NCBI RefSeq assembly: GCF_014203735.1
Contig: NZ_JACHJQ010000006.1
Coordinates: 567,698-631,697, forward strand
Reading direction: 5' to 3'
From: Actinophytocola algeriensis
Lineage (GTDB): Bacteria; Actinomycetota; Actinomycetes; Mycobacteriales; Pseudonocardiaceae
Length of the DNA stretch: 64,000 bases
Shown here: positions 1 through 64,000 of the stretch, piece after piece
How positions within the stretch are numbered: position 1 is the stretch's first letter
Layout of the letters: each line of letters starts with the position of its first letter
The notes under the pieces: generated by a model
What the model was told of the DNA's origin: nothing
Databases searched by the model: none
Seen by the model: only the letters and a program-made list of their open reading frames with translations
Position numbers and translations under genes: made by a program

Positions 1-1
1 G

Positions 2-424
2 GAGAACCTGCGGCTCGGCGCACTCGGGTCGCGGCGGAAGACGACCGCTGCCGACCTGCGCCGGATCTACGACCTGTTCCCGGTGCTCGCCGAGCGCGGG
101 ACCGGGCTCGCGCACGTGCTGTCCGGCGGCGAGCGGCAGATGCTGGTGATCGGCCGCGCGCTGCTGTCGCGGCCGAAGGTGCTGCTGCTCGACGAACCGT
201 CGCTGGGCCTCGCGCCCAAGGTCGTCGTGCAGATCTTCGAACTGCTCCGCGGGCTCGTGCGCGACGACGGGCTGACCGTCGTGCTCGTCGAGCAGAACGC
301 GCGGAGCGCACTGTCCATCGCGGACCACGGTGTCGTGCTCAACCTCGGCAAGGTGGTGGTGCGCGACGACGCGGCCACCCTCGCCGCGGATGACGGCCTC
401 CGCCACGCCTATCTCGGATTCTGA
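2..424 (+). CDS. livF: Branched-chain amino-acid-type ABC transporter ATPase (LivF), 5' truncated
   Basis: This is the C-terminal part of an ABC ATPase. The reading frame is open from base 2, so the start and Walker A lie outside the window. The signature LSGGERQM is followed by the Walker B segment VLLLDEPSLGLAP, and then by an EQNA/switch-histidine-like region (VLVEQNARSAL) typical of the LivF subfamily. It ends 11 bases before a LivH-type permease, and a LivM permease and a binding lipoprotein follow, so it energises a hydrophobic amino acid, amide or urea-type importer. A LivG partner would be expected upstream. The family call is firm; the substrate is not shown by the sequence. Confidence 0.93.
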   Translation, partial: ENLRLGALGSRRKTTAADLRRIYDLFPVLAERGTGLAHVLSGGERQMLVIGRALLSRPKVLLLDEPSLGLAPKVVVQIFELLRGLVRDDGLTVVLVEQNARSALSIADHGVVLNLGKVVVRDDAATLAADDGLRHAYLGF

Positions 425-435
425 CAGGGGGCCTC

Positions 436-1314
436 GTGCAGCAACTGCTGACCACCGTGCTCACCGGCGTGACGCTGGGCGTGGTGTACGCCGCGTTCGC
501 GCTGGCGCTCGTGCTGATCTGGCGGGCGACGCGGATCGTGAACTTCGCGCAGGCGCCCATGGCGATGATCACCACGTACATCGCACTGGTGCTGATCGAC
601 GCGGGCTACTCGTACTGGCTCGGGTTCGCCGCCGCCCTGCTGTCGGGTCTCGTGCTCGGCGCCGTGGTGGAACGGTTCGTGGTCCGGTTCGTGTCCGGCA
701 AGTCCGAGATCAACGCGGTGATCCTCACGCTCGGGCTGTTCATCGTGCTGCACGCACTGGCGGCCATCGTGTTCGGCTCGCGGTACCGGTCGTTCCCGGC
801 GCCGTTCGGGTTGCGCGGCTTCCAGATCGGCGACACGACGATCGCACTGACCGGGTTCGGGGTGTTCACGGTCGTCGCGGTCGCCGTGGTCATGGTCGGG
901 CTCGTGCTGCTGTTCCGAGGCACCGACCTGGGGCTGCGGATGCGGGCGTCGGCGTTCAACCAGGAGGTGTCACGCCTCCTCGGCGTGAAGGTCGGGCGGA
1001 TGCTGACGCTCGGCTGGGCGCTCGCCGCGCTCGTCGGCTCGCTGTCCGGGCTGCTGATCGCGGGCGGCGGCCTGGTCCACCCGTCCTACATGGACGGTGT
1101 GGTGGTGTACGGGTTCGTCGCCGCGGTGCTCGGCGGGCTCGACAGCCCGGTCGGCGCCGTGGTCGGCGGGCTCCTGCTCGGGCTGTCGCTGAGCCTGGTC
1201 AGCGGGTACGTCGGTTCGGAGCTGGTACCGCTCGCCGCGCTGGTGATCCTGATGGCGGTGCTGTTGCTCAAACCCGGCGGCCTGTTCGCGAGCGTCCGTG
1301 AGCGGAGGGTCTGA
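436..1314 (+). CDS. livH: Branched-chain amino-acid-type ABC permease LivH
   Basis: A 292-residue polytopic membrane protein with GTG start. It has about eight hydrophobic segments and the LivH-like opening TGVTLGVVYAAFALALVLIW, followed by the characteristic NFAQ segment of this permease family. It pairs with LivM to form the membrane channel of a HAAT-type importer. It lies 11 bases after the ATPase gene and ends one base before the LivM start, so it is part of the same transcript. The length fits the family (about 290 residues). Confidence 0.93.
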   Translation: MQQLLTTVLTGVTLGVVYAAFALALVLIWRATRIVNFAQAPMAMITTYIALVLIDAGYSYWLGFAAALLSGLVLGAVVERFVVRFVSGKSEINAVILTLGLFIVLHALAAIVFGSRYRSFPAPFGLRGFQIGDTTIALTGFGVFTVVAVAVVMVGLVLLFRGTDLGLRMRASAFNQEVSRLLGVKVGRMLTLGWALAALVGSLSGLLIAGGGLVHPSYMDGVVVYGFVAAVLGGLDSPVGAVVGGLLLGLSLSLVSGYVGSELVPLAALVILMAVLLLKPGGLFASVRERRV

Positions 1315-1315
1315 C

Positions 1316-2323
1316 ATGGTGCGCAGGCATCTGCTCCTCGCGCTCGGCGCGCTGGTGGTCGTCGTGCTCGTGCTGGAGACCACCAGCCAGTTCCGCAACG
1401 CGCAGTTCGCCGCCATGGCCTACTACGCGATCGCGGCGGCCGGCCTGACCATCCTCACCGGACTGAACGGTCAGCTGTCCCTCGGGCACGGCGCGCTGAT
1501 GGCGGTGGGCGCGTACTCGACCGCGCTCATGCTGCAGTCGCGGGAGGGAACGTTGCCACTGCTGGTGATCCTGGCACTGGCGACGGTGATCACGGTGGTG
1601 GTCGGCGCGCTCGTCGGCGTCGCCGCCGCGCGGTTGCACGGGCCGTACCTGGCGGGTGCGACACTCGCGCTCGCCGTCGCCATACCGGGGATCCCGCTGT
1701 ACTTCAGCGAGTGGCTCGGTGGCGAGCAGGGCCTGAACGTGCGGATGCCGGAGATCCCGGTCTGGCTCGCGGACGCGGCGTACTTCGTGACGGGCCAGGA
1801 ACTGACGCAGATCAGGTATCTCGCCTACCTGGGCTGGCTCGGCGTGATCGTGGTGTTCGTGCTGCTCGCGAACCTGTCGCGGAGCCGCGTCGGCCGCAAC
1901 TGGCAGGCGGTGCGGGACGACGAGGTGGCGGCCGAGCTGGCCGGCATCAACCTGGGCCGCGCGCGGGTGCAGGCGTTCGTCGTCAGCGCGGGGTGTGCTG
2001 GGCTCGCGGGCGGGCTCCTGGCGTTGTCGGCGCGACTGGCTGCGCCGAGCGGGTTCACGTTGACCTTGTCACTGCTGCTGTTGTCGGCGGTGGTGCTCGG
2101 TGGTTTGGGAAGTCTTGTCGGGGCGCTGGTCGGGGCGGCGCTGCTGACGTTCCTGCCGCAGGTGGTGACCGGGGCCGGCACGGACCTCGGCCTCACCGAC
2201 GTGCAGGCCGCGCAGCTGGCGCCGTTGATCTACGGCCTGGTCACCGTCCTGGTCGTGCTGCTCGCACCGGCCGGCCTCGCCGGCGGGCTGCGGAAACTCA
2301 TTCACTGGAGGCGAAGTTCATGA
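1316..2323 (+). CDS. livM: Branched-chain amino-acid-type ABC permease LivM
   Basis: A 335-residue membrane protein, the second permease half of the importer. It shows the LivM hallmark NGQLSLGHGALMAVGAY near residue 52 and a C-terminal block VVLGGLGSLVGALVGAALL. I chose ATG at 1316 rather than a GTG 18 bases upstream because it follows the LivH stop by one base and is preceded by GGAGGG. Its stop codon overlaps the start of the binding-protein gene (ATGA), so the four genes are translationally coupled. Confidence 0.92.
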   Translation: MVRRHLLLALGALVVVVLVLETTSQFRNAQFAAMAYYAIAAAGLTILTGLNGQLSLGHGALMAVGAYSTALMLQSREGTLPLLVILALATVITVVVGALVGVAAARLHGPYLAGATLALAVAIPGIPLYFSEWLGGEQGLNVRMPEIPVWLADAAYFVTGQELTQIRYLAYLGWLGVIVVFVLLANLSRSRVGRNWQAVRDDEVAAELAGINLGRARVQAFVVSAGCAGLAGGLLALSARLAAPSGFTLTLSLLLLSAVVLGGLGSLVGALVGAALLTFLPQVVTGAGTDLGLTDVQAAQLAPLIYGLVTVLVVLLAPAGLAGGLRKLIHWRRSS

Positions 2324-3642
2324 AGCGCTGGTACACAGGTACGGCGTTACTCCTCGCCATGGCGGTCACGGCGACCGCCTGCGGCGCGGGCGGCAGGCCG
2401 GAGGGCGAGGAGAAGGGCTCGACCGTAGGCATCACCGACACGACGATCAAGATCGGCGCGCACTTCCCGCTGACCGGCGTCGCGGCGCCCGGGTACAGCG
2501 AGATCCCGAGCGGCCACCAGGCGTACTACGACTACGTCAACGCGAACGGCGGCGTCAACGGCCGCAAGATCGAGTTCGTGGTCAAGGACGACGGCTACAA
2601 CCCGACGAACACCAGCCAGGTCACCAACGAGCTGGTGCTGAACGACGAGATCTTCGCGATGGTCGGCGGTCTTGGCACCCCGACGCACAGTGCCGTGGTG
2701 GACTACCTGAACGACGCCAAGGTCCCTGACCTCTTCGTGTCGTCCGGCTCGCTGCAGTGGGGCGACTGGCCGAAGGAGAAGCCCTTCACGTTCGGCTGGC
2801 AACCGGACTACGAGATCGAGGGCAAGATCATCGGTGACTGGGTCGCCAAGAACATGCCGGACGCCAAGGTGGGCCTGTTCCTGCAGGACGACGACTTCGG
2901 CCGCGACGGCGAGAAGGGCGCACGGCGGTACCTGGACAGCCAGATCGTCGCGGTCGCGAAGTACACGCCGGGCAACACCGACGTGGCGCCGCAGATCGCG
3001 CAGCTCCAGGCGGCCGGTGTCGATCTGGTGCTGGGCTTCAACGTCCCGTCGTACACCGCGCTCAGCCAGCTGGTGTCCCTGAAGATCGGCTTCAAGCCGA
3101 AGTGGTTCTACAGCAACGTGGGCTCGGACCCGGCACTGGTCGGCTCCCTGCTGGCCCGCTTCTCGGAGGGCGCCGTGACCGACAGCGCGTCACTGCTGAA
3201 CGGCGTGATGTCCACCGAGTACCTCCCCGGCATGGACGCGCCGGACGACCCGTGGATGAAGCTGTGGCAGAAGGTCTGGGACGAACACGGTGCCGACGGT
3301 GAGCTGACCAACTACCGCGTCTACGGCATGTCGCAGGCGTACACGTTCGTCCAGGCGCTGCAGGCCGCGGGCCAGGACCCGACCCGTGAGGGCATCGTCG
3401 AAGCCATCGAGAAGTCGGGCGCCTCCTTCGAAGGCCCTGGCATAGCCCCGTTCCGCTACACCGGCGACAGCCACCTGGGCATCTCGGGCATGTCGGTGGT
3501 CGAGATCCAGAACGGCATCGGCGAGGACCTGACCCCGGTCCTGGTGACCGACCTTGGCGACACCCCCATCAAGGAGGACGACTCGGCGGCAGGCGACGCA
3601 CCCCCGTCGAACGGCATCCCGGACGTGAAACCCGCGGAGTAA
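2320..3642 (+). CDS. ABC transporter substrate-binding lipoprotein (LivK/amide-binding type)
   Basis: A 440-residue periplasmic-binding-protein-like lipoprotein. The N-terminus MKRWYTGTALLLAMAVTATAC has a positive n-region, a hydrophobic core and a lipobox-like end with the cysteine at about residue 21. The mature part begins with TDTTIKIGAHFPLTG, typical of type I receptor-family binding proteins for branched-chain amino acids, amides or urea. ATG at 2320 overlaps the LivM stop by four bases. It ends the operon and is followed by a strong hairpin. It captures the substrate outside the membrane for LivH-LivM-LivF. Ligand unknown. Confidence 0.93.
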   Translation: MKRWYTGTALLLAMAVTATACGAGGRPEGEEKGSTVGITDTTIKIGAHFPLTGVAAPGYSEIPSGHQAYYDYVNANGGVNGRKIEFVVKDDGYNPTNTSQVTNELVLNDEIFAMVGGLGTPTHSAVVDYLNDAKVPDLFVSSGSLQWGDWPKEKPFTFGWQPDYEIEGKIIGDWVAKNMPDAKVGLFLQDDDFGRDGEKGARRYLDSQIVAVAKYTPGNTDVAPQIAQLQAAGVDLVLGFNVPSYTALSQLVSLKIGFKPKWFYSNVGSDPALVGSLLARFSEGAVTDSASLLNGVMSTEYLPGMDAPDDPWMKLWQKVWDEHGADGELTNYRVYGMSQAYTFVQALQAAGQDPTREGIVEAIEKSGASFEGPGIAPFRYTGDSHLGISGMSVVEIQNGIGEDLTPVLVTDLGDTPIKEDDSAAGDAPPSNGIPDVKPAE

Positions 3643-3652
3643 CCGCGGCCCC

Positions 3653-3705
3653 TCGAACGGCGGCGCAGGCAACCGCGGCAACGCGGAAGCCACGCCGCCG
3701 TTCGA
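3653..3705 (+). terminator. Long-stem hairpin after the Liv operon
   Basis: A 13-bp perfect inverted repeat, TCGAACGGCGGCG at 3653-3665 and its complement at 3693-3705, encloses a 27-base loop beginning 10 bases after the binding-protein stop codon. There is no T-tract, as is usual in actinomycetes. It probably ends the importer transcript or stabilises its 3' end. Confidence 0.55.
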
Positions 3706-4195
3706 CATGTTCGGCCACAGCAATAAAAATCGCGAACGGCGCCATCAGAAATATAATGGTCCACAATCCGGGCGACCACATAGTGATTGACGCCGACGTT
3801 GCGTATAAGTCCACGAGTTGTCACACAGCGCGTTCGACTACCGTGCTCGGCTAGGCCAAACGGGTGGCAGACGCGGCGCCTTCCGCGTGAATACTCATAC
3901 TCAGCGTCGCATTACAGGCCTCAAACCCCCTTCGCGACACCATGGGTGACGTTGAGTCGTCAATTCTTCGCGGGCGGCTCTAATCTGGAAAAGGGCGCGT
4001 CGCACCCTCCCAGAAACGTGTGTCGCATAACAAACACCCGGTGGGAACGACGTCGTACCGATTACTAGTCAACCCGCAATTATCCGTTCCGACTTACTGT
4101 CTCGTTCGGCGAACTGCGACCGGTCCACCAGGGGGCATCCGGCGCCTCGTCGACGACGACGGGAAGGGGGTACCAGTACCGATGAGAAGTTCACA
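3706..4195. other. AT-richer intergenic region upstream of the XRE regulator
   Basis: About 490 bases between the Liv terminator and the XRE gene, clearly poorer in GC than the flanking genes. Open frames here lack actinomycete third-position GC bias, so I call no gene. Several -10-like hexamers occur (for example TACTAG near 4063), and GGGAAGGGGG at 4161-4170 could serve as a distant ribosome-binding signal. It probably carries the promoter of the downstream regulator; no operator could be defined. Confidence 0.4.
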
Positions 4196-4750
4196 GTGGC
4201 GTCGTGGTTTCGCCTGTCCTCTCGCGACCCGCCGGTGCGCCGCGTGACCGAGTACCAACTGAACACGGAGGACGAGGCGACGAGCGCCGCCATCGGGCGC
4301 GCGCTGGGGGATGAGCTGAGGCGCACGCGGGAGGCGCACGGCTGGAGCCGCGCGCAGTTCGTGAAGCGCCTGCCGTCACGCATCGGCGACCGGACACTGC
4401 TGGCCTACGAACACGGCCTGCGTCAGCTCACCGTGCTACGGCTGATAGAGCTGGCCGAAGGTCTGCAGGTCAGCGCCTCGGTCGTCCTCGGGCAGGCGCT
4501 GCAGCGCGCTCGCATCAACGTCCAGAACCTCGTGTTGCGAGTGGACCTCCGCCAACTGCTCGCGGACACCAACAACACCTACCGGCCGATATTTCCCTGG
4601 GCCCGCAACCGGTTGAACGACGACCCGGAAGGGATCGTGGACCTGACACCCGCCGCGGTGCGCGAACTCGCCGCGTTCCTCGGCCGCACGCACGCCGAGC
4701 TGGCCACGTACCTGGCTCAGTTCACCCCGGAGCCATCCGGTGTGGACTAG
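4196..4750 (+). CDS. XRE-type helix-turn-helix regulator
   Basis: A 184-residue protein with an N-terminal Cro/C1-type helix-turn-helix at about residues 35-95 (ALGDELRRTREAHGWSRAQF ... TLLAYEHGLRQLTV), followed by a C-terminal region with no clear domain. GTG at 4196 is used; GTG at 4244 (VTEYQLNTED) is an alternative that would drop 16 residues. It is a cytoplasmic DNA-binding protein of a type often seen beside secondary-metabolite or signalling genes in Pseudonocardiaceae. Its last codon overlaps the end of a convergent small open frame. Target unknown. Confidence 0.8.
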   Translation: MASWFRLSSRDPPVRRVTEYQLNTEDEATSAAIGRALGDELRRTREAHGWSRAQFVKRLPSRIGDRTLLAYEHGLRQLTVLRLIELAEGLQVSASVVLGQALQRARINVQNLVLRVDLRQLLADTNNTYRPIFPWARNRLNDDPEGIVDLTPAAVRELAAFLGRTHAELATYLAQFTPEPSGVD

Positions 4751-5007
4751 TAGTACGGAAGGTATGTCGGGCGGATGCCGTAGTAGGGAAGGTAGTCCGC
4801 GTGGATCTCCCCGGCCTGCTTGGACTCGACGGCCTGGTGACTCACCACCGAGGGCTCCGCGAGCTGGTCCGCCGCCAACGAATCCGAAGCAGGTGCGACC
4901 ACGGCCGCGACCACATAGAACACTGCGCCAATCACTGTTTTGGAGCCTTCCGGAGAGGGACCGAGACGACGTGGAGTGCTTGCCTGCCACGCCGTCCACA
5001 TGATCAT
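4747..5007 (-). CDS. Possible small exported peptide precursor with a YLPYY repeat
   Basis: An 86-residue frame (ATG 5007 or ATG 5001) lying 110 bases downstream of the SARP gene on the same strand. It has a basic n-region (RR, K), a hydrophobic stretch TVIGAVFYVVAAVVAPA and a plausible signal-peptidase site after APA. That would leave a mature peptide of about 46 residues ending DYLPYYGIRPTYLPYY, where YLPYY occurs twice and closes the protein. Third codon positions are GC-rich, as in real genes here. There is no strong ribosome-binding site, and the stop overlaps the XRE stop on the other strand. I do not recognise the family. It could be a secreted signal, or a chance frame. Confidence 0.45.
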   Translation of the reverse strand: MIMWTAWQASTPRRLGPSPEGSKTVIGAVFYVVAAVVAPASDSLAADQLAEPSVVSHQAVESKQAGEIHADYLPYYGIRPTYLPYY

Positions 5008-5117
5008 GAGGATCCGGAAGTTAGCCCTGTCCCTGTGCCGTGGTCAACTGACGCTACGTAAATCGGTCGGCCACGCAACAGCTGATCAGCGCGTTCACAT
5101 TTTCGTGCATCACTCTT

Positions 5118-8081
5118 TCAGGTGACGGATTCGGGTGGCACCACCCACTGCGGCGGGTCGGTCACGAAGTCGTGACCGGCCGAGTCCGCGCGTGCCAAGG
5201 GAACCGTCCGCTCCGCGACCTGGAACGCCTCGTTTATCTTGGCATGCACTCCCGTCGCCCGACCGGGTGCACCCGTGTAGTCGTGGAGGTCGGCGGCCTG
5301 GCGCCAGATGCTCAGCGCTTGGTCGAGTTCGCCGCCTGCGTGCAACGCGTCGCCCAGCACCTCGGCCGCGTCGGCCTGACCGGCCAGGTTCTGGCTGCCG
5401 CGAAGCACTTCGACCGCTCGCCGGCCGAAGCGGATCGCGGCGTCGAAACGCCGCCGGTCCCTGTTGGTCCGGCACAGGGCCACACAGGCCCGCGCCACGG
5501 CGGCGAGGTCGGGGACGCTCTCCGCCATCGACAGCGCCGACTCGCAGTGCGCCGCCGCCACCTCGTAGTCGCAGAGCTCGCGGGAGATCGAACCCAGTTC
5601 GAGCAGACAGTGGGTCTCCGCGGACTTCTCTCCCAGCCTGCGCGCCTGCCACCGCGCCTCGTGCAGGTGCTCCACCGCCTCGCGATGCCGGTCGATGGTG
5701 CGCAGCACGCCACCGATGGCGACGTGGAACCAGCTGACCCCCTGGTGGTCTCCGACGGCCTCGGCGATGGCCAGACCGCGTTCGAACAGGCGCAGCGCCT
5801 CGGCGGGTTCCCCCTGACGTGCGGCCAGCTGCCCGAGCTGGTGCAGCACGACGGTCCGGCCGCGGTCCAGGTCGGCCCGTTCCGCCACCACGAGCGCGGC
5901 CTCGAGGTGTTCCCTCGCAGGCACGTACGCGCCGATCGTGATCTCGGCCATGCCCAGCCCCACGAGCGCCGAGGTCTCCCCACCCGGGTCGCCGATCGTC
6001 CTGGCGGACGACGCGGCGAGCGAGTAGACCGCACGGCTCTCGATCGTGCAGCCGGACCGGTCGAAGAACGTCGCGACCGGATCGGTCAGCCGCCACACGT
6101 GGTCGTGGTGGCCCGTCTCGTGCGCGTGGCGGATGACCGCGGTCAGGTTCGTCCGCTCCCGGTGGAACCAGTTCAACGCGTCGGTCGGCGTGAGGAACGG
6201 CAGCCGGTCCGAGGTCGGCTGGTTCGGCGGGGTCAGGTAACCGGGGTACAGCAGGCACGCCGCTTCCGTCGCCGCGGCGATGTAGAACCCGAACAACCGG
6301 TCCCGTGCCGCTTCGCGGGTCTCCGCCTGCTCGTCCCGGTCGAGCCGGTACGCGGCGTAGTCGGCCACGAGGTCGTGCATCCGGAAGCGGTCGAGCTCGT
6401 CCGCCTGCTCGATCATGTGCGCACCCGCCAGCGCGAGCAGGCTGCGCGTCGTCTGCGCGGGCGTCCGCCCGTCGCAGGCGTACGCGACGTCGACCGACAT
6501 GTCCGGGCCCGGGTGCAGTGCGAGCAACCGGAACAGCCTGCGCTCCGGCTGGCCGAGAGCCCGGTAGGACGAGGAGAAACAGGCCTCACCCGGCGGTGGC
6601 CCCTCGCCGTGCTCCCCCACCGTCATCAGCAGGTTCCTGCGGTTCAGCCGCACCGCGAACTCGTCCAGCTGCTCGACCGACTTGCCTGCCAGCTCGTCCG
6701 CGAGCACCGTGATCATCAGCGGCAGGCCACCGCACAGTTCGACGAGCCGGTGGTCGTCGGGGATGGGCGCGCTGGTGTGGGTCGACAGCAGTTCCGCGGA
6801 CTCCGCCGGGCTCATCGGGCGCACTGCGATCCGCCGCGCGCCCGTGGCCACGCGCAACCGGGACAGCCGTTGCCTGCTGGTGACCACCACCATGCAGGAC
6901 GACAGCAGGGCCACGAGATCACGCACGTGGTCGGTGTCCCTCGCGTTGTCGAGGATCACCAGGGTGCGCCTGCCCGCCAGCAACCGGCTGAGCAGCTGGG
7001 CCCGCTGACGCTGGTCCAGCAGCTGGTCCGGACGCTGCCCCAGGGCGATCAGGAAGTCGTCCACGACCGCCGCGGGCTCCACGACGGCACCGCGTTCGGA
7101 GAACCCGAAGAGGTCCACCATCAGCTCGCCGTCCGGGAAACGCGACCGGACCCGATGTGCCCAGTGCACGGCGAGCGCGGTCTTGCCGACGCCACCCGAC
7201 CCTTCCAGGAGCACCACGCCGCTCTGTCCCGCGGCGGCCTCGTCGAGTGCGGCGAGCTGTTCGCAACGACCGATGAAGTCCGGCAGGTCGTGCCTCAGCT
7301 GGTGGGGGACCTCGGTGGGCCGCGGCGGGTTCGGGACCGGCTGTCCGCCGGCCAGCTCGGAGTGGTGCTGCCGGAGCAGCTCCGCCGCGTGGTCCTCACC
7401 GTCGCCGCGCAACCGTTTGCGGGTCGCGATGTAGAACCGGGTGGCTTCCGGGATACGGCCCCAGCCGTACAGGGCGGTGAGACGCAGCTTCGCCAGGTGC
7501 ACGTCGTTCGGGTAGTCGGCGAGCAGGTCGTCCAGCGCGGTCACGGCCTCGTCGTACCGCCCGAGGTCGATCAGTGCCCGCACCCGGATCGTGTGCGCCG
7601 CGAGCCATTCGTTGTGCAGCAGACGTTCGCGGAAGGCTCGCGCGGGTTCGCTCGCCAGGTCGGCCAGCGGCTCTCCGCGCCACAGCCACACCGCGCGCTC
7701 CACCAGGTCGATCACGCGCGCCGGGTTGGCGTCCGCGCACGTGCGCGCATCGGCGACCAGGTCCCGGAAGCGGTGGATGTCGATGGACGACCGGTCCACC
7801 TCCAGGCGGTAGCCGCCCTGCGCCGCACGCAGCTTCGGTGGTGACGGCAGCCGTTCCAGCGCACGGCGGATCCTGGTCGCGTACGTGTGGAACGTCGGTC
7901 CCGGGTTGGCGGGGGCCGGCTTGTCCTGCGGCCACACCCACTTCAGCAGCTTGTCGACGGGCACGACCTGGTTGGCGTGCACGACGAGGGTCGCCAGCAC
8001 GGCGCGTTCCCGTGGCTTGCCCCACGTGTCGTCCGCACTGCCGTCCAACATCAGCGCGGTCGTGCCCAGAATTCCCAGCAT
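5118..8081 (-). CDS. AfsR/SARP-family transcriptional activator with NB-ARC and TPR domains
   Basis: A 987-residue pathway-type activator. Residues 1-95 form the winged-helix DNA-binding domain (LGILGTTALML ... RERAVLATLVVHANQVV) and about 95-240 the bacterial transcriptional activation domain. An NB-ARC ATPase follows from about residue 265, with P-loop GSGGVGKTAL and Walker-B-like TLVILDN, and a C-terminal array of TPR repeats fills about residues 650-950. Proteins of this architecture bind direct repeats near the -35 region and switch on antibiotic gene clusters in response to nucleotide or phosphorylation signals. It starts at ATG 8081. No biosynthetic cluster adjoins it, so its target may be distant. 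Confidence 0.92.
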   Translation of the reverse strand: MLGILGTTALMLDGSADDTWGKPRERAVLATLVVHANQVVPVDKLLKWVWPQDKPAPANPGPTFHTYATRIRRALERLPSPPKLRAAQGGYRLEVDRSSIDIHRFRDLVADARTCADANPARVIDLVERAVWLWRGEPLADLASEPARAFRERLLHNEWLAAHTIRVRALIDLGRYDEAVTALDDLLADYPNDVHLAKLRLTALYGWGRIPEATRFYIATRKRLRGDGEDHAAELLRQHHSELAGGQPVPNPPRPTEVPHQLRHDLPDFIGRCEQLAALDEAAAGQSGVVLLEGSGGVGKTALAVHWAHRVRSRFPDGELMVDLFGFSERGAVVEPAAVVDDFLIALGQRPDQLLDQRQRAQLLSRLLAGRRTLVILDNARDTDHVRDLVALLSSCMVVVTSRQRLSRLRVATGARRIAVRPMSPAESAELLSTHTSAPIPDDHRLVELCGGLPLMITVLADELAGKSVEQLDEFAVRLNRRNLLMTVGEHGEGPPPGEACFSSSYRALGQPERRLFRLLALHPGPDMSVDVAYACDGRTPAQTTRSLLALAGAHMIEQADELDRFRMHDLVADYAAYRLDRDEQAETREAARDRLFGFYIAAATEAACLLYPGYLTPPNQPTSDRLPFLTPTDALNWFHRERTNLTAVIRHAHETGHHDHVWRLTDPVATFFDRSGCTIESRAVYSLAASSARTIGDPGGETSALVGLGMAEITIGAYVPAREHLEAALVVAERADLDRGRTVVLHQLGQLAARQGEPAEALRLFERGLAIAEAVGDHQGVSWFHVAIGGVLRTIDRHREAVEHLHEARWQARRLGEKSAETHCLLELGSISRELCDYEVAAAHCESALSMAESVPDLAAVARACVALCRTNRDRRRFDAAIRFGRRAVEVLRGSQNLAGQADAAEVLGDALHAGGELDQALSIWRQAADLHDYTGAPGRATGVHAKINEAFQVAERTVPLARADSAGHDFVTDPPQWVVPPESVT

Positions 8082-8592
8082 CTCTCGTCACCCAGCTTTC
8101 GCCCCATACAAAGCTGGCACCTACCCCGTCGGATGCTACTAATTCGAAGGGGCGCCGTCCGGTACGTGACACAATTGTTGTGTGACCAGTCGTCGACAAC
8201 TCGGGGAAACTCATACGACGCCCAGGAGACGCGGGATTCACGTGCACCCGCGCGCGATGAATGCACGGGACGACACCGGATCGCCCACTCCTACCAGGGA
8301 TAACGCGACGACGGAGCGTCTGGCGCGCCGATCGGATCAGCCGGACCGCGTGGGGCGCGCCGCGCGGCAGCTGACGCGGATCACCGGCTTTTGCCGGTCC
8401 CCACGATGACAACCGCCGTAAATAGCGCCAATTGTCGCGACCTCGAAAATTTTCCGTGATACCGGAGGGCTCGTTATCCCCGGCGGGAGCGGCTCCGCGC
8501 AAACGGAATTCGACATTATCGTGCCGGCCGACCCGGCCGGCGTCGCACGCGGTTGCCTGTTGCGGAAGCACGTACTAGTCTCAAGCCCGACT
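8082..8592. other. Divergent intergenic region between SARP and MarR genes
   Basis: About 510 bases of lower GC content between the SARP start (minus) and the MarR start (plus). Two structures are visible. One is an interrupted dyad ACACAA-TTG-TTGTGT at about 8170-8184, some 90 bases upstream of the SARP start, which could be an operator. The other is a small hairpin ACCGGC-TTTT-GCCGGT at 8383-8398. A 75-codon frame from GTG 8182 has no recognisable domain and is not called. Confidence 0.4.
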
Positions 8593-9129
8593 ATGAAGTA
8601 CGTACACGACGACCGTGGGCTCTACGACCCCGCGGTGCGGGAAACCATGGGGCGGTTCGCCGAGGACACCACCGCCTTCGAGGCGGCCGCCGCCGTGCGG
8701 GCCGCCGCGCATGCCGTCGAGCGACTGCGGGCCGCCGGCGCCGAGGGGCGGGCACTCAGCTCCGGCGCCGTGGACCTGTTGCTGCGGCTCAGCAACGGCG
8801 AACCAGCCGGGGTCGGGGAACTGGCCAGGGCCGCCGGGGTCAGCTCGCGGAACGTGACCGGGCTGGTCGACACACTCGAGAAGGCCGGGATGGTCGTCCG
8901 GGCACCCGACCCGGCCGACCGGCGCGCGGTGCTCGTGTCGATCACCGAGGGTGGGCTGGGCTGGCTCGACGACTTCCGGGAACCCGCGCGGCTCGCCATG
9001 GCGGCGGTGTTTCACGGGTTCAGTGCCGATGATGTGGCTCAGTTGCGGGATCTTTGCCTTCGGCTGGTGGTGAACCAGCGGGCGGTTGCCGCGCGAATGG
9101 GGGACACCGCACCATCCACTGTGGACTGA
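8593..9129 (+). CDS. MarR-family transcriptional regulator
   Basis: A 178-residue winged-helix regulator. The recognition region GVGELARAAGVSSRNVTGLV at about residues 76-95 and the wing PDPADRRAVLVSITEGG are typical of MarR proteins, which act as dimers and respond to small phenolic or metabolic ligands. ATG 8593 is chosen; the frame is open further upstream (GTG 8521), but that extension lacks family similarity. No good ribosome-binding site precedes the ATG, and a weak TTGCCT/TACTAG pair just upstream would give a nearly leaderless message. It precedes the sugar-kinase operon but is separated from it by the LacI-type operator. Confidence 0.85.
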   Translation: MKYVHDDRGLYDPAVRETMGRFAEDTTAFEAAAAVRAAAHAVERLRAAGAEGRALSSGAVDLLLRLSNGEPAGVGELARAAGVSSRNVTGLVDTLEKAGMVVRAPDPADRRAVLVSITEGGLGWLDDFREPARLAMAAVFHGFSADDVAQLRDLCLRLVVNQRAVAARMGDTAPSTVD

Positions 9130-9166
9130 CTTGACCTTTGGCCACCCCGGTGGCGAGGATGGCGCG

Positions 9167-9192
9167 GAGATGTGGCAACGTTGCCACATCTC
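9167..9192 (+). promoter_or_regulatory. LacI-type operator in front of the kinase-aldolase-regulator operon
   Basis: A perfect 26-bp palindrome centred on AACGTT. Its core TGTGGCAACGTTGCCACA is at 9171-9188. The central CG with symmetric arms is the classical operator form for LacI/GalR proteins. It ends 16 bases before the GTG start of the kinase, so bound repressor would block initiation or early elongation. The same core recurs at 26420-26437 and, as two overlapping imperfect copies, at 22931-22964. The LacI gene at the end of this operon is the obvious regulator, implying autoregulation. Confidence 0.85.
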
Positions 9193-9208
9193 TGGGGAAG
9201 GGAAAAGT

Positions 9209-10594
9209 GTGTCCGGGCTGCTGGCCGGCGTCGACGTCGGGACGACCAACTGCAAGGTCGGCGTCTACACGACAGACGGTACCGCCGTGGTCGAACGGCG
9301 GCGGCCCACCCCCGCCGACGCCGGCAACCTCGTCGCCGGAATCCTGGCTGACCTGCGGTTATGCGTCGAGGAATCCGGTGCGCCGGACGCGGTCGGGGTG
9401 ACCGGGGTGGCCGAGGGCGGACTGCCCCTGGACGACGACCTGTTGCCGATGGGACCGCTGCTGTGGTGGCACGACACGCGGGCGTCGGGTGAGGCCGGGT
9501 GGCTTGCCGACCGGGTGGGACGGAAAGCGATCTTCGCGACCACGGGGGTGGACGTCTCCGCGAGGACGCCGCTCGCTTCGTGGTTGTGGTTGCGGCGCCA
9601 CCAGCCGGCACTCCTTGACCGGATGCGGGTGTGGGTGGGAATTCCCGAGCTCGTGGCGACGGTCCTCGCGGGCACGGCGCTGTCGCACCGGACGTTCGCG
9701 GGGCGGTCCGGGGCCTACGACCAGCTGCGGGACCGGTACGACGACGACCTCCTCGACCTGGCCGGGGTCCGCGCGGGGCAGCTGCCGGACCAGCACGTCG
9801 GGGCGGCGGCGACAGGACCACTCCCAGTAGGCACACCGGTGGTGGTCGCGGGGCACGATCACCTGGTTGCCGCACATGCGGCGGGCGCGCGTGAGCCGGG
9901 AGATGTGGTGGACTCTCTGGGAACGGCAGAGGCGGTGGTGACGGTGTCCGAGCGGGTGGCCCCCCGCGCCGCGGCTGGTTCCGGCACGTCGTGGAACCGG
10001 ACCGTGGACGGCACGCGGTGGGCCATGGTGTCCGGTTTCCCGCACTGTGGCCGCCTTCTCGAGTGGCTGTGCTCGCTGGCGTCACCGGAAGGTGACGTCG
10101 CGGGCCTGGAGAAGGCGGCCGCGTCGGTGGACCGGCGGCCGACCGGGATCGTGGTGCTCCCCTACCTCGGTGGCCTCGGCGCACCGGCCCCGGATCCGCA
10201 CCGGAGGCTCTCGGTGCACGATCTCGCGCCCGGGCAGGGACTGCCGGACGTGCTCGTCGGCGCGCTCGAGGGCGCGTCGTTCCACGCACGGTGGCTCGCC
10301 GAGCACCACGCGGAACACACGGACACCAAGCTCCACGCGGTGACCGTGCTGGGCGGGCCGAGCAGGGGCGCCGCGTGGATGGCGGTGAAAGCGCACGTCA
10401 TGCCGGGTCCGGTGCGGTCGACGGCGACCGCGGACGCGGCGTGCGCCGGTGCGGCACTCCTGGCGGGCACCGCGCTGGGCATGTCGTCTCCGGTGCTGCG
10501 TAGCGATGCCCTGGCACGCGACGATTTCCTCGCCAACCGATACGACGCGATCTACCGGGGCGCATTCCTGCCCCGGGTACGGGAGGTGGCATGA
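9209..10594 (+). CDS. FGGY-family carbohydrate kinase
   Basis: A 461-residue sugar kinase with the actin-like ATPase fold. It has the N-terminal phosphate-1 motif GVDVGTTNCKVGVY, substrate-face segment GPLLWWHDTRA, the mid-protein GHDHLVAAHAAG and DSLGTAEAV, and the adenosine-site segment VTVLGGPSRGAAW. GTG 9209 is chosen because GGGGAAGGGA lies just upstream; extension to 9086 would run through the operator. The FGGY family phosphorylates ketoses or polyols such as xylulose, rhamnulose, fuculose or glycerol. Four-base overlap with the aldolase gene suggests it makes the aldolase substrate, a ketose 1-phosphate. The sugar itself is not identifiable. Confidence 0.9.
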   Translation: MSGLLAGVDVGTTNCKVGVYTTDGTAVVERRRPTPADAGNLVAGILADLRLCVEESGAPDAVGVTGVAEGGLPLDDDLLPMGPLLWWHDTRASGEAGWLADRVGRKAIFATTGVDVSARTPLASWLWLRRHQPALLDRMRVWVGIPELVATVLAGTALSHRTFAGRSGAYDQLRDRYDDDLLDLAGVRAGQLPDQHVGAAATGPLPVGTPVVVAGHDHLVAAHAAGAREPGDVVDSLGTAEAVVTVSERVAPRAAAGSGTSWNRTVDGTRWAMVSGFPHCGRLLEWLCSLASPEGDVAGLEKAAASVDRRPTGIVVLPYLGGLGAPAPDPHRRLSVHDLAPGQGLPDVLVGALEGASFHARWLAEHHAEHTDTKLHAVTVLGGPSRGAAWMAVKAHVMPGPVRSTATADAACAGAALLAGTALGMSSPVLRSDALARDDFLANRYDAIYRGAFLPRVREVA

Positions 10595-11460
10595 CAAGCC
10601 TGACCGAGTTGGCGCGGCCGTCCGGTGGCCTGGCCATGGTGGCGATGGACCAGCGGGAGAGCCTGCGCGCGATGCTCGGCGCGCACACCCCCGCGCCGGT
10701 CCCCGACAGCGACCTGACCAAGTTCAAGCTCGCGGTCGCCGCCGAGCTGGGCCAGCACGCGAGCGGGTTCCTGATCGACCGGACCTTCGGGTTCGACCAG
10801 GTGCTCGCGGAGCGGCTGCTGCCGCCGACGTGCGGGCTGATCCTCGCCGCGGACCGGCTCCAGCACCCACCCGAAGGCGGGCCGGTGGTGCGGACGTCGC
10901 TCGACGAGGACATCAACCCGGCGCACGTCCGTGAGCGCGGTGTGGTCGCGATGAAGTTGCTGCTGGTGTGGCGGCCGGACGAGCACCGGGACGCCCGGCT
11001 CGCGATGGCCGAGGAGTTCGTGCGGCGCTGTGCGGGCGCCGGGCTGCTCTCGGTGCTCGAAGGCGTGGTGCGGCCGACCTCGGACGACGACTTCGACAAG
11101 CTGCAGCTGGAGGCCGCCGCCGAGCTCGGGGCGCTGCGGCCCTCGCTGTACAAGGCGCAGGTGCCAAGACGCGGGGTCGGCGACCGGGGCGAGGTCGCGC
11201 GGGTGTGCGAGCGGATCACCGCGACGGTGCCGGTGCCGTGGGTGGTGCTGTCGCAGGGCGTGACGATCGAGGACTTCCCCCACGCCGTGCGCACGGCGTG
11301 CGACGCGGGCGCGTCCGGTTTCCTCGCCGGCCGCGCCATCTGGAGTGACACGCTCGCCGACCCGACGCCGCTGCTGCGGTCGCGTGCGGTCGACCGGCTC
11401 AAGCGGCTCGCCGAGGTGGTCGACAGCTCGGCCCGGCCTTGGCAGGAGGTCGCTGCGTGA
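10591..11460 (+). CDS. Class I ketose-phosphate aldolase, YihT/LacD-like
   Basis: A 289-residue (beta/alpha)8 aldolase. From memory of the family it aligns along its whole length with YihT, the 6-deoxy-6-sulfofructose-1-phosphate aldolase of E. coli. Shared blocks include SGGLAMVAMDQRESLRAM near the N-terminus, KLLLVWRPDEHRDARLAMAEEF, LEGVVRP, SLYKAQVP (the lysine is the likely Schiff-base residue) and AGASGFLAGRAIW near the end. The family cleaves ketose 1-phosphates or bisphosphates to DHAP (or GAP) plus an aldehyde. ATG 10591 overlaps the kinase stop. No sulfoquinovosidase or sulfolactaldehyde enzyme is evident nearby, so a non-sulfonated substrate is at least as likely. Confidence 0.83.
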   Translation: MTSLTELARPSGGLAMVAMDQRESLRAMLGAHTPAPVPDSDLTKFKLAVAAELGQHASGFLIDRTFGFDQVLAERLLPPTCGLILAADRLQHPPEGGPVVRTSLDEDINPAHVRERGVVAMKLLLVWRPDEHRDARLAMAEEFVRRCAGAGLLSVLEGVVRPTSDDDFDKLQLEAAAELGALRPSLYKAQVPRRGVGDRGEVARVCERITATVPVPWVVLSQGVTIEDFPHAVRTACDAGASGFLAGRAIWSDTLADPTPLLRSRAVDRLKRLAEVVDSSARPWQEVAA

Positions 11461-11482
11461 GCGGAGCCTGCGAGGACGGGTC

Positions 11483-12511
11483 GTGAGCCACGTCGACGGG
11501 GTGCCCCGGCGGGTGACCATTGGCGACGTCGCCAGGGCCGCCGGGGTGTCGCCGTCGACCGCGTCACGGGCGCTCACCGGGCAGGGGTACGCGGCGGCGT
11601 CGGTGAAACTGCGGGTGCTGGCCGCCGCCGACCGGCTCGGGTACGTGCCCGACGACATCGCCCGCAGCCTCAAGCGGCGGACGAGCAGGCTCGTCGGGGT
11701 CGTCATCTCCGACCTGCGCAACCAGTTCTACGCCGACCTCGCCGCCGGGATCGAGCAGGTGCTAGGCGAGGCCGGGTACCAGATGGTGCTGGTCAACGAC
11801 GACGGCGACCGCGACCGCGAGCTGCAGGGCGCGCGCACGCTGCTGGCGATGCGCGTACCGGGCGCGATCGTCACGCCGCTCTCCCCGGAGGCGGGCGCGC
11901 TGCTGACCGCACAGGGCGTGCGGGTCGTCGAGGTGGACCGGCAGATGGCCCAGACCCAGTGCGACGCGGTGCTGGTCGACTCGGAACACGGTGCCCGCGC
12001 GGCCACGACGCACCTGCTCGAGCTGGGGCACCGGCGGATCGCGTTCCTGATCGACGAGCTGGAGTGGACCACCGGCGTCGGCCGGCTCGCCGGGTACAAG
12101 GCGGCGCTGCGGTCGGCGAAGGTCCGGTTCGACCAGAAACTCGTGGCGCGGGTCGGGTTCGGGTCGGGGGACGCGGCCACCGCGTTGTCGACGCTGCTGG
12201 ACGCCCAGCCGGACGTGACGGCGGTGTTCGCGGCGAACAACCTCATGGCGTCGGGGGTGTGGCAGGAGCTGCAGCGGCGGCGGTTGCGGGTGCCCCGGGA
12301 CATCTCGCTGGTGGCGTTCGACGACCTGCCGTGGATGACGATGGTGCAGCCCGCCGTCTCGGCGGTGTCGCAGCCGGTGGTGGCGATGGGGGCGCGGGCG
12401 GCGGAGCTGTTGCTGGCCCGGCTTTCCGGCGAGTTCACCGGTCCGCCGAAGACGGACTGGCTGACGCCGACGTTCGAACGCCGCGGATCGACGCGCAAGG
12501 TGAGCGGGTAG
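11483..12511 (+). CDS. LacI-family transcriptional repressor of the sugar locus
   Basis: A 342-residue regulator. The helix-turn-helix is at residues 11-35 (TIGDVARAAGVSPSTASRAL), the hinge helix near residues 55-62 (DDIARSLKRR), and the rest is a periplasmic-binding-protein-like sugar sensor (LVGVVISDLRNQFYADL ... ISLVAFDDLPWMTMVQPA). GTG 11483 follows GAGGACGGG by a normal spacing and lies 22 bases after the aldolase stop. Family knowledge and the palindromes at 9167-9192, 22931-22964 and 26418-26439 suggest it represses all three transcription units until the imported sugar or a metabolite binds it. Confidence 0.9.
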   Translation: MSHVDGVPRRVTIGDVARAAGVSPSTASRALTGQGYAAASVKLRVLAAADRLGYVPDDIARSLKRRTSRLVGVVISDLRNQFYADLAAGIEQVLGEAGYQMVLVNDDGDRDRELQGARTLLAMRVPGAIVTPLSPEAGALLTAQGVRVVEVDRQMAQTQCDAVLVDSEHGARAATTHLLELGHRRIAFLIDELEWTTGVGRLAGYKAALRSAKVRFDQKLVARVGFGSGDAATALSTLLDAQPDVTAVFAANNLMASGVWQELQRRRLRVPRDISLVAFDDLPWMTMVQPAVSAVSQPVVAMGARAAELLLARLSGEFTGPPKTDWLTPTFERRGSTRKVSG

Positions 12512-12514
12512 CCA

Positions 12515-13915
12515 CTACAGGCCGAGTACCTGACCCTCGTCGCGTAACTGGTCCTGCAGGGCGGCGACGTCGATCCGTTGTACGGCAACACCTTTCCTCA
12601 GCGCCTGTACCGCCGCGAGCCCCGCGGCGTGGCCCAGCATCTCGTACTGCGGCTCCATGCGGACCGAGCTGAACGCCAGGTGCGACGCGCTCACGCACAC
12701 CGGCACCAGCAGGTTGCGGCACTCGCTGTACCGCGGTACCAGGCACCGGTACGGGATCTGATACGGCTGTACCGGAACCGACAGGTAGCCCTCGTTGTAC
12801 ACCGACGGGATCGGGTCCGGGTGTTCGTACACCCACCGCCACGTGCGGCGGACCTCGCGGATGTCCATGTGGTACGAACCCATCGCCACCGTGTCGTACC
12901 GGGGTGCGCTCGTCAGGTCGTGCTGTGTCAGCACGTACTCACCCACCATGCGGCGCGCCTCGCGCACGTACAGCTGGTGCGGGAGCCCGCCGCCGAACTC
13001 GTCCGCCGCCCAACCCCAGCCGTCCAGCAGTCCCCGCGTGGACATGAAGTACAGGAAGTCCTGTGTGTACTCCTGGAACCGGCGCACGATCTCCGCGCGG
13101 CGGCCCGCGGACGCCGTCGGGTAGTCCTGGTGGCTGCCGTCCAGCAGGTTGAGCGACAGCGGGCCGATGGAGTTGCCGTCGCACTTGCCGTTCGGGAGGT
13201 TCCGCACCAGGCCGACCACCTCACCGGGCGAGCCCGTGGCCAGCCAGCGGCGGGCCAGTTCCCATTCCTCCTCGCGGAAACCGTCGCGGCGGGTGAACGG
13301 GACACGGTCGGGTGCCGTCGACAGGCACACCCGGTAGCCGTAGGCCATGACACGGCCGTCGCCCTCGCCTGCCGGGACCTCCTGGCCAGGATCGATCAGC
13401 GGCAGCAACCCGCCGGACGCGTCGAACGGGTGCAGGTACGGCGGGAACTGGTGTTTGCCCGGCGCCGGTTCGGTGCGGCCCGCGAACGGCTCCCCGTGCA
13501 GCGACCGGCTTTCCCGGCCCACCCGGTACGTGACGCCCGCCGCCGCCAGCAGGTCGCCTTCGTAGCTGGCGTCGACGTACACATGGGCGTCGGTCAGCGC
13601 CGGTACCGGCGCGTCGAACTCGACGGTCACGTTCGATGACGCCAGCCACCGGGTGAAGATCTGTTCCGCCACATGGGGTTCCGGGCCCGCGTACCGGTCC
13701 GTGCCGTAGTGGTCGGCGACCGCGGCGCGGAACTCCGCCGCCATGCCGCCGATCACCCTCGAGTCGCCGAGGTCCGTGTAGCCGAGGCCACCGGACACCA
13801 TGCCGCCGACGTGCCTGCCCGGTGCCAGCAGCGTCACCTCGACCCCGTGCCGGGCGGCGGCCACCGCGGCGCACACCCCGGCCGCGGTCGCCCCGTACAC
13901 GATCAGCTCAGCCAA
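12515..13915 (-). CDS. FAD-dependent oxidoreductase (FAD_oxidored, PF12831-like)
   Basis: A 466-residue flavoprotein. The Rossmann start LIVYGATAAGVCAAVAAARHG at residues 3-23 binds FAD, followed by HVGGMVSGGLGYTDLGD and the C-terminal LVPVCVSASHLAFSSVRMEP typical of the FAD_oxidored family found in bacterial polysaccharide-degradation loci. I chose TTG 13915, which overlaps the stop of the preceding gene by eight bases; the longer frame adds only low-complexity residues. It is the last gene of the ABC-transporter operon, ending three bases from the convergent LacI gene. It may oxidise a sugar hydroxyl or a glycosyl intermediate; the reaction is unknown. Confidence 0.8.
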   Translation of the reverse strand: MAELIVYGATAAGVCAAVAAARHGVEVTLLAPGRHVGGMVSGGLGYTDLGDSRVIGGMAAEFRAAVADHYGTDRYAGPEPHVAEQIFTRWLASSNVTVEFDAPVPALTDAHVYVDASYEGDLLAAAGVTYRVGRESRSLHGEPFAGRTEPAPGKHQFPPYLHPFDASGGLLPLIDPGQEVPAGEGDGRVMAYGYRVCLSTAPDRVPFTRRDGFREEEWELARRWLATGSPGEVVGLVRNLPNGKCDGNSIGPLSLNLLDGSHQDYPTASAGRRAEIVRRFQEYTQDFLYFMSTRGLLDGWGWAADEFGGGLPHQLYVREARRMVGEYVLTQHDLTSAPRYDTVAMGSYHMDIREVRRTWRWVYEHPDPIPSVYNEGYLSVPVQPYQIPYRCLVPRYSECRNLLVPVCVSASHLAFSSVRMEPQYEMLGHAAGLAAVQALRKGVAVQRIDVAALQDQLRDEGQVLGL

Positions 13916-15737
13916 GGCTCTCCTCGCACGCCAGCAGCAGCACCCCGACACACCACGCGTGCGACAGCGTCAGCAGCATCCCTTTCGGCTGGTAGCAGGC
14001 GGTCTGGAAGTACCGCTCGGTCACCATCCCGCGGTAGGCGTTGAAGTCGCCGTCCTCGCGGGCCACGAACTGGCGGAAGCACGCCAGGGTCTCCTCCGCC
14101 GACCTCGTGTAGTACTCGTCGCCCGTGTGTTCGCCGAGGCGCACCAGTTCCCGGTGGCAGATCAGGCCGTACGCGTGCAGGTGCTGGTTCGCCGGGGACG
14201 CCTGGTCCGCGCCCCGCGAACGGAAGTCGTAGTGGCCGAGCAGGGTGTGCCGCGGGAAGTCGACGTCATAGGTGTACCGGAACGTGAGCGTCCAGTCCGC
14301 GGCCCGGCGCGCCAGGTCGAGCCACTCGCGGTCGCCATCCGCCTCGTACAGCGACACATACGCCATGATCGCCAGGTAGCCGTCCTCCGACGTGGGCGCC
14401 AGGTCGACGTCTTCCGGCGCCCCGTACAGGAACTCGTCCCGTACCGCCTGTGCGTAGAACCTGCCCGCCCGCTGTGCCTCCGTCACCCGCCCGGCCGACA
14501 CCAGCGCGGGGATCCAGGCCAGGCCGCTCGTGCCGTGGCGGTCGATCACCGCACCGGTCTCCACGTCGTAGCCGGAACCCAGCGAGCCGTCCGCCGCCTG
14601 GCCGGCGCACGCCACGTCCACATTGGAGCCGACCGCGGCCGTCCACAGCGCGGGTGCCCGGCCCAGCGCCACCGCCCGCTGCAGGAACACCGTCGCCTCA
14701 CCGAGGGTGCGGGCGTGCACCCGCCGCCGGTCCGGGGTCCAGCCCGCGTTCCAGCCGCCCTCCCGCGTCCACTGGCCCCAGAACGTGCCGCCGGGTGTCA
14801 GGTTCGCGGTGATGTTGTCCAGCACGGCGCTCGCCGCGTCCACACAGGCCTGGTCGCCGACGCGGCGGCCGTGGCGCAGCAGCGCGTACGCGTGCGGAAT
14901 GCCGCTGAGCCAGGACACGTGCATCGCCTGCCGGTCGCCGCGCTCCCCCAGCGCGTCCCGGTCGAACGCGGCGGTCTCCAGCAGCACCGCGTCCTCGTCG
15001 CGGTAGTGCCACCGGTACAGGCCCCACGCCGTCAGGTCGGCCGCCTCCGCGAGCGACACCCACGGCACCGCGTCGAGGTCCCGGGCCGCGGTCCTGCCGT
15101 GCACGTCCCGCAGCACGTCGGTGTAGGAGTGCCGGTCGCCGCCGAGCACGTACACGTCGAAGTCGAGCGACGCCGTCTCGCCCGGCTTCCACGTGTACGA
15201 CGGGAGGTCCGCCGGGCGCGGCACCGGCGAGCCGTCGTACACCACCGGCTCCTCCCGGTACGGGAAGTGCAGGCGCAGCACCGGATGCCCACCGTCCTCG
15301 TCCTCGTCCACCGCGAAGCCGACACCGGCCTGCCCGAGCGGCGACCACTCGGTGGTCACCAGCGCGGCGCCCCCCTCGTCGTCCCACGCGAACACCGCGG
15401 GCGTTGCGCACCGGTCCGCCCGGAACGACCACGCGTCCGACTCCAACGCGGCCGGGTCAGGATGGTCCACGGTGAACCGCGGGTACCGCACCCGGCAGCC
15501 CGCGACCCGGTTCTCGCCGTAGAACACGCCCGGCACGAGCCACCCCGGGTCCGCGACCGGTCCGAGCCGCAACGACACCCGCAGCCCGGCGGTGACGGCG
15601 GCGGCGGCCGTCACCGTCAGCCGCACCGCGAACCGGCCGCCGTCGTAGGCTGTCACGTGCTGGGTGACCATCAGCGCGGTGCTGTCTACGGTGCTGTCGG
15701 CGGGGCCGAGCACCGTCACCTCGAACGGCGGCGTCAC
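13908..15737 (-). CDS. Putative (alpha/alpha)6-barrel glycoside-acting enzyme
   Basis: A 609-residue protein starting GTG 15737, which overlaps the GH38 stop (GTGA). The first 220 residues look like a beta-sandwich (VTPPFEVTVLGPAD ... FPYREEPVVYDG). Residues about 250-609 are helical, with spaced aromatic and acidic motifs such as AAWGLYRWHYRDED-like, VSWLSGIPHAYALL, GGTFWGQWTREGGWNAGW, SEDGYLAIMAYVSLYEADGD and NQHLHAYGLICH. Beta-sandwich plus six-hairpin barrel is the pattern of several glycoside hydrolase and lyase families, but I cannot assign one. It has no signal peptide. Operon position between a mannosidase and an FAD oxidoreductase supports oligosaccharide processing in the cytoplasm. 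Confidence 0.7.
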   Translation of the reverse strand: MTPPFEVTVLGPADSTVDSTALMVTQHVTAYDGGRFAVRLTVTAAAAVTAGLRVSLRLGPVADPGWLVPGVFYGENRVAGCRVRYPRFTVDHPDPAALESDAWSFRADRCATPAVFAWDDEGGAALVTTEWSPLGQAGVGFAVDEDEDGGHPVLRLHFPYREEPVVYDGSPVPRPADLPSYTWKPGETASLDFDVYVLGGDRHSYTDVLRDVHGRTAARDLDAVPWVSLAEAADLTAWGLYRWHYRDEDAVLLETAAFDRDALGERGDRQAMHVSWLSGIPHAYALLRHGRRVGDQACVDAASAVLDNITANLTPGGTFWGQWTREGGWNAGWTPDRRRVHARTLGEATVFLQRAVALGRAPALWTAAVGSNVDVACAGQAADGSLGSGYDVETGAVIDRHGTSGLAWIPALVSAGRVTEAQRAGRFYAQAVRDEFLYGAPEDVDLAPTSEDGYLAIMAYVSLYEADGDREWLDLARRAADWTLTFRYTYDVDFPRHTLLGHYDFRSRGADQASPANQHLHAYGLICHRELVRLGEHTGDEYYTRSAEETLACFRQFVAREDGDFNAYRGMVTERYFQTACYQPKGMLLTLSHAWCVGVLLLACEESLG

Positions 15738-18148
15738 CACTCGATCATGTCGGTCTCGACGACCGGCGCGTCGACGTCGTGCGGCACCAGGAACGTCTTG
15801 ATCTCGGCAGGCCCGAACGACGCGGTCACGGTCCGCCCGAGCACCTCGATCGTCGCGTCGCACGCACGCCCCGCGGTCTCGTACGCCCTGACCACCAGCG
15901 CGTCCCCGTCCTCGGCGGCCTTCAGCACGGTCGGCACGACGCTGCCGTCCGACACGGCCATGAACGACCGCACCGCGGGCAGGTCACCGTCGTGGTAGGA
16001 CTCGAGCAGCGGGAACGCGGGCTGGTTCAGCTCGGCCGCGAGCCGGACCACGGACGCGGCACGCCAGTCACCCCCGTGCGGGACCAGCCGGCAGGTGAAC
16101 TCCTGGCGGCCCTGGTCCTGGAACGTGTACAGCTCCTCGGGGTCCAGTTCCTTCGGCTCGTGCCACGCGTAGACCGGGCTGCGGGCCGCGGTGACACCGA
16201 TGTCGCCGCCCAGCACGTCGTGTCCGTACTTGCCGTCGTTGAGCACCGCGAGCCCGGCCCGCCGCCCACCGGGCAGCTCACCCGACACGTCGACCCACGC
16301 CTGCGCGGCCTCCTCGCTGCCGTTCGCCGGCCGGACCAGGTGGCCGTACGGGATCTCGAACGTGGCCTCGGCCGACGACAGCGCGGTCGGGAAGCGGAGT
16401 TTGAGCAGCTTCTGCTTCTCGTGCCAGTCCAGGGTGACCCGGACCTCGACGTGCCGGTCGCGGACGCCGAGCACGTACTCCTCGGTGAGCGTCGACGACC
16501 CGTACTCGCTGACCACCCGTACCACCGCGCGCACCGGGCCGTGCTCGACGAGCCGCACCGACCGCGGCGCGAACGTGCCCGCGACCTTGTCGTACGCCCG
16601 GACCCGGTGGCCCCACGTGTCGGACCGGTCGTCGATGACCACACCGTGCGCGCCGCCACCGGCCACGTCCACATCGGACACCTTGTCCCGCAGCGACGAC
16701 AACCAGCCGGTCGACGGATCGATCTCCAGTGCGACGAACTCGTTCTCCAGCCGGGTGTCCGTCGCGGTGATCGCGGGCGCGCCCTCGGTGTCGCCGGCGG
16801 GGTGGATGCGGTAGACGCGGTAGCCGAGCGGCGGCACGTCCGCCGCGAGCGTGAGCCTGCGCCGCCACCCGTTGACCGTCGCCTTCGACCGGGTGCGCTG
16901 CACGGCGACGGGGTTGCCCTCGTCGTCGACGGCCCGGGCGCCGAACGCGGCGAACCCGCCGAACTCGAAGTCGATGTCGGCGACCAGCCGCCACGGGTGC
17001 GGGTTGAACACGACCAGTGGCGTCATGTCCGGCTCCTGCTGGATGTCGATGCGCCGCGCAAGCGTTTGCACCGACCGGTTGAACGCCTCGCCCGCGAGCG
17101 ACACCGCGTGCCCGTACTGGTCGCGGCTGTCCTCATAGGCCGGTTCGATCGCGGCGCCGCCGAGCGTGTCGTGGAACTGGTTGAACAGCACCAGCTTCCA
17201 CGCACTCGTGAGGTCCGCGAGCGGGTACTCCACGTCGGACAACGCGGCGGCGACCGACGCCCACTTCTCGGCGCGGGCCAGGAGGTTCTCCGCGCGCCGG
17301 TTCCACCGCTTCACCCCGGAGTGCGCGGAGTAGCAGCCGACGGCGTGGTGCTGCAGCTCGCCGGCGTGCACCGGGATGTCCACACCGGACGCGACGAGCC
17401 GGTCGAAGAACTCCCGCGGCGACGAGCAGCGCAGCCGCGGCAGCCCGCCGGTCGCGTCGAGGCGCCGGATCGAGTCCAGGTTCGCCTTGGTCGGCCCGCC
17501 GCCGTGGTTGCCGACGCCGTAGAACACCATCAGGTCTGGCACGTCCGGCGGCAGCTGCGCCAGCGACTTGTCGATCTGGTAACCGAGGTCGGTGCCGGAG
17601 CTGCAGTACTCGTGCGGGATCCGGTAGGTCAGCACCCGCGTGCCGTCGGCCGACTCCCACCAGAAGTACGGTCCAGGCAACGCCATCTCGTGCGGCCCGG
17701 GCCGCATGAACACGTACGCGTCCATCCCGGACTTGGCGAGGATCTGCGGCAGCGCCGCGTTGTGCCCGAACGGGTCCACGTTGCAGCCGACCGTGGACGT
17801 GACACCGAAGCGCGACTTCAGGTACCGCTGCGAGTACAGCGCCTGGCGCACGAACGACTCACCGCCGGGCAGGTTGCAGTCCGGTTCGATCCACCAGCCG
17901 CCGACCTGTTGCCAGCGCCCGTCGGCGATCCGCTTGCCGATCCGCGCGAACAGGTCGGGGTCGTGTTCCTCCACCCACGCGAGGTACAGCACCGAGTCGC
18001 ACGTGAACACGAACTCGGGGTACTCCTCCATGCGGTCGATCGCCGACTGGAAGGTGGCCCGCACCTCCTGGTACCCCTCCGGCCACTGCCACAGCCACAC
18101 CGGGTCGATGTGGGCGTTGCCGATCATGTGCAGTTCCCGTGCGGTCAT
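15734..18148 (-). CDS. Alpha-mannosidase, glycoside hydrolase family 38
   Basis: An 804-residue GH38 enzyme. The zinc-site motif HIDPVWLW begins at residue 13 (H13, D15) and the nucleophile region CNVDPFGHN puts the catalytic aspartate near residue 125. The FNQFHDTLGG segment supplies the last zinc ligand, and long C-terminal beta domains follow. Family members are retaining alpha-mannosidases that trim alpha-linked mannose from glycans; bacterial ones are often cytoplasmic. ATG 18148 overlaps the SIS gene stop by one base; the upstream extension of the frame has no homology. There is no signal peptide, so the substrate must be imported first. Confidence 0.92.
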   Translation of the reverse strand: MTARELHMIGNAHIDPVWLWQWPEGYQEVRATFQSAIDRMEEYPEFVFTCDSVLYLAWVEEHDPDLFARIGKRIADGRWQQVGGWWIEPDCNLPGGESFVRQALYSQRYLKSRFGVTSTVGCNVDPFGHNAALPQILAKSGMDAYVFMRPGPHEMALPGPYFWWESADGTRVLTYRIPHEYCSSGTDLGYQIDKSLAQLPPDVPDLMVFYGVGNHGGGPTKANLDSIRRLDATGGLPRLRCSSPREFFDRLVASGVDIPVHAGELQHHAVGCYSAHSGVKRWNRRAENLLARAEKWASVAAALSDVEYPLADLTSAWKLVLFNQFHDTLGGAAIEPAYEDSRDQYGHAVSLAGEAFNRSVQTLARRIDIQQEPDMTPLVVFNPHPWRLVADIDFEFGGFAAFGARAVDDEGNPVAVQRTRSKATVNGWRRRLTLAADVPPLGYRVYRIHPAGDTEGAPAITATDTRLENEFVALEIDPSTGWLSSLRDKVSDVDVAGGGAHGVVIDDRSDTWGHRVRAYDKVAGTFAPRSVRLVEHGPVRAVVRVVSEYGSSTLTEEYVLGVRDRHVEVRVTLDWHEKQKLLKLRFPTALSSAEATFEIPYGHLVRPANGSEEAAQAWVDVSGELPGGRRAGLAVLNDGKYGHDVLGGDIGVTAARSPVYAWHEPKELDPEELYTFQDQGRQEFTCRLVPHGGDWRAASVVRLAAELNQPAFPLLESYHDGDLPAVRSFMAVSDGSVVPTVLKAAEDGDALVVRAYETAGRACDATIEVLGRTVTASFGPAEIKTFLVPHDVDAPVVETDMIEW

Positions 18149-18717
18149 CACTCCCCCTCCCCGGCGGCCCATGCGTCGACCCGCTCGCTGAGCAGGTGCA
18201 GGAGCAGCAGGTGCATTTCCTGGATCCGGGCGGTCTGCTTCGAGTCGACCACCAGCGCGTGGTCGGCGTGCTCCGCGGCGGGCCCGCCACCGGAGCCGCC
18301 GAAGAACACCGTGGTTGCGCCCAGTTTTCTCGCCTCGGCGAGCCCGCGCACCACGTTCGAGGAGCGCCCGCTGGTGGAGAACGCGATGACCATGTCGCCG
18401 GGGCGGACGAACCCGGCGACCTGCCGGGCGAACACGTCGTCGTAGCCGAAGTCGTTGGCGATGCAGGTGAGCACCGACGGGTCGACGGTCAGCGCGAGCG
18501 CGGGCAGGGGCCGTCTTGTCCGCTGGTAGCGGCCGATCAGCTCGGCGGCGAGGTGCTGCGCGTCGGCCGCGCTGCCGCCGTTGCCGAACGTGAACAGCCG
18601 CCCGTCCCGCTCGTAGGTCCTGATGAGCAGGTCGGCCACCGAGGACAACTCGGGCAACAGCTCCGCCACTCGGGAGGCGAGCCCGACGTGCTCGGCCAGC
18701 TGGTCGGAGAGACTCAC
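18148..18717 (-). CDS. SIS-domain sugar-phosphate isomerase, GmhA-like
   Basis: A 189-residue single SIS domain. The GmhA-type block FGNGGSAADAQHLAAELIGRY at residues 43-63 and the phosphate-binding loop IAFSTSGRSSNVVRGL at about 111-126 match the phosphoheptose-isomerase branch, in which an aldose 7-phosphate and a ketose 7-phosphate interconvert. GTG 18717 overlaps the ROK stop by four bases. In this operon it may interconvert aldose and ketose phosphates feeding the FGGY kinase/aldolase pair, or use a hexosamine phosphate. It lies far from any lipopolysaccharide-type heptose genes, so an anabolic heptose role is unlikely. Confidence 0.85.
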   Translation of the reverse strand: MSLSDQLAEHVGLASRVAELLPELSSVADLLIRTYERDGRLFTFGNGGSAADAQHLAAELIGRYQRTRRPLPALALTVDPSVLTCIANDFGYDDVFARQVAGFVRPGDMVIAFSTSGRSSNVVRGLAEARKLGATTVFFGGSGGGPAAEHADHALVVDSKQTARIQEMHLLLLHLLSERVDAWAAGEGE

Positions 18718-19709
18718 ACCGTTCCTTTCCTGAAGAACTTCCGCATCGCCACCGCCGCGGCACCCACCACCCCGACCTGGTCACCGAGCGCGGCCCGTTC
18801 GACCCGCACGGACCGGCCGCCGGGGGTCATCGCGGCGGCGCGCACCGCGGCCCGCGCCGGGGCGATCAGCGCGTCGCCCGCGCGGGTCACCCCGCCGCCC
18901 AGCACGACCAGCTCCGGTTCCAGCATGTTCACGATCGACGTCAGCCCGGTGCCGAGCGCGTCGATGGTCTCCCGCCACACCCGCACCGCGAGCGGGTCGC
19001 CTGCCGCCGCGTGCGCGGCGACCTCGGCGGCCGTCACGGCGTCCACACCGGACAGTGAGCTTCCGGAGAAAGAACCCCCAGACCCCCGGCGGAAGCTGGC
19101 GGGGTCCAGCGCCTCCCGTGCCCGTTCGGCGATCGACGTGCCGGACACGTAGGCCTCGAGACATCCCCGGCCACCGCAGCCCCGGCACGCGCGGCCCCGC
19201 CAGTCCACGACCACGTGCCCCAGTTCGGCGCCGTTCCCGGTGGCGCCCCGGTACACCTGCCCGTTGAGGACCGCGCCGCCACCGACGCCGGTCGACAGCG
19301 TCAGGTACACCATCTGCGCGGTGCCGACCCCGGCGCCGAACCGGTGCTCGGCCTCCGCGGCCGCCGTGCCGTCGTTGTCCAGCACGGCGGGCTTGCCGAA
19401 CGCGGCCGCCACCAGCCCGGCCACCGGCACGTCCACCCAGCCCGGCAGGTGCGGCGGCGACAGCAGCACACCTCCTTCCGCGTCGAGCGGCCCGCCGCAG
19501 CCGATGCCGACCGCGGCGACCTCCGGCCAGTCCGCGCCCGCGTCGGCGACCGCCTTGCGCCCCAGTGCGAACAGCACGTCGAGCGCGGCCCGCCTGCCGT
19601 CCGGGGTCGGCGCGACGAGGAACGAGCGGACCCGCCCCGTCGCGTCGACCAGCCCGGCCGCGAGCTTGGTCCCCCCGATGTCGAGCGCCAGCACCCCCGT
19701 AGCCGTCAT
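18714..19709 (-). CDS. ROK-family sugar kinase
   Basis: A 331-residue ROK protein without an N-terminal winged helix, so a kinase rather than a repressor. It opens with the ATP-binding motif VLALDIGGTKLAAGLVD and has the catalytic region LDNDGTAAAEAE (aspartate base), glycine loop TLSTGVGGGAV and the zinc motif CRGCGGRGCLEAYVSG. The family phosphorylates glucose, mannose, N-acetylglucosamine, N-acetylmannosamine or similar aldoses at O6. The GH38 and GH84-like hydrolases in the locus make mannose and N-acetylhexosamines good candidate substrates. ATG 19709 overlaps the permease stop. Confidence 0.9.
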   Translation of the reverse strand: MTATGVLALDIGGTKLAAGLVDATGRVRSFLVAPTPDGRRAALDVLFALGRKAVADAGADWPEVAAVGIGCGGPLDAEGGVLLSPPHLPGWVDVPVAGLVAAAFGKPAVLDNDGTAAAEAEHRFGAGVGTAQMVYLTLSTGVGGGAVLNGQVYRGATGNGAELGHVVVDWRGRACRGCGGRGCLEAYVSGTSIAERAREALDPASFRRGSGGSFSGSSLSGVDAVTAAEVAAHAAAGDPLAVRVWRETIDALGTGLTSIVNMLEPELVVLGGGVTRAGDALIAPARAAVRAAAMTPGGRSVRVERAALGDQVGVVGAAAVAMRKFFRKGTV

Positions 19710-20599
19710 CCCTTGCGCCCCTGGGTGGCGATGCCGTGGATGAAGTGCCGCTGGGCGAGGAAGAACACGACCACCATCGGCAGCACGGTGATCACGCTGC
19801 CCGCGAGGACGATCTCCCACTGCTGCTCGCCGGCCTGCCCGAACCGGTCCGAGATCGCCTTCAGCCCGCGCGGCAGCGTGAACAGCTCCACGTCCCGCAG
19901 GTAGATCAGCGGCTTGAGCAGATCCGCCCAGCTCGCCTTCAGCTCGAACACGAACGTCACGATCAGCGCGGGCTTGCACAGCGGCACCGCGATCCGCCAG
20001 AACAGGCCCCAGTGGCCGACGCCGTCGATGCGCGCCGCCTCGAACAGGTCCCTCGGCAGGCCGAGGAAGAACTGGCGCAGCAGGAAGATGTAGAAGGCGC
20101 TGCCGAACAGGTTCGACGCCCACAGCGGCACCTGCGTGGTGGCGAGCCCGACCGAGTTCCAGATCAGGTAGACCGGGATCATCGTGACCGCGCCCGGCAG
20201 CATCATCGTGGCGAGCACCAGCCCGAACCAGCCGTTGCGGCCGGGGAACCGGTAGTAGGCGAACGCCCACGCCACCATCGCACTCGAGATCGTCACCGCC
20301 ACCGCGGCGGCGAGCGCCACCGTGACGCTGTTGACGAACCACGTCCACACGGGCGCGGCGTCCCAGATCTTCAGGTAGTTCGCGAACGCCCAGTTCCTCG
20401 GCAGGACCAGGTTGTCGAACACCTGCGAGCGCGGCTTGAGCGACGCGGTCAGCACCCACCAGAACGGGTACAGGAACGCCACCGACGCGACCGTGAGCCC
20501 GATCCAGAAGACCACGCGGTTCCCGCCACGCCGCTCGGGGCGCGGCCGTACGGGTGACACGGGCGCCGGCCGTGCCGCGGGCGGTGCGGTGATGGCCAT
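19706..20599 (-). CDS. Carbohydrate ABC transporter permease (MalG-type)
   Basis: A 297-residue inner-membrane permease with six predicted hydrophobic helices. The cytoplasmic EAA loop FFLGLPRDLFEAARIDGVGH (about residues 187-206) docks onto the ATPase. Its N-terminus is a proline/arginine-rich cytoplasmic tail before the first helix VVFWIGLTVASVAFLYPFWW. It pairs with the adjacent MalF-type permease in a CUT1 importer, whose substrates are di- and oligosaccharides. No ATPase gene is in the operon, so a shared MsiK-type ATPase elsewhere is likely, as in other actinomycetes. Confidence 0.93.
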   Translation of the reverse strand: MAITAPPAARPAPVSPVRPRPERRGGNRVVFWIGLTVASVAFLYPFWWVLTASLKPRSQVFDNLVLPRNWAFANYLKIWDAAPVWTWFVNSVTVALAAAVAVTISSAMVAWAFAYYRFPGRNGWFGLVLATMMLPGAVTMIPVYLIWNSVGLATTQVPLWASNLFGSAFYIFLLRQFFLGLPRDLFEAARIDGVGHWGLFWRIAVPLCKPALIVTFVFELKASWADLLKPLIYLRDVELFTLPRGLKAISDRFGQAGEQQWEIVLAGSVITVLPMVVVFFLAQRHFIHGIATQGRKG

Positions 20600-21552
20600 C
20601 AGCGGTCACCGCCCTCGTAGTGGACGAACCGCTTGCTGACCTTGATCTGGATGACCGTGATCACCATGATCACGACGAACAGCAGCCAGGCCATCGCGGA
20701 CGCGTAACCCATGTGCAGGAACTGGAACGCCTGCTGGAACAGGTACACGAGGTAGAACAGCGCCGCGTCGGAGGAGTACGTGGCGGACGCGGAGCTGCCG
20801 TAGAACGCGGCGTAGGCCTCGTCGAAGGTCTGCAGTGCGTTGATGGTCTGCACGATGAGCGTGAAGAACAGCGCGTGGCTGATCATCGGCACGGTGATGT
20901 GCCGGAACCGCTGCCATCCCGACACCCCGTCGAGTTCCGCGGCCTCGTACAGGTCGCGCGGCACGTTGTTGAGCGCGGCCAGGTAGATGATCACCGTGCC
21001 GCCGACCGACCAGATGTGCATGAGCGCGAGGCCGGGTTTGACCCACGCCGGGTCGGTGCTCCAGTCCGGGCCGTCGATCCCGACCAGCCCGAGCGCCCCG
21101 TTCACCAGGCCGACCTGGCCGTTGAACAGCATGAGGAACAGCACGCCGACCGCGACCTTCGGCGTCACCTCGGGCAGGTAGAACAGGGTCCGGAAGACAC
21201 CGGCCGAGCGCCGCCCCACCCGCGAGAGCATCATCGCGAGGCCCAGCGCCACGATCATCGTGCCGGGCACGATCATGATCGCGTAGATGACGGTGTTGGC
21301 GAGGCTCCTGCGGATCTTCGGGTCACTCAGCAACTGCTCGTAGTTCGCGAACCCGACGTTGCTGCTCTCCCGCAGCCCGTCGTAGTCGGTGAACGACAGG
21401 ACCAGGCTGATGATCATCGGACCGCCGAGGAACACGACGAACCCGATGAGCCACGGGGTCATGAACCCGTAGGCCGCCCACGTGTCCCGGTCCCGGAAAC
21501 CCCGCGCCCAGCGGCGGACGCGGGACTTCCTGGACATGTCCAGCGGGTGCAT
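20599..21552 (-). CDS. Carbohydrate ABC transporter permease (MalF-type)
   Basis: A 317-residue membrane protein. It has a cytoplasmic basic N-terminus (SRKSRVRRWARGFRDRD), six helices and the EAA motif NNVPRDLYEAAELDGVSGW. ATG 21552 overlaps the TAA of the binding-protein gene by one base (TAATG), so the two are coupled; the frame extends upstream but only into the binding-protein gene. It is the second channel subunit of the CUT1 sugar importer, whose natural substrates are oligosaccharides or glycosides. Confidence 0.93.
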   Translation of the reverse strand: MHPLDMSRKSRVRRWARGFRDRDTWAAYGFMTPWLIGFVVFLGGPMIISLVLSFTDYDGLRESSNVGFANYEQLLSDPKIRRSLANTVIYAIMIVPGTMIVALGLAMMLSRVGRRSAGVFRTLFYLPEVTPKVAVGVLFLMLFNGQVGLVNGALGLVGIDGPDWSTDPAWVKPGLALMHIWSVGGTVIIYLAALNNVPRDLYEAAELDGVSGWQRFRHITVPMISHALFFTLIVQTINALQTFDEAYAAFYGSSASATYSSDAALFYLVYLFQQAFQFLHMGYASAMAWLLFVVIMVITVIQIKVSKRFVHYEGGDR

Positions 21553-22898
21553 TACTTCGCCGCGTTGTCGAGCGCGGACTGGGCTTCCTCCTGGGCCTGC
21601 TTCATCGCGTCGGCGGGCGACTGCTGGCCGGACAGCACCCGGTTCACCGCGTCCTTCCACGCCGTCTCGAACTCCGAGCTCGCAGGCGAGGCGGGCAGCG
21701 AGAACGCGGACTCCTGGGCTTCCAGCACGCCCTTGACGGCGTTGTCGTAGACCGGGGTGTCACCCAGCTGCACGAGTTCGCCGAAGATCTTCTCGTCCGC
21801 CACCTCGTTGCCGGTGTACACGCCGGTGAACGGCTTGCCCTCGGACTTGCGCTTCTCGACGCGGGCCTCCGCGGCCGCGATCCAGGTCTGCGAGTCGGTC
21901 ATCGTCTTGATCCACTTGCAGGCCTGGTCCTTGTGCTTGGCCGCGGCCGGGATGGCCCACGCGGAACCGGTCACGAAGTCGATCGCCTTGCCCTGCTCGT
22001 CGGTGAACGGCTTCACCGTGAACTTGGCGTCCGGCGAGACGTCGGCCAGCACGTTGAGGTACCAGTCCTCCATCGGGAACGCCGCGAGCTGGTCGGTCGC
22101 GAACGGGTTCTTGTCACCGAAGAGGTCGAACGAGTCGCGGAAGGCCTTGAACGAGCCCCAGCCGCCCTGCTTGTCGATCAGGCCGACCGTGTACTCCAGC
22201 GCGCTGATGATCTTCGGGTCGTCGAGGTTGGCCGTCCTGCCGTCCTCGCTGATCATGTCGACGCCGTTGGCCTTGGCCCACACGGGCAGGAACTCGGGGA
22301 TCTTCGGGTCGAAGCCGATGCGGGTGAGCTTGTCGCCGTTCCGCTTGGTGAGCTGGTCGGTGACGGTGGCGAGCTTGGTGCGGTCGCTGGGGTCGACGTC
22401 GTCCGGCGTGAGGCCCGCGCTCTGCACCGAGGGGTCGTTGATCAGCATGACGCGGTTGTTGTAGAACTCCGGCAGCCCGTAGAGCTTGCCGTCGAGGGTG
22501 ATCTCCGCCAGCGCCGGGTCGCGGAACTGGTCGAGGTCGATGCCCTCCTTCTCGACGCAGTTCTCGAGCGGTTCGATGGTGCCGCGCGCGGCGTAGGTGC
22601 CGAGCTTCTCGCGACCCATGTACACCAGGTCCGGTGGGTTGTCCGACGCGACCGCGGAGAGGAACTGCTGCGGGTCGAAGGCGTTCTCGCTGACCTTCAC
22701 CTTCGCCGGTTCGATGGCCTTGTTCGCGAGGTCCGCCCGCACGGTGGCGATCTCGTCGCCGAGGCCGAAGCCCATCGTCGTGAGGGTGACCGCGCCGCCC
22801 GCGCCCTCGTCGTCACCACCGCCGACGCCGCCGCAACCGGCGAGGACCAGCGCCGTCGCCGCCGATAACGCTGCCACCCGTGGGAATCGCATGGACAT
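21552..22898 (-). CDS. Extracellular sugar-binding lipoprotein of the CUT1 importer
   Basis: A 448-residue solute-binding lipoprotein. The signal MSMRFPRVAALSAATALVLAGC ends in a clear lipobox (LAGC), then a Gly/Asp-rich linker. The mature fold matches family 1 solute-binding proteins (DLVYMGREKLGTYAARGTIEPL; QLAAFPMEDWYL). ATG 22898 is preceded by GGAGG at the right distance; an in-frame ATG at 22949 is rejected because the extension would include operator sequence. It is the first gene of the import/degradation operon, immediately downstream of the double LacI-type operator. It recognises the glycan fragment outside the cell; ligand unknown. Confidence 0.94.
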   Translation of the reverse strand: MSMRFPRVAALSAATALVLAGCGGVGGGDDEGAGGAVTLTTMGFGLGDEIATVRADLANKAIEPAKVKVSENAFDPQQFLSAVASDNPPDLVYMGREKLGTYAARGTIEPLENCVEKEGIDLDQFRDPALAEITLDGKLYGLPEFYNNRVMLINDPSVQSAGLTPDDVDPSDRTKLATVTDQLTKRNGDKLTRIGFDPKIPEFLPVWAKANGVDMISEDGRTANLDDPKIISALEYTVGLIDKQGGWGSFKAFRDSFDLFGDKNPFATDQLAAFPMEDWYLNVLADVSPDAKFTVKPFTDEQGKAIDFVTGSAWAIPAAAKHKDQACKWIKTMTDSQTWIAAAEARVEKRKSEGKPFTGVYTGNEVADEKIFGELVQLGDTPVYDNAVKGVLEAQESAFSLPASPASSEFETAWKDAVNRVLSGQQSPADAMKQAQEEAQSALDNAAK

Positions 22899-22930
22899 CC
22901 GGACTTCCTCCGCGTCGTTGAGGGGAAAGA

Positions 22931-22964
22931 TGTGGCAACGATTCCACATGGAATCGTTGCCACA
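22931..22964 (-). promoter_or_regulatory. Double LacI-type operator upstream of the sugar-import operon
   Basis: Two 16-base arms, TGTGGCAACGATTCCA and its exact complement, flank a two-base centre. Read another way, two overlapping 18-bp copies of the locus operator lie side by side (22931-22948 and 22947-22964). Each has one perfect half-site (TGTGGCAACG or its complement) and one degenerate half-site. It lies 32 bases upstream of the binding-protein start and just after the stop of the upstream glycosidase gene. It should give repressor control to the eight-gene operon running to 12515. Confidence 0.8.
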
Positions 22965-22966
22965 AC

Positions 22967-24610
22967 CTAGGACGGTGTACCGGGCTCGTCAAGGGTGCGC
23001 CTGCAGGCCGCCCACACGCGGGCGACCTCGGCGAGGTCGGCAGGCGTCAGCTCCTCGCCAGACAGGTCGATCCGGTCGGCGTAGTAGAGGGCCGGCACGC
23101 CGAGTTCTGCCTGGATGTCGAGGTAGGCACGCCATTCCGCGCGGTCGGGCAGGCACCAGCCGTCGCTGTCGACCGGCATGCCGGGCAGCGCGGCGGTGAC
23201 CACCGAGGCGCGGTACCGCATGTGCGGCACGACCGGGCCGTCCGGGTCGATCGCGTCGAGCATGCGGATGTCGTTGAGCCGGATCATGTCCGTGACGTCC
23301 GCGAAGGCCGGGTTCGGCGTGTGGGTGACGATCAGCGCGTCTGGTTTGACCGACTTGGCCGTCTTGTACACGAGGCCCAACAGGTGGTGCAGCAGCGCGG
23401 CACCCCACCGGCTGCCCGTGTGCCGCAACGCGGTCCCGCTCGGGGTCTTCGCGAGGAAGTCGACCTTGAGGCCGTCCGCGTCGAGGTCGCCGAGCATGTG
23501 GGTGACGGCGTCGACGACGGTCTTCTCCCCCAGCGGGTGCTCGGGGTCGAGCGCGACCGGGGTGCCGTCGGGCAGCGTCACGCACGCCTCGGCAGGCGCC
23601 CCGTCGGGGTCCCATGCCTTCCACCACAGCAGTACGCGCTGGTTCGCCGCGTGCCGCTCGGCGATCCAGCCACGCAGGTCCGGCCACTTCGTGTCGTCGG
23701 CACGGGAGGTGGCGTAGCGCGCCGCCCACTTGTCGTCGACGACGACGGTGCCGGGGACGACGTCGTGGCGGGCGAGGTGGGCGAGGAAGCGGTCGTAATT
23801 GTCCTGTGTGGACCGTTCCTGGGTGACGCCGGGCAGTGCGCTCTGGGCGCCCCAGCCACAGAAGATCGGTTCGAGCCAGTGCCGGTGGGTCGCCGTCGGG
23901 ACCGGTGGGGCGAGACCGCGGTCGCGCAGCAGGTCGCTGTGTGCGCGGATCGCCGCCTGCGGCGTCTCGTGGCCGAACTGGATCACCACGGCAGGGGTGG
24001 TGAACTCGCCGTCGACGCGGGTGTGGCCCTCGTAGTCAAGGCGCAGGGAGAACCCGTCGGTGCCGCCGGTGTAGTGGAACGACGTGAACGTCTGCTCGTC
24101 GATCGGGGCGGCAATGCCGAGTGCCGCCCACCGGCCGTCGCGGGAGACCGCGTAGCACCACGGTGCCGGGCAGAACAGCCAGCGGCCGACGCCCGGTTCG
24201 GCGCCGTCGCCGGTGACGCCGATGACCGCGGGTTCGGCGGCCGGGCGCACTACGCGGCGCGGGTGGTCGGGGTTGGGCGAGAACACGGTCTCCACCGCGG
24301 ACCCGCTGGGCAGGAACCCGCTGGGTGGCCGGTGGCCGCCGAGCAGGTGGGCGGTGAGCAGATCACCTTGCCCGCGCACGGTCGTGGTGATCTCCAGCCG
24401 GCCGGGGTGGGACTCGAGGACGGTGACGCGTTCGTCCCAGCGGGAGCTGGCGCAGCGGACCTCGATCCGGTTGCCGCGCTCGGTCACGGTCACACCGAGC
24501 GTCTCGTCCGGACCGTCTACTGTGTCCAGTGCGGACAGCAGGCGGAGCTGGAACCACAGCAGGCCGTCGTGTTCCACGGTGACGACCGCGCGTCGCGTGT
24601 CGACCCTCAT
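22967..24610 (-). CDS. TIM-barrel glycosidase, clan GH-D/GH31-like
   Basis: A 547-residue protein. An N-terminal beta-sandwich (about 1-220) is followed by a (beta/alpha)8 barrel. In the barrel, VLLWWKAWDPDG, DGLKVDFLAKTP (the K-x-D pattern of alpha-galactosidase-type nucleophiles), KPDALIVTHTPNP and the late acid region MPVDSDGW are the recognisable elements. This is the organisation of GH36/GH31-type alpha-glycosidases. The exact family is uncertain, and it may be a divergent member. ATG 24610 overlaps the upstream stop (ATGA). It has no signal peptide and is presumably an intracellular alpha-glycosidase of the locus. Confidence 0.75.
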   Translation of the reverse strand: MRVDTRRAVVTVEHDGLLWFQLRLLSALDTVDGPDETLGVTVTERGNRIEVRCASSRWDERVTVLESHPGRLEITTTVRGQGDLLTAHLLGGHRPPSGFLPSGSAVETVFSPNPDHPRRVVRPAAEPAVIGVTGDGAEPGVGRWLFCPAPWCYAVSRDGRWAALGIAAPIDEQTFTSFHYTGGTDGFSLRLDYEGHTRVDGEFTTPAVVIQFGHETPQAAIRAHSDLLRDRGLAPPVPTATHRHWLEPIFCGWGAQSALPGVTQERSTQDNYDRFLAHLARHDVVPGTVVVDDKWAARYATSRADDTKWPDLRGWIAERHAANQRVLLWWKAWDPDGAPAEACVTLPDGTPVALDPEHPLGEKTVVDAVTHMLGDLDADGLKVDFLAKTPSGTALRHTGSRWGAALLHHLLGLVYKTAKSVKPDALIVTHTPNPAFADVTDMIRLNDIRMLDAIDPDGPVVPHMRYRASVVTAALPGMPVDSDGWCLPDRAEWRAYLDIQAELGVPALYYADRIDLSGEELTPADLAEVARVWAACRRTLDEPGTPS

Positions 24611-26418
24611 CGGACGTCCACCAGTGCCTCGGCGTGCTGGCCGAACCGGGTCGCGCCGACGGTCAGGTCCGCGCCGATCCGCGCCCTCCTGCACGCTGTT
24701 CCCGTCGGTGTCACCGTGAACTCGAACGTCTCCGTCGCACGACCGGGCACCTCGGCGGTCGCGGTCGCCGGCTCGGCACGCCAGCCCGCCGGGACGACGA
24801 GCGCGATCGTGACCTCGTCGGCGTCGGCGAACGGGTTGCGGGCCTCGACCTCCACCCCGAACGGAACGCCCGGCCCGGTAGTCACCTGGTAGGGCCGCAG
24901 CCACGCGCCGACCCCTTCCGCGTCGAAGTCCACATCGGACAGCGGGAGCAGCTCGCGGTGGATGCGCGCCAGCTCGGCACCCTTCTCCTCGAGGAGGTCC
25001 AGGTAGGCGTCGTCGACCCGGCGCGGTTCCCAGTGGCCGCTGATCATCAGCTCCGGGCGCAGCTTCCGGTACAGGGCGGCGCTCCTGGTGAAGTCGTCGA
25101 TGCGGAAGCGGTTCTTGTACTGCAGGTTCAGCACCTCGGCGCGCTCCCCCGGCTGCCACGTGGTCGTCTGCTGGTCACCGGTCGCGACGACCCGCTGACC
25201 GTCCACGTCGAAGGCGATCGCCACCGCGTACAGCGTGTGCCCCGGCAGCGGGTACAGCGTCAGCTCGTACTCGTGCCACCGGACCGGCCGCCCGGTCTCG
25301 AGCACGCGGTCGACGGGGATCGGGTCGTACCAGAGGCACGGCAGATCGTACCGCGACGGCGTGGCCAGCACGTCGGCGACCGCGCCCGCCGACCACACCT
25401 GGGTGCCCTCGACCTCGCGCAGCAGGTTGAACCCGGCGACGTGGTCGTCGTGGTAGTGCGTGGGGATCGCGACCTCGACCCGGTCGACGCCGAAGTCGCG
25501 GCGCAGCGGCCCCAGCGACGGCAGCCACGGCCGCCGCGACGACCGGTCGTCGCCGGTCGGCAGGTTGACGATCATGTCGAGCCCGAAGTCGATCAGCAGC
25601 GCGCCGCCGGTGTCGGACAGCAGCACGTAGCTCGTCGCGAAGCTCGTCGTGTTGCGCAGCAGGTGGGGCGTGAGCCGCTCGAACGGGTGCTCCCACTGCC
25701 CACGCGCGTCCCACGGCCGGTCGTGCCGCGAGTCGTGGTAGGCGCGCAGCCGCCGTTCCAGCAGGTCGAACGCCGCCCTCGGCTCGTCGATGGGGTCGCC
25801 GTGCGAGGGCAGCACGAGGTCCGGCGCGCGGGCGCCCAGCTCGTAGAGCGAGAACACGGTCGCCTTGACGCCTTCCAGTGCCGTGTAGGACCACTGGGTC
25901 GCGGCGAGCGACCACACCTTGCCCGCGCTGTGGATCAGGTCGCCGGTGAACGCGAGCCGCCTGCCGTCGACGTCGACGAGGTAGGACACCGAGCCCAGGG
26001 TGTGCCCCGGCGTCGGGACGGTCGTGATGTCGAACCCGCCGAAGCGGCGCGTGCGGTACTCGGGCACGGTGCCCGTGACAGGGACCGGTTCCAGGAGCGA
26101 GAACCGATCCTGCCGCAGGTCGTAGTAGTTGTGGATCGGCCGTTGCTGCCAGTGGGCGTCGACCTTGTCGAACAGGTCGCGTTCGACGGGTGGCACCCAG
26201 ATCCGCGCGCCGTGCGCCACCGCGCGGTGCAGGCCCTGCACCTGGTCGCGGTGGTGGTGGGTGACGAGCACGTCCGTGACCCGGTCAGCACCGAAGTCGG
26301 CGAGGTGGTCGAGCACCGCGCCTTCCCCGAAGTCGATCAGGACCGCGTCCCGGTCACGGACGAGCACGTACACGTTGCAGGTGTCGCGGAACAGGTGGAC
26401 ACCATCGGCCGGCCGCAT
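24607..26418 (-). CDS. Tandem metallo-beta-lactamase-fold protein
   Basis: A 603-residue protein with two MBL folds in one chain plus a C-terminal beta domain (about 515-603). The first fold has H54-H-H56-R-D58-Q59, so the final histidine of the usual HxHxDH motif is replaced by Gln; G138-H-T and a D160 ligand follow. The second has the intact H321-Y-H323-D-D325-H326, then GH394, TGD415 and SGH462. Single MBL proteins hydrolyse lactones, esters or phosphodiesters. ATG 26418 abuts the operator palindrome and lacks a ribosome-binding site, while an in-frame GTG at 26436 lies inside the palindrome. It could open a sugar lactone in this pathway; the reaction is unknown. Confidence 0.8.
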   Translation of the reverse strand: MRPADGVHLFRDTCNVYVLVRDRDAVLIDFGEGAVLDHLADFGADRVTDVLVTHHHRDQVQGLHRAVAHGARIWVPPVERDLFDKVDAHWQQRPIHNYYDLRQDRFSLLEPVPVTGTVPEYRTRRFGGFDITTVPTPGHTLGSVSYLVDVDGRRLAFTGDLIHSAGKVWSLAATQWSYTALEGVKATVFSLYELGARAPDLVLPSHGDPIDEPRAAFDLLERRLRAYHDSRHDRPWDARGQWEHPFERLTPHLLRNTTSFATSYVLLSDTGGALLIDFGLDMIVNLPTGDDRSSRRPWLPSLGPLRRDFGVDRVEVAIPTHYHDDHVAGFNLLREVEGTQVWSAGAVADVLATPSRYDLPCLWYDPIPVDRVLETGRPVRWHEYELTLYPLPGHTLYAVAIAFDVDGQRVVATGDQQTTTWQPGERAEVLNLQYKNRFRIDDFTRSAALYRKLRPELMISGHWEPRRVDDAYLDLLEEKGAELARIHRELLPLSDVDFDAEGVGAWLRPYQVTTGPGVPFGVEVEARNPFADADEVTIALVVPAGWRAEPATATAEVPGRATETFEFTVTPTGTACRRARIGADLTVGATRFGQHAEALVDVR

Positions 26419-26439
26419 GTGTGGCAACGTTGCCACACA
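26418..26439 (-). promoter_or_regulatory. LacI-type operator between the GH84-like and MBL genes
   Basis: A perfect 22-bp palindrome whose core TGTGGCAACGTTGCCACA (26420-26437) is identical to that in front of the FGGY kinase. It occupies almost all of the 24-base gap between the GH84-like stop and the MBL ATG, so it would control an internal transcript covering the MBL and glycosidase genes, or act as a roadblock to transcription from the GH84-like gene. Because it overlaps the translation start, the controlled message may be leaderless. Confidence 0.8.
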
Positions 26440-26442
26440 GTG

Positions 26443-28083
26443 TCAGTACGCGTCCAGCACCGCCATGAGAAAGACGTCGAGCACACCGTCGCCGACCAGC
26501 ACCCCCGTTGTCCGATGCGGATGCCGGTCGTCCCGCACGGCCGCGGCCGACGCCGCCAGGCGCCGCACGTGGTCGTGACCGGTGCCGTGTTCGAGCACGG
26601 GCACGAGCGCGGCGAGCGCCTCGCCCCAGAGCCGCGTCGCCGCCAGCCACGCCTCGGCCTCGACCGCGAACCGCGCGTCGGCGATCCGCCCTGGCAAGGC
26701 GATCAGCCGGTCGGCGAGCTCGGTGAGCCGGGTGATCGCGGCGGCCCGGTCGCCACGCGCGAGGTCGTCCCGGATCACCGCGAGCGCGGCCGCGTGGATC
26801 GGCGCCTGGTCGTGGTGGAGGCGGTCGTCGCGGGTGTTGAGGTCGGCGAAGGCGGCCAGGTCCTCGTCGTCACCGAGCGCGGCGAGCGCACGCCGGTGCA
26901 CGGCGGCGGCATCGAACCCGGTGTCGTCCCAGCCGTACTCGGCGAAGGCCGACAGCGCGACCGTGCTCATGGCGACCTGGTTGGCGGGGTTGGACAGGAC
27001 GCCATCGACGTGCGCGGACAGCCCGTTCTCGCGGCCGTCGTAGGGGCCGAGCGGGACGCGGCCCGCGATGTAGTCGTTGACCGGGTAGTTGTCCCACACC
27101 AGGATCGGGTGACCGAACAGCTCCCGCGCCTGCCGCGCCTCCTCGACGGTGATGGTGGCGGGGATGACGTCGTGCCCGGTCCACCACACGGCGGTGTCGG
27201 GGGCGAGCAGGTCGCGGACCTCCTTCTTGTACCGGGTCGCCGCCAGCCCGTGGTACTCGGTGGGCACGAACTGGACCGGCACCCCCGCCCACTCGCGCAC
27301 CCGGTTGACGAGCCACGCGTGGGCGGCCCCGAGGTGGCCGTGCGCTGCCTCGTCACGCGGGTCGTGCCACACCGTGGGATCGATGTCGTCGAGGGCGACG
27401 CAGAAGTCCGCACAACCGAGCGCGCGGACGGCGGCGAACTTCGCGAGCAGGGCGTCGAGGTCGGCGGGTTCGCTGTACCGGATGGACAGTCCCGGCGAGA
27501 CGGTGAACACGAAGCGGACGTGGTTGGCGCCCGCGCGGTCCACCAGCTCGGCGAGGCGTGCCAGCTCGTCGGGCGGGTACGCCTCGCGCCAGCGGTCCCG
27601 GTGGTAGGGGTCGTCCTTGGGTGCGTACACGTAGGTGTTCATGCGGTGCGCGCCGAGGAAGTCGAGGTGTGCCAGGCGTTCGCGGTGCGTCCAGGGGGTG
27701 CCGTAGAAGCCCTCGATCGACCCGCGCCAGGCCATCGCGGGGTGGTCCTCGACGGTGACCGACGGCAGCCCGTCGTCCAGCAGCCTCGCGAAAACCTGCG
27801 CGGCGTAGAAGGTTCCGGCCTCGTCGCTCCCTTCGAGCAGGACGTCACCGGGTCCGGTGACGACGCGATAGGCCTCCGGTCTGCCCGGCCCGCGCGCGAA
27901 CCGGATCGTGAGGTCGGGGTCGGGCACCCCGACCCGGTGGATCCCGGCGGCGGCGAGCGCGGACCGCACGACCGTCTCGGCCGCACGGTCCGCGCCGGTC
28001 ACCCCGACGAGCGCGACCGTGCCGAACGGAACCCCACCACCGTGCCGAGTGAGCCGCCGAGGCGGCGGAATGATCAACGACAT
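26443..28083 (-). CDS. GH84-like beta-N-acetylhexosaminidase
   Basis: A 546-residue enzyme. An N-terminal GH20b-like domain (about 1-115) precedes the GH84 barrel, which opens with the family hallmark WRGSIEGFYGTPWTHRER (about residues 119-136) and continues MNTYVYAPKDDPYHR. The paired catalytic aspartates are D232-D233 in VALDDIDP, as in O-GlcNAcases and bacterial hyaluronidase-like GH84 enzymes, which use substrate-assisted catalysis on N-acetylglucosaminides. There is no signal peptide, unlike most GH84 toxins. ATG 28083 sits directly behind a good leaderless promoter. It presumably removes terminal beta-N-acetylhexosamine from imported fragments. Confidence 0.87.
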   Translation of the reverse strand: MSLIIPPPRRLTRHGGGVPFGTVALVGVTGADRAAETVVRSALAAAGIHRVGVPDPDLTIRFARGPGRPEAYRVVTGPGDVLLEGSDEAGTFYAAQVFARLLDDGLPSVTVEDHPAMAWRGSIEGFYGTPWTHRERLAHLDFLGAHRMNTYVYAPKDDPYHRDRWREAYPPDELARLAELVDRAGANHVRFVFTVSPGLSIRYSEPADLDALLAKFAAVRALGCADFCVALDDIDPTVWHDPRDEAAHGHLGAAHAWLVNRVREWAGVPVQFVPTEYHGLAATRYKKEVRDLLAPDTAVWWTGHDVIPATITVEEARQARELFGHPILVWDNYPVNDYIAGRVPLGPYDGRENGLSAHVDGVLSNPANQVAMSTVALSAFAEYGWDDTGFDAAAVHRRALAALGDDEDLAAFADLNTRDDRLHHDQAPIHAAALAVIRDDLARGDRAAAITRLTELADRLIALPGRIADARFAVEAEAWLAATRLWGEALAALVPVLEHGTGHDHVRRLAASAAAVRDDRHPHRTTGVLVGDGVLDVFLMAVLDAY

Positions 28084-28091
28084 GCCTGCCT

Positions 28092-28119
28092 ACGGTAGGG
28101 GCTCCCCGGTGATCGTCAA
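28092..28119 (-). promoter_or_regulatory. Sigma-70-type promoter of the GH84-like gene, probably leaderless
   Basis: TTGACG (28119-28114) and TACCGT (28097-28092) are separated by 16 bases on the minus strand and fit the actinomycete -35 TTGAC and -10 TAnnnT pattern. The expected start point lies within a few bases of the ATG at 28083, so the message would have no leader, consistent with the absence of a ribosome-binding site. Confidence 0.55.
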
Positions 28120-28156
28120 CCGGTCGGCGAGTCGCGACCGTGTCCTTTCGCGGCCG

Positions 28157-28759
28157 TCACGGCCACAGCCGCGCGGCCCGGTGGGCGGGCAGCCACGCGT
28201 CGCGGTAGGCGTTGCGCACCGGTTCTGGCAGGCCACCGACGATCAGCTCGGCGGTCTCGTCGGCCGCGCCGTCGAGCAGCCACGGCAGGACGCGCGAGAC
28301 GTCCGATCCGTACCGCTTGGAGTGCGCGGCACCGAACGCGGCCATGTCCTGCTCGGAGACGGTCGCGTCGATCAGGTCGATCGCCTCCTTCTCCTCGTGG
28401 GCGAGGTGCGCGGTCAGCTCGACCGCGAGCGCGTCGGCGAGGTCCCCGAGCCGGTCGAGCCGCGAATCGTCGAGAAGCGCGGCGTCGATCGCCTCCAGCA
28501 GCGGGTCGATGCGGGCGTGCTCGGCCTCCATGGCGTCGAGCAGGGTGAGGTCGTCCTTGTCGGCGAGCGCCACCCGCATGGCGGGCCACAACACCTCGTC
28601 CTCGGCGAGGTGGTGGGTGAGCAGGGCCTTCTTGAACAGCTCCCAGCCGGCGGCGGTCCGCAGCAGCGGGGTCCGCCGCGCGGCCGCCGTGGCGATCGCA
28701 CCGAGATCGCGCCGGAGCGCGTCGTGCATGGCGTACATCATCGTCATGTCGTGGCGCAT
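28157..28759 (-). CDS. Hemerythrin/HHE-domain protein
   Basis: A 200-residue helical protein with HHE cation-binding motifs: H12 region (YAMHDALRRDL), LLTHHLAEDEVLWP at about 47-60, EAEHARIDPLL at 78-88 and LTAHLAHEEKEAIDLID at 115-131. Their His and Glu residues form a di-iron site in the family. Such proteins bind oxygen, sense redox or protect against nitrosative stress. It starts three bases after the AhpD-like gene, in the same ECF41-type operon, so a redox/stress role is likely. Partner unknown. Confidence 0.85.
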   Translation of the reverse strand: MRHDMTMMYAMHDALRRDLGAIATAAARRTPLLRTAAGWELFKKALLTHHLAEDEVLWPAMRVALADKDDLTLLDAMEAEHARIDPLLEAIDAALLDDSRLDRLGDLADALAVELTAHLAHEEKEAIDLIDATVSEQDMAAFGAAHSKRYGSDVSRVLPWLLDGAADETAELIVGGLPEPVRNAYRDAWLPAHRAARLWP

Positions 28760-28762
28760 GGT

Positions 28763-29221
28763 TCAGCTCCAGACCGTTCCCGCGGGCTCTTTGACCGTGG
28801 CGTTGAGCCGGTTGAAGAAGTTGGTCGTGGCGATCCAGAGGGTCAACGCGGCCAGCTGCTCCTCGTCGTAGTGCTTGGTCAGCTCGGCCCACAGCTCGTC
28901 CGGCACCGCGTCGGCGTTCAGGTCGGCGAGCCGCGTCACGTGCTCGGCGAGCGAGAGCGCCGCCCGCTCGGCGTCGTCGAAGCAGGGCGCCTCCCGCCAC
29001 GCGCTCACCGCCCACAGCTTCTCCCCGCCGGCGGCGGCGTTCTTGCCCTGGGACGCCATCCAGACGCACGCGCTGCAACCGTTGATCTGGCTGGCACGCA
29101 GGTGCACCAGCTCGAGCGTGGTGCCGGGCAGCCCGGTCGAGTTGGCGGCCTTGACCAGGTGCTTCACCCCGGTCGCCACCTCGGGCAACACCGTGGCGGG
29201 GTTCTTCATCCGTGCCTGCAC
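28763..29221 (-). CDS. AhpD-like carboxymuconolactone decarboxylase-family protein
   Basis: A 152-residue protein with the AhpD core. The CxxC motif is CSACVWMASQGK at about residues 58-69, preceded by LELVHLRASQINGC. It is probably a thiol-based peroxidase or disulfide reductase. GTG 29221 is favoured because AGGAGG lies five bases upstream. Members of this family are the commonest partners and targets of ECF41 sigma factors (the 'COE' genes), and an ECF41 gene stands divergently about 590 bases away. Both have the promoter pattern GGTCACA-N16-CGTC. Confidence 0.9.
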   Translation of the reverse strand: MQARMKNPATVLPEVATGVKHLVKAANSTGLPGTTLELVHLRASQINGCSACVWMASQGKNAAAGGEKLWAVSAWREAPCFDDAERAALSLAEHVTRLADLNADAVPDELWAELTKHYDEEQLAALTLWIATTNFFNRLNATVKEPAGTVWS

Positions 29222-29260
29222 GGTTTCCTCCTCGGAACATCGGTCACTGTCACCAGCCCT

Positions 29261-29287
29261 GACGAATCCCACGGCGCGGATGTGACC
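29261..29287 (-). promoter_or_regulatory. ECF41-type promoter of the ahpD-like/hemerythrin operon
   Basis: On the minus strand GGTCACA (29287-29281) is followed after exactly 16 bases by CGTC (29264-29261), 40 bases before the AhpD-like start codon. As I recall it, the motif reported for ECF41 sigma factors is TGTCACA-N16-CGTC. An identical arrangement stands in front of the ECF41 gene itself. Confidence 0.8.
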
Positions 29288-29301
29288 GCCGCTGGTCACC
29301 C

Positions 29302-29690
29302 GATGTCCTGAGCGTCTTTCAGGGCATCGCACCGCCCCCGAGCTATGTGTCCACTTGCGTTGGCCGGGGTGGGTTCGTGGTTTGTCCTCGCCGGACGGGC
29401 TTTTGCCTCCGGCGGCTCTTCGCCGGAGGGGCAGGTCTCCGGGATGGCTCCCTGGGTTGGCATCTTCGGTGGCTTGGCATGGGTCGGTCTGCCTGGTGTG
29501 GTTCGGGGCTTGCGCCCCCCGGCGCCCCCGGCGTCTCCCGCACCCTCACGACATCCCGTTGTGCCGTGAAAGGCGCTTTCACGGCGTTGGCCATGCCGTG
29601 AAGGCGCGTTTAGGGCGCTCAACGTCCTCAACGCGCCTTTTCACAGCGCTGGCGATGTCCTGAACGCGCCTTTCACGGCATACCAGCCCC
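29302..29690. repeat. Non-coding repetitive element rich in hairpins
   Basis: This stretch between the divergent AhpD-like and sigma genes has no convincing gene. It begins and ends with variants of the same unit: GATGTCCTG at 29302 and again at 29654, each followed by an inverted arm. Inside are hairpins CCTCCGGCG/CGCCGGAGG (29406-29429), CCGTGAAA/TTTCACGG (29564-29584), and a longer pair in which 29594-29612 (GCCGTGAAGGCGCGTTTAG) is complementary to 29658-29681. It looks like an intergenic repeat that can fold into alternative stems. Small open frames across it are artefacts of the repeat. Confidence 0.6.
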
Positions 29691-29756
29691 ATCCCGGCAC
29701 AGCGATCACCGTCGACTTGGCCGGGCCCGGCAAACGCCGGTGGACACCGCACCAGC

Positions 29757-29783
29757 GGTCACACTGAGCGCGTGAGATCCGTC
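29757..29783 (+). promoter_or_regulatory. ECF41-type autoregulatory promoter of the sigma gene
   Basis: GGTCACA (29757-29763), a 16-base spacer and CGTC (29780-29783) lie 28 bases upstream of the sigma-factor ATG. The -35, the spacer length and the -10 are the same as those in front of the AhpD-like operon, so the sigma factor probably transcribes both itself and that operon. Confidence 0.8.
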
Positions 29784-29811
29784 AGTGCTATGACGACATG
29801 ACGGAGGACTG

Positions 29812-30690
29812 ATGGACGACAACGACTGGCTCGCCGAGCGGTTCGAGGGGCACCGTGCGCATCTGCGGGCCGTGGCGTACCGGATGCTGGGGTCGCTCAC
29901 CGAGGCGGACGACGCGGTGCAGGAGGCCTGGCTGCGACTGTCCAGAACGGACACGGGGGACGTCGCGAACCTCGGCGGCTGGCTGACCACCGTCGTGGGG
30001 CGGGTGTGTCTGGACATGCTGCGGTCGCGGCGGTCGCGGAAGGAGGAGCCCGCCGGGCCGCACCTGCCGGACCCCGTGGTCGGGCGGGCCGACGGGTTCG
30101 ACCCCGAGCACCAGGCGCTGCTCGCGAACTCCGTCGGGCTCGCGCTGCTGGTCGTGCTGGACACGCTCGACCCGGCCGAGCGGCTCGCGTTCGTGCTGCA
30201 CGACATGTTCGCCCTGCCCTACGACGAGATCGCGCCGATCGTCGGGCGGTCGCCCACCGCGACGCGGCAGCTCGCGAGCCGGGCCCGGCGACGGGTGCAG
30301 GGTGCGCCGACCACGCCGGACCCCGACCTCACCCGCCAGCGCGCGGTGGTCGACGCGTTCTTCGCGGCCGCCAGGGACGGCGACTTCGAGGGGCTCGTCG
30401 CCGTGCTCGATCCCGAGGTGGTGCTGCGGGCCGACGGCGGCGCCATGCCCCCCGGTACGACGCGGATCGTGCGCGGAGCGGCGGCCGTGGCCGGGCAGGC
30501 GTTCACGTTCCGGGCGTCCGGGCAGGCCGGGATCCCGGAGCCCGCGCTGGTCAACGGCGCGGCGGGCATGGTCGTCCGGCGCGATGGCCGCCCGCAGGTC
30601 GTGTTCGGGTTCACCGTGGTCGACGGGCGGATCGTCGAGATCGACATCCTCGCGGACCCCGAAAGGGTGGCCCACCTGGTGCTGGAATGA
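29812..30690 (+). CDS. ECF41-type RNA polymerase sigma factor with SnoaL-like C-terminal domain
   Basis: A 292-residue sigma factor. Region sigma2 is at about 10-75 (HLRAVAYRMLGSLTEADDAVQEAWLR), sigma4 at about 105-160 (LDPAERLAFVLHDMFALPYDEIAPIVGRSPTATRQLASRARRR), and a NTF2/SnoaL-like domain at about 175-290 that in this group both activates and restrains the sigma. There is no separate anti-sigma gene, as expected for ECF41. ATG 29812 follows ACGGAGG. It is divergent from the AhpD-like/hemerythrin operon, which carries the same promoter motif. Confidence 0.93.
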   Translation: MDDNDWLAERFEGHRAHLRAVAYRMLGSLTEADDAVQEAWLRLSRTDTGDVANLGGWLTTVVGRVCLDMLRSRRSRKEEPAGPHLPDPVVGRADGFDPEHQALLANSVGLALLVVLDTLDPAERLAFVLHDMFALPYDEIAPIVGRSPTATRQLASRARRRVQGAPTTPDPDLTRQRAVVDAFFAAARDGDFEGLVAVLDPEVVLRADGGAMPPGTTRIVRGAAAVAGQAFTFRASGQAGIPEPALVNGAAGMVVRRDGRPQVVFGFTVVDGRIVEIDILADPERVAHLVLE

Positions 30691-30750
30691 CACTGGAATG
30701 ACGCCAGGGCGAGTGGGTACCCGGTGCACCGGACCGGAAGGAGGCGCACC

Positions 30751-31860
30751 ATGAACATCGGTGAGCTGCGCGAGGTACTGGCGCACCGGGGCCCGTTCGC
30801 CACCGTTCACCTGGACGGGTCACACGACACCGAGAACGCCGCACACGAGCAGGAGCTGCGCTGGCGTGCGGCCCGCGCGGAACTGGCGGAGAAGGGCGCG
30901 GACGAGGACTCGCTGACCGCACTGGACGACGCCGTGCGGAACGCGCCGCCCGCCGAGGGCCGGGCTGGCAGGCTGCTGATCGCCGCGGGTGGCGAGGTGC
31001 TGCTGGACCGCACGCTCGCGGGCCCGCCACCCGCACCCGTCACCCGGGTGGGGACCTGTCCGTACCTGCTACCGCTCGTCGAACTTGACACCGGTCAGGT
31101 GCCGCACGTCGCCGCGCGGGTCGACAAGGTCGGCGCGGACGTGCGCGCGGTCGACGCCGACGGGCTGGTGCGCAGCGAGCACGCCACCGAGGGGGAGGAC
31201 CACCCGGTGCACAAGGTCCGCGGCGGCGGCTGGTCGCACCTGCACATCCAGCACAGCGCCGAGGAGACCGTGCACCGCAACGTCCGCAAGGTCGCCGAGG
31301 AACTCGCGCGGCTGGTCGACGAGGTCGGTGCCCGGCTGCTGGTCGTCGCGGGTGAGCCGCACGTGGTCGCGGAGCTGCGGGAGGAGCTGCCGCCGCGCTG
31401 CCGGGAGATCCTGGCCGAGCCGTCGGGGCGGCGCGAGGGCGGGTCCGCGGACTTCGACCGGATCGTCGCGAGCCTCGCCACCGAACGGGCGCGGACCGAG
31501 CAGGACTCGATCGTCGAGGAGTTCCGCGCCGCCCTGGCCGCCGACCGCGGACTGGCCGTGCAGGGACTGGCCGAGACGACCAGCGCGCTGCGTGAGGGCA
31601 ACGCGGCCGCGGTCGTGATCAGCGACCCGACACTGCACGACGCCACGCTGTGGACGAGCGACGAGCCGAGGTCGGTGGCGCTGACCGAGGACGAGCTGCG
31701 TGCCGTCGGCGCGGAGCACATCGACCGGGTGCGGGCCGACGAGGCGCTGCCCGCCGCCGCGCTCATGGTCGGCGCCGAGCTGGTCAGCGCGGCTGACGTG
31801 CGGGGCGAGCCCGTGCTGGTGCGGGACGGCATCGGTGTGCTGCTGCGTCACCGGCCATGA
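30751..31860 (+). CDS. Rv2629/Vms1-like (bacterial eRF1-family) protein
   Basis: A 369-residue cytoplasmic protein resembling mycobacterial Rv2629, a family related to eukaryotic peptide-release factor eRF1/Vms1 and proposed to act in ribosome rescue or hibernation. Recognisable parts are the N-terminal LREVLAHRGPFATVHLDGSHD, the central HKVRGGGWSHLHIQHSAEETVHRNVRKVAEELARL (shortened here to its flanks) and the C-terminal LMVGAELVSAADVRGEPVLVRDGIGVLLRHRP-type end. ATG 30751 follows GGAAGGAGG. Its stop overlaps the LigD phosphoesterase gene, so it is the first gene of the repair operon. The catalytic role is unproved. Confidence 0.78.
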   Translation: MNIGELREVLAHRGPFATVHLDGSHDTENAAHEQELRWRAARAELAEKGADEDSLTALDDAVRNAPPAEGRAGRLLIAAGGEVLLDRTLAGPPPAPVTRVGTCPYLLPLVELDTGQVPHVAARVDKVGADVRAVDADGLVRSEHATEGEDHPVHKVRGGGWSHLHIQHSAEETVHRNVRKVAEELARLVDEVGARLLVVAGEPHVVAELREELPPRCREILAEPSGRREGGSADFDRIVASLATERARTEQDSIVEEFRAALAADRGLAVQGLAETTSALREGNAAAVVISDPTLHDATLWTSDEPRSVALTEDELRAVGAEHIDRVRADEALPAAALMVGAELVSAADVRGEPVLVRDGIGVLLRHRP

Positions 31861-32435
31861 GCAAGGACAAGCTGACCGAGTACCGGTCGAAACGGGACAC
31901 CGCGGCGTCCGGCGAGCCTGCCGGCCGTCGCGGGAAGAAGGACGGCGGCGACCTGTTCGTCGTGCAACGCCATGACGCGTCCACACTGCACTTCGACTTC
32001 CGGCTGGAGGTCGGCGGCGTGCTGGTCTCGTGGTCCGTCCCGAAAGGACCGTCACTGGACCCGCGCGACAAGCGGCTCGCGGTGCGCACCGAGGACCACC
32101 CGGTGGATTACGCCGGCTTCGAGGGCCGGATCGGCGAGGGGTACGGCAAGGGCACGGTCGTCGTCTGGGACACCGGCACCTACCGCAACCTGACGGGCGT
32201 CAGCTCGGACGAACCGGTCGCCATGGCCAAGGCGGTCGAGGACGGGCACCTGACGGTGTGGCTCGACGGCGAGAAGCTGTCCGGCGCGTTCTCGCTGACC
32301 CGGACCGGGACCGGCAGGCAGGAGAAGTGGATCCTCGTCAAGAAGGACGACGACGGCGCGGACCGGCGGGCGAAACCGGCACGCACGAAGCCGGAGTCGG
32401 TGCTGTCCGGGCACGTGAACGAGGACTTCGAGTGA
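31857..32435 (+). CDS. LigD 3'-phosphoesterase domain, stand-alone
   Basis: A 192-residue protein equal to the PE domain of LigD. Recalled active-site residues of the Pseudomonas enzyme (His42, His48, Asp50, Arg52, His84, Tyr88) are all present at a constant offset: H39, H45, D47, R49, H81 and Y85 (RHDASTLHFDFRLE ... EDHPVDYAGFEG). It removes 3'-phosphate or ribonucleotide ends during break repair. ATG 31857 overlaps the preceding stop (ATGA) and the stop overlaps the ligase start (GTGA). Confidence 0.92.
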   Translation: MSKDKLTEYRSKRDTAASGEPAGRRGKKDGGDLFVVQRHDASTLHFDFRLEVGGVLVSWSVPKGPSLDPRDKRLAVRTEDHPVDYAGFEGRIGEGYGKGTVVVWDTGTYRNLTGVSSDEPVAMAKAVEDGHLTVWLDGEKLSGAFSLTRTGTGRQEKWILVKKDDDGADRRAKPARTKPESVLSGHVNEDFE

Positions 32436-33367
32436 ACGCGCCGAAGGCCATGCTCGCCACCCTCACCGATCGCCGGTTCTCCTCGGACAACTGGCTGTTC
32501 GAGCGCAAGCTGGACGGCGTGCGCGCACTGTCCGAACGCGACGGTGGTGCGGTGAAGCTGTGGTCCCGCAACGAGAAGCGGATCGACGGCAGCTTCCCGG
32601 AGCTGGCAGAGGCGCTGGCGTCGCGCGGTGCGCCGCGGTTCGTCGCGGACGGTGAGATCGTCGCGTTCGACGGTTCGCAGACCAGTTTCGCCGCACTGCA
32701 GCCACGCATCCACCTGACCGGCCAGGAACGCATCGAAGCGACCGGGGTGCGGGTGTTCTACTACGTGTTCGACCTGCTGTCGTTCGAAGGTGAGGAGCTG
32801 CGGAGCACGCCGCTGCGGGAACGCAAGCGGCTCCTGCGCCACGCGTTCAGGTTCACCGACCCGCTGCGGCTGTCGGCACATCGCCTCGGCCACGGCGAGG
32901 AGTACTACCAGCGGGCGTGCGCACGCGGCTGGGAGGGCCTGATCGCGAAACGCGCCGACTCGCTGTACCAGCCGGGCCGGTCGACCGACTGGCTCAAGTT
33001 CAAGTGCGTGCGCGACCAGGAGTTCGTGGTCGGCGGGTTCACCGACCCGAAGGGGGCACGGTCGGGGTTCGGCGCGCTGCTGGTCGGCTACTACGACGGC
33101 GACCGGTTGCGGTACGCGGGCAAGGTCGGCACCGGGTACAACCAGAAGGTGCTGCGCTCGCTGCGGGAGCGGATGGGTGCGCTGGAGACCGACGCCAGCC
33201 CGTTCGCGGACCGGGTGCGCGAACCGGCCGCGCACTGGGTCGCGCCGGAACTGGTGGCACAGATCGGGTTCACCGAGTGGACCACGGACGGCAGGTTGCG
33301 GCACCCCCGGTTCACGGGACTGCGCAACGACAAGTCACCAACCGAGGTGGTGCGGGAGACGTCATGA
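32432..33367 (+). CDS. ATP-dependent DNA ligase (LigD ligase domain)
   Basis: A 311-residue ligase with nucleotidyltransferase and OB folds. Motif I is FERKLDGVRAL, with the adenylated lysine at residue 26; motif III is FYYVFDLLSFEGEEL, motif IV EGLIAKRADSLYQPGRST and motif V DWLKFKC. It matches the ligase module of LigD. It starts at GTG 32432 inside the phosphoesterase stop. It joins broken DNA ends in non-homologous end joining together with the products of the flanking genes; a Ku gene is not in the window. Confidence 0.93.
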   Translation: MNAPKAMLATLTDRRFSSDNWLFERKLDGVRALSERDGGAVKLWSRNEKRIDGSFPELAEALASRGAPRFVADGEIVAFDGSQTSFAALQPRIHLTGQERIEATGVRVFYYVFDLLSFEGEELRSTPLRERKRLLRHAFRFTDPLRLSAHRLGHGEEYYQRACARGWEGLIAKRADSLYQPGRSTDWLKFKCVRDQEFVVGGFTDPKGARSGFGALLVGYYDGDRLRYAGKVGTGYNQKVLRSLRERMGALETDASPFADRVREPAAHWVAPELVAQIGFTEWTTDGRLRHPRFTGLRNDKSPTEVVRETS

Positions 33368-34239
33368 ACCCCGACGATGTCGAACTGTCGAACCTGGACA
33401 AGCCGTTCTTCCCGGATGCCGGCTTGTCCAAGGGGGACGTGATCGCGCACTACCGGAAGGTGGCGGACCAGATGGTGCCGCACCTGACGGGACGCCCGCT
33501 GACGATGCGCCGTTACCCCGACGGCATCGGCGGCGGCGGGTTCTTCCAGAAGGACGCGTCGGACCACTTCCCGGACTGGGTGCGGGTCGAGGAGGTACCG
33601 CAACGCCAGGGCGGCACGATCCACCACGTGGTGTGCGACGACGCGGCCACCCTGGTGTACCTGGCCAACCAGGCGACGATCGAGTTCCACATCTGGCTGT
33701 CCACAATGGATGCGCTGGAGCACCCGGACCGCCTGGTGATCGACATCGACCCACCGCAGGGCGTGCCGGTCCGGGTGCTGCGGGACGTGGCGCGCCGCCT
33801 GGCGTCCCTGTACCGGGAGGTCGGCCTGACCCCGTACGTGCAGGCGACCGGCGGGCGCGGTTTCCACGTGGCGGCGCCGCTGGACCGGAGCGCCGACTAC
33901 GAGGAGACCCGGGAACTGTCGCTGGCGCTGGCCGACCACGTGGCCGCCCGCGACCCGGACCTGCTGACCACCGCACAACGCAAGAACAAACGCGGCGACC
34001 GCATCTTCCTCGACGTCAACCGAAACGCCTACGGGCAGACGTTCGTGGCCCCGTACACGCTGCGCGCCCGCCCGACGGCCGGTGTGGCAACCCCGCTGAC
34101 GTGGGACGAGCTGAGCCGCACGGAACCGGACGGCTTCACCCCGGCCCGAATCGCCCGCCGCCGCAAGAAGGACCCGTGGCAAGACATGGACGACCACGCG
34201 GCCTCGGTGTCGAAGGCACGCAAGGCACTGGCGGACTAA
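33364..34239 (+). CDS. LigD primase-polymerase domain protein
   Basis: A 291-residue archaeo-eukaryotic primase-type polymerase, the POL module of LigD. Metal-binding aspartates lie in VIDIDPPQG (about residues 124-132), and TMRRYPDGIGGGGFFQKDA, EFHIWLSTMDALEHPDR and GGRGFHVAAPLDR are family signatures. It adds ribo- or deoxyribonucleotides at broken ends. ATG 33364 overlaps the ligase stop, completing a phosphoesterase-ligase-polymerase operon in which the usual single LigD chain is divided into three. Confidence 0.93.
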   Translation: MNPDDVELSNLDKPFFPDAGLSKGDVIAHYRKVADQMVPHLTGRPLTMRRYPDGIGGGGFFQKDASDHFPDWVRVEEVPQRQGGTIHHVVCDDAATLVYLANQATIEFHIWLSTMDALEHPDRLVIDIDPPQGVPVRVLRDVARRLASLYREVGLTPYVQATGGRGFHVAAPLDRSADYEETRELSLALADHVAARDPDLLTTAQRKNKRGDRIFLDVNRNAYGQTFVAPYTLRARPTAGVATPLTWDELSRTEPDGFTPARIARRRKKDPWQDMDDHAASVSKARKALAD

Positions 34240-34370
34240 CGCTCACCGGGTCCGGCCGCCGACCGTGATGGCGAGCCGGATGGGCTGGCGGCGCCGCGAA
34301 AGGCGCGCGGGGGCGCCCCACACCACACCGTGCAGAAACCGCGAAGACAAAGCACACAGTGGACAAGCGA

Positions 34371-35339
34371 CTACACGTCGCCGTACCGAGCCAGAACGCG
34401 CGCCCGCAGCTCAGGATCCGTCCGAGGCACCGGTTCGAGGAAGATCTCGTCCAGGTCGGGGAACCGCGCACGCAGCTCCCCCGCGATCCGCACGCACGCG
34501 ATCTCGAGGTCCGCCGCCGTCAGGTCGTCCGCGAAGTCCAGCCGGGCGCACATCAGCACCTGGTCGGTGCCCGTCACCATCGTGAGCAGGTCGACCACGA
34601 CCTCGACCTCCGGCTCGGCGGCCAGCATCTCCCGCGCACCGCGGACGATCGCCGGGTCGGCCTGCCTGCCGATGAGCAGCCCCAGGTTGGTGCGCCCCAG
34701 CAGGTACGCGACCCCCGCCAGCAGCACGCCGATCAGCACCGACGCCAACCCGTCCCACAGCGAGTCGCCGGTCACGTCGTGCAGTGCGAGGCCACCGAAC
34801 GCGAGCAGGATGCCCACCAGTGCGGCACTGTCCTCGTAGAACACGGTCTTGACCGTCGGGTCGTCGATCAGGTTCAGGTAGCGGCGCACGGAGCGGTTCT
34901 GCTCCGCCGCCTCCGTGCGCAGCTGCTTCACCGCGCGCAGCCACGACGTGCCCTCCAGCACGAACGCGAGCCCCAGCACGGCGTAGCCGACCAGGGGGCT
35001 CGTCTGCTCCTCCGGCTCGCCGAACACGGTCTTGAACCCCACGTAGAACGCGAACAGCGCACCGGAGGTGAAAATGGACACCGCGGCCATCAGCGACCAG
35101 AAGTACCGCTCCTTGCCGTACCCGAACGGGTGCGCGCGGTCGGCCGGCCGTGATGACCGGCGCAGCGCGGTGAGCAGCAGTGCCTCGGTGAACGTGTCCG
35201 CCACCGAGTGCCCCGCCTCGGCCAGCATCGCGGCGGAACCGGTGATGACACCCGCGATCAGCTTCAGCACCGCGATCGCGAAGTTCGCACCCAGCGCCAC
35301 CAGCACGGTCAGCTTGCTCTCGGACTTCTCCTCCGCCAC
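34371..35339 (-). CDS. Cation diffusion facilitator transporter
   Basis: A 322-residue CDF-family proton-coupled metal exporter. Six hydrophobic helices include the family pattern GSAAMLAEAGHSVADTFTE (residues about 34-52), whose His and Asp residues bind the metal; the partner site LIDDPTVKTVFYEDSAALVG is also visible. A cytoplasmic C-terminal domain of about 100 residues follows. GTG 35339 begins MAEEKSESKLTV. Likely substrates are Zn2+, Fe2+, Co2+ or Mn2+. It is monocistronic and convergent with the LigD operon. Confidence 0.9.
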   Translation of the reverse strand: MAEEKSESKLTVLVALGANFAIAVLKLIAGVITGSAAMLAEAGHSVADTFTEALLLTALRRSSRPADRAHPFGYGKERYFWSLMAAVSIFTSGALFAFYVGFKTVFGEPEEQTSPLVGYAVLGLAFVLEGTSWLRAVKQLRTEAAEQNRSVRRYLNLIDDPTVKTVFYEDSAALVGILLAFGGLALHDVTGDSLWDGLASVLIGVLLAGVAYLLGRTNLGLLIGRQADPAIVRGAREMLAAEPEVEVVVDLLTMVTGTDQVLMCARLDFADDLTAADLEIACVRIAGELRARFPDLDEIFLEPVPRTDPELRARVLARYGDV

Positions 35340-35476
35340 ACCAGGACACTAACGCGCCCTGCGGACCTTCGCGGGTGAGTCCTGGACTGATCAGCAGCCA
35401 CCTCAGGGGAACGTGACGGCACTCAGCCACCAACCGCCTCCGGTCCGCCGCTGGTGCCGGGTCGGGACCAACACTT

Positions 35477-36544
35477 TCACGTGCGGGGAGGCGGAAGAGT
35501 GTCGAGCACCGCCGTCGTGAACTCGTCCGTGGACGCGGTGCCGCCGAGATCCCGGGTGCGCACCGGCGAGTTCGCCAGGACAGCGGTCACCGCCGCGAGG
35601 ACTTCCGCGCCCGCTTCCGGGTGGCCGAGGTGGTCGAGCATCATCGACGCGGACCAGATCGCACCGAGCGGGTTCGCGACGCCCTGGCCCGCGATGTCCG
35701 GCGCCGAGCCGTGCACGGGCTCGAACATCGACGGGAACTCGCCGGACGGGTCGATGTTCCCCGCGGGCGCGATGCCGATGCTGCCCGCGACGGCGGCCGC
35801 CAGGTCGGAGAGGATGTCGCCGAACAGGTTCGAACCGACGATCACGTCGAACCGCGACGGGTCCAGCACGACCTTCGCGACGAGCGCGTCGATGTGTTCC
35901 TGCCGCCACTCCACGTTCGGGTGCCGCGCTCCTGCCTCGACGACCAGTTCGTCCCAGAACGGCATCGTGTGCACGATTCCGTTGGACTTCGTGGCGGACG
36001 TGACGTGGCCGCGGCGCGTCGCCGCGAGGTCGAACGCGTAGTCGAGGATCCGGGTGACGCCCGGCCGGGTGAAGATCGCCTCCTGCACGGCCATCTCGTC
36101 GGGGAAGCCGCGGTTGAACCGGCCGCCGACCTCCGAGTACTCGCCCTCGACGTTCTCCCGCACCACCACGAAGTCCATGCCGGGCACCGCGCCGAGGACC
36201 GGGGTCGGCACGCCCTCGAAGACCCTGATCGGCCGCAGGTTCACGTACTGCCGGAACTGGCGGCGGATGGGGATGAGCAGCCCCCACAGCGACACGTGGT
36301 CCGGCACGCCGGGCCAGCCGACCGCGCCGAGCAGGATCGCGTCGTGGTGGCGGATACGGTCCAGGCCGTCGGCGGGCATCATCGCGCCCTCGGCGAGGTA
36401 GCGCGTGCACGACCAGTCGAACTCGTCGTAGCGGAACGTGACGCCGTGGCGGGCGCCGACGCGGTCGAGGACGGCGACGGCGGGTGGCAGCACCTCGGCG
36501 CCGATGCCGTCGCCGGGGATGAGGGCGATGCGGTGGTCGGTCAT
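35477..36544 (-). CDS. Tartrate/D-malate dehydrogenase-type beta-decarboxylating dehydrogenase
   Basis: A 355-residue member of the isocitrate/isopropylmalate dehydrogenase family. The start ALIPGDGIGAEVLPPAV, substrate loop SLWGLLIPIRRQFRQYVNLRPIR, catalytic VRENVEGEYSEVGG, metal-site region NLFGDILSDLAA and nucleotide site EPVHGSAPDIAGQGVANP fit tartrate dehydrogenase/decarboxylase or D-malate dehydrogenase (NAD+, Mn2+) rather than leucine biosynthesis. It lies 84 bases downstream of a LysR gene on the same strand; a 19-bp dyad in the gap looks like a LysR site. Confidence 0.88.
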   Translation of the reverse strand: MTDHRIALIPGDGIGAEVLPPAVAVLDRVGARHGVTFRYDEFDWSCTRYLAEGAMMPADGLDRIRHHDAILLGAVGWPGVPDHVSLWGLLIPIRRQFRQYVNLRPIRVFEGVPTPVLGAVPGMDFVVVRENVEGEYSEVGGRFNRGFPDEMAVQEAIFTRPGVTRILDYAFDLAATRRGHVTSATKSNGIVHTMPFWDELVVEAGARHPNVEWRQEHIDALVAKVVLDPSRFDVIVGSNLFGDILSDLAAAVAGSIGIAPAGNIDPSGEFPSMFEPVHGSAPDIAGQGVANPLGAIWSASMMLDHLGHPEAGAEVLAAVTAVLANSPVRTRDLGGTASTDEFTTAVLDTLPPPRT

Positions 36545-36601
36545 GACATGGAGTGAATCCGACGGCGACCGATCGTGGCCAAGACCGGTTCCCTGTCGGA
36601 C

Positions 36602-36620
36602 TGACAGGCAGTGCCTATCA
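36602..36620 (-). promoter_or_regulatory. LysR-type operator candidate
   Basis: TGACAGGCAGTGCCTATCA is a near-perfect dyad (AGGCA-G-TGCCT core, TGA/TCA ends) containing the T-N11-A pattern bound by LysR regulators. It is in the short gap between the LysR gene and the dehydrogenase gene, about 60 bases before the dehydrogenase ATG. Confidence 0.55.
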
Positions 36621-36628
36621 GAGCGGGC

Positions 36629-37498
36629 CTATCCGGGCAGGAACGCGGCGGCGGCCGGGCTGAGCCTGCCGTCGCGGTGCACCAGGCAGACCCGAAGCAC
36701 CTCGTCGCCCGCGAGGTCCCGCACGACCGCACCCGCCGACCGCGCCAGCTCCCGCCACGACTCGGACAGCACCGCGACCCCGACCCGCGCCAGCACGAGC
36801 GGCAGCACCGCCTCCCGGTGCTCGATCTCGACCGCGATCCGCGACCCCCGGGAACGGCGCAGGATCTCGTCGGCGACGCGGCGCATGCCGGTACCGGGCT
36901 GGCCGACGATCAGCCGCTGCCCGGCCAGCGCGTCCGAAGACACCGGCGCACCGGCGGCGGGCAGGTCCGCCTCCGTGGCCGCGACCAGCACGAACGCCTG
37001 CGTCTCCAGCTGGTGGACGGTCAGCCCGGCCAGCTCGGGCCCGAGGCTGGGCGCGCCGAGGACCCCCAGCTCGGCCGACCCCGCGCGGACCGCCGCGATC
37101 ACCTCCGGCGGCGTCGCCGCCGCCCGCACGGACACCTCGACCAGCGGGTACTCGGCGCGGAACCGGCTGATCATCGGCGCGAGCGGGCTCACGGCCTGCG
37201 ACGGCATGGACGCGATCACCAGCCGCCCGGACCGCAGCCCGTGCACGGCCTCGACCGTCGCGCGCGCCAGCTCGACACCGCGCAGCACCTCGCGGGCCGG
37301 GTCGATCAGCCGCTCGCCGGCCGGGGTGAGCACGAGCCTGCGGCCGGTGCGGTGGAACAGGTCGGTGCCGAGGTCGCGTTCGAGCGCCCGCAACGCCTGC
37401 GAGACCGACGGCTGCGCCACGAACAGTTCCTGAGCCGCCCGGTGCACGCTGCCGTGATCGACGATCGCGAGGAAGTACTGCAGCTGGCGCACATCCAT
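36629..37498 (-). CDS. LysR-family transcriptional regulator
   Basis: A 289-residue LysR protein. The N-terminal winged helix MDVRQLQYFLAIVDHGSVHRAAQELFVAQPSVSQALR (residues 1-37, quoted in part) is followed by a linker helix and a two-lobed effector domain (LVIASMPSQAVSPLAPMI ... ). It probably activates the tartrate/malate-type dehydrogenase gene immediately downstream when its hydroxy-acid substrate is present. It starts at ATG 37498, 46 bases from the divergent LAL regulator. Confidence 0.92.
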   Translation of the reverse strand: MDVRQLQYFLAIVDHGSVHRAAQELFVAQPSVSQALRALERDLGTDLFHRTGRRLVLTPAGERLIDPAREVLRGVELARATVEAVHGLRSGRLVIASMPSQAVSPLAPMISRFRAEYPLVEVSVRAAATPPEVIAAVRAGSAELGVLGAPSLGPELAGLTVHQLETQAFVLVAATEADLPAAGAPVSSDALAGQRLIVGQPGTGMRRVADEILRRSRGSRIAVEIEHREAVLPLVLARVGVAVLSESWRELARSAGAVVRDLAGDEVLRVCLVHRDGRLSPAAAAFLPG

Positions 37499-37544
37499 AG
37501 GAGGAGGCTATGGGCGGACCGTCATCTAGGACATACTGCACCGC

Positions 37545-40334
37545 GTGGCGCGGGTGTCGGTGCCGGAACTGGTGGGGCGGCGAGCCGAGCTCGCCGCCCT
37601 CGCGGCCTGCGGGGCCTCTTCGTGGAGCTTGCGGAACGAACATCAGGCACAGTCGTGGAGCTTGCGGAACGAACATCAAGCGCAGTCGGACATCCGGCTC
37701 GTGCTGGTCGACGGCGACGCGGGGGTGGGCAAGACGCGGCTGGTCCGGGCCTTCGCACAGGGGACCGGTGCGACCGTGCTGACGGGCGGTTGCCTGCAGT
37801 TCGAGGCCGACATCCCGTACGCGCCGTTCGTCGAGGCGCTCCCCCACCTGTTCACCGGCGCGATGAGCACGGCCGCGGGCGACCGGGCCACCGAGTACCG
37901 CAGGATCGCCGACGCGGTCCGCGCCGCCGGTGAGCGGGTGGTGCTGGTGCTCGAGGACCTGCACTGGGCCGACGCCGCCACCCGTGACCTGCTGTTGTTC
38001 CTGCACCGGGCGCTCTCCGCCGCGCCCGTGCTGATCATCGCCACCTGCCGGGCCGACGAGGTGCCGGCACACCACCCGGTCGCGGCGCTGGTCGCGGAGC
38101 TGTCCAGGTCCCCGCACGCCACCCGCATCCACCTGCCGCCGCTGGACCGCGCCGGGGTGGCGGCACTCGCCGCCGGCGTGCTCGGCGCGGCGCCGCCGGA
38201 CGAGCTGGTCGACACGCTCATGGCCCGCGCGGAGGGCAACCCGTTCTTCACCGAGGAGCTGCTGGCCGCGGGCAACACCGTGCCGCGCACGGTCCGCGAG
38301 ATCATCGTGACCCGCATGGCCCGGTTGTCCGGACCCGCTCAGCACCTGGCGCGGCTCGCGTCGGTGGTCGGCAGGACGGTGCCGCACGACCTGCTCGCCG
38401 CGCTGGTGCCGCGGGACCTGGACGTCGCGGTCCGCGACCTGGTCGACCACGGCCAGCTGGTGATCGTCGAACCCGACGCGTACGCGTTCCGGCACGCGCT
38501 GATCCACGAGGCGCTGTACCGGGAGCTGCTGCCGGGTGAGCGGCGGCAGGCACACGCGGCGGTCGCCCGCAGCCTCACCGCGCACCCCGAGCTGGCCATG
38601 TCGCAGGCCGCCGAGCTGGCGCACCACTGGGACGCCGCAGGCGAGGCCGAACCCGCGCTGGCCGCCGCGGTGCGGGCGGCGACCGGCGCGTCCGACGGCC
38701 ACGCCCCGGCCGCCGCGCACGCCCACTACGAGCGGGCGCTGCGCCGCTGGCCGGACGTCGCCGGTCCCGAGGCGGTGACCGGCATCGACCACGACACGCT
38801 GCTCGAACGGGCCGCCGAGGCCGCGAGCCTCGCGGGCCACAACCAGCGCGCGGTGGAGCTGACCCGGCAGCGCCTGGCCGCCCTGCGCGACCCGGAACGC
38901 GTGGCGCAGGCCTACGAACAGCTCTCCTACCAGGCCCGCAGCGCCGGCAACTGGGAGCTGGCGCGGCACGCGAGCGCCGAGACCGTGCGGCTGCTGCCGC
39001 CGCACTCGCCCGCCCGGCTGCGGGTGGAGTCGTGGCAGATGATGCTGGCGATGCTGGGCGCGCGGTACCTGGACGCGGTGGGCCACGCGGAGCGGATCCT
39101 GCCCCAGGCGAGCGAGGACGCCGACGACCTGGTGCCCCGCAACCGCGCGCTGACCGTGCTCGGCACCGGGCACGTCATGCTCGGGCACGTCGACGAGGGC
39201 ACCGGGTTCCTGGCGCGGCACCGCGAGTTCGGCGCGCGGACCGGGGTGCCGAGGTTCGTCGGAGTGGGGTACGTGAACACGGCGGAGAGCCTGATCTGGG
39301 CGGACCGGCACGACGAGGCGCTCGCGCTCGCCCGCGACGGCATCGAGCGGGCGGGTGAGCTGGGGTTCGCGATCTACCTGCTGCCGATCGTGGGCAACGC
39401 GGTCCGGGCGCTCGCCGAGCTGTCCCGGTGGGACGAGGCGCTCGACACCTCCGCCGATCCCGACGACCCGGCCGCCGACCCGTTCAACTGGATCTTCGTG
39501 GACCTGCCGCGCGCGGAGGTCCTGCTGCGGCGCGGAGAACTCGCCGCGGCGACCGCGCTGCTGGACCGGGCGGGCGCGGTGCTCGACGGCCAGGACGACG
39601 CCCAGTACGGCACCGAGCTGGCCCACCTGCGGGGACGGCTCGCGGGTGCGGAGGGCAGGCACGCGGACGGGCTGGCGGCGGTCCGCGGCGGGCTCGAGAT
39701 CGCGTTGTCGGCGCACGACATGTGGCTGGTGGCACGGCTCGTGGCGACCGGGGTGTGGCTGGCGGCCTGCGTCGAGGACGAGGCGACCGCCGACGAACTG
39801 CTGGCGGCGGGCCGGGCACACCGGGAGTCGCTCGAGGCCAGGGGTGCGGTGGCGCTGCCGCGCACACTGCGGGCCGTGGCGCTGGCGGAGGCGGAACGCG
39901 GCCGGCTGGACCCGGCGGCGTGGGCGGCGGTCGACGGCGGTCCGGACCGGTACCTGACCGCCTACGCGCGGTTCCGCGCGGCCGAGTCCCTGTTGGCCAC
40001 CAAGGGATCCCGCGCCAGAGCGGCCGAGCTGCTGGCGTCGGCGGCCTCGACGGCGGCGGCTCTCGCCGCCGCGCCACTGGCCGGTGTGATCACCGCGCTG
40101 AGCGAGCGAGCCCGGCTCGCGCCGCCGACCGCACCGCCCGCGCTCGGCCTGACCGCCCGCGAGGCGGAGATCTTCTCCCTGGTGGGGCAAGGGAAAACGA
40201 ACGCGGAGATCGCGGCGGAGCTGTTCATCAGCACCAAGACGGCGAGCGTGCACGTCTCGAACATCCTGCGGAAGCTCGGGGTCAGGAGCAGGATCCAGGC
40301 GGCCGCACTGGCACACAGACGGGAGCAGTCCTAA
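37545..40334 (+). CDS. LuxR-family regulator of the LAL type (AAA ATPase, TPR-like, LuxR HTH)
   Basis: A 929-residue large ATP-binding LuxR regulator. P-loop GDAGVGKTRL is at about residues 57-66 and Walker B VVLVLEDLHWADAATRD near 131-147; a long helical repeat region fills about 300-840. The C-terminal LuxR helix-turn-helix (GLTAREAEIFSLVGQGKTNAEIAAELFISTKTASVHVSNILRKLG, seen in part) is at about 865-910. Residues 26-47 are two copies of SWSLRNEHQAQ, an in-frame 33-bp tandem repeat between the first strand of the ATPase and its P-loop. The gene directly abuts an alditol oxidase gene (no gap), its likely partner or target. Confidence 0.92.
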   Translation: MARVSVPELVGRRAELAALAACGASSWSLRNEHQAQSWSLRNEHQAQSDIRLVLVDGDAGVGKTRLVRAFAQGTGATVLTGGCLQFEADIPYAPFVEALPHLFTGAMSTAAGDRATEYRRIADAVRAAGERVVLVLEDLHWADAATRDLLLFLHRALSAAPVLIIATCRADEVPAHHPVAALVAELSRSPHATRIHLPPLDRAGVAALAAGVLGAAPPDELVDTLMARAEGNPFFTEELLAAGNTVPRTVREIIVTRMARLSGPAQHLARLASVVGRTVPHDLLAALVPRDLDVAVRDLVDHGQLVIVEPDAYAFRHALIHEALYRELLPGERRQAHAAVARSLTAHPELAMSQAAELAHHWDAAGEAEPALAAAVRAATGASDGHAPAAAHAHYERALRRWPDVAGPEAVTGIDHDTLLERAAEAASLAGHNQRAVELTRQRLAALRDPERVAQAYEQLSYQARSAGNWELARHASAETVRLLPPHSPARLRVESWQMMLAMLGARYLDAVGHAERILPQASEDADDLVPRNRALTVLGTGHVMLGHVDEGTGFLARHREFGARTGVPRFVGVGYVNTAESLIWADRHDEALALARDGIERAGELGFAIYLLPIVGNAVRALAELSRWDEALDTSADPDDPAADPFNWIFVDLPRAEVLLRRGELAAATALLDRAGAVLDGQDDAQYGTELAHLRGRLAGAEGRHADGLAAVRGGLEIALSAHDMWLVARLVATGVWLAACVEDEATADELLAAGRAHRESLEARGAVALPRTLRAVALAEAERGRLDPAAWAAVDGGPDRYLTAYARFRAAESLLATKGSRARAAELLASAASTAAALAAAPLAGVITALSERARLAPPTAPPALGLTAREAEIFSLVGQGKTNAEIAAELFISTKTASVHVSNILRKLGVRSRIQAAALAHRREQS
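37620..37685 (+). repeat. 33-bp tandem duplication inside the LAL gene
   Basis: Two 33-bp units, 37620-37652 and 37653-37685, differ at two positions and encode two copies of the 11-residue unit SWSLRNEHQAQ. The inserted segment interrupts the usual short path from the N-terminal GRRAEL motif to the P-loop without breaking the frame. The sequence composition (GAGCTTGCGGAACGAA) is unlike the flanking coding sequence and resembles a dispersed repeat. Confidence 0.75.
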
Positions 40335-41534
40335 GTGGAGCAGAACTGGGCCGGCAACATCGCATACCAGGCACGGGAGGTGGCGCGCCCCCGGTCGGTC
40401 GACGCGCTGCGGCAGCTGGTCGCGGACCGGGACCGGGTGCGCGCGCTGGGCTCGCGGCACTCGTTCAACGACCTCGCCGACGGTCAGGGCACGCTGGTGT
40501 CGCTGGAGGAGATGCCCGACGAGATCGTCGTGACCGGACAGCAGGTGTCGGTGCCCGCCGGTGTCCGGTACGGGGTGCTGGCGGAGTTCCTGGCCGAGCG
40601 CGGGCTCGCGCTGCCGAACATGGCGTCACTGCCGCACATCTCGGTGGCGGGCGCGATCGCCACCGCCACCCACGGCTCCGGCGACGGCAACGGCTGCCTG
40701 TCGACGGCGGTGGCCGGGCTGGAGCTCGTGACGTCCTCAGGCGGGCTGCGCACGTTGTGGCGCGGCGATCCGGAGTTCGCAGGCAGCGTGGTGGCGCTCG
40801 GCGCGCTCGGCGTGATCACGCGGGTGACACTGGACGTGCGGCCGGCTTTCGAGGTGCGGCAACAGGTCTACCCGTCAGTGCCGTGGTCCACTGTGGCCGG
40901 TGAGCTGGCGGAGGTGTTCGCGAGCGGGTACAGCGTCAGCGTGTTCACCGACTGGGTCGGGCCCGCGCAGGTGTGGGTGAAGAGCCTCGACCCGGTGGCA
41001 CTCCCGTACACCCCGGCCGACGGCCCGGTGCACATGCTGCCGGGCGAGTCGGTGGCGGCGGTGACCGAGCAGGGCGGTGTGCCGGGGCCGTGGCTGGACC
41101 GGTTGCCGCACTTCAGGTTGGGGCACAAGCCGAGCGCCGGCGCGGAGCTGCAGAGCGAGTACCTGCTGCCGCGTGATTCGGCGCCGGAAGCGCTGGCCAG
41201 GCTGCGGGAGATGGGGCCGAGGATCGCACCGCTGCTGCAGATCACGGAGCTGCGCACGGTGGCAGCGGACACCCTGTGGCTGTCCCCGGCCGGTGGCCGG
41301 GACGTGCTGGGCATCCACTTCACGTGGAAGCTGGACGTCCCCGGCGTGACGGGGTTGCTGCCCGACATCGAGGCGGTGCTGCTGCCGCTGGGCGCCCGCC
41401 CGCACTGGGGGAAGCTGTTCCACACCAGCGAGATCAGCACGCTGTACCCGAGGTGGACGGACTTCCTCGAGCTGCGCGCCCACCACGACCCGAAGGGCAA
41501 GTTCACGAACCCGTTCCTGGACCGCCTGACGTGA
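40335..41534 (+). CDS. Alditol/xylitol oxidase-like covalent flavoenzyme
   Basis: A 399-residue VAO-family oxidase. The flavin-attachment segment RALGSRHSFNDLAD has H42 in the position of the FAD-linked histidine of Streptomyces AldO. LPHISVAGAIATATHGSGDG is the FAD-binding signature, and the C-terminus HHDPKGKFTNPFL is the typical end of the family. AldO oxidises xylitol, sorbitol and related polyols at C1 with O2, yielding aldose and H2O2. GTG 40335 follows the LAL stop with no spacer, so the two are cotranscribed. Close homologues are about 415 residues, so it is complete. Confidence 0.9.
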   Translation: MEQNWAGNIAYQAREVARPRSVDALRQLVADRDRVRALGSRHSFNDLADGQGTLVSLEEMPDEIVVTGQQVSVPAGVRYGVLAEFLAERGLALPNMASLPHISVAGAIATATHGSGDGNGCLSTAVAGLELVTSSGGLRTLWRGDPEFAGSVVALGALGVITRVTLDVRPAFEVRQQVYPSVPWSTVAGELAEVFASGYSVSVFTDWVGPAQVWVKSLDPVALPYTPADGPVHMLPGESVAAVTEQGGVPGPWLDRLPHFRLGHKPSAGAELQSEYLLPRDSAPEALARLREMGPRIAPLLQITELRTVAADTLWLSPAGGRDVLGIHFTWKLDVPGVTGLLPDIEAVLLPLGARPHWGKLFHTSEISTLYPRWTDFLELRAHHDPKGKFTNPFLDRLT

Positions 41535-41550
41535 CGTTCTGTCTCTGCTG

Positions 41551-41730
41551 CGATGCCACGAGGGGGCCCTCGGGACGCTCGGTGCGATGAAGGACCCCTT
41601 CGTAACGTTCGGCGCGATGAAGGACCCCTTCGTAACGTCCGGCGCGATGAAGGACCCCTTCGTAACGTCCGGCGTGATGAAGGACCCCTTCGTTGCGCTC
41701 GACGCGACGAAGGACCCCTTCATCACGTCC
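41551..41730. repeat. Tandem array of 30-bp units between two convergent genes
   Basis: Five 30-bp units with the core ATGAAGGACCCCTTCGTAACG run without spacers from 41581 to 41730. The first three are nearly identical; the last two are degenerate. A sixth, strongly diverged unit (41551-41580) contains GAGGGGGCCCTC. Each unit contains GAAGG-ACC-CCTTC, a five-bp stem with three-base loop, so the transcript of either strand would form a row of small hairpins. The array lies in the 215-base gap between the alditol oxidase and DedA genes, where it could end both transcripts. Although 30 bp is a multiple of three, no gene fits. Confidence 0.8.
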
Positions 41731-41749
41731 GCCTCCACCGGCAGGACCG

Positions 41750-42409
41750 TCAATCGCCGGAACTCTCGGCCCCCTCCCGTACGCCGGCAACCGGGGGCCG
41801 GAGGCCACCGCCCCTGCGGCGCCGCACCAGCAGCACCACGGCCACCCCGGCCACGAGCACCGCCGCCAGCGCCCAGCTGCCGCGGCCCACCCAGTCCTCC
41901 ACCTGCCGCGCCGCCTCCCCGGCCGCCGCGCCGATGCCGATGTGCAGCGCGCACCACGCGGTCGCGCCCACCGCCACCGCGGGCAGGAACCGCCGGAACG
42001 GCAGCCCCGACGCACCCGCCGCGGCAGGCACCAGCGTCCGCAGCACCGGCAGGAAGATCGCCACGAGCACGGCCCACGCCCCGCGCCGCCGCAGCACGTC
42101 ACTCGCCCGGTCCCACGCCTTGGCCCCGTGCCTGCGCACCACCGCCGTCTGCCGCAGCCTCGGCCCGTACCGCCGCCCGAGCCAGTACCCGACCGCGTCG
42201 CCCCCGACCGCGCACACCGAAGTGACCAGCCACATCACCACGAACCGCGGCGGTGACACCGCGGTCGTGCCCAGCACGAACAGCCCCGTCTCACCAGGGG
42301 CGACGAACCCGAGCCCCAGCGTCGTCTCGCCGAACACCAGCAGACCGGCCACCGCCACCACCCCCGCGGGTGGCAGCGCGGCGAGCCAGTCGAGGAAGTC
42401 CGCGATCAC
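41750..42409 (-). CDS. DedA-family membrane protein
   Basis: A 219-residue integral membrane protein of the DedA/SNARE-associated family. It has an N-terminal re-entrant segment and the family motif FGETTLGLGFVAPGETGLFVLG (residues about 26-47), then VGYWLGRRYGPRLRQ and the conserved arginine/glycine block FLPVLRTLVPAAAGASGLPFRRF. Members flip lipid carriers or phospholipids (DedA, UptA-type) and affect membrane potential and peptide resistance. GTG 42409 overlaps the hydrolase stop, making it the last gene of the operon that begins with the sensor kinase. Confidence 0.9.
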   Translation of the reverse strand: MIADFLDWLAALPPAGVVAVAGLLVFGETTLGLGFVAPGETGLFVLGTTAVSPPRFVVMWLVTSVCAVGGDAVGYWLGRRYGPRLRQTAVVRRHGAKAWDRASDVLRRRGAWAVLVAIFLPVLRTLVPAAAGASGLPFRRFLPAVAVGATAWCALHIGIGAAAGEAARQVEDWVGRGSWALAAVLVAGVAVVLLVRRRRGGGLRPPVAGVREGAESSGD

Positions 42410-43467
42410 GGGACGATCCGCACGTCCGGGTGCGCGGCCCGGTCGAACACCGTGGTCGGCTTCCCGCGCAGGTGCAGGTCGAAGAACGCGGCCACGTACA
42501 TCCGTTGCGCCGCAAGGCTTTCGCGCGGACCGACGGTGCCGATGGCGCTCGTGTGATCACCGTCGAGCTGCGGCAGCAACACCTGCGCGTCCGTGAAGCT
42601 CATGTGCTCGGCCTCCGGCAGGTACACGTCGCGCTTCCAGCCGGTCGACGCCGCCCAGAACGAACCCCAGTCGTCGCTGTGCGCGTGGTTGTGCGGCACC
42701 CCCCTGCTCAACCCGCCACCCATCAACATGAACGGCCGCGTCACGCCCCGGACCGCCGCCTGCCCCGCGCTCGGCGGCATGCTGCCGTCGAGGTTCACCC
42801 CGGCGTCCACCCGCGCGTCGGTCACCATCGTCTCCGCGGCCGCGAACCCGCCCATCGAGTGCCCGAGCATCCCGACCCTGGACAGGTCCAGTGACGGGAA
42901 CGCAGCCAGCTCGTCGAGCACGAAACCGATGTCCCGCACGCGTTCCCGCACCGCCTCACCACCGTCCACACCGGACTTCGGCGGCTCGTAGCGGTCGGGG
43001 AACCGCACCGGGCCGGTCGGCGTGTGGTCGACGCTCACCACGACGTAACCTCGGCTCACGAGGTCCTCGACGAGCGTCGTGCCGAGGAACCGCGACTGGT
43101 TGCCGCCCGGCGAGTACAGGATCACCGGCCCGCGTCCCGGCAGCGGCCGCGCGCCGGTGCGCGAGTGCGTGAGGATGCCGGAGAACGAACCGTCCCGCGC
43201 GCCTGCCTGCCGGTCGTAGAACGCGGCGATCTCGGGCGGGAACTGCATGACCCGCCTGCCGTCACGGGCCGCGGGGTACGACAGCGACACCATCAGCTCG
43301 CGCGGCTGTCCCGTCCACGGGTCGGTGCGGTCGCGGTCGACGAGGTGCACCTCCCGCGTCCCGACGGGGTGGTGCCCGGTCGGCCCTGGCAGCTGGAGGG
43401 CTGGTGACGCTCCGGCGGCCGGCATGAGCCCGGCCGCCAGCGCCACGGCGATCATCAACGTCTTCAT
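42406..43467 (-). CDS. Secreted alpha/beta hydrolase (platelet-activating-factor acetylhydrolase/dienelactone type)
   Basis: A 353-residue exported hydrolase. The Sec signal MKTLMIAVALAAGLMPAAGA-S covers residues 1-20. The nucleophile elbow GHSMGGFAAAE is at about 206-216, oxyanion-side VILYSPGGNQSR at 115-126, and a late histidine lies in EAEHMSF or DGDHTS. The fold resembles PAF acetylhydrolase-like lipases/esterases, so an ester, lipid or polyester substrate is likely. It lies 68 bases downstream of a NarL-type response-regulator gene and may be its target. Confidence 0.85.
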   Translation of the reverse strand: MKTLMIAVALAAGLMPAAGASPALQLPGPTGHHPVGTREVHLVDRDRTDPWTGQPRELMVSLSYPAARDGRRVMQFPPEIAAFYDRQAGARDGSFSGILTHSRTGARPLPGRGPVILYSPGGNQSRFLGTTLVEDLVSRGYVVVSVDHTPTGPVRFPDRYEPPKSGVDGGEAVRERVRDIGFVLDELAAFPSLDLSRVGMLGHSMGGFAAAETMVTDARVDAGVNLDGSMPPSAGQAAVRGVTRPFMLMGGGLSRGVPHNHAHSDDWGSFWAASTGWKRDVYLPEAEHMSFTDAQVLLPQLDGDHTSAIGTVGPRESLAAQRMYVAAFFDLHLRGKPTTVFDRAAHPDVRIVP

Positions 43468-43535
43468 GCCACCAGCGTCGTCACGGCGACCGGCCGGGGC
43501 ATCGGCCGATCGGCAACGGCCGCACTAGCCGAAAG

Positions 43536-44183
43536 TCATACGAGCCCGGCCTCGTGGGCGACGATCGCCGCCTGCACCCGGTTCGCCACCCCGAGGCGGC
43601 GCAGGATCGACGTGACGAACACCTTCACCGTGCCCTCCACGACGTGCAGCCTGCGGGCGATCTCGGCGTTGGGCAGCCCGGCGCCCACCAGCGCCAGCAC
43701 TTCCTTCTCCCGCGCGGTCAGCCCGGCGACCAGCCCGCGCGCCCGCGCAGCACTGGCCAGCCGGTCGCCGCTGACCTGCTGGATCACCCGGTGCGCGACC
43801 TTCGGCGACAGGAACGCGGCGCCTTCGGCGACGGCGCGGATACCGGCGAACAGGTCCCGAGGGTCGCCGGTCTTGAGCAGGAACCCGCGTGCGCCGCCGG
43901 CGAGAGCGGCGGCGATGTGCTCGTCGGCGGAGAACGTGGTCAGCATCAGCACACCGACGTCCGGCAGCGTGCGGGCCAGCTCGGCGGCCGCACCGAGCCC
44001 GTCGAGCACCGGCATCACGATGTCGAGCAGCACGACGTCCGGCCGGTGGGCGGCGGCCAACTCGACGGCCACCCGCCCGTTCTCGGCCTCGGCGACGACC
44101 TCGAACTCGGGGTCCGCCGCGAGCACGGCCCGGATACCGGCCCGCACCAGCGGTTCGTCGTCGGCGAGGAGAACCCGGATCAT
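43536..44183 (-). CDS. NarL/LuxR-type response regulator
   Basis: A 215-residue response regulator. The receiver domain has DDE acidic pocket residues (LLADDEP), the phospho-acceptor in VVLLDIVMPVLDG (about D54) and the conserved lysine in FLLKTGDP. A C-terminal LuxR helix-turn-helix (GLTAREKEVLALVGAGLPNAEIARRLHV) follows. ATG 44183 overlaps the kinase stop (ATGA), so this is the kinase's cognate partner. The secreted hydrolase and DedA genes downstream are candidates for its regulon. Confidence 0.93.
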   Translation of the reverse strand: MIRVLLADDEPLVRAGIRAVLAADPEFEVVAEAENGRVAVELAAAHRPDVVLLDIVMPVLDGLGAAAELARTLPDVGVLMLTTFSADEHIAAALAGGARGFLLKTGDPRDLFAGIRAVAEGAAFLSPKVAHRVIQQVSGDRLASAARARGLVAGLTAREKEVLALVGAGLPNAEIARRLHVVEGTVKVFVTSILRRLGVANRVQAAIVAHEAGLV

Positions 44184-45586
44184 CGCGGGACCGTTTCCTT
44201 GAGCACGAGCCTGCCGTCGACGAAGCACAGCCGGTAGAAGAGGCGGTCGTCGGTCTGGACCGTGGCCCAGTAGTGCGCGCAGTCGGCGCCGCGCGGTGGT
44301 GCCGGCAGTGCGCGTTCCGGGTCGCCGAGGATCTGGAAGCTGGGCAGGTCGACATCCTCGCGAGGCTGTCCGATGTAGAGCCTCTCGTACACACCGTCGT
44401 CGAGCCGGTTGTCGGCACCGACGAGGCCGTACACGGTGATCCCCAGCACGACGACGACCCCGGCGGCGGCCAGCGGCACCCGGACGAGGCGCCACACCCG
44501 AGGCCGCTCCCTGGACCGCGGGACGGTGACGTCGTGCGGCACGACGGCGGTGAGCACGAACCGCCCGTCCCGCACCCCGGCATCGAGCCGGGCGACCTCC
44601 GCACGCAGCGCGGCGAGCCCCAACCCGTTGCCCCGCCCGGCTCCCGTGCCGGCAAGCCCGTTCTCGACGGTCACGGTGGTCCCGGCCGCGCCACGCTCGA
44701 CGAGCACGCTGACGGGCTCCCCTGGCGCGTGTCGTCCCGCGTTGGTGAGCCCTTCCCGCACGACCCGGTACACGACCCCGGCCACCGCGTCCGGCGGCGC
44801 GACGGCCATCGTCAGGTCGACCGCCTGCCCGGCAGCGGTGGCACGGGCGACGAGCGCGGTGAGGTCGGTGTCCTCTGGCTCCCCGAGCAGCCCGACGATC
44901 TCGTGCAGGCGCTCGGTGGCGGCGGCGATCCCGGCCCGCACCTCCCCGGCCTTGGCGCGGAAGCCGTCGTCGAGGCTGGGCGCGACCTCGAGCGCGGCGG
45001 CGCGCAGCGCGACGAGTCCCAGCTCGTGCCCCAGGGAGTCGTGCATCTCGCGTGCGATGCGGTTGCGTTCCACGGCCGCCACCCGCGCGATCCCGGCGGC
45101 GCGCAGTTCGATGCGCTGGCGCCGGTACCGCCCGGCGAGCCAGGGCAACCCGAAGACGAGGAGCAGGACGAGAACGAGCACGAACCAGTCGTAGAGCCCG
45201 AAGAGCACCCCGAACTCGCCGCGCTCGAACACGTCGACGGCGACGCCGACCGGGAGCCCGGCGAGCAGGCCGCCCGCGAGCACCGCCCCGACCGGCCGTG
45301 CCTGGCCGAGCCGCCGTCCGGCGAGATACCCGAACACGGCGGCGGCGGCGAACGGCCACCCCCGGACCGGACTGGTGGCGATGGGTGACAGCACGAGTGA
45401 GGGGACCACGGCCCCGACTACGGAGAGCGACACGACGAGAAGGGGAAACCGCCGAAACGCCACCACGGCCCCGCCGACGACGGCGAGGCTCAGAACCAGT
45501 TCGCCCCACCGCCACCCGCCGAGCTCGACGGCGAGCGGGAGGGCGATGAGCAGGAAGGGAATGGCGGTCCCACGCCACCGGCTCAC
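44180..45586 (-). CDS. Membrane sensor histidine kinase (HisKA_3) with an unusual C-terminal extracytoplasmic domain
   Basis: A 468-residue kinase. Five or so N-terminal helices (1-150) lead to a dimerisation/phosphotransfer helix with the phospho-histidine in RIAREMHDSLGHELG (about residue 181) and an ATPase domain (VVREGLTNAGRHAPGE; GNGLGLAALRAEVARL) ending near residue 360. Beyond the normal end lies one more hydrophobic helix (VPLAAAGVVVVLGITVYGLVG, about 377-397) and a 70-residue tail with two cysteines (GADCAHY; RLCFVD) that would face the outside. This second sensor-like end is rare in the family. GTG 45586 start. Confidence 0.9.
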   Translation of the reverse strand: MSRWRGTAIPFLLIALPLAVELGGWRWGELVLSLAVVGGAVVAFRRFPLLVVSLSVVGAVVPSLVLSPIATSPVRGWPFAAAAVFGYLAGRRLGQARPVGAVLAGGLLAGLPVGVAVDVFERGEFGVLFGLYDWFVLVLVLLLVFGLPWLAGRYRRQRIELRAAGIARVAAVERNRIAREMHDSLGHELGLVALRAAALEVAPSLDDGFRAKAGEVRAGIAAATERLHEIVGLLGEPEDTDLTALVARATAAGQAVDLTMAVAPPDAVAGVVYRVVREGLTNAGRHAPGEPVSVLVERGAAGTTVTVENGLAGTGAGRGNGLGLAALRAEVARLDAGVRDGRFVLTAVVPHDVTVPRSRERPRVWRLVRVPLAAAGVVVVLGITVYGLVGADNRLDDGVYERLYIGQPREDVDLPSFQILGDPERALPAPPRGADCAHYWATVQTDDRLFYRLCFVDGRLVLKETVPR

Positions 45587-45684
45587 CGGCCCTCCGCGGC
45601 GATGTGGACGAGGTCAGCCATGCCCCGCACCCTATCGTGACCGAACGTCAACACCGGCGGTCCGGCAGGGGCTGCGGGTGCCGG

Positions 45685-45846
45685 TCAGCTCGGACCAGCA
45701 GGTCCCAGCGGGTCGGGTTCGGACGGTGGCCTCGGGTCCGGGCCGGGGGGCACCGGCGGCTGGGGCGGGTCCGTCGGGCCGGGGTCCGGGGTCGGCTCGC
45801 CGGGCTCGGGAAGTGGCTCGGGCTTGGGCAGGATCGGCTCGGTCAT
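45685..45846 (-). CDS. Proline-rich 53-residue protein, translationally coupled
   Basis: A 53-codon frame whose ATG overlaps the stop of the Rieske oxidoreductase gene (ATGA) and which is preceded by GGAAAGGAAG. The product is acidic and almost half proline, with PEP/PDP/GPTDPP units and no hydrophobic segment. Coupling and a good ribosome-binding site argue that it is translated. It might be a disordered tether or partner of the oxidoreductase, but I recognise no family. Confidence 0.55.
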   Translation of the reverse strand: MTEPILPKPEPLPEPGEPTPDPGPTDPPQPPVPPGPDPRPPSEPDPLGPAGPS

Positions 45847-47315
45847 CGTTCTTCCTTTCCGTTCACCCGGCGCAGCGGGTGCACCGCCGGACCCTGGATC
45901 ACCTGACCGTCCACATCGAACCGGGAGCCGTGGCACGGGCAGTCCCAGGTGCGTTCCGCGTTGTTGAACGCCACCAGGCAGCCGAGGTGCGTGCAGTGCG
46001 CGCGCACGGCGTGCAGGGCCCCGCTCTCGTCGCGGTAGGCGGCGACCGTCGAGGTCACCCTGGCCTCGCCAGGGCGCAGGTTCGCCAGGCCGGGTTTGGC
46101 CAGCGCACGCACGTGGTCGCCCGCGAGGAACTTCGCCACCGTCGCGTTGGCGGTCACCATCCCGGCGGCGGCCCGCACCGAGAAGCGGTTCGGGTCGTAC
46201 AGGTCCGCGTACTCGTTGTCCTCCCCCGCCACCAGGTCGCGCAGCAGCATGCCCGCCGCGGTGCCACCGGTCATGCCCCACTGGCCGAAGCCGGTCGCGA
46301 CCCACAGGTGCGACGCCCTCGGGTGGTAGCGGCCCACGTACGGCACACTGTCCACAGTGGACATGTCGTGTGCCGACCAGCGGTAGCGGACCTCGGTCAG
46401 CCCCACGTGCTCACGGGCCCACGCCGCCAGCTTGGCGAAGCGGGCGTTGACGTCGACGTGGTCCCCGACCCGGTAGTGCTCGCCGCCGACGACGACCTGC
46501 CTGCCGTCGGGTGTGGGCACCGCGCGGACCGAGTGGTGGGTCCTGGCGTCCAGGTACGTCCCGGTGACCTCCCGGCTCGCGGGCCCGGCGACGACCAGGT
46601 CACGCGTCGGTTCCAGCCGGGCGAAGAAGAGGCCGCGGTCGAAGATCGGGTAGTGCGTCGCGACGACCACGTCCTTCGCCCGCACCGAGCCCGCGGTGGT
46701 CCGCACGATCGACGGGTCGCCTTCGCGGAGGCCGGTGGCGCGGACGCCCTCGATGATCTGCCCGCCGTCGGCCTCGGTCAGCTGGGCGAGGCCGAGCAGC
46801 CACTTGCGCGGGTGGAACTGCGCCTGCCCGCGGAACCGCACGGCACCCACGGCTCCGAGCGGCGGGTCGATCGTGTCCACGTACTCGGCCGGGAGCCCGG
46901 CGGCCACCGCGGCGGCGACCTCGGCACGCAGCTCCGGCAACTGGGCGGGATCGGTCGTGTGGACGTGGCTGTCGGTGCGCTCGAGGTCGCAGTCGATGCC
47001 GTTGTCCGCCGCCGTGGCGAAGACCCATTCCAGCGCGGCGAGCTGGCTCCCGCCGTACCGGGCCGCGGCGTCGCCGATGCGGTGGTAGATCAGCTCGTGC
47101 TGCGCGGTGAGCTTCGCGGTCGTGTGGCCGGAGACCCCGCCGCCGATCTCGTGCGCCTCCAGCACCAGGACGGACCGGCCGGTCCGGGCGAGGAGGTACG
47201 CGGTGGTCAGGCCCGCTATGCCGGCACCGAGGACCACGACGTCGGCGGCGGTGGGCAGTGGCGGCTGCCTGCGGGCCGTCCCCTGCGTGGTGTCGAGCCA
47301 CAGTGAGCGGGTCAT
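45843..47315 (-). CDS. FAD-dependent oxidoreductase with C-terminal Rieske [2Fe-2S] domain
   Basis: A 490-residue protein of the DAO/glycine-oxidase type. The FAD-binding motif VVVLGAGIAGLTTAYLLARTG is at about residues 26-46, and GFGQWGMTGGTAAG completes the FAD site near 355. A Rieske domain occupies about 395-480, with cluster ligands in CTHLGC and CPCHGSRFD. Such fusions are common in actinomycetes and cyanobacteria; their substrate is not established. It starts at ATG 47315, 123 bases from the divergent response-regulator gene, and is coupled to a proline-rich peptide. Confidence 0.92.
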   Translation of the reverse strand: MTRSLWLDTTQGTARRQPPLPTAADVVVLGAGIAGLTTAYLLARTGRSVLVLEAHEIGGGVSGHTTAKLTAQHELIYHRIGDAAARYGGSQLAALEWVFATAADNGIDCDLERTDSHVHTTDPAQLPELRAEVAAAVAAGLPAEYVDTIDPPLGAVGAVRFRGQAQFHPRKWLLGLAQLTEADGGQIIEGVRATGLREGDPSIVRTTAGSVRAKDVVVATHYPIFDRGLFFARLEPTRDLVVAGPASREVTGTYLDARTHHSVRAVPTPDGRQVVVGGEHYRVGDHVDVNARFAKLAAWAREHVGLTEVRYRWSAHDMSTVDSVPYVGRYHPRASHLWVATGFGQWGMTGGTAAGMLLRDLVAGEDNEYADLYDPNRFSVRAAAGMVTANATVAKFLAGDHVRALAKPGLANLRPGEARVTSTVAAYRDESGALHAVRAHCTHLGCLVAFNNAERTWDCPCHGSRFDVDGQVIQGPAVHPLRRVNGKEER

Positions 47316-47438
47316 GCGGGCGGAATATCCAGGTCACCGGATGGCTAAACGGACACCGGGTGGGTAGTCGGCACATGGACGAGGAAGACTGGGCGACACT
47401 GACTGGGCGAACCGACGAGATCTCAGGGCGGGAGAACG

Positions 47439-48092
47439 TTGCCACCGGGAACCAGTCCGCCGACGGACGCCAAACCCACTCGTGTCGTCCTGGTGGAGGA
47501 CCACGACATGGTCGCCGAGGCCATGACCCTCGCCATGGCGCGCGCCGACGACATCCAGATCGTCGCGCGGGCCCACTCGATCGCCACGGCGGCGGACGCG
47601 GTCCGTGAACACGAACCGGACGTGGTGCTGCTGGACCGCAGGCTGCCGGACGGCGACGCGATCGGGTCGATCGGCGCACTGAGTGCCTCCGGCGCCCGCG
47701 TGCTGGTGCTCACCGGCGAGGCGACGGCGACGGTCGCCGCACGGGTCGCGGAGGCGGGCGGGGCGGGCCTGGTGCTGAAGTCGGCAGGCCTCGACGAACT
47801 GGAGGACGCGGTCCGCCGGGTGGCCGAGGGCGAGGCGGTGTTCGGGACGGAGTTCCTGGCCGGCGTCCTGAACCGGCTCACCGGCCGCACCCCGAGCGCG
47901 ACGCTCACCACGCGGGAACGGCAGGCGCTGGACCTGCTGTCGAACGGCGCGAGCACCGCCGAGGTCGCGGCCAGCATGGGCATCGCCCACAACACGGCCC
48001 GCAACCACGTGCAGCGCGTCCTCGAAAAACTGGGCGCCCGCTCGAAACTGGAAGCGGTGGCCATCGCGCGCCGAGAAGGCCTGCTGGACTGA
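47439..48092 (+). CDS. LuxR-type response regulator
   Basis: A 217-residue regulator with receiver domain (VVLVEDHDMVAEAM; phospho-acceptor in VVLLDRRLPDGDAIG, about D65; VLKSAGLDELEDAV) and a LuxR helix-turn-helix (TLTTRERQALDLLSNGASTAEVAASMGI). TTG 47439 is used, with GGGCGGGAG just upstream; an ATG does not occur before the receiver fold begins. No kinase is adjacent on its 5' side; the PAS kinase at 48565 is the nearest candidate. Confidence 0.9.
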   Translation: MPPGTSPPTDAKPTRVVLVEDHDMVAEAMTLAMARADDIQIVARAHSIATAADAVREHEPDVVLLDRRLPDGDAIGSIGALSASGARVLVLTGEATATVAARVAEAGGAGLVLKSAGLDELEDAVRRVAEGEAVFGTEFLAGVLNRLTGRTPSATLTTRERQALDLLSNGASTAEVAASMGIAHNTARNHVQRVLEKLGARSKLEAVAIARREGLLD

Positions 48093-48203
48093 CCTCGGGC
48101 CAAGGTCGCCCGCGCCCGCACCGCCCGCGTTGGTGCACCTGCACTACCTCACGCCCGTCATCCGCATCTCGCTCCGCTCCCCTGTCTGGCGGAAGGTGGA
48201 ACC

Positions 48204-48602
48204 GTGGAGACACGTGCACCGGCGGTGGCCGAGCTCCGACTGGCCGAACGGGATACCAGCGCGGCCCTCGCGCGGCAGTTCGCGCGGTCGACGCTGGCCG
48301 CGTGGCGTACCCGCTGCTCGCACGACGACTTCGTGCTGGCCGTGTCCGAGCTGGTCACCAACGCCCTCCTGCACGGGCACGGCACGCCCGTGGTGCGGCT
48401 CGTCAACGGCGGTGACCGGGTTCGCGCCGAGGTGTGTGACGACAGCCCCCTGCTCCCGGTGTCGCACCGGGTGACTCCCACCAGCGGGCTCGGTCTGCGG
48501 GTGGTCGAGCAGATCTCGTCCGCCTGGGGGGCCTCTCGTCGCGGCCGCGGGAAGGTGGTGTGGTGTGAGCTGGCCACACTTCCGAACGGCGACCCTGCCT
48601 GA
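48204..48602 (+). CDS. RsbW-like HATPase anti-sigma/serine kinase
   Basis: A 132-residue GHKL ATPase domain with N-box SELVTNALLHGHGTP (about residues 47-61), G1-type VCDDSPLLP and G2-type TSGLGLRVVEQISSAWG. It resembles the RsbW/SpoIIAB family common in actinomycetes, which phosphorylates STAS proteins and holds sigma factors. GTG 48204. Its end overlaps the PAS-kinase start by 38 bases. A STAS-domain gene lies 2 kb downstream and is a plausible partner. Confidence 0.87.
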   Translation: METRAPAVAELRLAERDTSAALARQFARSTLAAWRTRCSHDDFVLAVSELVTNALLHGHGTPVVRLVNGGDRVRAEVCDDSPLLPVSHRVTPTSGLGLRVVEQISSAWGASRRGRGKVVWCELATLPNGDPA

Positions 48603-50058
48603 CGAGCGGGACCTCCTGCCAGTGGTGCAGAGTTGGGACATGCAGCCCGATGACGGGTACCGAATGCTGGTGCGGAACGTCCGGGACTACGCCATTTTCA
48701 TGCTGGACCCGGCAGGGCACATCATCAGCTGGAACGCGGGCGCGGAACGCATCAAGGGTTATACGGAAGACGAGATCATCGGCAAGCACTTCTCCGTCTT
48801 CTACCCAGCGGAAGACAGCGACAAACCGGCGCGGGAACTGCGCGAGGCCATCGCCAACGGCCGCCTCGAGGACGAAGGCTGGCGCGTCCGCAAGGACGGC
48901 ACGCGCTTCTGGGCGAACGTCGTGATCACCGCGCTCTTCGACGACAACGGAGAACTCCGCGGCTTCGGCAAGGTCACCCGCGACATGACCGAGCGCCACC
49001 ACGCCGAGGAGGCGCTGCGGGCGAGCGAGGAACGGTTTCGCCTGGTCGTACAGGGTGTGCGGGACTACGGCATCTTCATGCTGGACCCGACCGGCCACAT
49101 CATCAGCTGGAACGCGGGCGCGGAACGCATCAAGGGCTACACCGAGGACGAGATCATCGGCAAGCACTTCTCCGTCTTCTATCCGGCAGAGGACGCCGGG
49201 AAACCCGAACGTGAACTCCGCGAGGCCATCGCCAACGGCCGCCTCGAGGACGAAGGCTGGCGCGTCCGCAAGGACGGCACGCGCTTCTGGGCGAACGTCG
49301 TGATCACCGCGCTCTTCGACGACAACGGAGAACTCCGCGGCTTCGGCAAGGTCACCCGCGACATGACCGAACGCCGCATCGCCGAGCAGGCACTCCTCGA
49401 GCGGCGGCGACTGCTGTCCCATTTCGTCGAAGCGCAGGAGCTGGAGCGCCGCCGCATCGCGTGGGACGTGCACGACGACTCGATCCAGGCGATGGTCGCG
49501 GTCGGCATGCGGCTGCAGCTGCTCGCGGGGCGGCTGCCGGACGAGCAGCGCCCGGTGATGGCGCAGCTGGAGGAGACGGTCCGGGCGTCGGTCAGCAGGC
49601 TGCGCAACCTGGTGGTGCACCTGCGGCCGACCGCGATCGACGAGCACGGGCTGGTGCCCGCGCTCACCGGCTACCTGCGGGACGCCGTCGAGGGCTGGGG
49701 GCTGGGGGCGAACCTGTCCGCCGACCTGGCCGTCGAGCCGCCGACGGCGACCGCGATCACCATCTTCCGCATCTGCCAGGAAGCGCTCAGCAACGTGCGC
49801 AAGCACGCGGGCGCCACGCGGGTCGACATCGCGCTGACCAGCACGGACGGCGGCACCCTGACCGAAGTGCGCGACGACGGCCGCGGCTTCCCCGACCCGG
49901 CCACCGGCCACCCGAACCGGCATTTCGGGCTGATCGAGATGCGGGAGCGGGCCGAGACCGCGGGCGGCTGGTGGTCGGTGGACAGCGTGCCGGACGAAGG
50001 CACGACCGTGCGGTTCTGGCTGCCCAACGCCCTCGCCGAGGTGGAAGGAGGGGCATGA
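48565..50058 (+). CDS. Soluble PAS-PAS sensor histidine kinase with recently duplicated PAS domains
   Basis: A 497-residue cytoplasmic kinase. Two PAS/PAC domains (about residues 30-150 and 156-276) are almost identical in sequence. They are followed by the phosphotransfer helix ERRRIAWDVHDDSIQAMVAVG (histidine near 302) and an ATPase domain (FRICQEALSNVRKHAGATRV; FGLIEMRERAETAGG). GTG 48565 has GGGAAGG six bases upstream; ATG 48640 is the alternative. This kinase type (HisKA_3, oxygen/redox or ligand sensing through PAS) works with the response regulator whose gene overlaps its stop. Confidence 0.92.
   Translation: MSWPHFRTATLPDERDLLPVVQSWDMQPDDGYRMLVRNVRDYAIFMLDPAGHIISWNAGAERIKGYTEDEIIGKHFSVFYPAEDSDKPARELREAIANGRLEDEGWRVRKDGTRFWANVVITALFDDNGELRGFGKVTRDMTERHHAEEALRASEERFRLVVQGVRDYGIFMLDPTGHIISWNAGAERIKGYTEDEIIGKHFSVFYPAEDAGKPERELREAIANGRLEDEGWRVRKDGTRFWANVVITALFDDNGELRGFGKVTRDMTERRIAEQALLERRRLLSHFVEAQELERRRIAWDVHDDSIQAMVAVGMRLQLLAGRLPDEQRPVMAQLEETVRASVSRLRNLVVHLRPTAIDEHGLVPALTGYLRDAVEGWGLGANLSADLAVEPPTATAITIFRICQEALSNVRKHAGATRVDIALTSTDGGTLTEVRDDGRGFPDPATGHPNRHFGLIEMRERAETAGGWWSVDSVPDEGTTVRFWLPNALAEVEGGA
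48841..49370 (+). repeat. Direct repeat of the PAS-coding segment, 378-bp period
   Basis: Bases 48841-48992 and 49219-49370 are identical over 152 positions. The similarity extends upstream to about 48673/49051 with only scattered differences. The period of 378 bp equals 126 codons. Perfect identity at third codon positions shows that the duplication is recent or kept uniform by gene conversion. Confidence 0.9.
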
Positions 50059-50450
50059 CGTACGAGGTACGCGTGCCGCTGCGGGTCCTCGTCGCGGACG
50101 ACGACCCGATGATCCGCCTCGCGCTGTCCGAAGTGCTGGACGCGGAGGCAGACCTGCAGGTGGTGGCCATCGCGGAGGACGCGGTACAGGCCGTCTCCCT
50201 CGCCGAGACGCACGGTCCGGACGTCGCGGTGCTCGACGTCCGGATGCCCGGCGGGGGTGGCGCACACGCGGCCAGGGAGATCCGGGTCCGGTCGCCCCGC
50301 ACGCAACTGCTCGCGTTCTCCGCCTACGACGACTCGGGCACGGTGGACGAGCTGAAACGCCTTGGCGTCCGGGAATACCTGATCAAAGGCGTCACGAACG
50401 CCGAGATCGTGGCGGCCGTGCGCCGCGCGGGGGCCGCTGTCCAGGCGTGA
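50055..50450 (+). CDS. Single-domain response regulator
   Basis: A 131-residue receiver domain (VLVADDDPMIRLAL; phospho-acceptor in VAVLDVRMPGGGG, about D60; YLIKGVTNAEIVAAV) with no output domain. ATG 50055 overlaps the PAS-kinase stop (ATGA), so it is the cognate receiver. Lacking DNA-binding, it probably signals by protein contact, for instance to the RsbW/STAS proteins of this island, or acts as a phosphate sink. Confidence 0.9.
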   Translation: MTYEVRVPLRVLVADDDPMIRLALSEVLDAEADLQVVAIAEDAVQAVSLAETHGPDVAVLDVRMPGGGGAHAAREIRVRSPRTQLLAFSAYDDSGTVDELKRLGVREYLIKGVTNAEIVAAVRRAGAAVQA

Positions 50451-50649
50451 TGGGTTGGGTGGACACCTCTTCCACACCGTGCGATGCTGGGTGGAGGTTG
50501 AGAGAACAGCCGAGACCAAGAGACGCTGAATCGCAGAGTCCTCTGCCGACGTGGGCAGACGGTGACGGCACACCGCATCACCAGCACCAACGCTGTGGTG
50601 GTTCTTTACTTTCTGGCGCTAACGATCAACCGTTTCACAGGGAGATCCG

Positions 50650-51048
50650 ATGAGCCGCAACACGCGCAGAGCGGTCGTCCGGCGGGAGAGCGCGCACCAG
50701 CACTTCTCTGTTCTGCAGATTCACGAGCGGGACGACCTCGAGAAGATTCACCCGATCGGCGAGATCGACCTGTACACCGCGCCCATGCTCCGCGACGCGA
50801 TCGCCGACACCGAGCGACGGCAGGTGCCGAACGTCCTGGTGGACATGTCGGAAGTACCGTTCCTCGCCCTGGTCGGCGTGCAGGTCCTGCGCGAGGCGAA
50901 CGAACGCAGCACCGACGAACACCGCAGGCTGGCACTGGTCGCCCCGACCCATCCCGTGCGGCGCGTGCTCACCCTCACCGAGGTGACCGACGAGCTCGAG
51001 ATCTACGTGACGCTGCCCAACGCGATGTCCGCGCTCACGCGCGTCTGA
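50650..51048 (+). CDS. STAS-domain anti-sigma-factor antagonist-like protein without the usual phospho-serine
   Basis: A 132-residue STAS protein. IHPIGEIDLYTAPMLRDAI matches the antagonist fold and VLVDMSEVPFLALVGVQVL is the region that normally reads DLSxVxFxDSxG. Here the D-S pair is Ala-Leu, so the serine phosphorylated by RsbW-type kinases is missing. If functional, it would be constitutively in the unphosphorylated form, or have a different switch. ATG 50650 has GGGAG upstream. It lies after a 199-base gap that probably holds its own promoter. Confidence 0.82.
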   Translation: MSRNTRRAVVRRESAHQHFSVLQIHERDDLEKIHPIGEIDLYTAPMLRDAIADTERRQVPNVLVDMSEVPFLALVGVQVLREANERSTDEHRRLALVAPTHPVRRVLTLTEVTDELEIYVTLPNAMSALTRV

Positions 51049-51097
51049 CCCGCCCACCGGGACCCCGTGCCCACCTCGGGGCCCCGGTTACTCGACC

Positions 51098-51946
51098 TCA
51101 GCGACGGCGGCCTTCGCGGCCATGGCGTCCTTCGCGACCTTCCTCGAGGTCCACCTGCTCCTTGCGCACCGTGTCGGACACCGTCTCGGTGTCGGACACC
51201 GTCTCCTTGGCGAGCCGCACCTGTTCCACCGGCGTGGTTTCCTTCTTCACCACCGGCTTCTCGGCGTGGAGCGTCACCTCGTGCTCGGCTTCCGTGATGT
51301 CCGCGCCACGCATCGCGTCCGCGCGGTTGGCGTCGGTGATCGGCTCGCGTTCGAGCCGGACCTCCTCGTGCGACACCGGCACCTGCACCTGCTGCTGTTC
51401 GGTGACCACGTGCTTCACCAGCCGCACCTTGCCGGTCTCCACCTCTTCGGTCCCGACCCGCAGCCGCTCCTCCGAGCGGGTCATCGCGTCGCCACCGGTG
51501 TTCTCCTGGCGGCCGGCTCCCTGCCGGGTGTCCCGGCCACGGCCGGGGTACTCCCCGGGCTGCATGCTCGAGCCAGGGCGCCTGGGCTGCTGCTGTGAAC
51601 GCTGCCGCTGGTCGTGCTCCCCGCGTGCCTGCGGGCCGAACCCGTAGTGGCGGTACAGCGCGGCCTGCTCGTCGTCGGTCATGTTGTCGTTCGTCGCCTC
51701 GATCCTCGGCGACTCCTTGACCTGTTCCTTGTCCACCGACACCTGCAGTTGATCCTCGTGGAACTCCGCGCGCTGCAACGGGACGAACGACTCCTTCAAC
51801 CCGAACAGTCCGGTGTGCACGGACGCCCACAGCGGGTCACCGGTCTGCCCGTCCAGCCAGATCCGTTTGACGGAGCCGATCTTCTCGCCCCTCGGGTCGA
51901 CGACCTGGCAGTCGTACAACTGGTTGACCATGTCCTGTCCGATCAC
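51098..51946 (-). CDS. PRC-barrel/DUF2382 stress protein
   Basis: A 282-residue soluble protein. A PRC-barrel domain is at about residues 5-85 (YDCQVVDPRGEKIGSVKRIWLD ... FVPLQRAEF), then a hydrophilic Q/R-rich linker, then a DUF2382 domain at about 160-270 (ERLRVGTEEVETGKVRLVKHV; PVSHEEVRLEREPI). GTG 51946 is chosen because GGAGG stands nine bases upstream. The family is widespread in actinomycetes and Deinococcus and linked to stress; the biochemical role is unknown. It is convergent with the STAS gene. Confidence 0.88.
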   Translation of the reverse strand: MIGQDMVNQLYDCQVVDPRGEKIGSVKRIWLDGQTGDPLWASVHTGLFGLKESFVPLQRAEFHEDQLQVSVDKEQVKESPRIEATNDNMTDDEQAALYRHYGFGPQARGEHDQRQRSQQQPRRPGSSMQPGEYPGRGRDTRQGAGRQENTGGDAMTRSEERLRVGTEEVETGKVRLVKHVVTEQQQVQVPVSHEEVRLEREPITDANRADAMRGADITEAEHEVTLHAEKPVVKKETTPVEQVRLAKETVSDTETVSDTVRKEQVDLEEGREGRHGREGRRR

Positions 51947-52085
51947 GATTCTCACCCTCCATTGTCGACGGTCGAGCTGTGCCGCTCGGCGTGCCCGACT
52001 GAACAGCGGATATGCGCCGCCGGAGGACATCTCACCCGTACGGGTGACGAGGTTTGCCCGGGTCAGGGAGAGGCACTCTCACGCC

Positions 52086-52742
52086 ATGTCACTGACTCGC
52101 CCGCCGGGGGTGTACCGGCCGCAGGACGACACGTGGTTGCTCGCGGAAGCGCTCGCCGAGGCCGGAATCCGGCCCGGCGCCGCCGTGCTGGACGTCGGTT
52201 GTGGCACCGGCGCGCTGTCCATCGCGGCCGCGACCGTGCGGCCGCGATCCATCACAGCCATCGACGTGTGCCGAAGAGCCGTGTGGGCCGCACGCGTCAA
52301 CACGGTGCTGCGCGGTGTCCGCGCGGAGATCCGGCACGGTGACGCGTTCGCGCTGGTCGCGGGCCGCACCTTCGACCTGGTGCTCGCCAACCCGCCGTAC
52401 GTGCCCGGTCGCGAAGGGCGGCCGCGCGGCCGCCACCGCGCGTGGGACGCGGGACTGGACGGCCGGGTGCAGCTCGATCGGTTGTGCGTCAACGCTCCCC
52501 TGCTGCTGGCCCCCGGCGGCACGCTCCTGGTGGTCCATTCCGGACTGTGCGACGAGGAGAAGACGTTGGCGCAGCTGCGAGGCGGCGGGCTGAAGGCCAC
52601 CGTGGTCGCCCGCGCCGACGTGCCCTTCGGCCCGGTGATGCGCGGGCGGCGCCACCAGCTGGTGGCGCAGGGTTTCATCACGCCGGAACAGTCCACTGAG
52701 GAGCTGGTGGTGATCCGCGGTGACCGACAGGCGACCACGTAA
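52086..52742 (+). CDS. HemK/MTQ2-like class I methyltransferase
   Basis: A 218-residue SAM-dependent methyltransferase. Motif I is VLDVGCGTGALSIAAA (about residues 34-49) and the amino-methyltransferase signature LANPPYVP is at about 101-108. N-PPY enzymes methylate the amide of glutamine (for example the GGQ of release factors) or other planar nitrogens. It lacks the N-terminal helical domain of PrmC/HemK, so it is the shorter HemK2 type. Its stop lies 20 bases inside the CDGSH gene, linking it to the redox module. Confidence 0.85.
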   Translation: MSLTRPPGVYRPQDDTWLLAEALAEAGIRPGAAVLDVGCGTGALSIAAATVRPRSITAIDVCRRAVWAARVNTVLRGVRAEIRHGDAFALVAGRTFDLVLANPPYVPGREGRPRGRHRAWDAGLDGRVQLDRLCVNAPLLLAPGGTLLVVHSGLCDEEKTLAQLRGGGLKATVVARADVPFGPVMRGRRHQLVAQGFITPEQSTEELVVIRGDRQATT

Positions 52743-52923
52743 GGTCCGGGTGGTACCCGACGGGCCCCTGCTGGTGGAGGGGCCCGTCGAACTGACCACC
52801 GACGACGGCGAAACCGTGGTGTCCGAGCGGTTCGTGGTCGCGGTGTGCACGTGCCGCCGCAGCAAGCGCTACCCGCTGTGCGACACGAGCCACCGCAGAC
52901 GCGTGCGTACGGACAAAAGCTAG
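52720..52923 (+). CDS. CDGSH iron-sulfur protein
   Basis: A 67-residue protein with a single CDGSH-type motif CTCRRSKRYPLCDTSHRRR (about residues 43-61). Three cysteines and one histidine hold a redox-active [2Fe-2S] cluster, as in mitoNEET-like proteins, that can pass electrons or clusters. GTG 52720 lies inside the methyltransferase gene and its stop overlaps the convergent di-iron protein gene by four bases. It could be the electron donor to that enzyme. Confidence 0.9.
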   Translation: MTDRRPRKVRVVPDGPLLVEGPVELTTDDGETVVSERFVVAVCTCRRSKRYPLCDTSHRRRVRTDKS

Positions 52924-53921
52924 ATCGGCCGCAGCAGGGAGGTCCTGCCTCCCTGCCACGCGGCGAGCACGTGCTCGCCGAAGCGTGCCTCCAGGAACTC
53001 CGTCGCCCGCACGCCGAACACGACGTCCGCCGCCAGGTCCGGTTCGCGGTCGAGGAGGTCGCCGACGACGTCGTGGCGCAGCACCTGCTCGTGGACCGCG
53101 TCCGCTTCCACGTGCTCGGCGAAGAAGTGGGTGACGTCCTCGCCGCCGCCAAGGCGCTGGATCGCCTTCACCATGCGGGCCGCGCTGGGCGCGGTGGTGA
53201 TCTCGGCGGCCGCGAAGTGGCCCACCATCGCCGCGCGCAGCCTGCGGTGCAGGCCGAACAGCGACATCATGTTGACCACCGCGATCACCGGGGCCGGCAC
53301 GTCGTCGAAGTAGTGCAGGTAGCCGGCGTCCAGGTCGGTCGCCGCCATCAGGTCCCGGTACAGCTGGGCGTGCACGCGGTCGGCGTGCCCGCCGCCGAAC
53401 TCGTCGAACTCGACCGCCACCAGCGCCGCCTTCGCCCGCCCGGACAGGCGCGGGATCACCAGCGCGTGCGGGTCGGCTTCCTTGTGGTGGTAGATCGACC
53501 GGTGCACGACGTACTCGCGGAACTGCCACCACTCGCCGTCGTCCCGCAGGAAGTGCGAGACGCCGGTACCCGGCACCGCTTCGACCAGCAGCTCGTCGAG
53601 CACGGTGGTCACGTCGTCGGACGCGGGCACGGCCGCGCGCAGCGCCGACTCGAACACCCGCTCCAGCTCACGCCGGAACGCCAGCAGCTCCGGTGACCAC
53701 TCCCAGTCCTCGTCGACGTCGACGAAACCCTGGTAGTGCAGCTCGTAACAGGTGTGCAGCGCGACCGCGAGGTCGGCGCCGAAGGGGTCGGCGCCTGCCA
53801 CGCCGGTCACGTCGAGTGACGGCAGGACGCCGTCCCGCAACAGGGACACGACAGCACCGGACAGCGGCCCCCGCGCACGGGGCAGCACCGCGGCCAGCAC
53901 CGGACGCGCATCAGTCCTCAT
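52920..53921 (-). CDS. Haem-oxygenase-like di-iron redox enzyme
   Basis: A 333-residue all-helical protein of the iron-containing redox enzyme (HDO) family. Candidate iron ligands are E136-x3-H140 in FREYVVHRS, the cluster VEFDEFGGGHADRVH (E171, E174, H184) and a third helix with EHVEADAVHE (H270, E272, H277). HDO proteins use O2 to decarboxylate, N-oxygenate or cleave small amino-acid-derived substrates. It is third in a minus-strand operon after the F420/LLM and GCS2 genes, and convergent with the CDGSH gene. Confidence 0.83.
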   Translation of the reverse strand: MRTDARPVLAAVLPRARGPLSGAVVSLLRDGVLPSLDVTGVAGADPFGADLAVALHTCYELHYQGFVDVDEDWEWSPELLAFRRELERVFESALRAAVPASDDVTTVLDELLVEAVPGTGVSHFLRDDGEWWQFREYVVHRSIYHHKEADPHALVIPRLSGRAKAALVAVEFDEFGGGHADRVHAQLYRDLMAATDLDAGYLHYFDDVPAPVIAVVNMMSLFGLHRRLRAAMVGHFAAAEITTAPSAARMVKAIQRLGGGEDVTHFFAEHVEADAVHEQVLRHDVVGDLLDREPDLAADVVFGVRATEFLEARFGEHVLAAWQGGRTSLLRPI

Positions 53922-54990
53922 AGGACACTCCTATCGCCAGCAGTCGCACCACGTCGAGGGGTTCACCAACCGCGCGCTGCCGTTCCGCACCGGTGCCGCG
54001 CCTCAGCACCCCCGCGAACAGTTCGCGCGCCGCGGCGAGGTCACCCGCCTCGGCCAGCGCGGGCGCGACCCGCACGATCAGCTCGTCGAGCAGTTCGGTG
54101 GCGGGTACCCGGTATCCCCGCACGGGATGCACGCCGACGCCACCGAGTCCGTAGCGCGCCGCGGACCACACGGCGGCTGCCAGCACCTGGTCGTCGAGCC
54201 GCGGCGCCTCCCGGCCGAGCGACAGGTCGCCGAGCGCGGTCGTGACCAGCGCCCGCGACAGCGTGGCCTGCAGCAACGCCCCGGACACGTCGACAGCCGT
54301 GTCGGCCACCCGCAGCTCGACCGTCGGCCACGTCGGCGACGGCCGGGCCAGCCAGAACGACTGGGCCTCGTCGAGGAGCACGCCGCTGTCGACCAGCCGC
54401 GCGACCCGCTCGTCGTAGTCGGCCGCGTCGTGGCACCACGGTGGCACGCCCGCGCCGGGGAAGCGGGACTGCTCCACGATCCGCCAGCTCGCGTAGCCGG
54501 TGTCGCGGCCTTCGTGGTACGGCGAGTTCACCGACAGCGCCAGCAGGGTCGGCAGCCACGGCCGCAGGTGGTTGCACACGGCGACCGCGGTCTCCCGGTC
54601 GAGCACACCGACGTGCACGTGGCAGCCGCACGCCTGGTAGTCGCGCACGACGTCGGCGTACCGGGCCGTGATGCTCGCGAACCGGGCCCCGTCGGCCGGC
54701 ACCGCGGCACCGCCCAGCGGTGACGTGCCGCTCGGCAGGAGCCACACCCCGCAGCTGCGTGCCGCGGCGGCGAGCCGTGCCCGGCCGGCCATGAGCTCGT
54801 GCTCGAGGTCGTCGAGCGAGGCACACGGCACGGTCGCCGCCTCCACCTGCGTCTGCGACAACTCGGCGTGCACGGCACCCGGCACGGGCTCCTCCCGTGC
54901 CGCCTTCAGGACTTCTGGAGCGGCAGGCACCGCCCGGCCCGTCTCCGGGTCGGCCAGCAAGAACTCTTCTTCGACACCGAACGTGCTCAC
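53911..54990 (-). CDS. GCS2-family carboxylate-amine ligase (YbdK-like)
   Basis: A 359-residue ATP-grasp-like ligase related to glutamate-cysteine ligase type 2. It opens with the family motif FGVEEEFLLAD (Mg-ATP site), and has ACGCHVHVGVLDRETAV near residue 118 and SWRIVEQSRFPGAG near 168. Members join the gamma- or alpha-carboxyl of an amino acid, usually glutamate, to an amine. GTG 54990 overlaps the upstream LLM stop by four bases; the stop overlaps the di-iron gene by 11 bases. It may prime or make the substrate of the di-iron enzyme. Confidence 0.87.
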   Translation of the reverse strand: MSTFGVEEEFLLADPETGRAVPAAPEVLKAAREEPVPGAVHAELSQTQVEAATVPCASLDDLEHELMAGRARLAAAARSCGVWLLPSGTSPLGGAAVPADGARFASITARYADVVRDYQACGCHVHVGVLDRETAVAVCNHLRPWLPTLLALSVNSPYHEGRDTGYASWRIVEQSRFPGAGVPPWCHDAADYDERVARLVDSGVLLDEAQSFWLARPSPTWPTVELRVADTAVDVSGALLQATLSRALVTTALGDLSLGREAPRLDDQVLAAAVWSAARYGLGGVGVHPVRGYRVPATELLDELIVRVAPALAEAGDLAAARELFAGVLRRGTGAERQRAVGEPLDVVRLLAIGVSYED

Positions 54991-55928
54991 AGCCGCGGGG
55001 CTACCTCCTCGCGCCAGAAACGAAAGAACTCGTCCTGCCTCGGCCCGATCTGGGCCACGTACACCTCGTCGAACCCGGCGTCCGCGAAGGACCGGACCCG
55101 CTCTGCATACGGCTCCGGAGCCGGACCGGTTGGCAGCGACAGCATGTCACGCGTCACAAGCGTGCTCGCCTGCTCGAAGTGTTCCGGCTGCGGCAGGACC
55201 TGGGCCAGCTCACCGGGCAGCCCCTCGTTGGGCCAGATCCGGTACGCGGTGTCCAGCCCCTCGTCGACGGTCGGCGCGTGGCACACCTTGAACCCGCCCT
55301 GCGCGGGCCCCTTGCCGCCCGCATCGCGGTAGGCCCGCACCAGGTCCGCGTCGGGCATGACGCAGACGAACCCGTCGCCGATCCGGCCCGCCAGCTCGAC
55401 CGCCTTCGGCCCGAACGCGGACACGTACACCGGCACCGGTTCGTCCGGCAGCGTGTAGATGCGGGCGTTCTCCACCGTGTAGTGCTTGCCGTGGTGGCTG
55501 CGGCTGCCGCCACCGTGCAGCGTGCGGATGACCTCGACGGCCTCCTCGAGCATCTCCAGGCGCACGGCCGCGTTCGGCCACGGGTCACCGAGGATGTGCT
55601 CGTTGAGTGCCTCGCCGGACCCGACGCCGAGGACGAACCGGCCGTCGAGCTGCACCGCCGCGGTGGCCGCCGCCTGGGCGAGCACCGCGGGGTGGATGCG
55701 GACGGACGGGCAGGTCACGGCGGTGGTGACGGGCAGGTCGACCGCCTCGGACAACGCCCCGATGACCGACCAGACGAACGGGCTCTGCCCCTGCTCCCCG
55801 TTCCACGGGTGGAAGTGGTCGGAGATCCAGAGGCGCTCGAACCCGGCGTCCTGCGCCTGCTTCGCCTGCCGCACGAGTTCCTTCGGCCCGAACTCCTCGC
55901 AGGACAGGAAATATCCCATGCTCACCAT
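54987..55928 (-). CDS. F420-dependent LLM-class oxidoreductase (G6PDH-like)
   Basis: A 313-residue luciferase-like TIM-barrel enzyme of the TIGR03557-like F420 group. Signatures are QAQDAGFERLWISDHFHPW near the N-terminus, GRFVLGVGSGEALNEHILGD at about 97-116 and VYVSAFGPKAVELAGRIGDGFV at about 166-187. F420H2/F420 couples it to hydride transfer on an alcohol or sugar phosphate. ATG 55928 is used; ATG 55919 (MGYFLS) is equally possible. It leads the operon with the GCS2 and di-iron genes. Confidence 0.88.
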   Translation of the reverse strand: MVSMGYFLSCEEFGPKELVRQAKQAQDAGFERLWISDHFHPWNGEQGQSPFVWSVIGALSEAVDLPVTTAVTCPSVRIHPAVLAQAAATAAVQLDGRFVLGVGSGEALNEHILGDPWPNAAVRLEMLEEAVEVIRTLHGGGSRSHHGKHYTVENARIYTLPDEPVPVYVSAFGPKAVELAGRIGDGFVCVMPDADLVRAYRDAGGKGPAQGGFKVCHAPTVDEGLDTAYRIWPNEGLPGELAQVLPQPEHFEQASTLVTRDMLSLPTGPAPEPYAERVRSFADAGFDEVYVAQIGPRQDEFFRFWREEVAPRL

Positions 55929-55956
55929 GCGGCGCGAGTACCCGTCAACCAGGAGA

Positions 55957-56376
55957 TCAACCGGAGTGCGTTGCCTGACCCGCGTCGAGCTGCTGCTGGT
56001 AGCGCAGGCGCGCGGCCGCGAGCAGCTCGTCGGACAGCCACGCGATGGGCCGGACCTCGGTCAGCAGCGGTTCGTTGTCCGGCCCGAAGTCGACCACCCG
56101 GCCGGTCAGCACCCAGGGCCGCGCGCCCTCGTCCAGCTCGCGGAGGTACTGGCACACGGCACGGGCCACCCAGTCCTCCGCCGGCCGGGTCCACCACCTC
56201 GGCGGCCACAGCGGGTTGGCCGAGACACCGGACATGAGCAGCCCGCTCTCGTGGTCCTTGCTCGGGTGGGTCGCGTCGGCTTCCGGTCCGGGCGAGTACC
56301 GCAGGTAGACGGCCTCACCGTGGTCGATCAGCAAGGTCAGCTCACTGAGCCGGTCGAGGGTCGGCATGGCGGTCAT
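55957..56376 (-). CDS. DUF6098-like hypothetical protein
   Basis: A 139-residue soluble protein common in actinomycetes. Recognisable features are HGEAVYLRYSPGPEADA near residue 19, the tryptophan-rich PLWPPRWWTRPAEDWVARAVCQYL at about 54-77 (shown here within limits) and LTEVRPIAWLSDELL. No catalytic motif is visible. ATG 56376 or 56367 starts are possible; neither has a strong ribosome-binding site. It lies 28 bases upstream of the F420/LLM gene on the same strand and may share its transcript. Confidence 0.72.
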   Translation of the reverse strand: MTAMPTLDRLSELTLLIDHGEAVYLRYSPGPEADATHPSKDHESGLLMSGVSANPLWPPRWWTRPAEDWVARAVCQYLRELDEGARPWVLTGRVVDFGPDNEPLLTEVRPIAWLSDELLAAARLRYQQQLDAGQATHSG

Positions 56377-56467
56377 AGTCCCGGAGTGCCCACGCGCGGC
56401 CGGGTTATTCCCTGGCCCGGCCACCGGGCCGGCGCCTCGAAGGCGGACGGCCACCGCAAGCCGCCAC

Positions 56468-57673
56468 TCACCCTCCTGCCGCCGAGGGCACCAGGCGCAC
56501 GGGCAGGGTCCGCAGCCCCCACGTGAAGTTCGACGAGTTGTAGCGCGGCTCACCCACCTGCTCGATCCGGTCCACTCTGGACAGCAGCTCGGTGAGGAAC
56601 GCGGTCAGCTCCAGGCGCGCTACGCGGGCACCGATGCAGAAGTGCCTGCCCGCACCGAAAGTGACGTGCTTGTTCGGGGTGCGGTCCGGGCGGAACCGGT
56701 CCGGGTCGTGGAACACCGTCTCGTCCCGGTTGGCCGAGGAGTTCCAGATCGTCACCCGGTCACCGGCCTTGATGGGGACTCCGCCGAGCTCGGTCGGCCT
56801 GGTCACCGTGCGCAGCGCGTGCACGCCGGGACACGTGAACCGCAGTACCTCCTCGACCGCGGACGCGATCCCGGCCGGCCCCGCGGTGCGCAGCCAGTGC
56901 CAGTGCACGGGGTCGCGCACCAGCTCCAGCACGGCACCCGCCATCGAGTAGCGGGTGGTCTCGTTGGCACCGGCGAGCACGCCGTTGCAGTTGAAGATGA
57001 CCTCCTCGTCGGTGAGCTCGCGGCCCTCGACCCCGCCGCGCTCCCGCTGCCGCGCCTGCGCGATCATGCTGATGAAGTCGTCGCCCGGGTCCTCGCGCCG
57101 TTCCATCAGCAGCTCGGTGAACAGCAGGAACAGCTCGCCGTAGGCGGCGACCCGGTCCTCGTCGGCCTGCGCGTCGAACGCCTCGGTCGTGGTGTCACCG
57201 ACCCATTCCCAGTGCTCGCGCGGCAACCCCATCAGCTCGCACACGACGTGGTTGGGGATCTTCTTGGCCACGTCGAGGAAGTCCACCTCGCCCTGGTCGA
57301 CCGCCTCGGCCACGACCGTCGCCACGGTCCGCGACACGACCTCCTCGATACGCGGCATCGCCGCGCGGCCGAACGCGCGGCCCACGACCTGCCGCAGCTG
57401 CGTGTGGCCGGGCGGGTCGGTGACGATCAGCATCCGCCCCGCGACCGCCTCGACCGCCTCCGGGGTGCTGTCGAGCCGCATCCCCCGCTGCGAGCTGAAC
57501 AGGTCGTCGTCGCCGTAGACGTGCATGACGTCGGCGTGCCGCGTCAGCACCCAGAACCCCGGCCCGTCCGGTTCTTCGTGCCAGTACACTGGTTCGTTGG
57601 CGCGCAGCCACGCGAAAACCTCGCCGAACTCGTTCCGTTCGAACAGACCCGGGTCCTTCAGGTCGATCCGCAC
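56468..57673 (-). CDS. Cytochrome P450 of the NRPS-linked type
   Basis: A 401-residue soluble P450. I-helix oxygen motif LAGANETTRY, K-helix ExxR in VEEVLRF, and haem loop TFGAGRHFCIGARVARLE with the axial cysteine near residue 347. GTG 57673 is favoured because AAGGAG lies seven bases upstream; GTG 57679 would overlap the thioesterase stop. In nikkomycin and aminocoumarin pathways a P450 of this kind beta-hydroxylates an amino acid held on the PCP of an A-PCP protein. The same partners are directly upstream here, so this role is likely. It needs a ferredoxin from elsewhere. Confidence 0.92.
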   Translation of the reverse strand: MRIDLKDPGLFERNEFGEVFAWLRANEPVYWHEEPDGPGFWVLTRHADVMHVYGDDDLFSSQRGMRLDSTPEAVEAVAGRMLIVTDPPGHTQLRQVVGRAFGRAAMPRIEEVVSRTVATVVAEAVDQGEVDFLDVAKKIPNHVVCELMGLPREHWEWVGDTTTEAFDAQADEDRVAAYGELFLLFTELLMERREDPGDDFISMIAQARQRERGGVEGRELTDEEVIFNCNGVLAGANETTRYSMAGAVLELVRDPVHWHWLRTAGPAGIASAVEEVLRFTCPGVHALRTVTRPTELGGVPIKAGDRVTIWNSSANRDETVFHDPDRFRPDRTPNKHVTFGAGRHFCIGARVARLELTAFLTELLSRVDRIEQVGEPRYNSSNFTWGLRTLPVRLVPSAAGG

Positions 57674-57675
57674 CC

Positions 57676-58434
57676 TCACACTCCTTGCCGCGGTGGGGAG
57701 AACGCCGGGGAGAACAACGCACGCAGCGCGGCGGCCGCGTCGGGTTCGTCCAGGCAGAAGCCGTGGCCACCCGCGAACTGCCGCGTGTGGAAGACCACCT
57801 CGGTGTAGCCCGCCCACCCTGCGATGTGGTCGGCAGTGACGATCTCGTCGGCCGCGCCGCCCCAGGCGTGCAGCGGGCACGGCACCGGCGCGCCGCCAGG
57901 GTCGGTGTAGGTCGCCGACAGCTCCGCGTCCTGGGTGAGGAGCTCCATCACCAGCTCACGCAGGTCACCGTCGAGTTCCGTGGCGGACAACAGGTTCGCG
58001 AACGTCTCGAGGCCGCCGTCGGCACCCATGCTGCCGGCCGCGCGCCCGCTCAGGTGCGGCGGCCGCGACGCGGCGACCACCAGCGCGCTCGGGGTGTGCG
58101 TCTCCGGCAGCGCCCTCGCCACCTCGTAGCCGAGCAGCCCGCCGAGGCTGTGTCCGAACAGGACGATCGGCAGCCCGGCGGGGACGGCCGCGACGAGCGC
58201 GGCCACGATCTCGGCGACCGCGTCGGCGAACGTGCCGGGGAACTCGTCGGTGAACCGGTTCTCGCGGCCGGGCAGCTGCACACCGACGACGGTCAGGTCG
58301 TCGTGGGTCTCCTGCCAGGAACGGAACACCCCGCACCCGGAACCGGCCTGCGGCAGGCACACCAGCACCGGCCGTGCCCCGATCGGCGCGAAGGGAACGA
58401 GCCAGCCCGGTGTTCGCTGGTTCGCTCCGCTCAC
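57676..58434 (-). CDS. Type II thioesterase
   Basis: A 252-residue alpha/beta hydrolase. LVCLPQAGSGCGVFRSW near the N-terminus, the nucleophile elbow LFGHSLGGLLGYEVAR (serine near residue 90) and the catalytic histidine in FAGGHGFCL match editing thioesterases of NRPS/PKS clusters. It hydrolyses wrong or final groups from carrier proteins. In aminocoumarin and nikkomycin-type pathways such an enzyme releases the beta-hydroxy amino acid. GTG 58434 overlaps the NRPS stop (GTGA). Confidence 0.9.
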   Translation of the reverse strand: MSGANQRTPGWLVPFAPIGARPVLVCLPQAGSGCGVFRSWQETHDDLTVVGVQLPGRENRFTDEFPGTFADAVAEIVAALVAAVPAGLPIVLFGHSLGGLLGYEVARALPETHTPSALVVAASRPPHLSGRAAGSMGADGGLETFANLLSATELDGDLRELVMELLTQDAELSATYTDPGGAPVPCPLHAWGGAADEIVTADHIAGWAGYTEVVFHTRQFAGGHGFCLDEPDAAAALRALFSPAFSPPRQGV

Positions 58435-60161
58435 GACTCGGCCAGCCGATCCAGCTTCCTCGCCAGCTCGGCGGGTGTCGGGTGGGTCAGCAGGTCCTTG
58501 ATGGACAGACGCAGCCCGGTCACCTTGCGCAGCGCGACCACCGCACGCGACGCGAGCAGCGAATGGCCGCCGGAGGCGAAGAAGTTCGCGTCCACGTCGT
58601 ACACCGGCCGGGGCAGCACGCTGCTCCACACCTCGCACACCTGCCGCTCCCGTTCGGTGGCGGGCGGTCGGCCGCCCGCCGCCCGCGCGGTGGCGACCAG
58701 CTCGGCGAGGGCCTTCCGGTCCGCCTTGCCGTGCGCGGTCACCGGCAGCTCGGCCACCGCCTCCACCACGGCGGGCACCATGTAGTCCGGCAGCAGGTGC
58801 TGACAGCGGCCGGTCGCCGCCTCGGCGGCCGCCACCGGGTCGACGCCGGGCTCCGGCACCACCGCGAGACCGAGCGCGTCACCCGTGGCCAGCACGAACG
58901 CCGACGCGGCGCGGACCTCCTCCGCGTCGACCGCGGTCCGCTCCACCTCGCCGAGCTCGATGCGGAACGCGCGGATCTTGACCTGGTCGTCGACGCGGCC
59001 GAGGAACTCCAGCTGCCCGTCGGGACGCGGGCGCACGCGGTCCCCGGTGCGGTACATCCGGCCCTCGTCGAACGGGTTGGCCACGAACCGCGTGCGCGTG
59101 AGGTCCGGCAGGTTGCGGTAGCCCAGCGCGACCCCTGGCCCGCCGAGACACAACTCGCCGTCACCGCCCGGTGCGACGGGTTCACCGTCGGCGTCGAGCA
59201 CGTAGGTCCGGTAGCCGGGCAGCGCGCGGCCGATCGTGAGCACGTCGTCGCCCGCCGCGCTGTCGGCCCACGTCGCCGCGATCGTGGCCTCCGTGGGGCC
59301 GTACACGTTCAGCACGCGGTGCCTGCCCGCGAACCGGCGCACCAGCGCGGGGGTGGCGGCCTCCCCCGCCACCACGACCACGTCGACGCTCGGCATGTCG
59401 TCCGGGCACGCCGCGTACAGCGACGGGCTCATGCAGACGGTCCTCGGCGCGACCGAGGCGAGCGCACCGGCGAGGTCCGTGCCATCGCCCGCGGTGTCCA
59501 CGATGGCGACGCCCTGGCCGTGCACGAGGTAGAGCAGCGTGCACCAGAACCAGCCGTCGAACGCGGGCGACAGCGGGTTGAACCCGACGCCGCCGGGGGT
59601 GAGGCCGAGCGTGGCGAGGGCGGCGAGGAACGTGCCCAGCGCGCCGTAGCCGATCTCGACGCCTTTCGGCCTGCCGGTCGTGCCGGACGTGTAGACGATG
59701 TAGGCGCACTCGCCGGGTGCCGGGGCTGTGGCCGGCAGGCCGGTGGCCGTGGCCGTCCGGTCCACGACACGGAGGCCGGAAACCGCGACACCGGCGGGAA
59801 GTTCGCCCAACAGGAGCCGCACTCCCGCGTCCTCGAGGATGAACGCCAGCCGGTCGGCCGGGTGGCGGTCGTCGAGCGGTACCGCGGTGGCGCCGGTGTG
59901 CCACACCGCGAGCAGCGCCGGGACGGTCAGCGCCGACCGTCCGAAGGCGAGTCCGACCGCCACACCGGGCCCGGCGCCCTCGGCGCGCAGTGCGGAGGCG
60001 AGGTCCCGGACGGTCCTGTCGAGTTCCGCGAAGGTCAGCACCCCGTCGGGTGCGGTGACGGCGGTCGCTGCCGGCAGCTGCGCCGCCCACCGGTCCACGG
60101 CGTCGAGAACGAGTCCGGCCCCGGTGTGCGGGGCGACGCCGGGTCGCGCGGTGATGGTCAT
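58431..60161 (-). CDS. Stand-alone NRPS adenylation-PCP didomain protein
   Basis: A 576-residue protein. The adenylation domain (about 20-490) has core A3 AYIVYTSGTTGRPKGVE, A5 VYGPTEATI, A7 YRTGDRVR, A8 RVDDQVKIRAFRIE and A10 AHGKADRKAL. A C-terminal carrier domain carries the phosphopantetheine serine in FFASGGHSLLASR (about residue 538). There is no condensation, epimerase or thioesterase domain. By alignment from memory the selectivity residues read roughly D-G-W-M-V-A-V-I-A-K, which I cannot match to an amino acid. ATG 60161 has GGAG upstream. It loads one amino acid for the P450 and thioesterase that follow. Confidence 0.93.
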   Translation of the reverse strand: MTITARPGVAPHTGAGLVLDAVDRWAAQLPAATAVTAPDGVLTFAELDRTVRDLASALRAEGAGPGVAVGLAFGRSALTVPALLAVWHTGATAVPLDDRHPADRLAFILEDAGVRLLLGELPAGVAVSGLRVVDRTATATGLPATAPAPGECAYIVYTSGTTGRPKGVEIGYGALGTFLAALATLGLTPGGVGFNPLSPAFDGWFWCTLLYLVHGQGVAIVDTAGDGTDLAGALASVAPRTVCMSPSLYAACPDDMPSVDVVVVAGEAATPALVRRFAGRHRVLNVYGPTEATIAATWADSAAGDDVLTIGRALPGYRTYVLDADGEPVAPGGDGELCLGGPGVALGYRNLPDLTRTRFVANPFDEGRMYRTGDRVRPRPDGQLEFLGRVDDQVKIRAFRIELGEVERTAVDAEEVRAASAFVLATGDALGLAVVPEPGVDPVAAAEAATGRCQHLLPDYMVPAVVEAVAELPVTAHGKADRKALAELVATARAAGGRPPATERERQVCEVWSSVLPRPVYDVDANFFASGGHSLLASRAVVALRKVTGLRLSIKDLLTHPTPAELARKLDRLAES

Positions 60162-60577
60162 CGGCTCTCCATCCCAGATCGGATCCGGCGGGATTCTAGG
60201 GCCAAAATCCCAACGAATCGTTAAGCAGAGCGTGACGAAACCTCTGCGGCAGACCCTTCAACGCCGGGACCAGCGACGACGATCGACGGAGAATTTTTTA
60301 TCAGTTTGATCGAAAACTGGTAATTGATCATTGCCCGTTTGAGGACGCACGGCTACTTGGCCGCTACGCGTTGTGGGACGAATGGGCTATTTACAAGGGA
60401 GTTATCCTCGCAGCGTCGCGGGTCGACTACCTGCAGCGAGACAGCGGGCGAGGCATCGGTGCGCGCATCCGCTCAGCGACACCGCGCAAATGCGGGTGTC
60501 ATCTTGGGCCATTGAGACGGTCCGCACCGGACGGTTCCTGTGACGTTTGGTGACGTTTCCCGCGCCGGGACCGCGGC
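60162..60577. other. AT-rich promoter region of the NRPS cassette
   Basis: About 415 bases, the most AT-rich stretch of the window, between the NRPS start and the end of the next minus-strand gene. A -10-like TAGAAT lies at 60198-60193, 32 bases before the NRPS ATG; I could not match it with a good -35. No open frame with actinomycete codon bias is present. The AT-rich part near 60290-60330 may hold further regulatory sites. Confidence 0.4.
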
Positions 60578-60952
60578 TCAGGAGAACTTCTCGATGAGCC
60601 ACGCGCACACCTGCGGCTCGTCCATCTCGGGGAACTCCTCGACGAACGTGGCGAGCGCCCGCTCGGCCTCGTCCCGGTCCAGCCCGCGCGCGGCCGCCGC
60701 GCGCAGGTAGTCCTGCCGTGCGGCGACCGGACGGCCGCCACCGGCCCCGCGCCCCGGCAACCCGTCCCGCCACGTGGCGATCACGGCCAGCTGGTCGGAC
60801 CGCCACCCCGGCGCCCCGTCGACCACGACGTCCGGCTCGGGGAACGGGTGCCGCGAGTCGCTGGGGTAGCGCTCGCGCCACTTGTGCACCGCGTGCCTGC
60901 TGACCCCGAACGCGTCGGCCACCCCGACGACCCCGAGGTAGTGCCTCGTCAT
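60578..60952 (-). CDS. Small helix-turn-helix protein with C-terminal helical tail
   Basis: A 124-residue protein beginning MTRHYLGVVGVADAFGVSRHAVHKWRERYP, an AlpA/MerR-like helix-turn-helix, followed by a substrate-like loop PEPDVVVDGAPGWRSDQL and a C-terminal helix ERALATFVEEFPEMDEPQV. It could be a transcription regulator; many actinomycete homologues are only called hypothetical. GTG 60961 is an alternative start. It stands between the NRPS cassette and the MFS pump without clear linkage to either. Confidence 0.75.
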   Translation of the reverse strand: MTRHYLGVVGVADAFGVSRHAVHKWRERYPSDSRHPFPEPDVVVDGAPGWRSDQLAVIATWRDGLPGRGAGGGRPVAARQDYLRAAAARGLDRDEAERALATFVEEFPEMDEPQVCAWLIEKFS

Positions 60953-61051
60953 GCCGCGCACGCTACAACATCGTCAACGAGAGAGACAACGTTGGGTGGA
61001 CCGGGTTCGTCGCGGTCGGCGATCAGGAGCGCGGTCGGCGTTCGCCGCCTA

Positions 61052-61106
61052 TTGGAATGAAGCGTTCCGTTCTGCTACATTGGAACGGAATCAAGCATTC
61101 CGTTCC
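61052..61106 (+). promoter_or_regulatory. Promoter and paired operators of the MFS pump gene
   Basis: TTGGAA (61052-61057) and TACATT (61076-61081) with 18-base spacing form a good promoter. Over the start point lies a perfect inverted repeat, GGAACGGAAT-CAAGC-ATTCCGTTCC (61082-61106). A related imperfect copy (AATGAAGCGTTCCGTTC, 61056-61072) stands 33 bp upstream, three helical turns away, between the promoter elements. The TetR protein encoded after the pump gene is the likely ligand. Confidence 0.8.
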
Positions 61107-61119
61107 CTAAGGAGTCCCC

Positions 61120-62544
61120 GTGACCGCCACCCTCGACGCGCCCGCCCCGGTCGCGACCGCCGCGCACCCGCGGCGCTGGCTCGGGCTGTTCGCGATCCTC
61201 GGCGCCGACCTGCTCAACCTCCTCGACTCCACCGTCGGCACCATCGCGGCACCCGCGATCCGGGCGGACCTCGGCGGCTCGACCTCGACGTTGCAGTGGA
61301 TCGCCGCCGGCTACACGCTGGCCATGGCCGTCGGCCTGCTGGTGGGCGGTCGGCTCGGTGACATGTACGGCCGCAAGCGGATGATGATCGTCGGCGTGGT
61401 CGGGTTCCTCGCCGCGTCGGCGCTGTGCGCGGTCAGCTTCTCGCCCGAGATGTTGCTCGCCGCACGGGTGCTGCAGGGCTTGTTCGGCGCGGTGATGGTG
61501 CCGCAGTCGTTCGGGCTCATCCGGGAGCTGTTCGGCGGCGAGGTCGGCAAGGCGTTCGCCCTGCTCGGACCGGTGATCGGGCTCGCGACCGTCCTGGGGC
61601 CGGTGGTCGCGGGGCTGCTCGTGGACGCCGACCTGTTCGGCACCGGCTGGCGGATGATCTTCGCGATCAACATCCCGCTCGGCCTGTTCGCCCTGGTCGT
61701 CGGCAGCCGGGTGCTGCCGGACAGCCCGCCGGCCGCCCGCGGTCAGCGGCTCGACGTGCGTGGCGCGCTGCTCGCGGCCGCCGGGATGTTCCTGCTGGTC
61801 TACCCGCTGACGCAGGGCCACGAGCTGGGCTGGCCGCTGTGGACGTTCGGCATGCTGGCGGCATCGGTCCTCGTGCTCGCGGCGTTCGCGACGACCCAGC
61901 GCGGCGGTGACACCGTCCTGGTCCGGATGTCCGTGTTCGCCAGGCGGTCCTACACCTCGGGCGTGGTGTTCGTCCTCGCGTTCTTCGGGGTGATCACCGG
62001 GTTCTCGCTCGCCGTCGGCCTCTTCCTGCAACTGGGTCTGGGGTACTCGCCGCTCGAGGCGAGCCTGACGATGGCGCCGTGGGCGGTGGGCGCGTTCATC
62101 GGTTCCGCGGTCGGCGCGAGCGCGCTCGCCGGGATGGGGCGGCGCGTGCTGCACCTCGGGCTCGGGCTGATGATGGCCGGCCTGACCTGGCTGTACTTCT
62201 CGCTGTCGGTCGACGGCCCGCCGATCGCGCCGCTCGCGGTGTTCGGCGCGGGCATGGGGATGATCTTCGTGCCGTTGTTCGACATCATCGTCGGCGACCT
62301 GTCCGACGACGAGGTCGGCTCCGCGTCGGGGGTCCTGACCTCCGTGCAGCAGCTGGGCGCGTCGCTGGGCATCGCGGTGCTCGGCACGGTGTTCTTCTCC
62401 AACGCCGCCGACGCCGGGGTAGCGGGGGCAGCGGTGTTCGTCGACGCGGCGAAGGTCGTCACGCTCGTCGCGATCGGGCTGACCGCGGTCACCTTCGCGC
62501 TCGGGTTCCTGCTGCCCCGCAAGGCAAAGGCCGCCGCGCACTAG
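61120..62544 (+). CDS. MFS multidrug efflux transporter (DHA2, EmrB/QacA type)
   Basis: A 474-residue transporter with 14 predicted helices. Motif A GGRLGDMYGRKRMMIVG after helix 2 and motif C-like GPVIGLATVLGPVVAGLLV place it among drug:H+ antiporters. GTG 61120 has AAGGAG five bases upstream. It is preceded by a strong operator and followed by a TetR gene, the standard self-regulated drug-efflux pair. It may export the product linked to the neighbouring NRPS cassette or an external toxin. Confidence 0.93.
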   Translation: MTATLDAPAPVATAAHPRRWLGLFAILGADLLNLLDSTVGTIAAPAIRADLGGSTSTLQWIAAGYTLAMAVGLLVGGRLGDMYGRKRMMIVGVVGFLAASALCAVSFSPEMLLAARVLQGLFGAVMVPQSFGLIRELFGGEVGKAFALLGPVIGLATVLGPVVAGLLVDADLFGTGWRMIFAINIPLGLFALVVGSRVLPDSPPAARGQRLDVRGALLAAAGMFLLVYPLTQGHELGWPLWTFGMLAASVLVLAAFATTQRGGDTVLVRMSVFARRSYTSGVVFVLAFFGVITGFSLAVGLFLQLGLGYSPLEASLTMAPWAVGAFIGSAVGASALAGMGRRVLHLGLGLMMAGLTWLYFSLSVDGPPIAPLAVFGAGMGMIFVPLFDIIVGDLSDDEVGSASGVLTSVQQLGASLGIAVLGTVFFSNAADAGVAGAAVFVDAAKVVTLVAIGLTAVTFALGFLLPRKAKAAAH

Positions 62545-62606
62545 TCCGCCTCCCCGAACCCGAAAGAACACGCTCTAACCTGACGACACGTTTCAAGGAG
62601 GTTCCG

Positions 62607-63248
62607 ATGCCGGCTCCGCTCAGCGGCCGCAAGGCGCAGGCCGCCCGCAACGACGGGCTGATCGTCGAGGCCGCGCGCGAGGTGTTCGTCGCCGACCCGA
62701 CGGCGCCGATCGCCGCGGTCGCCGAGCGGGCCGGCGTCGGCATCAGCGCCCTGTACCGGCGCTACCCCAGCAAGGAGGACCTGCTGCGCAAGCTGTGCGC
62801 GGACGGCCTCACGCTCTACACCTCGATCGTCGAGAAGGCGGTCGAGGCGAGCGGTTCCGGGGGCGACCCGTGGGAGTCGTTCGCGACCTTCATGCGCGAG
62901 GTCGTCGCCGCCGACACCCACTCGATCACCAACGCGCTGGCGGGCACGTTCACCCCGTCGCCCGAGCTGTACGAGATGGCTCGGCGGTCGGGCGAGCTGA
63001 ACGAGCGACTCGTCGCGCGGACCAGGCAGGCCGGCGTGGTCCGCGCGGACCTGGACGTCGGCGACCTCGGCGCGTTGTTCGGCCAGCTGGCCGCGGTGGG
63101 CGTCGGCGACCCGGCCCGCGACCACGACCTCCGCCAGCGCTACCTGACGATCATCCTCGACGGCCTGCGCGTTCCGCCGGTCACGACCAGCCTCCCGAGC
63201 CACGCCCCGACCCTCGAGGAACGGGCCCGGCAGTGGGTGCCGGCATGA
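62607..63248 (+). CDS. TetR-family repressor of the MFS pump
   Basis: A 213-residue TetR protein. The helix-turn-helix is at residues about 17-60 (LIVEAAREVFVADPTAPIAAVAERAGVGISALYRRYPSKEDLL, quoted in part), followed by a ligand-binding C-terminal helical domain. ATG 62607 follows AAGGAGG. It lies 62 bases after the pump gene. It probably binds the two inverted repeats at 61052-61106 and is released by a pump substrate. Confidence 0.92.
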   Translation: MPAPLSGRKAQAARNDGLIVEAAREVFVADPTAPIAAVAERAGVGISALYRRYPSKEDLLRKLCADGLTLYTSIVEKAVEASGSGGDPWESFATFMREVVAADTHSITNALAGTFTPSPELYEMARRSGELNERLVARTRQAGVVRADLDVGDLGALFGQLAAVGVGDPARDHDLRQRYLTIILDGLRVPPVTTSLPSHAPTLEERARQWVPA

Positions 63249-63934
63249 GCGCGCTGCAGGCCGACCTCCGCGCACACGCCACGGCGGAGGACCGGGAGAA
63301 GACGACCGCTCGCCTTCCGGAGGGCTACCCGGTCATCGGGGTGCGGATGAAGACGCTGTTCGACGTCGCGAAGGCCCACTCGGGGATGCCGCTCGACGAG
63401 GTGTCGGCCCTGTTCGACGAGCCGGAGTACGAGGCACGGCTGGCCGCGGTGTGCGTGCTGGACATCAAGGCCCGCGCCGCGCGGCTCCCCGCCGACGACC
63501 GGCGCGCACTGTGCGAGCTGTACCTGGCCCGGCACGACCGGATCGACACGTGGGACATGGTCGACCGCGCCGCGCCGCGGGTCGTTGGCCAGTACCTGAT
63601 GGACCGCCCGCACGACCCGCTGTTCACGCTGGCGCGCTCGGCGAACCCCCACGAACGCAGGACGGCGATCACCGCGCCGCTGTACTGGGCGCGGTACGGC
63701 ACGCCTGCGCACCTGCCCGACCTGTTCCGGCTCGCGGAGGCACTGCTGGGCGACGACGACGTGGTGGTCGCCAAGCCGGTCGGGATCGCGCTGAAGTACG
63801 CGGGCGTGCTCGACGAGCCCGCGCTGCTGTCCTTCCTGGAAACCCACGCGGCGCGGATGCGGCGCCCCGCGCTGCGGTACGCCGTCGAGAAACTCGCCCC
63901 GGCACAGCGGAGCAAGTACGGCCCAGGCCGGTGA
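63245..63934 (+). CDS. AlkD-like DNA alkylation repair (HEAT-repeat) protein
   Basis: A 229-residue helical protein resembling AlkD glycosylases: DVAKAHSGMPLDEVSALFDEPEYEAR, then IDTWDMVDRAAPRVVGQYL, PHERRTAITAPLYWARYG, VAKPVGIALKYAG and the ending MRRPALRYAVEKLAPAQR. AlkD-type enzymes remove bulky N3/N7-alkylpurines with a HEAT-repeat scaffold. ATG 63245 overlaps the TetR stop (ATGA). A DUF2332-like gene follows with four-base overlap. Self-resistance to a DNA-alkylating compound is a possible but unproved link to the pump. Confidence 0.85.
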   Translation: MSALQADLRAHATAEDREKTTARLPEGYPVIGVRMKTLFDVAKAHSGMPLDEVSALFDEPEYEARLAAVCVLDIKARAARLPADDRRALCELYLARHDRIDTWDMVDRAAPRVVGQYLMDRPHDPLFTLARSANPHERRTAITAPLYWARYGTPAHLPDLFRLAEALLGDDDVVVAKPVGIALKYAGVLDEPALLSFLETHAARMRRPALRYAVEKLAPAQRSKYGPGR

Positions 63935-64000
63935 AACGCACGCTCGCCGAGGTGTACCGGCGTTTCGGTGAGGTCGACGCCGCCGGGACGTCGCCGTTGT
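63931..64000 (+). CDS. DUF2332-like protein, 3' truncated by the window
   Basis: The first 23 codons from GTG 63931, overlapping the AlkD-like stop. The start VKRTLAEVYRRFGEVDAAG followed by TSPL resembles the N-terminus of DUF2332 proteins, which are of unknown function in actinomycetes. Too short for certainty. Confidence 0.5.
   Translation, partial: MKRTLAEVYRRFGEVDAAGTSPL

Follow-up and report, generated by a model that had tools for sequence, protein, structure and literature searches.

A predicted LacI-family regulon for glycan scavenging in Actinophytocola algeriensis

The genome of Actinophytocola algeriensis very probably contains a local LacI-family regulon for glycan scavenging, with genes predicted to serve import and intracellular breakdown. 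This reading is accepted because the sites are conserved before the same genes both within the genus and beyond it, and sites and genes have been kept together across families. The window, which is the whole 64-kb stretch of DNA analysed, holds one LacI gene, three sites of one palindrome, and three units headed by them. An earlier note had read this DNA as a LacI-controlled regulon, and the sequence evidence supports it, the checks suggested there having come out in its favour as far as sequence can decide. The glycan probably contains mannose. This soil actinobacterium probably possesses a self-contained gene set to import and dismantle a sugar chain, likely with a one-repressor switch. What defines the regulon is an operator retained in front of one set of genes in different families of Actinomycetota, and its 18-mer offers a cheap means of collecting members of an orphan glycan pathway. 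GHD and GHaa6 also point to two putative families of carbohydrate-active enzymes that fall below Pfam thresholds.

Palindromic sites and the units they head

The palindrome TGTGGCAACGTTGCCACA is exact (0 mismatches) at 9171-9188 and 26420-26437 and is found with 2 mismatches at 22931-22948. No further copy within 3 mismatches is present across the 64 kb. The chance mean is 0.08 per 64 kb, and none of 100 shuffles gave three. Predicted operator 1 (9171..9188) lies 20 bp before the start of an FGGY kinase gene. Predicted operator 2 (22931..22964) is a double, overlapping site, the second half of which (22947-22964) has 4 mismatches; it forms a 34-bp inverted repeat with 16-bp arms and is kept in two congeners, G001 and G004. 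Predicted operator 3 (26420..26437) ends one base before the likely start codon of MBL2, an ATG at 26418-26416 on the minus strand. Operators usually lie farther from a start codon than this. The two exact copies and the overlapping imperfect pair had been reported in the earlier note, and the mismatch counts against shuffles confirm them.

Over the whole genome (9,733,683 bases), four places match within 3 mismatches, and three of these are the window sites; the reversed-pattern control gave 3 matches. The fourth place (C12:84904, 3 mismatches) was rejected, being at chance level and inside an unrelated ORF that appears by eye to be acyl-CoA-ligase-like. The palindrome is thus not dispersed away from these genes; such dispersal would have spoken against the regulon. 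A chance palindrome is ruled out by the counts in the window, the genome, the congeners, and the aldolase loci described below. No sigma-70-like promoter was found by a simple scan, which covers only part of the actinobacterial promoter types.

The LacI-family regulator (11483..12511, plus strand, start approximate) has Pfam LacI and Peripla_BP_3 above cut-off. Its matches to PF00356, PF13377, and PF00532 correspond to a LacI helix-turn-helix (HTH) and a periplasmic-binding-protein-like effector domain. The HTH is conserved and closely similar among the orthologues compared. The regulator belongs to unit 1 (FGGY-aldolase-LacI). Unit 2 consists of a binding protein, two permeases, ROK, SIS, GH38, GHaa6, and an FAD enzyme, and unit 3 of MBL2 and GHD. 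When the substrate is absent, LacI would sit on the sites, blocking the units and repressing its own gene. A glycan-derived sugar would release it.

Predicted import and breakdown

Oligosaccharides could be taken up by a CUT1 ABC importer. Its genes, all on the minus strand, encode a solute-binding lipoprotein (21552..22898; SBP_bac_1, lipobox LAGC by eye), a MalF/UgpA-like CUT1-type permease (20599..21552, start approximate), and a MalG/UgpE-like CUT1-type permease (19706..20599). Intracellular trimming would follow by the exo-enzymes GH38 alpha-mannosidase, GH31-like GHD, and possibly GHaa6 and GH84, none of which has a visible signal peptide. The GH38 alpha-mannosidase (15734..18151, minus strand, start approximate) has Pfam GH38N, GH38C, and the middle domain above cut-off and is Ams1-like by PDB ranking.

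GHD (22967..24610, minus strand) models as a putative GH31-like alpha-glycosidase with a predicted clan D fold. Its match to PF01055 is below cut-off (E 0.063 in the window), as are those of 9 of 29 members with E up to 0.1, the best being 0.0014. GHaa6 (13908..15740, minus strand) has a predicted beta-sandwich and (alpha/alpha)6-barrel (pLDDT 80.3, pTM 0.86) and reaches no Pfam family at cut-off, with no match to Pfam AGE. Its predicted fold matches GH76, AGE, GH105-type, and a lyase alike; in these structure comparisons, absence from the fold list was never used to exclude a family. GHaa6 is present in 12 of 24 aldolase loci without an Asp/Glu-racemase-like gene and in 5 of 56 with one (p 1.1e-4, from cut stretches and uncorrected for kinship), a hint that the two may substitute for each other.

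The FAD-dependent oxidoreductase (12515..13915, minus strand, start approximate) matches PF12831 with E 1.4e-91, and among the aldolase loci there are 6 instances of a site in front of a homologue. MBL2 (24607..26418, minus strand) has a tandem metallo-beta-lactamase fold and a C-terminal NEW3-like domain, the NEW3 match being below cut-off. Metal-ligand-like motifs are conserved in 22 aligned members, including that of the window. As a guess, MBL2 and the FAD enzyme could be a lactonase/oxidase pair.

The GH84 beta-N-acetylglucosaminidase (26443..28083, minus strand; Pfam NAGidase E 4e-96) is an associated neighbour. Because this gene stops short of the 26420 site, it is not preceded by a palindrome, and none was found within 7 mismatches in 28000-28400. 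The same GH84-site-MBL2 order is present in G519; in G001 and G004, MBL2 has no adjoining GH84. The gene families of the units had been read correctly, according to profile searches, but GH84 does not belong to a palindrome-headed unit as had been proposed.

Mannose would be phosphorylated by the ROK-family sugar kinase (18714..19694, minus strand, start approximate) and then isomerised by the SIS_2 enzyme (18148..18717, minus strand). The latter is of the phosphoheptose isomerase (GmhA) family (1tk9, E 6e-43), and 13 of its 17 PDB matches are named phosphoheptose isomerases. The GmhA motifs GNGGSAADAQH, TSGxS, and RIQExH are conserved. Mannose-6-phosphate would be as possible a substrate as heptose-7-phosphate. 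The genome possesses a ManA-type mannose-6-phosphate isomerase outside the locus, which PF01238 alone missed. The SIS enzyme would therefore be dispensable for mannose alone, and the idea that it is an essential mannose-6-phosphate isomerase is weakened.

A second, ketose-type sugar could be phosphorylated by the FGGY-family carbohydrate kinase (9209..10594, plus strand), after which a class I aldolase of the DeoC/LacD family (10591..11460, plus strand) would cleave it into DHAP and an aldehyde. The kinase has Pfam FGGY_N/FGGY_C above cut-off and reaches no NCBIfam equivalog cut-off. The aldolase has Pfam DeoC above cut-off, and its closest solved relative is YihT, the sulfofructosephosphate aldolase (7ag1/1to3/7ag7, E about 1e-62; next best 5e-17). 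By this measure it is a member of the YihT family of class I aldolases. The PDB matches bear out the YihT-like identity that had been suggested, but not the inclusion of the aldolase as an integral member of the combination. FGGY and the aldolase form a separable module, which in relatives often adjoins a DeoR gene and a 3-oxo-tetronate kinase. Over 80 loci, DeoR and LacI show no anticorrelation and were rejected as general alternatives. A DeoR-to-LacI swap is therefore proposed only for loci in which FGGY or the aldolase has the site in front of it.

Conservation of the sites

MBL2 and GHD are found together in three of six genomes of the genus, and the same three hold three sites. The three congeners without them have single, chance-level matches only. 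Operator 1 is exact in G001 and has 1 mismatch in G004, at the same place; operator 3 is exact in G001, G004, and G519.

A set of 80 loci (79 from Actinomycetota) was picked by means of the aldolase and its members are mutually related, so counts over this set are not independent. There are 49 sites in 36 of the 80 loci (reversed pattern, 2), and 47 of them fall in the interval from -60 to +250 bp relative to a gene start in the regulon set, as do 13.8% of 20,000 random positions. Comparison of neighbourhoods thus showed the site before the same gene families in other genera, as anticipated. Speaking against the regulon, 23 of 54 core-gene loci have no site within 3 mismatches, and a site is present at five of the 26 loci that lack a core gene. 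In three loci retrieved solely by MBL2, both MBL2 and the gene for the binding protein are preceded by sites, against 0 for the reversed control. MBL2 is present in 4 of 298 genomes, all with the aldolase, which is present in 11 (Fisher 1e-6, or 2.8e-5 without the window genome; uncorrected for kinship).

The relaxed pattern TGTGGNANCGNTNCCACA was scanned over 394 genomes of the class. One stretch was inspected in each of the 27 positive genomes; two stretches, one being the window, contain regulon genes beyond GH1, and three contain GH1 only. The majority of these sites are TGTGGGAGCGCTCCCACA, probably another LacI-type operator, perhaps like the boxes of the cellobiose repressor CebR of Streptomyces. 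TGTGGNANCGNTNCCACA was rejected as a class-wide regulon detector, as it mostly picks up other LacI-type boxes.

Alternative readings and known systems

The class does contain palindromes like this one that probably belong to another LacI type, and a different protein (e.g., a global one) could control those of the window, with the local LacI being incidental. This is very unlikely, given that the genome has hardly any such site outside this locus and that orthologous lacI genes with closely similar HTHs are present in many site-bearing loci. N-glycan and mannoprotein clusters of the bifidobacterial and streptococcal type suggest another reading, in which mannose and GlcNAc are the sole important sugars and FGGY-aldolase serves a minor branch sugar. 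It is tentatively possible and would narrow the best explanation without contradicting it. GH38 and GH84 are certain at family level, and the CUT1 importer and ROK kinase are consistent with it. The relatives' loci add GH2 and GH1 and, by eye, NagB-like, BadF-type kinase, and GH4-like genes. Against it, no GH85, GH92, GH125, or fucosidase match was found among the 14 locus proteins, GHD, GHaa6, MBL2, and the FAD enzyme are left unexplained, and two congeners lack GH84 beside MBL2. GH18 also has no match among the 14.

The aldolase invites a reading as sulfoglycolysis in disguise, in which GHD would be the sulfoquinovosidase and GHaa6 a YihS-like isomerase, FGGY would supply the kinase, and the aldolase would correspond to YihT. 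This is highly improbable. The 14 locus proteins include no PfkB kinase, the kinases being FGGY and ROK, and no sulfolactaldehyde reductase or dehydrogenase. Among the gene families that recur at the loci, none found in more than a dozen of them is a further unassigned enzyme, the GH76 match of GHaa6 is at least as good, and GH38 and GH84 would have no role. By sequence content, the FGGY-aldolase module is not sulfoglycolysis as described and the aldolase is probably not sulfoglycolytic, so that annotation of sulfoquinovose degradation from the aldolase alone would mislead. A more speculative, rather doubtful proposal is that FGGY and the aldolase are an undescribed sulfonate-free counterpart, rewired from DeoR to LacI control in the window lineage. 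A glycan ketose would receive a phosphate at C1 before being cleaved into DHAP and an aldehyde. In relatives, the Asp/Glu-racemase-like enzyme and the 3-oxo-tetronate kinase/decarboxylase could convert the aldehyde into a second DHAP. A seven-carbon sugar would be consistent with four-carbon acid chemistry beside a DHAP aldolase and with the presence of a GmhA-type isomerase. An open-access literature search found no paper on heptose catabolism.

The preferred reading, a local LacI regulon, resembles known systems in part. The earlier note had stated that the enzyme combination matched no named pathway known to its author, and no published account of this gene set or regulon was found in an open-access search, which misses most subscription papers. 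LacI-family local carbohydrate regulons share with the predicted regulon a LacI-type protein with a sugar-binding domain and a palindromic site with a central CG that controls an importer, catabolic genes, and the regulator itself. Boxes of the TGTGGGAGCGCTCCCACA type seen in the class scan are LacI-type 18-bp palindromes, perhaps CebR sites as in Streptomyces; they differ from the window site in their central bases and mostly in their neighbour genes. In its accessible portions, a survey of LacI regulons gives a mannose/mannoside group (ManR) without the present gene set, and the locus differs in gene content from the regulons covered there (PMC4052901).

Relatives possess an OtnK-like kinase and an OtnC-like decarboxylase beside DeoR, FGGY, and the aldolase, as in the 3-oxo-tetronate pathway. 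The OtnK/OtnC route is a four-carbon acid pathway. The window genome has no match to the PF07005 kinase; this branch would therefore be unused in the organism and was rejected for it. With the sulfo-EMP pathway of E. coli and Arthrobacter, as given in the accessible portions of PMC9594981, PMC8873060, and PMC12890257, the locus shares a YihT-family class I aldolase, which would yield DHAP from a ketose-1-phosphate; predicted folds at the locus also resemble GH31 and, among others, AGE. It differs in that FGGY replaces the PfkB kinase, no sulfolactaldehyde enzyme is at the locus, and a mannosidase, a GlcNAcase, and probable LacI control are additional.

Gene content and palindromes of the locus

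The locus is organized in units on both strands, and most adjacent genes inside the units overlap by a few bases. The plus strand carries, from the left, genes for an FGGY kinase, a YihT-like class I aldolase, and LacI. Reading from the right, the minus strand carries GH84, followed by a tandem metallo-β-lactamase-fold protein (MBL2) and a GH31-like putative α-glycosidase below the Pfam cut-off (GHD). Also on the minus strand, right to left, are a binding lipoprotein, two CUT1 permeases, a ROK kinase, a SIS isomerase, GH38, a β-sandwich plus (α/α)6-barrel protein (GHaa6), and an FAD-dependent oxidoreductase. No ABC ATPase gene lies within the locus; actinobacterial importers usually rely on a shared ATPase encoded elsewhere. 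No signal peptides were visible by eye on the locus hydrolases, and thus glycan breakdown probably occurs inside the cell. By sequence, the SIS isomerase belongs to the GmhA family. Since a ManA-type isomerase gene is present elsewhere in the genome, heptose phosphate could be the SIS substrate. The locus is flanked on the left by a SARP-type regulator with BTAD, NB-ARC, and TPR domains (5118-8081) and on the right by an archaeo-eukaryotic release-factor-like protein of baeRF family 2 (30724-31860).

The palindrome TGTGGCAACGTTGCCACA was found without mismatches at 9171-9188 and 26420-26437, and with two mismatches at 22931-22948. No further copies within three mismatches occur in the window (chance expectation 0.08). 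At 22931-22964, two sites sharing 2 bases form a 34-bp inverted repeat with 16-bp arms, so the earlier note's two exact copies and overlapping imperfect pair were confirmed. Across the 23 contigs of the genome (9.73 Mb), four matches occur at ≤3 mismatches; the palindrome read backwards, the control for chance matches, gives three. Three of the four are the locus sites; the fourth lies inside an ORF reading like an acyl-CoA ligase.

That the palindromes head the units of the locus holds for the FGGY, binding-protein, and MBL2 units; a single base separates the 26420 site from the likely MBL2 start codon. It does not hold for GH84, which spans 28083 to 26443 and ends shortly before the site at 26437, so that no palindrome lies upstream of it. 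The order GH84-site-MBL2 is kept, with an exact site, in G519, from another genus of the family. GH84 was not found next to MBL2 in the congeners G001 and G004 (12 and 8 kb stretches). GH84 is an associated gene rather than a demonstrated regulon member.

Conservation of the palindrome

Six Actinophytocola genomes were searched. G001 and G004 have three sites as in the window, with one mismatch at the FGGY site in G004 and three (G001) or two (G004) at the binding-protein site. G002, G003, and G005 each have one three-mismatch match, which is not above the reversed controls (3, 2, and 2). Of the six, the window genome, G001, and G004 carry MBL2 and GHD, which the other three lack. The aldolase gene is retained in G002 and G005; the remaining gene set was not found near it in 20-28 kb, save for a short adjoining FGGY-like match in G002.

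An independent check was made through MBL2, which is present in 4 of 298 genomes of the order, the window genome and G519, G542, and G636. The latter three MBL2 loci hold MBL2, GHD, LacI, the binding protein, permeases, GH38, GHaa6, and GH1, and two of them also ROK-SIS and GH2. Each has two sites, upstream of MBL2 and of the binding-protein gene (reversed pattern 0). No aldolase or FGGY gene lies in these loci within 34-36 kb. The aldolase is elsewhere in the same genomes, 1.6 Mb off in G519 and 2 to 6 kb beyond the stretch in G542 and G636, adjoining DeoR, FGGY, and a racemase-like gene (plus a DUF1537-type kinase in G519), with no sites at ≤4 mismatches in the surrounding 13-18 kb. The aldolase occurs in 11 of the 298 genomes, including all four with MBL2 and seven without (Fisher 1e-6; 2.8e-5 with the window genome left out; G542 and G636 belong to one genus).

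The best 80 of 102 aldolase loci (1.48 Mb in total) comprise 79 from Actinomycetota, including Thermoleophilia MAGs, and one Chloroflexi MAG. These 80 contain 49 palindromes at ≤3 mismatches (2 reversed), spread over 36 loci, and 81 at four mismatches (10 reversed). Of the 49 sites, 47 fall in the interval -60 to +250 bp relative to a set-gene start, compared with 13.8% of random positions; the other two are inside ORF calls. However, 23 of the 54 core-gene loci lack a site at ≤3 mismatches, and sites do occur in 5 of the 26 loci that show no core gene. Genes starting within -60 to +450 bp of sites (divergent pairs counted twice) were the first permease (15), binding protein (11), ROK (9), FAD enzyme (6), GH38 (4), FGGY, aldolase, and GHD (3 each), GH1, GH2, and a second GH38-like family (1 each), and unlabelled genes (9). 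The approximate consensus from base counts is TGTGG[C/G]A[A/T]CG[A/T]T[G/C]CCACA.

The aldolase module and its neighbors

The most frequent same-strand neighbors in the best 80 of 102 loci included aldolase-racemase (54), FGGY-aldolase (51), DeoR-DUF1537 (31), DUF1537-AldII (28), ROK-SIS (22), SIS-GH38 (19), and GHD-MBL2 (17). Two of two DUF1537 genes tested scored above the NCBIfam cut-off as 3-oxo-tetronate kinase; two of two AldII genes scored best, below cut-off, as 3-oxo-tetronate decarboxylase. No PF07005 match exists in the window genome, and thus a four-carbon acid branch was ruled out for this organism. In two Micromonospora loci (L038:7198-12314 and L079:7186-12326), the aldolase operon also includes, as judged by eye, genes for another DUF1537-like kinase and a TIM-barrel isomerase-like protein; these would complete such a branch.

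No DeoR gene was found in the five loci with a site before FGGY or aldolase (L023, L024, L036, L042, and L054). This suggests that LacI took over the FGGY-aldolase module, in a small sample that counts the congeners G004 (L023) and G001 (L024) among its loci. Mutual avoidance of DeoR and LacI genes was not seen over the best 80 of 102 loci.

The racemase-like protein (L026:869-1558 and 55 relatives; PF01177 in one member scanned) has an invariant Cys (TCSS). A conserved Gln-Ala-Ser, placed by eye, occupies what we take to be the usual position of the second catalytic Cys; with this residue replaced, the protein may not be a racemase. In Planctomonas (L077:8466-11610 and L100:8415-11550), an FGGY-aldolase-racemase-like trio appears by eye inside a haem-biosynthesis-like cluster, and these stretches hold no labelled glycosidases. 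Nine Nonomuraea-type loci (L028, L030-L034, L037, L041, and L044) have a rhamnogalacturonan-lyase-like gene (PF21348 in one member scanned) no more than about 5 kb from the aldolase. In Thermoleophilia-type MAGs (L047:7315-9158, also L051, L067, and L070), the FAD enzyme is, by eye, close to a sugar isomerase resembling AP endonucleases and to a Gfo/Idh-like oxidoreductase, a pairing familiar from 3-keto-glycoside chemistry.

Predicted function and known pathways

Sequence comparison establishes the common operators, their conservation, and the enzyme families. LacI would repress the three units plus itself. The importer would bring in an oligosaccharide, which exo-enzymes would trim; ROK and SIS would process mannose, and FGGY and the aldolase a ketose. 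The LacI regulon proposed in the earlier note is supported, more strongly than the sequence of the window alone could show. Sulfoglycolysis, in its published form (PMC9594981, PMC8873060, and PMC12890257), involves a PfkB kinase and a sulfolactaldehyde enzyme; both are missing from this locus, which does not fit that pathway. Compared with known systems, the locus is a predicted LacI regulon whose type is familiar and whose gene content is unusual.
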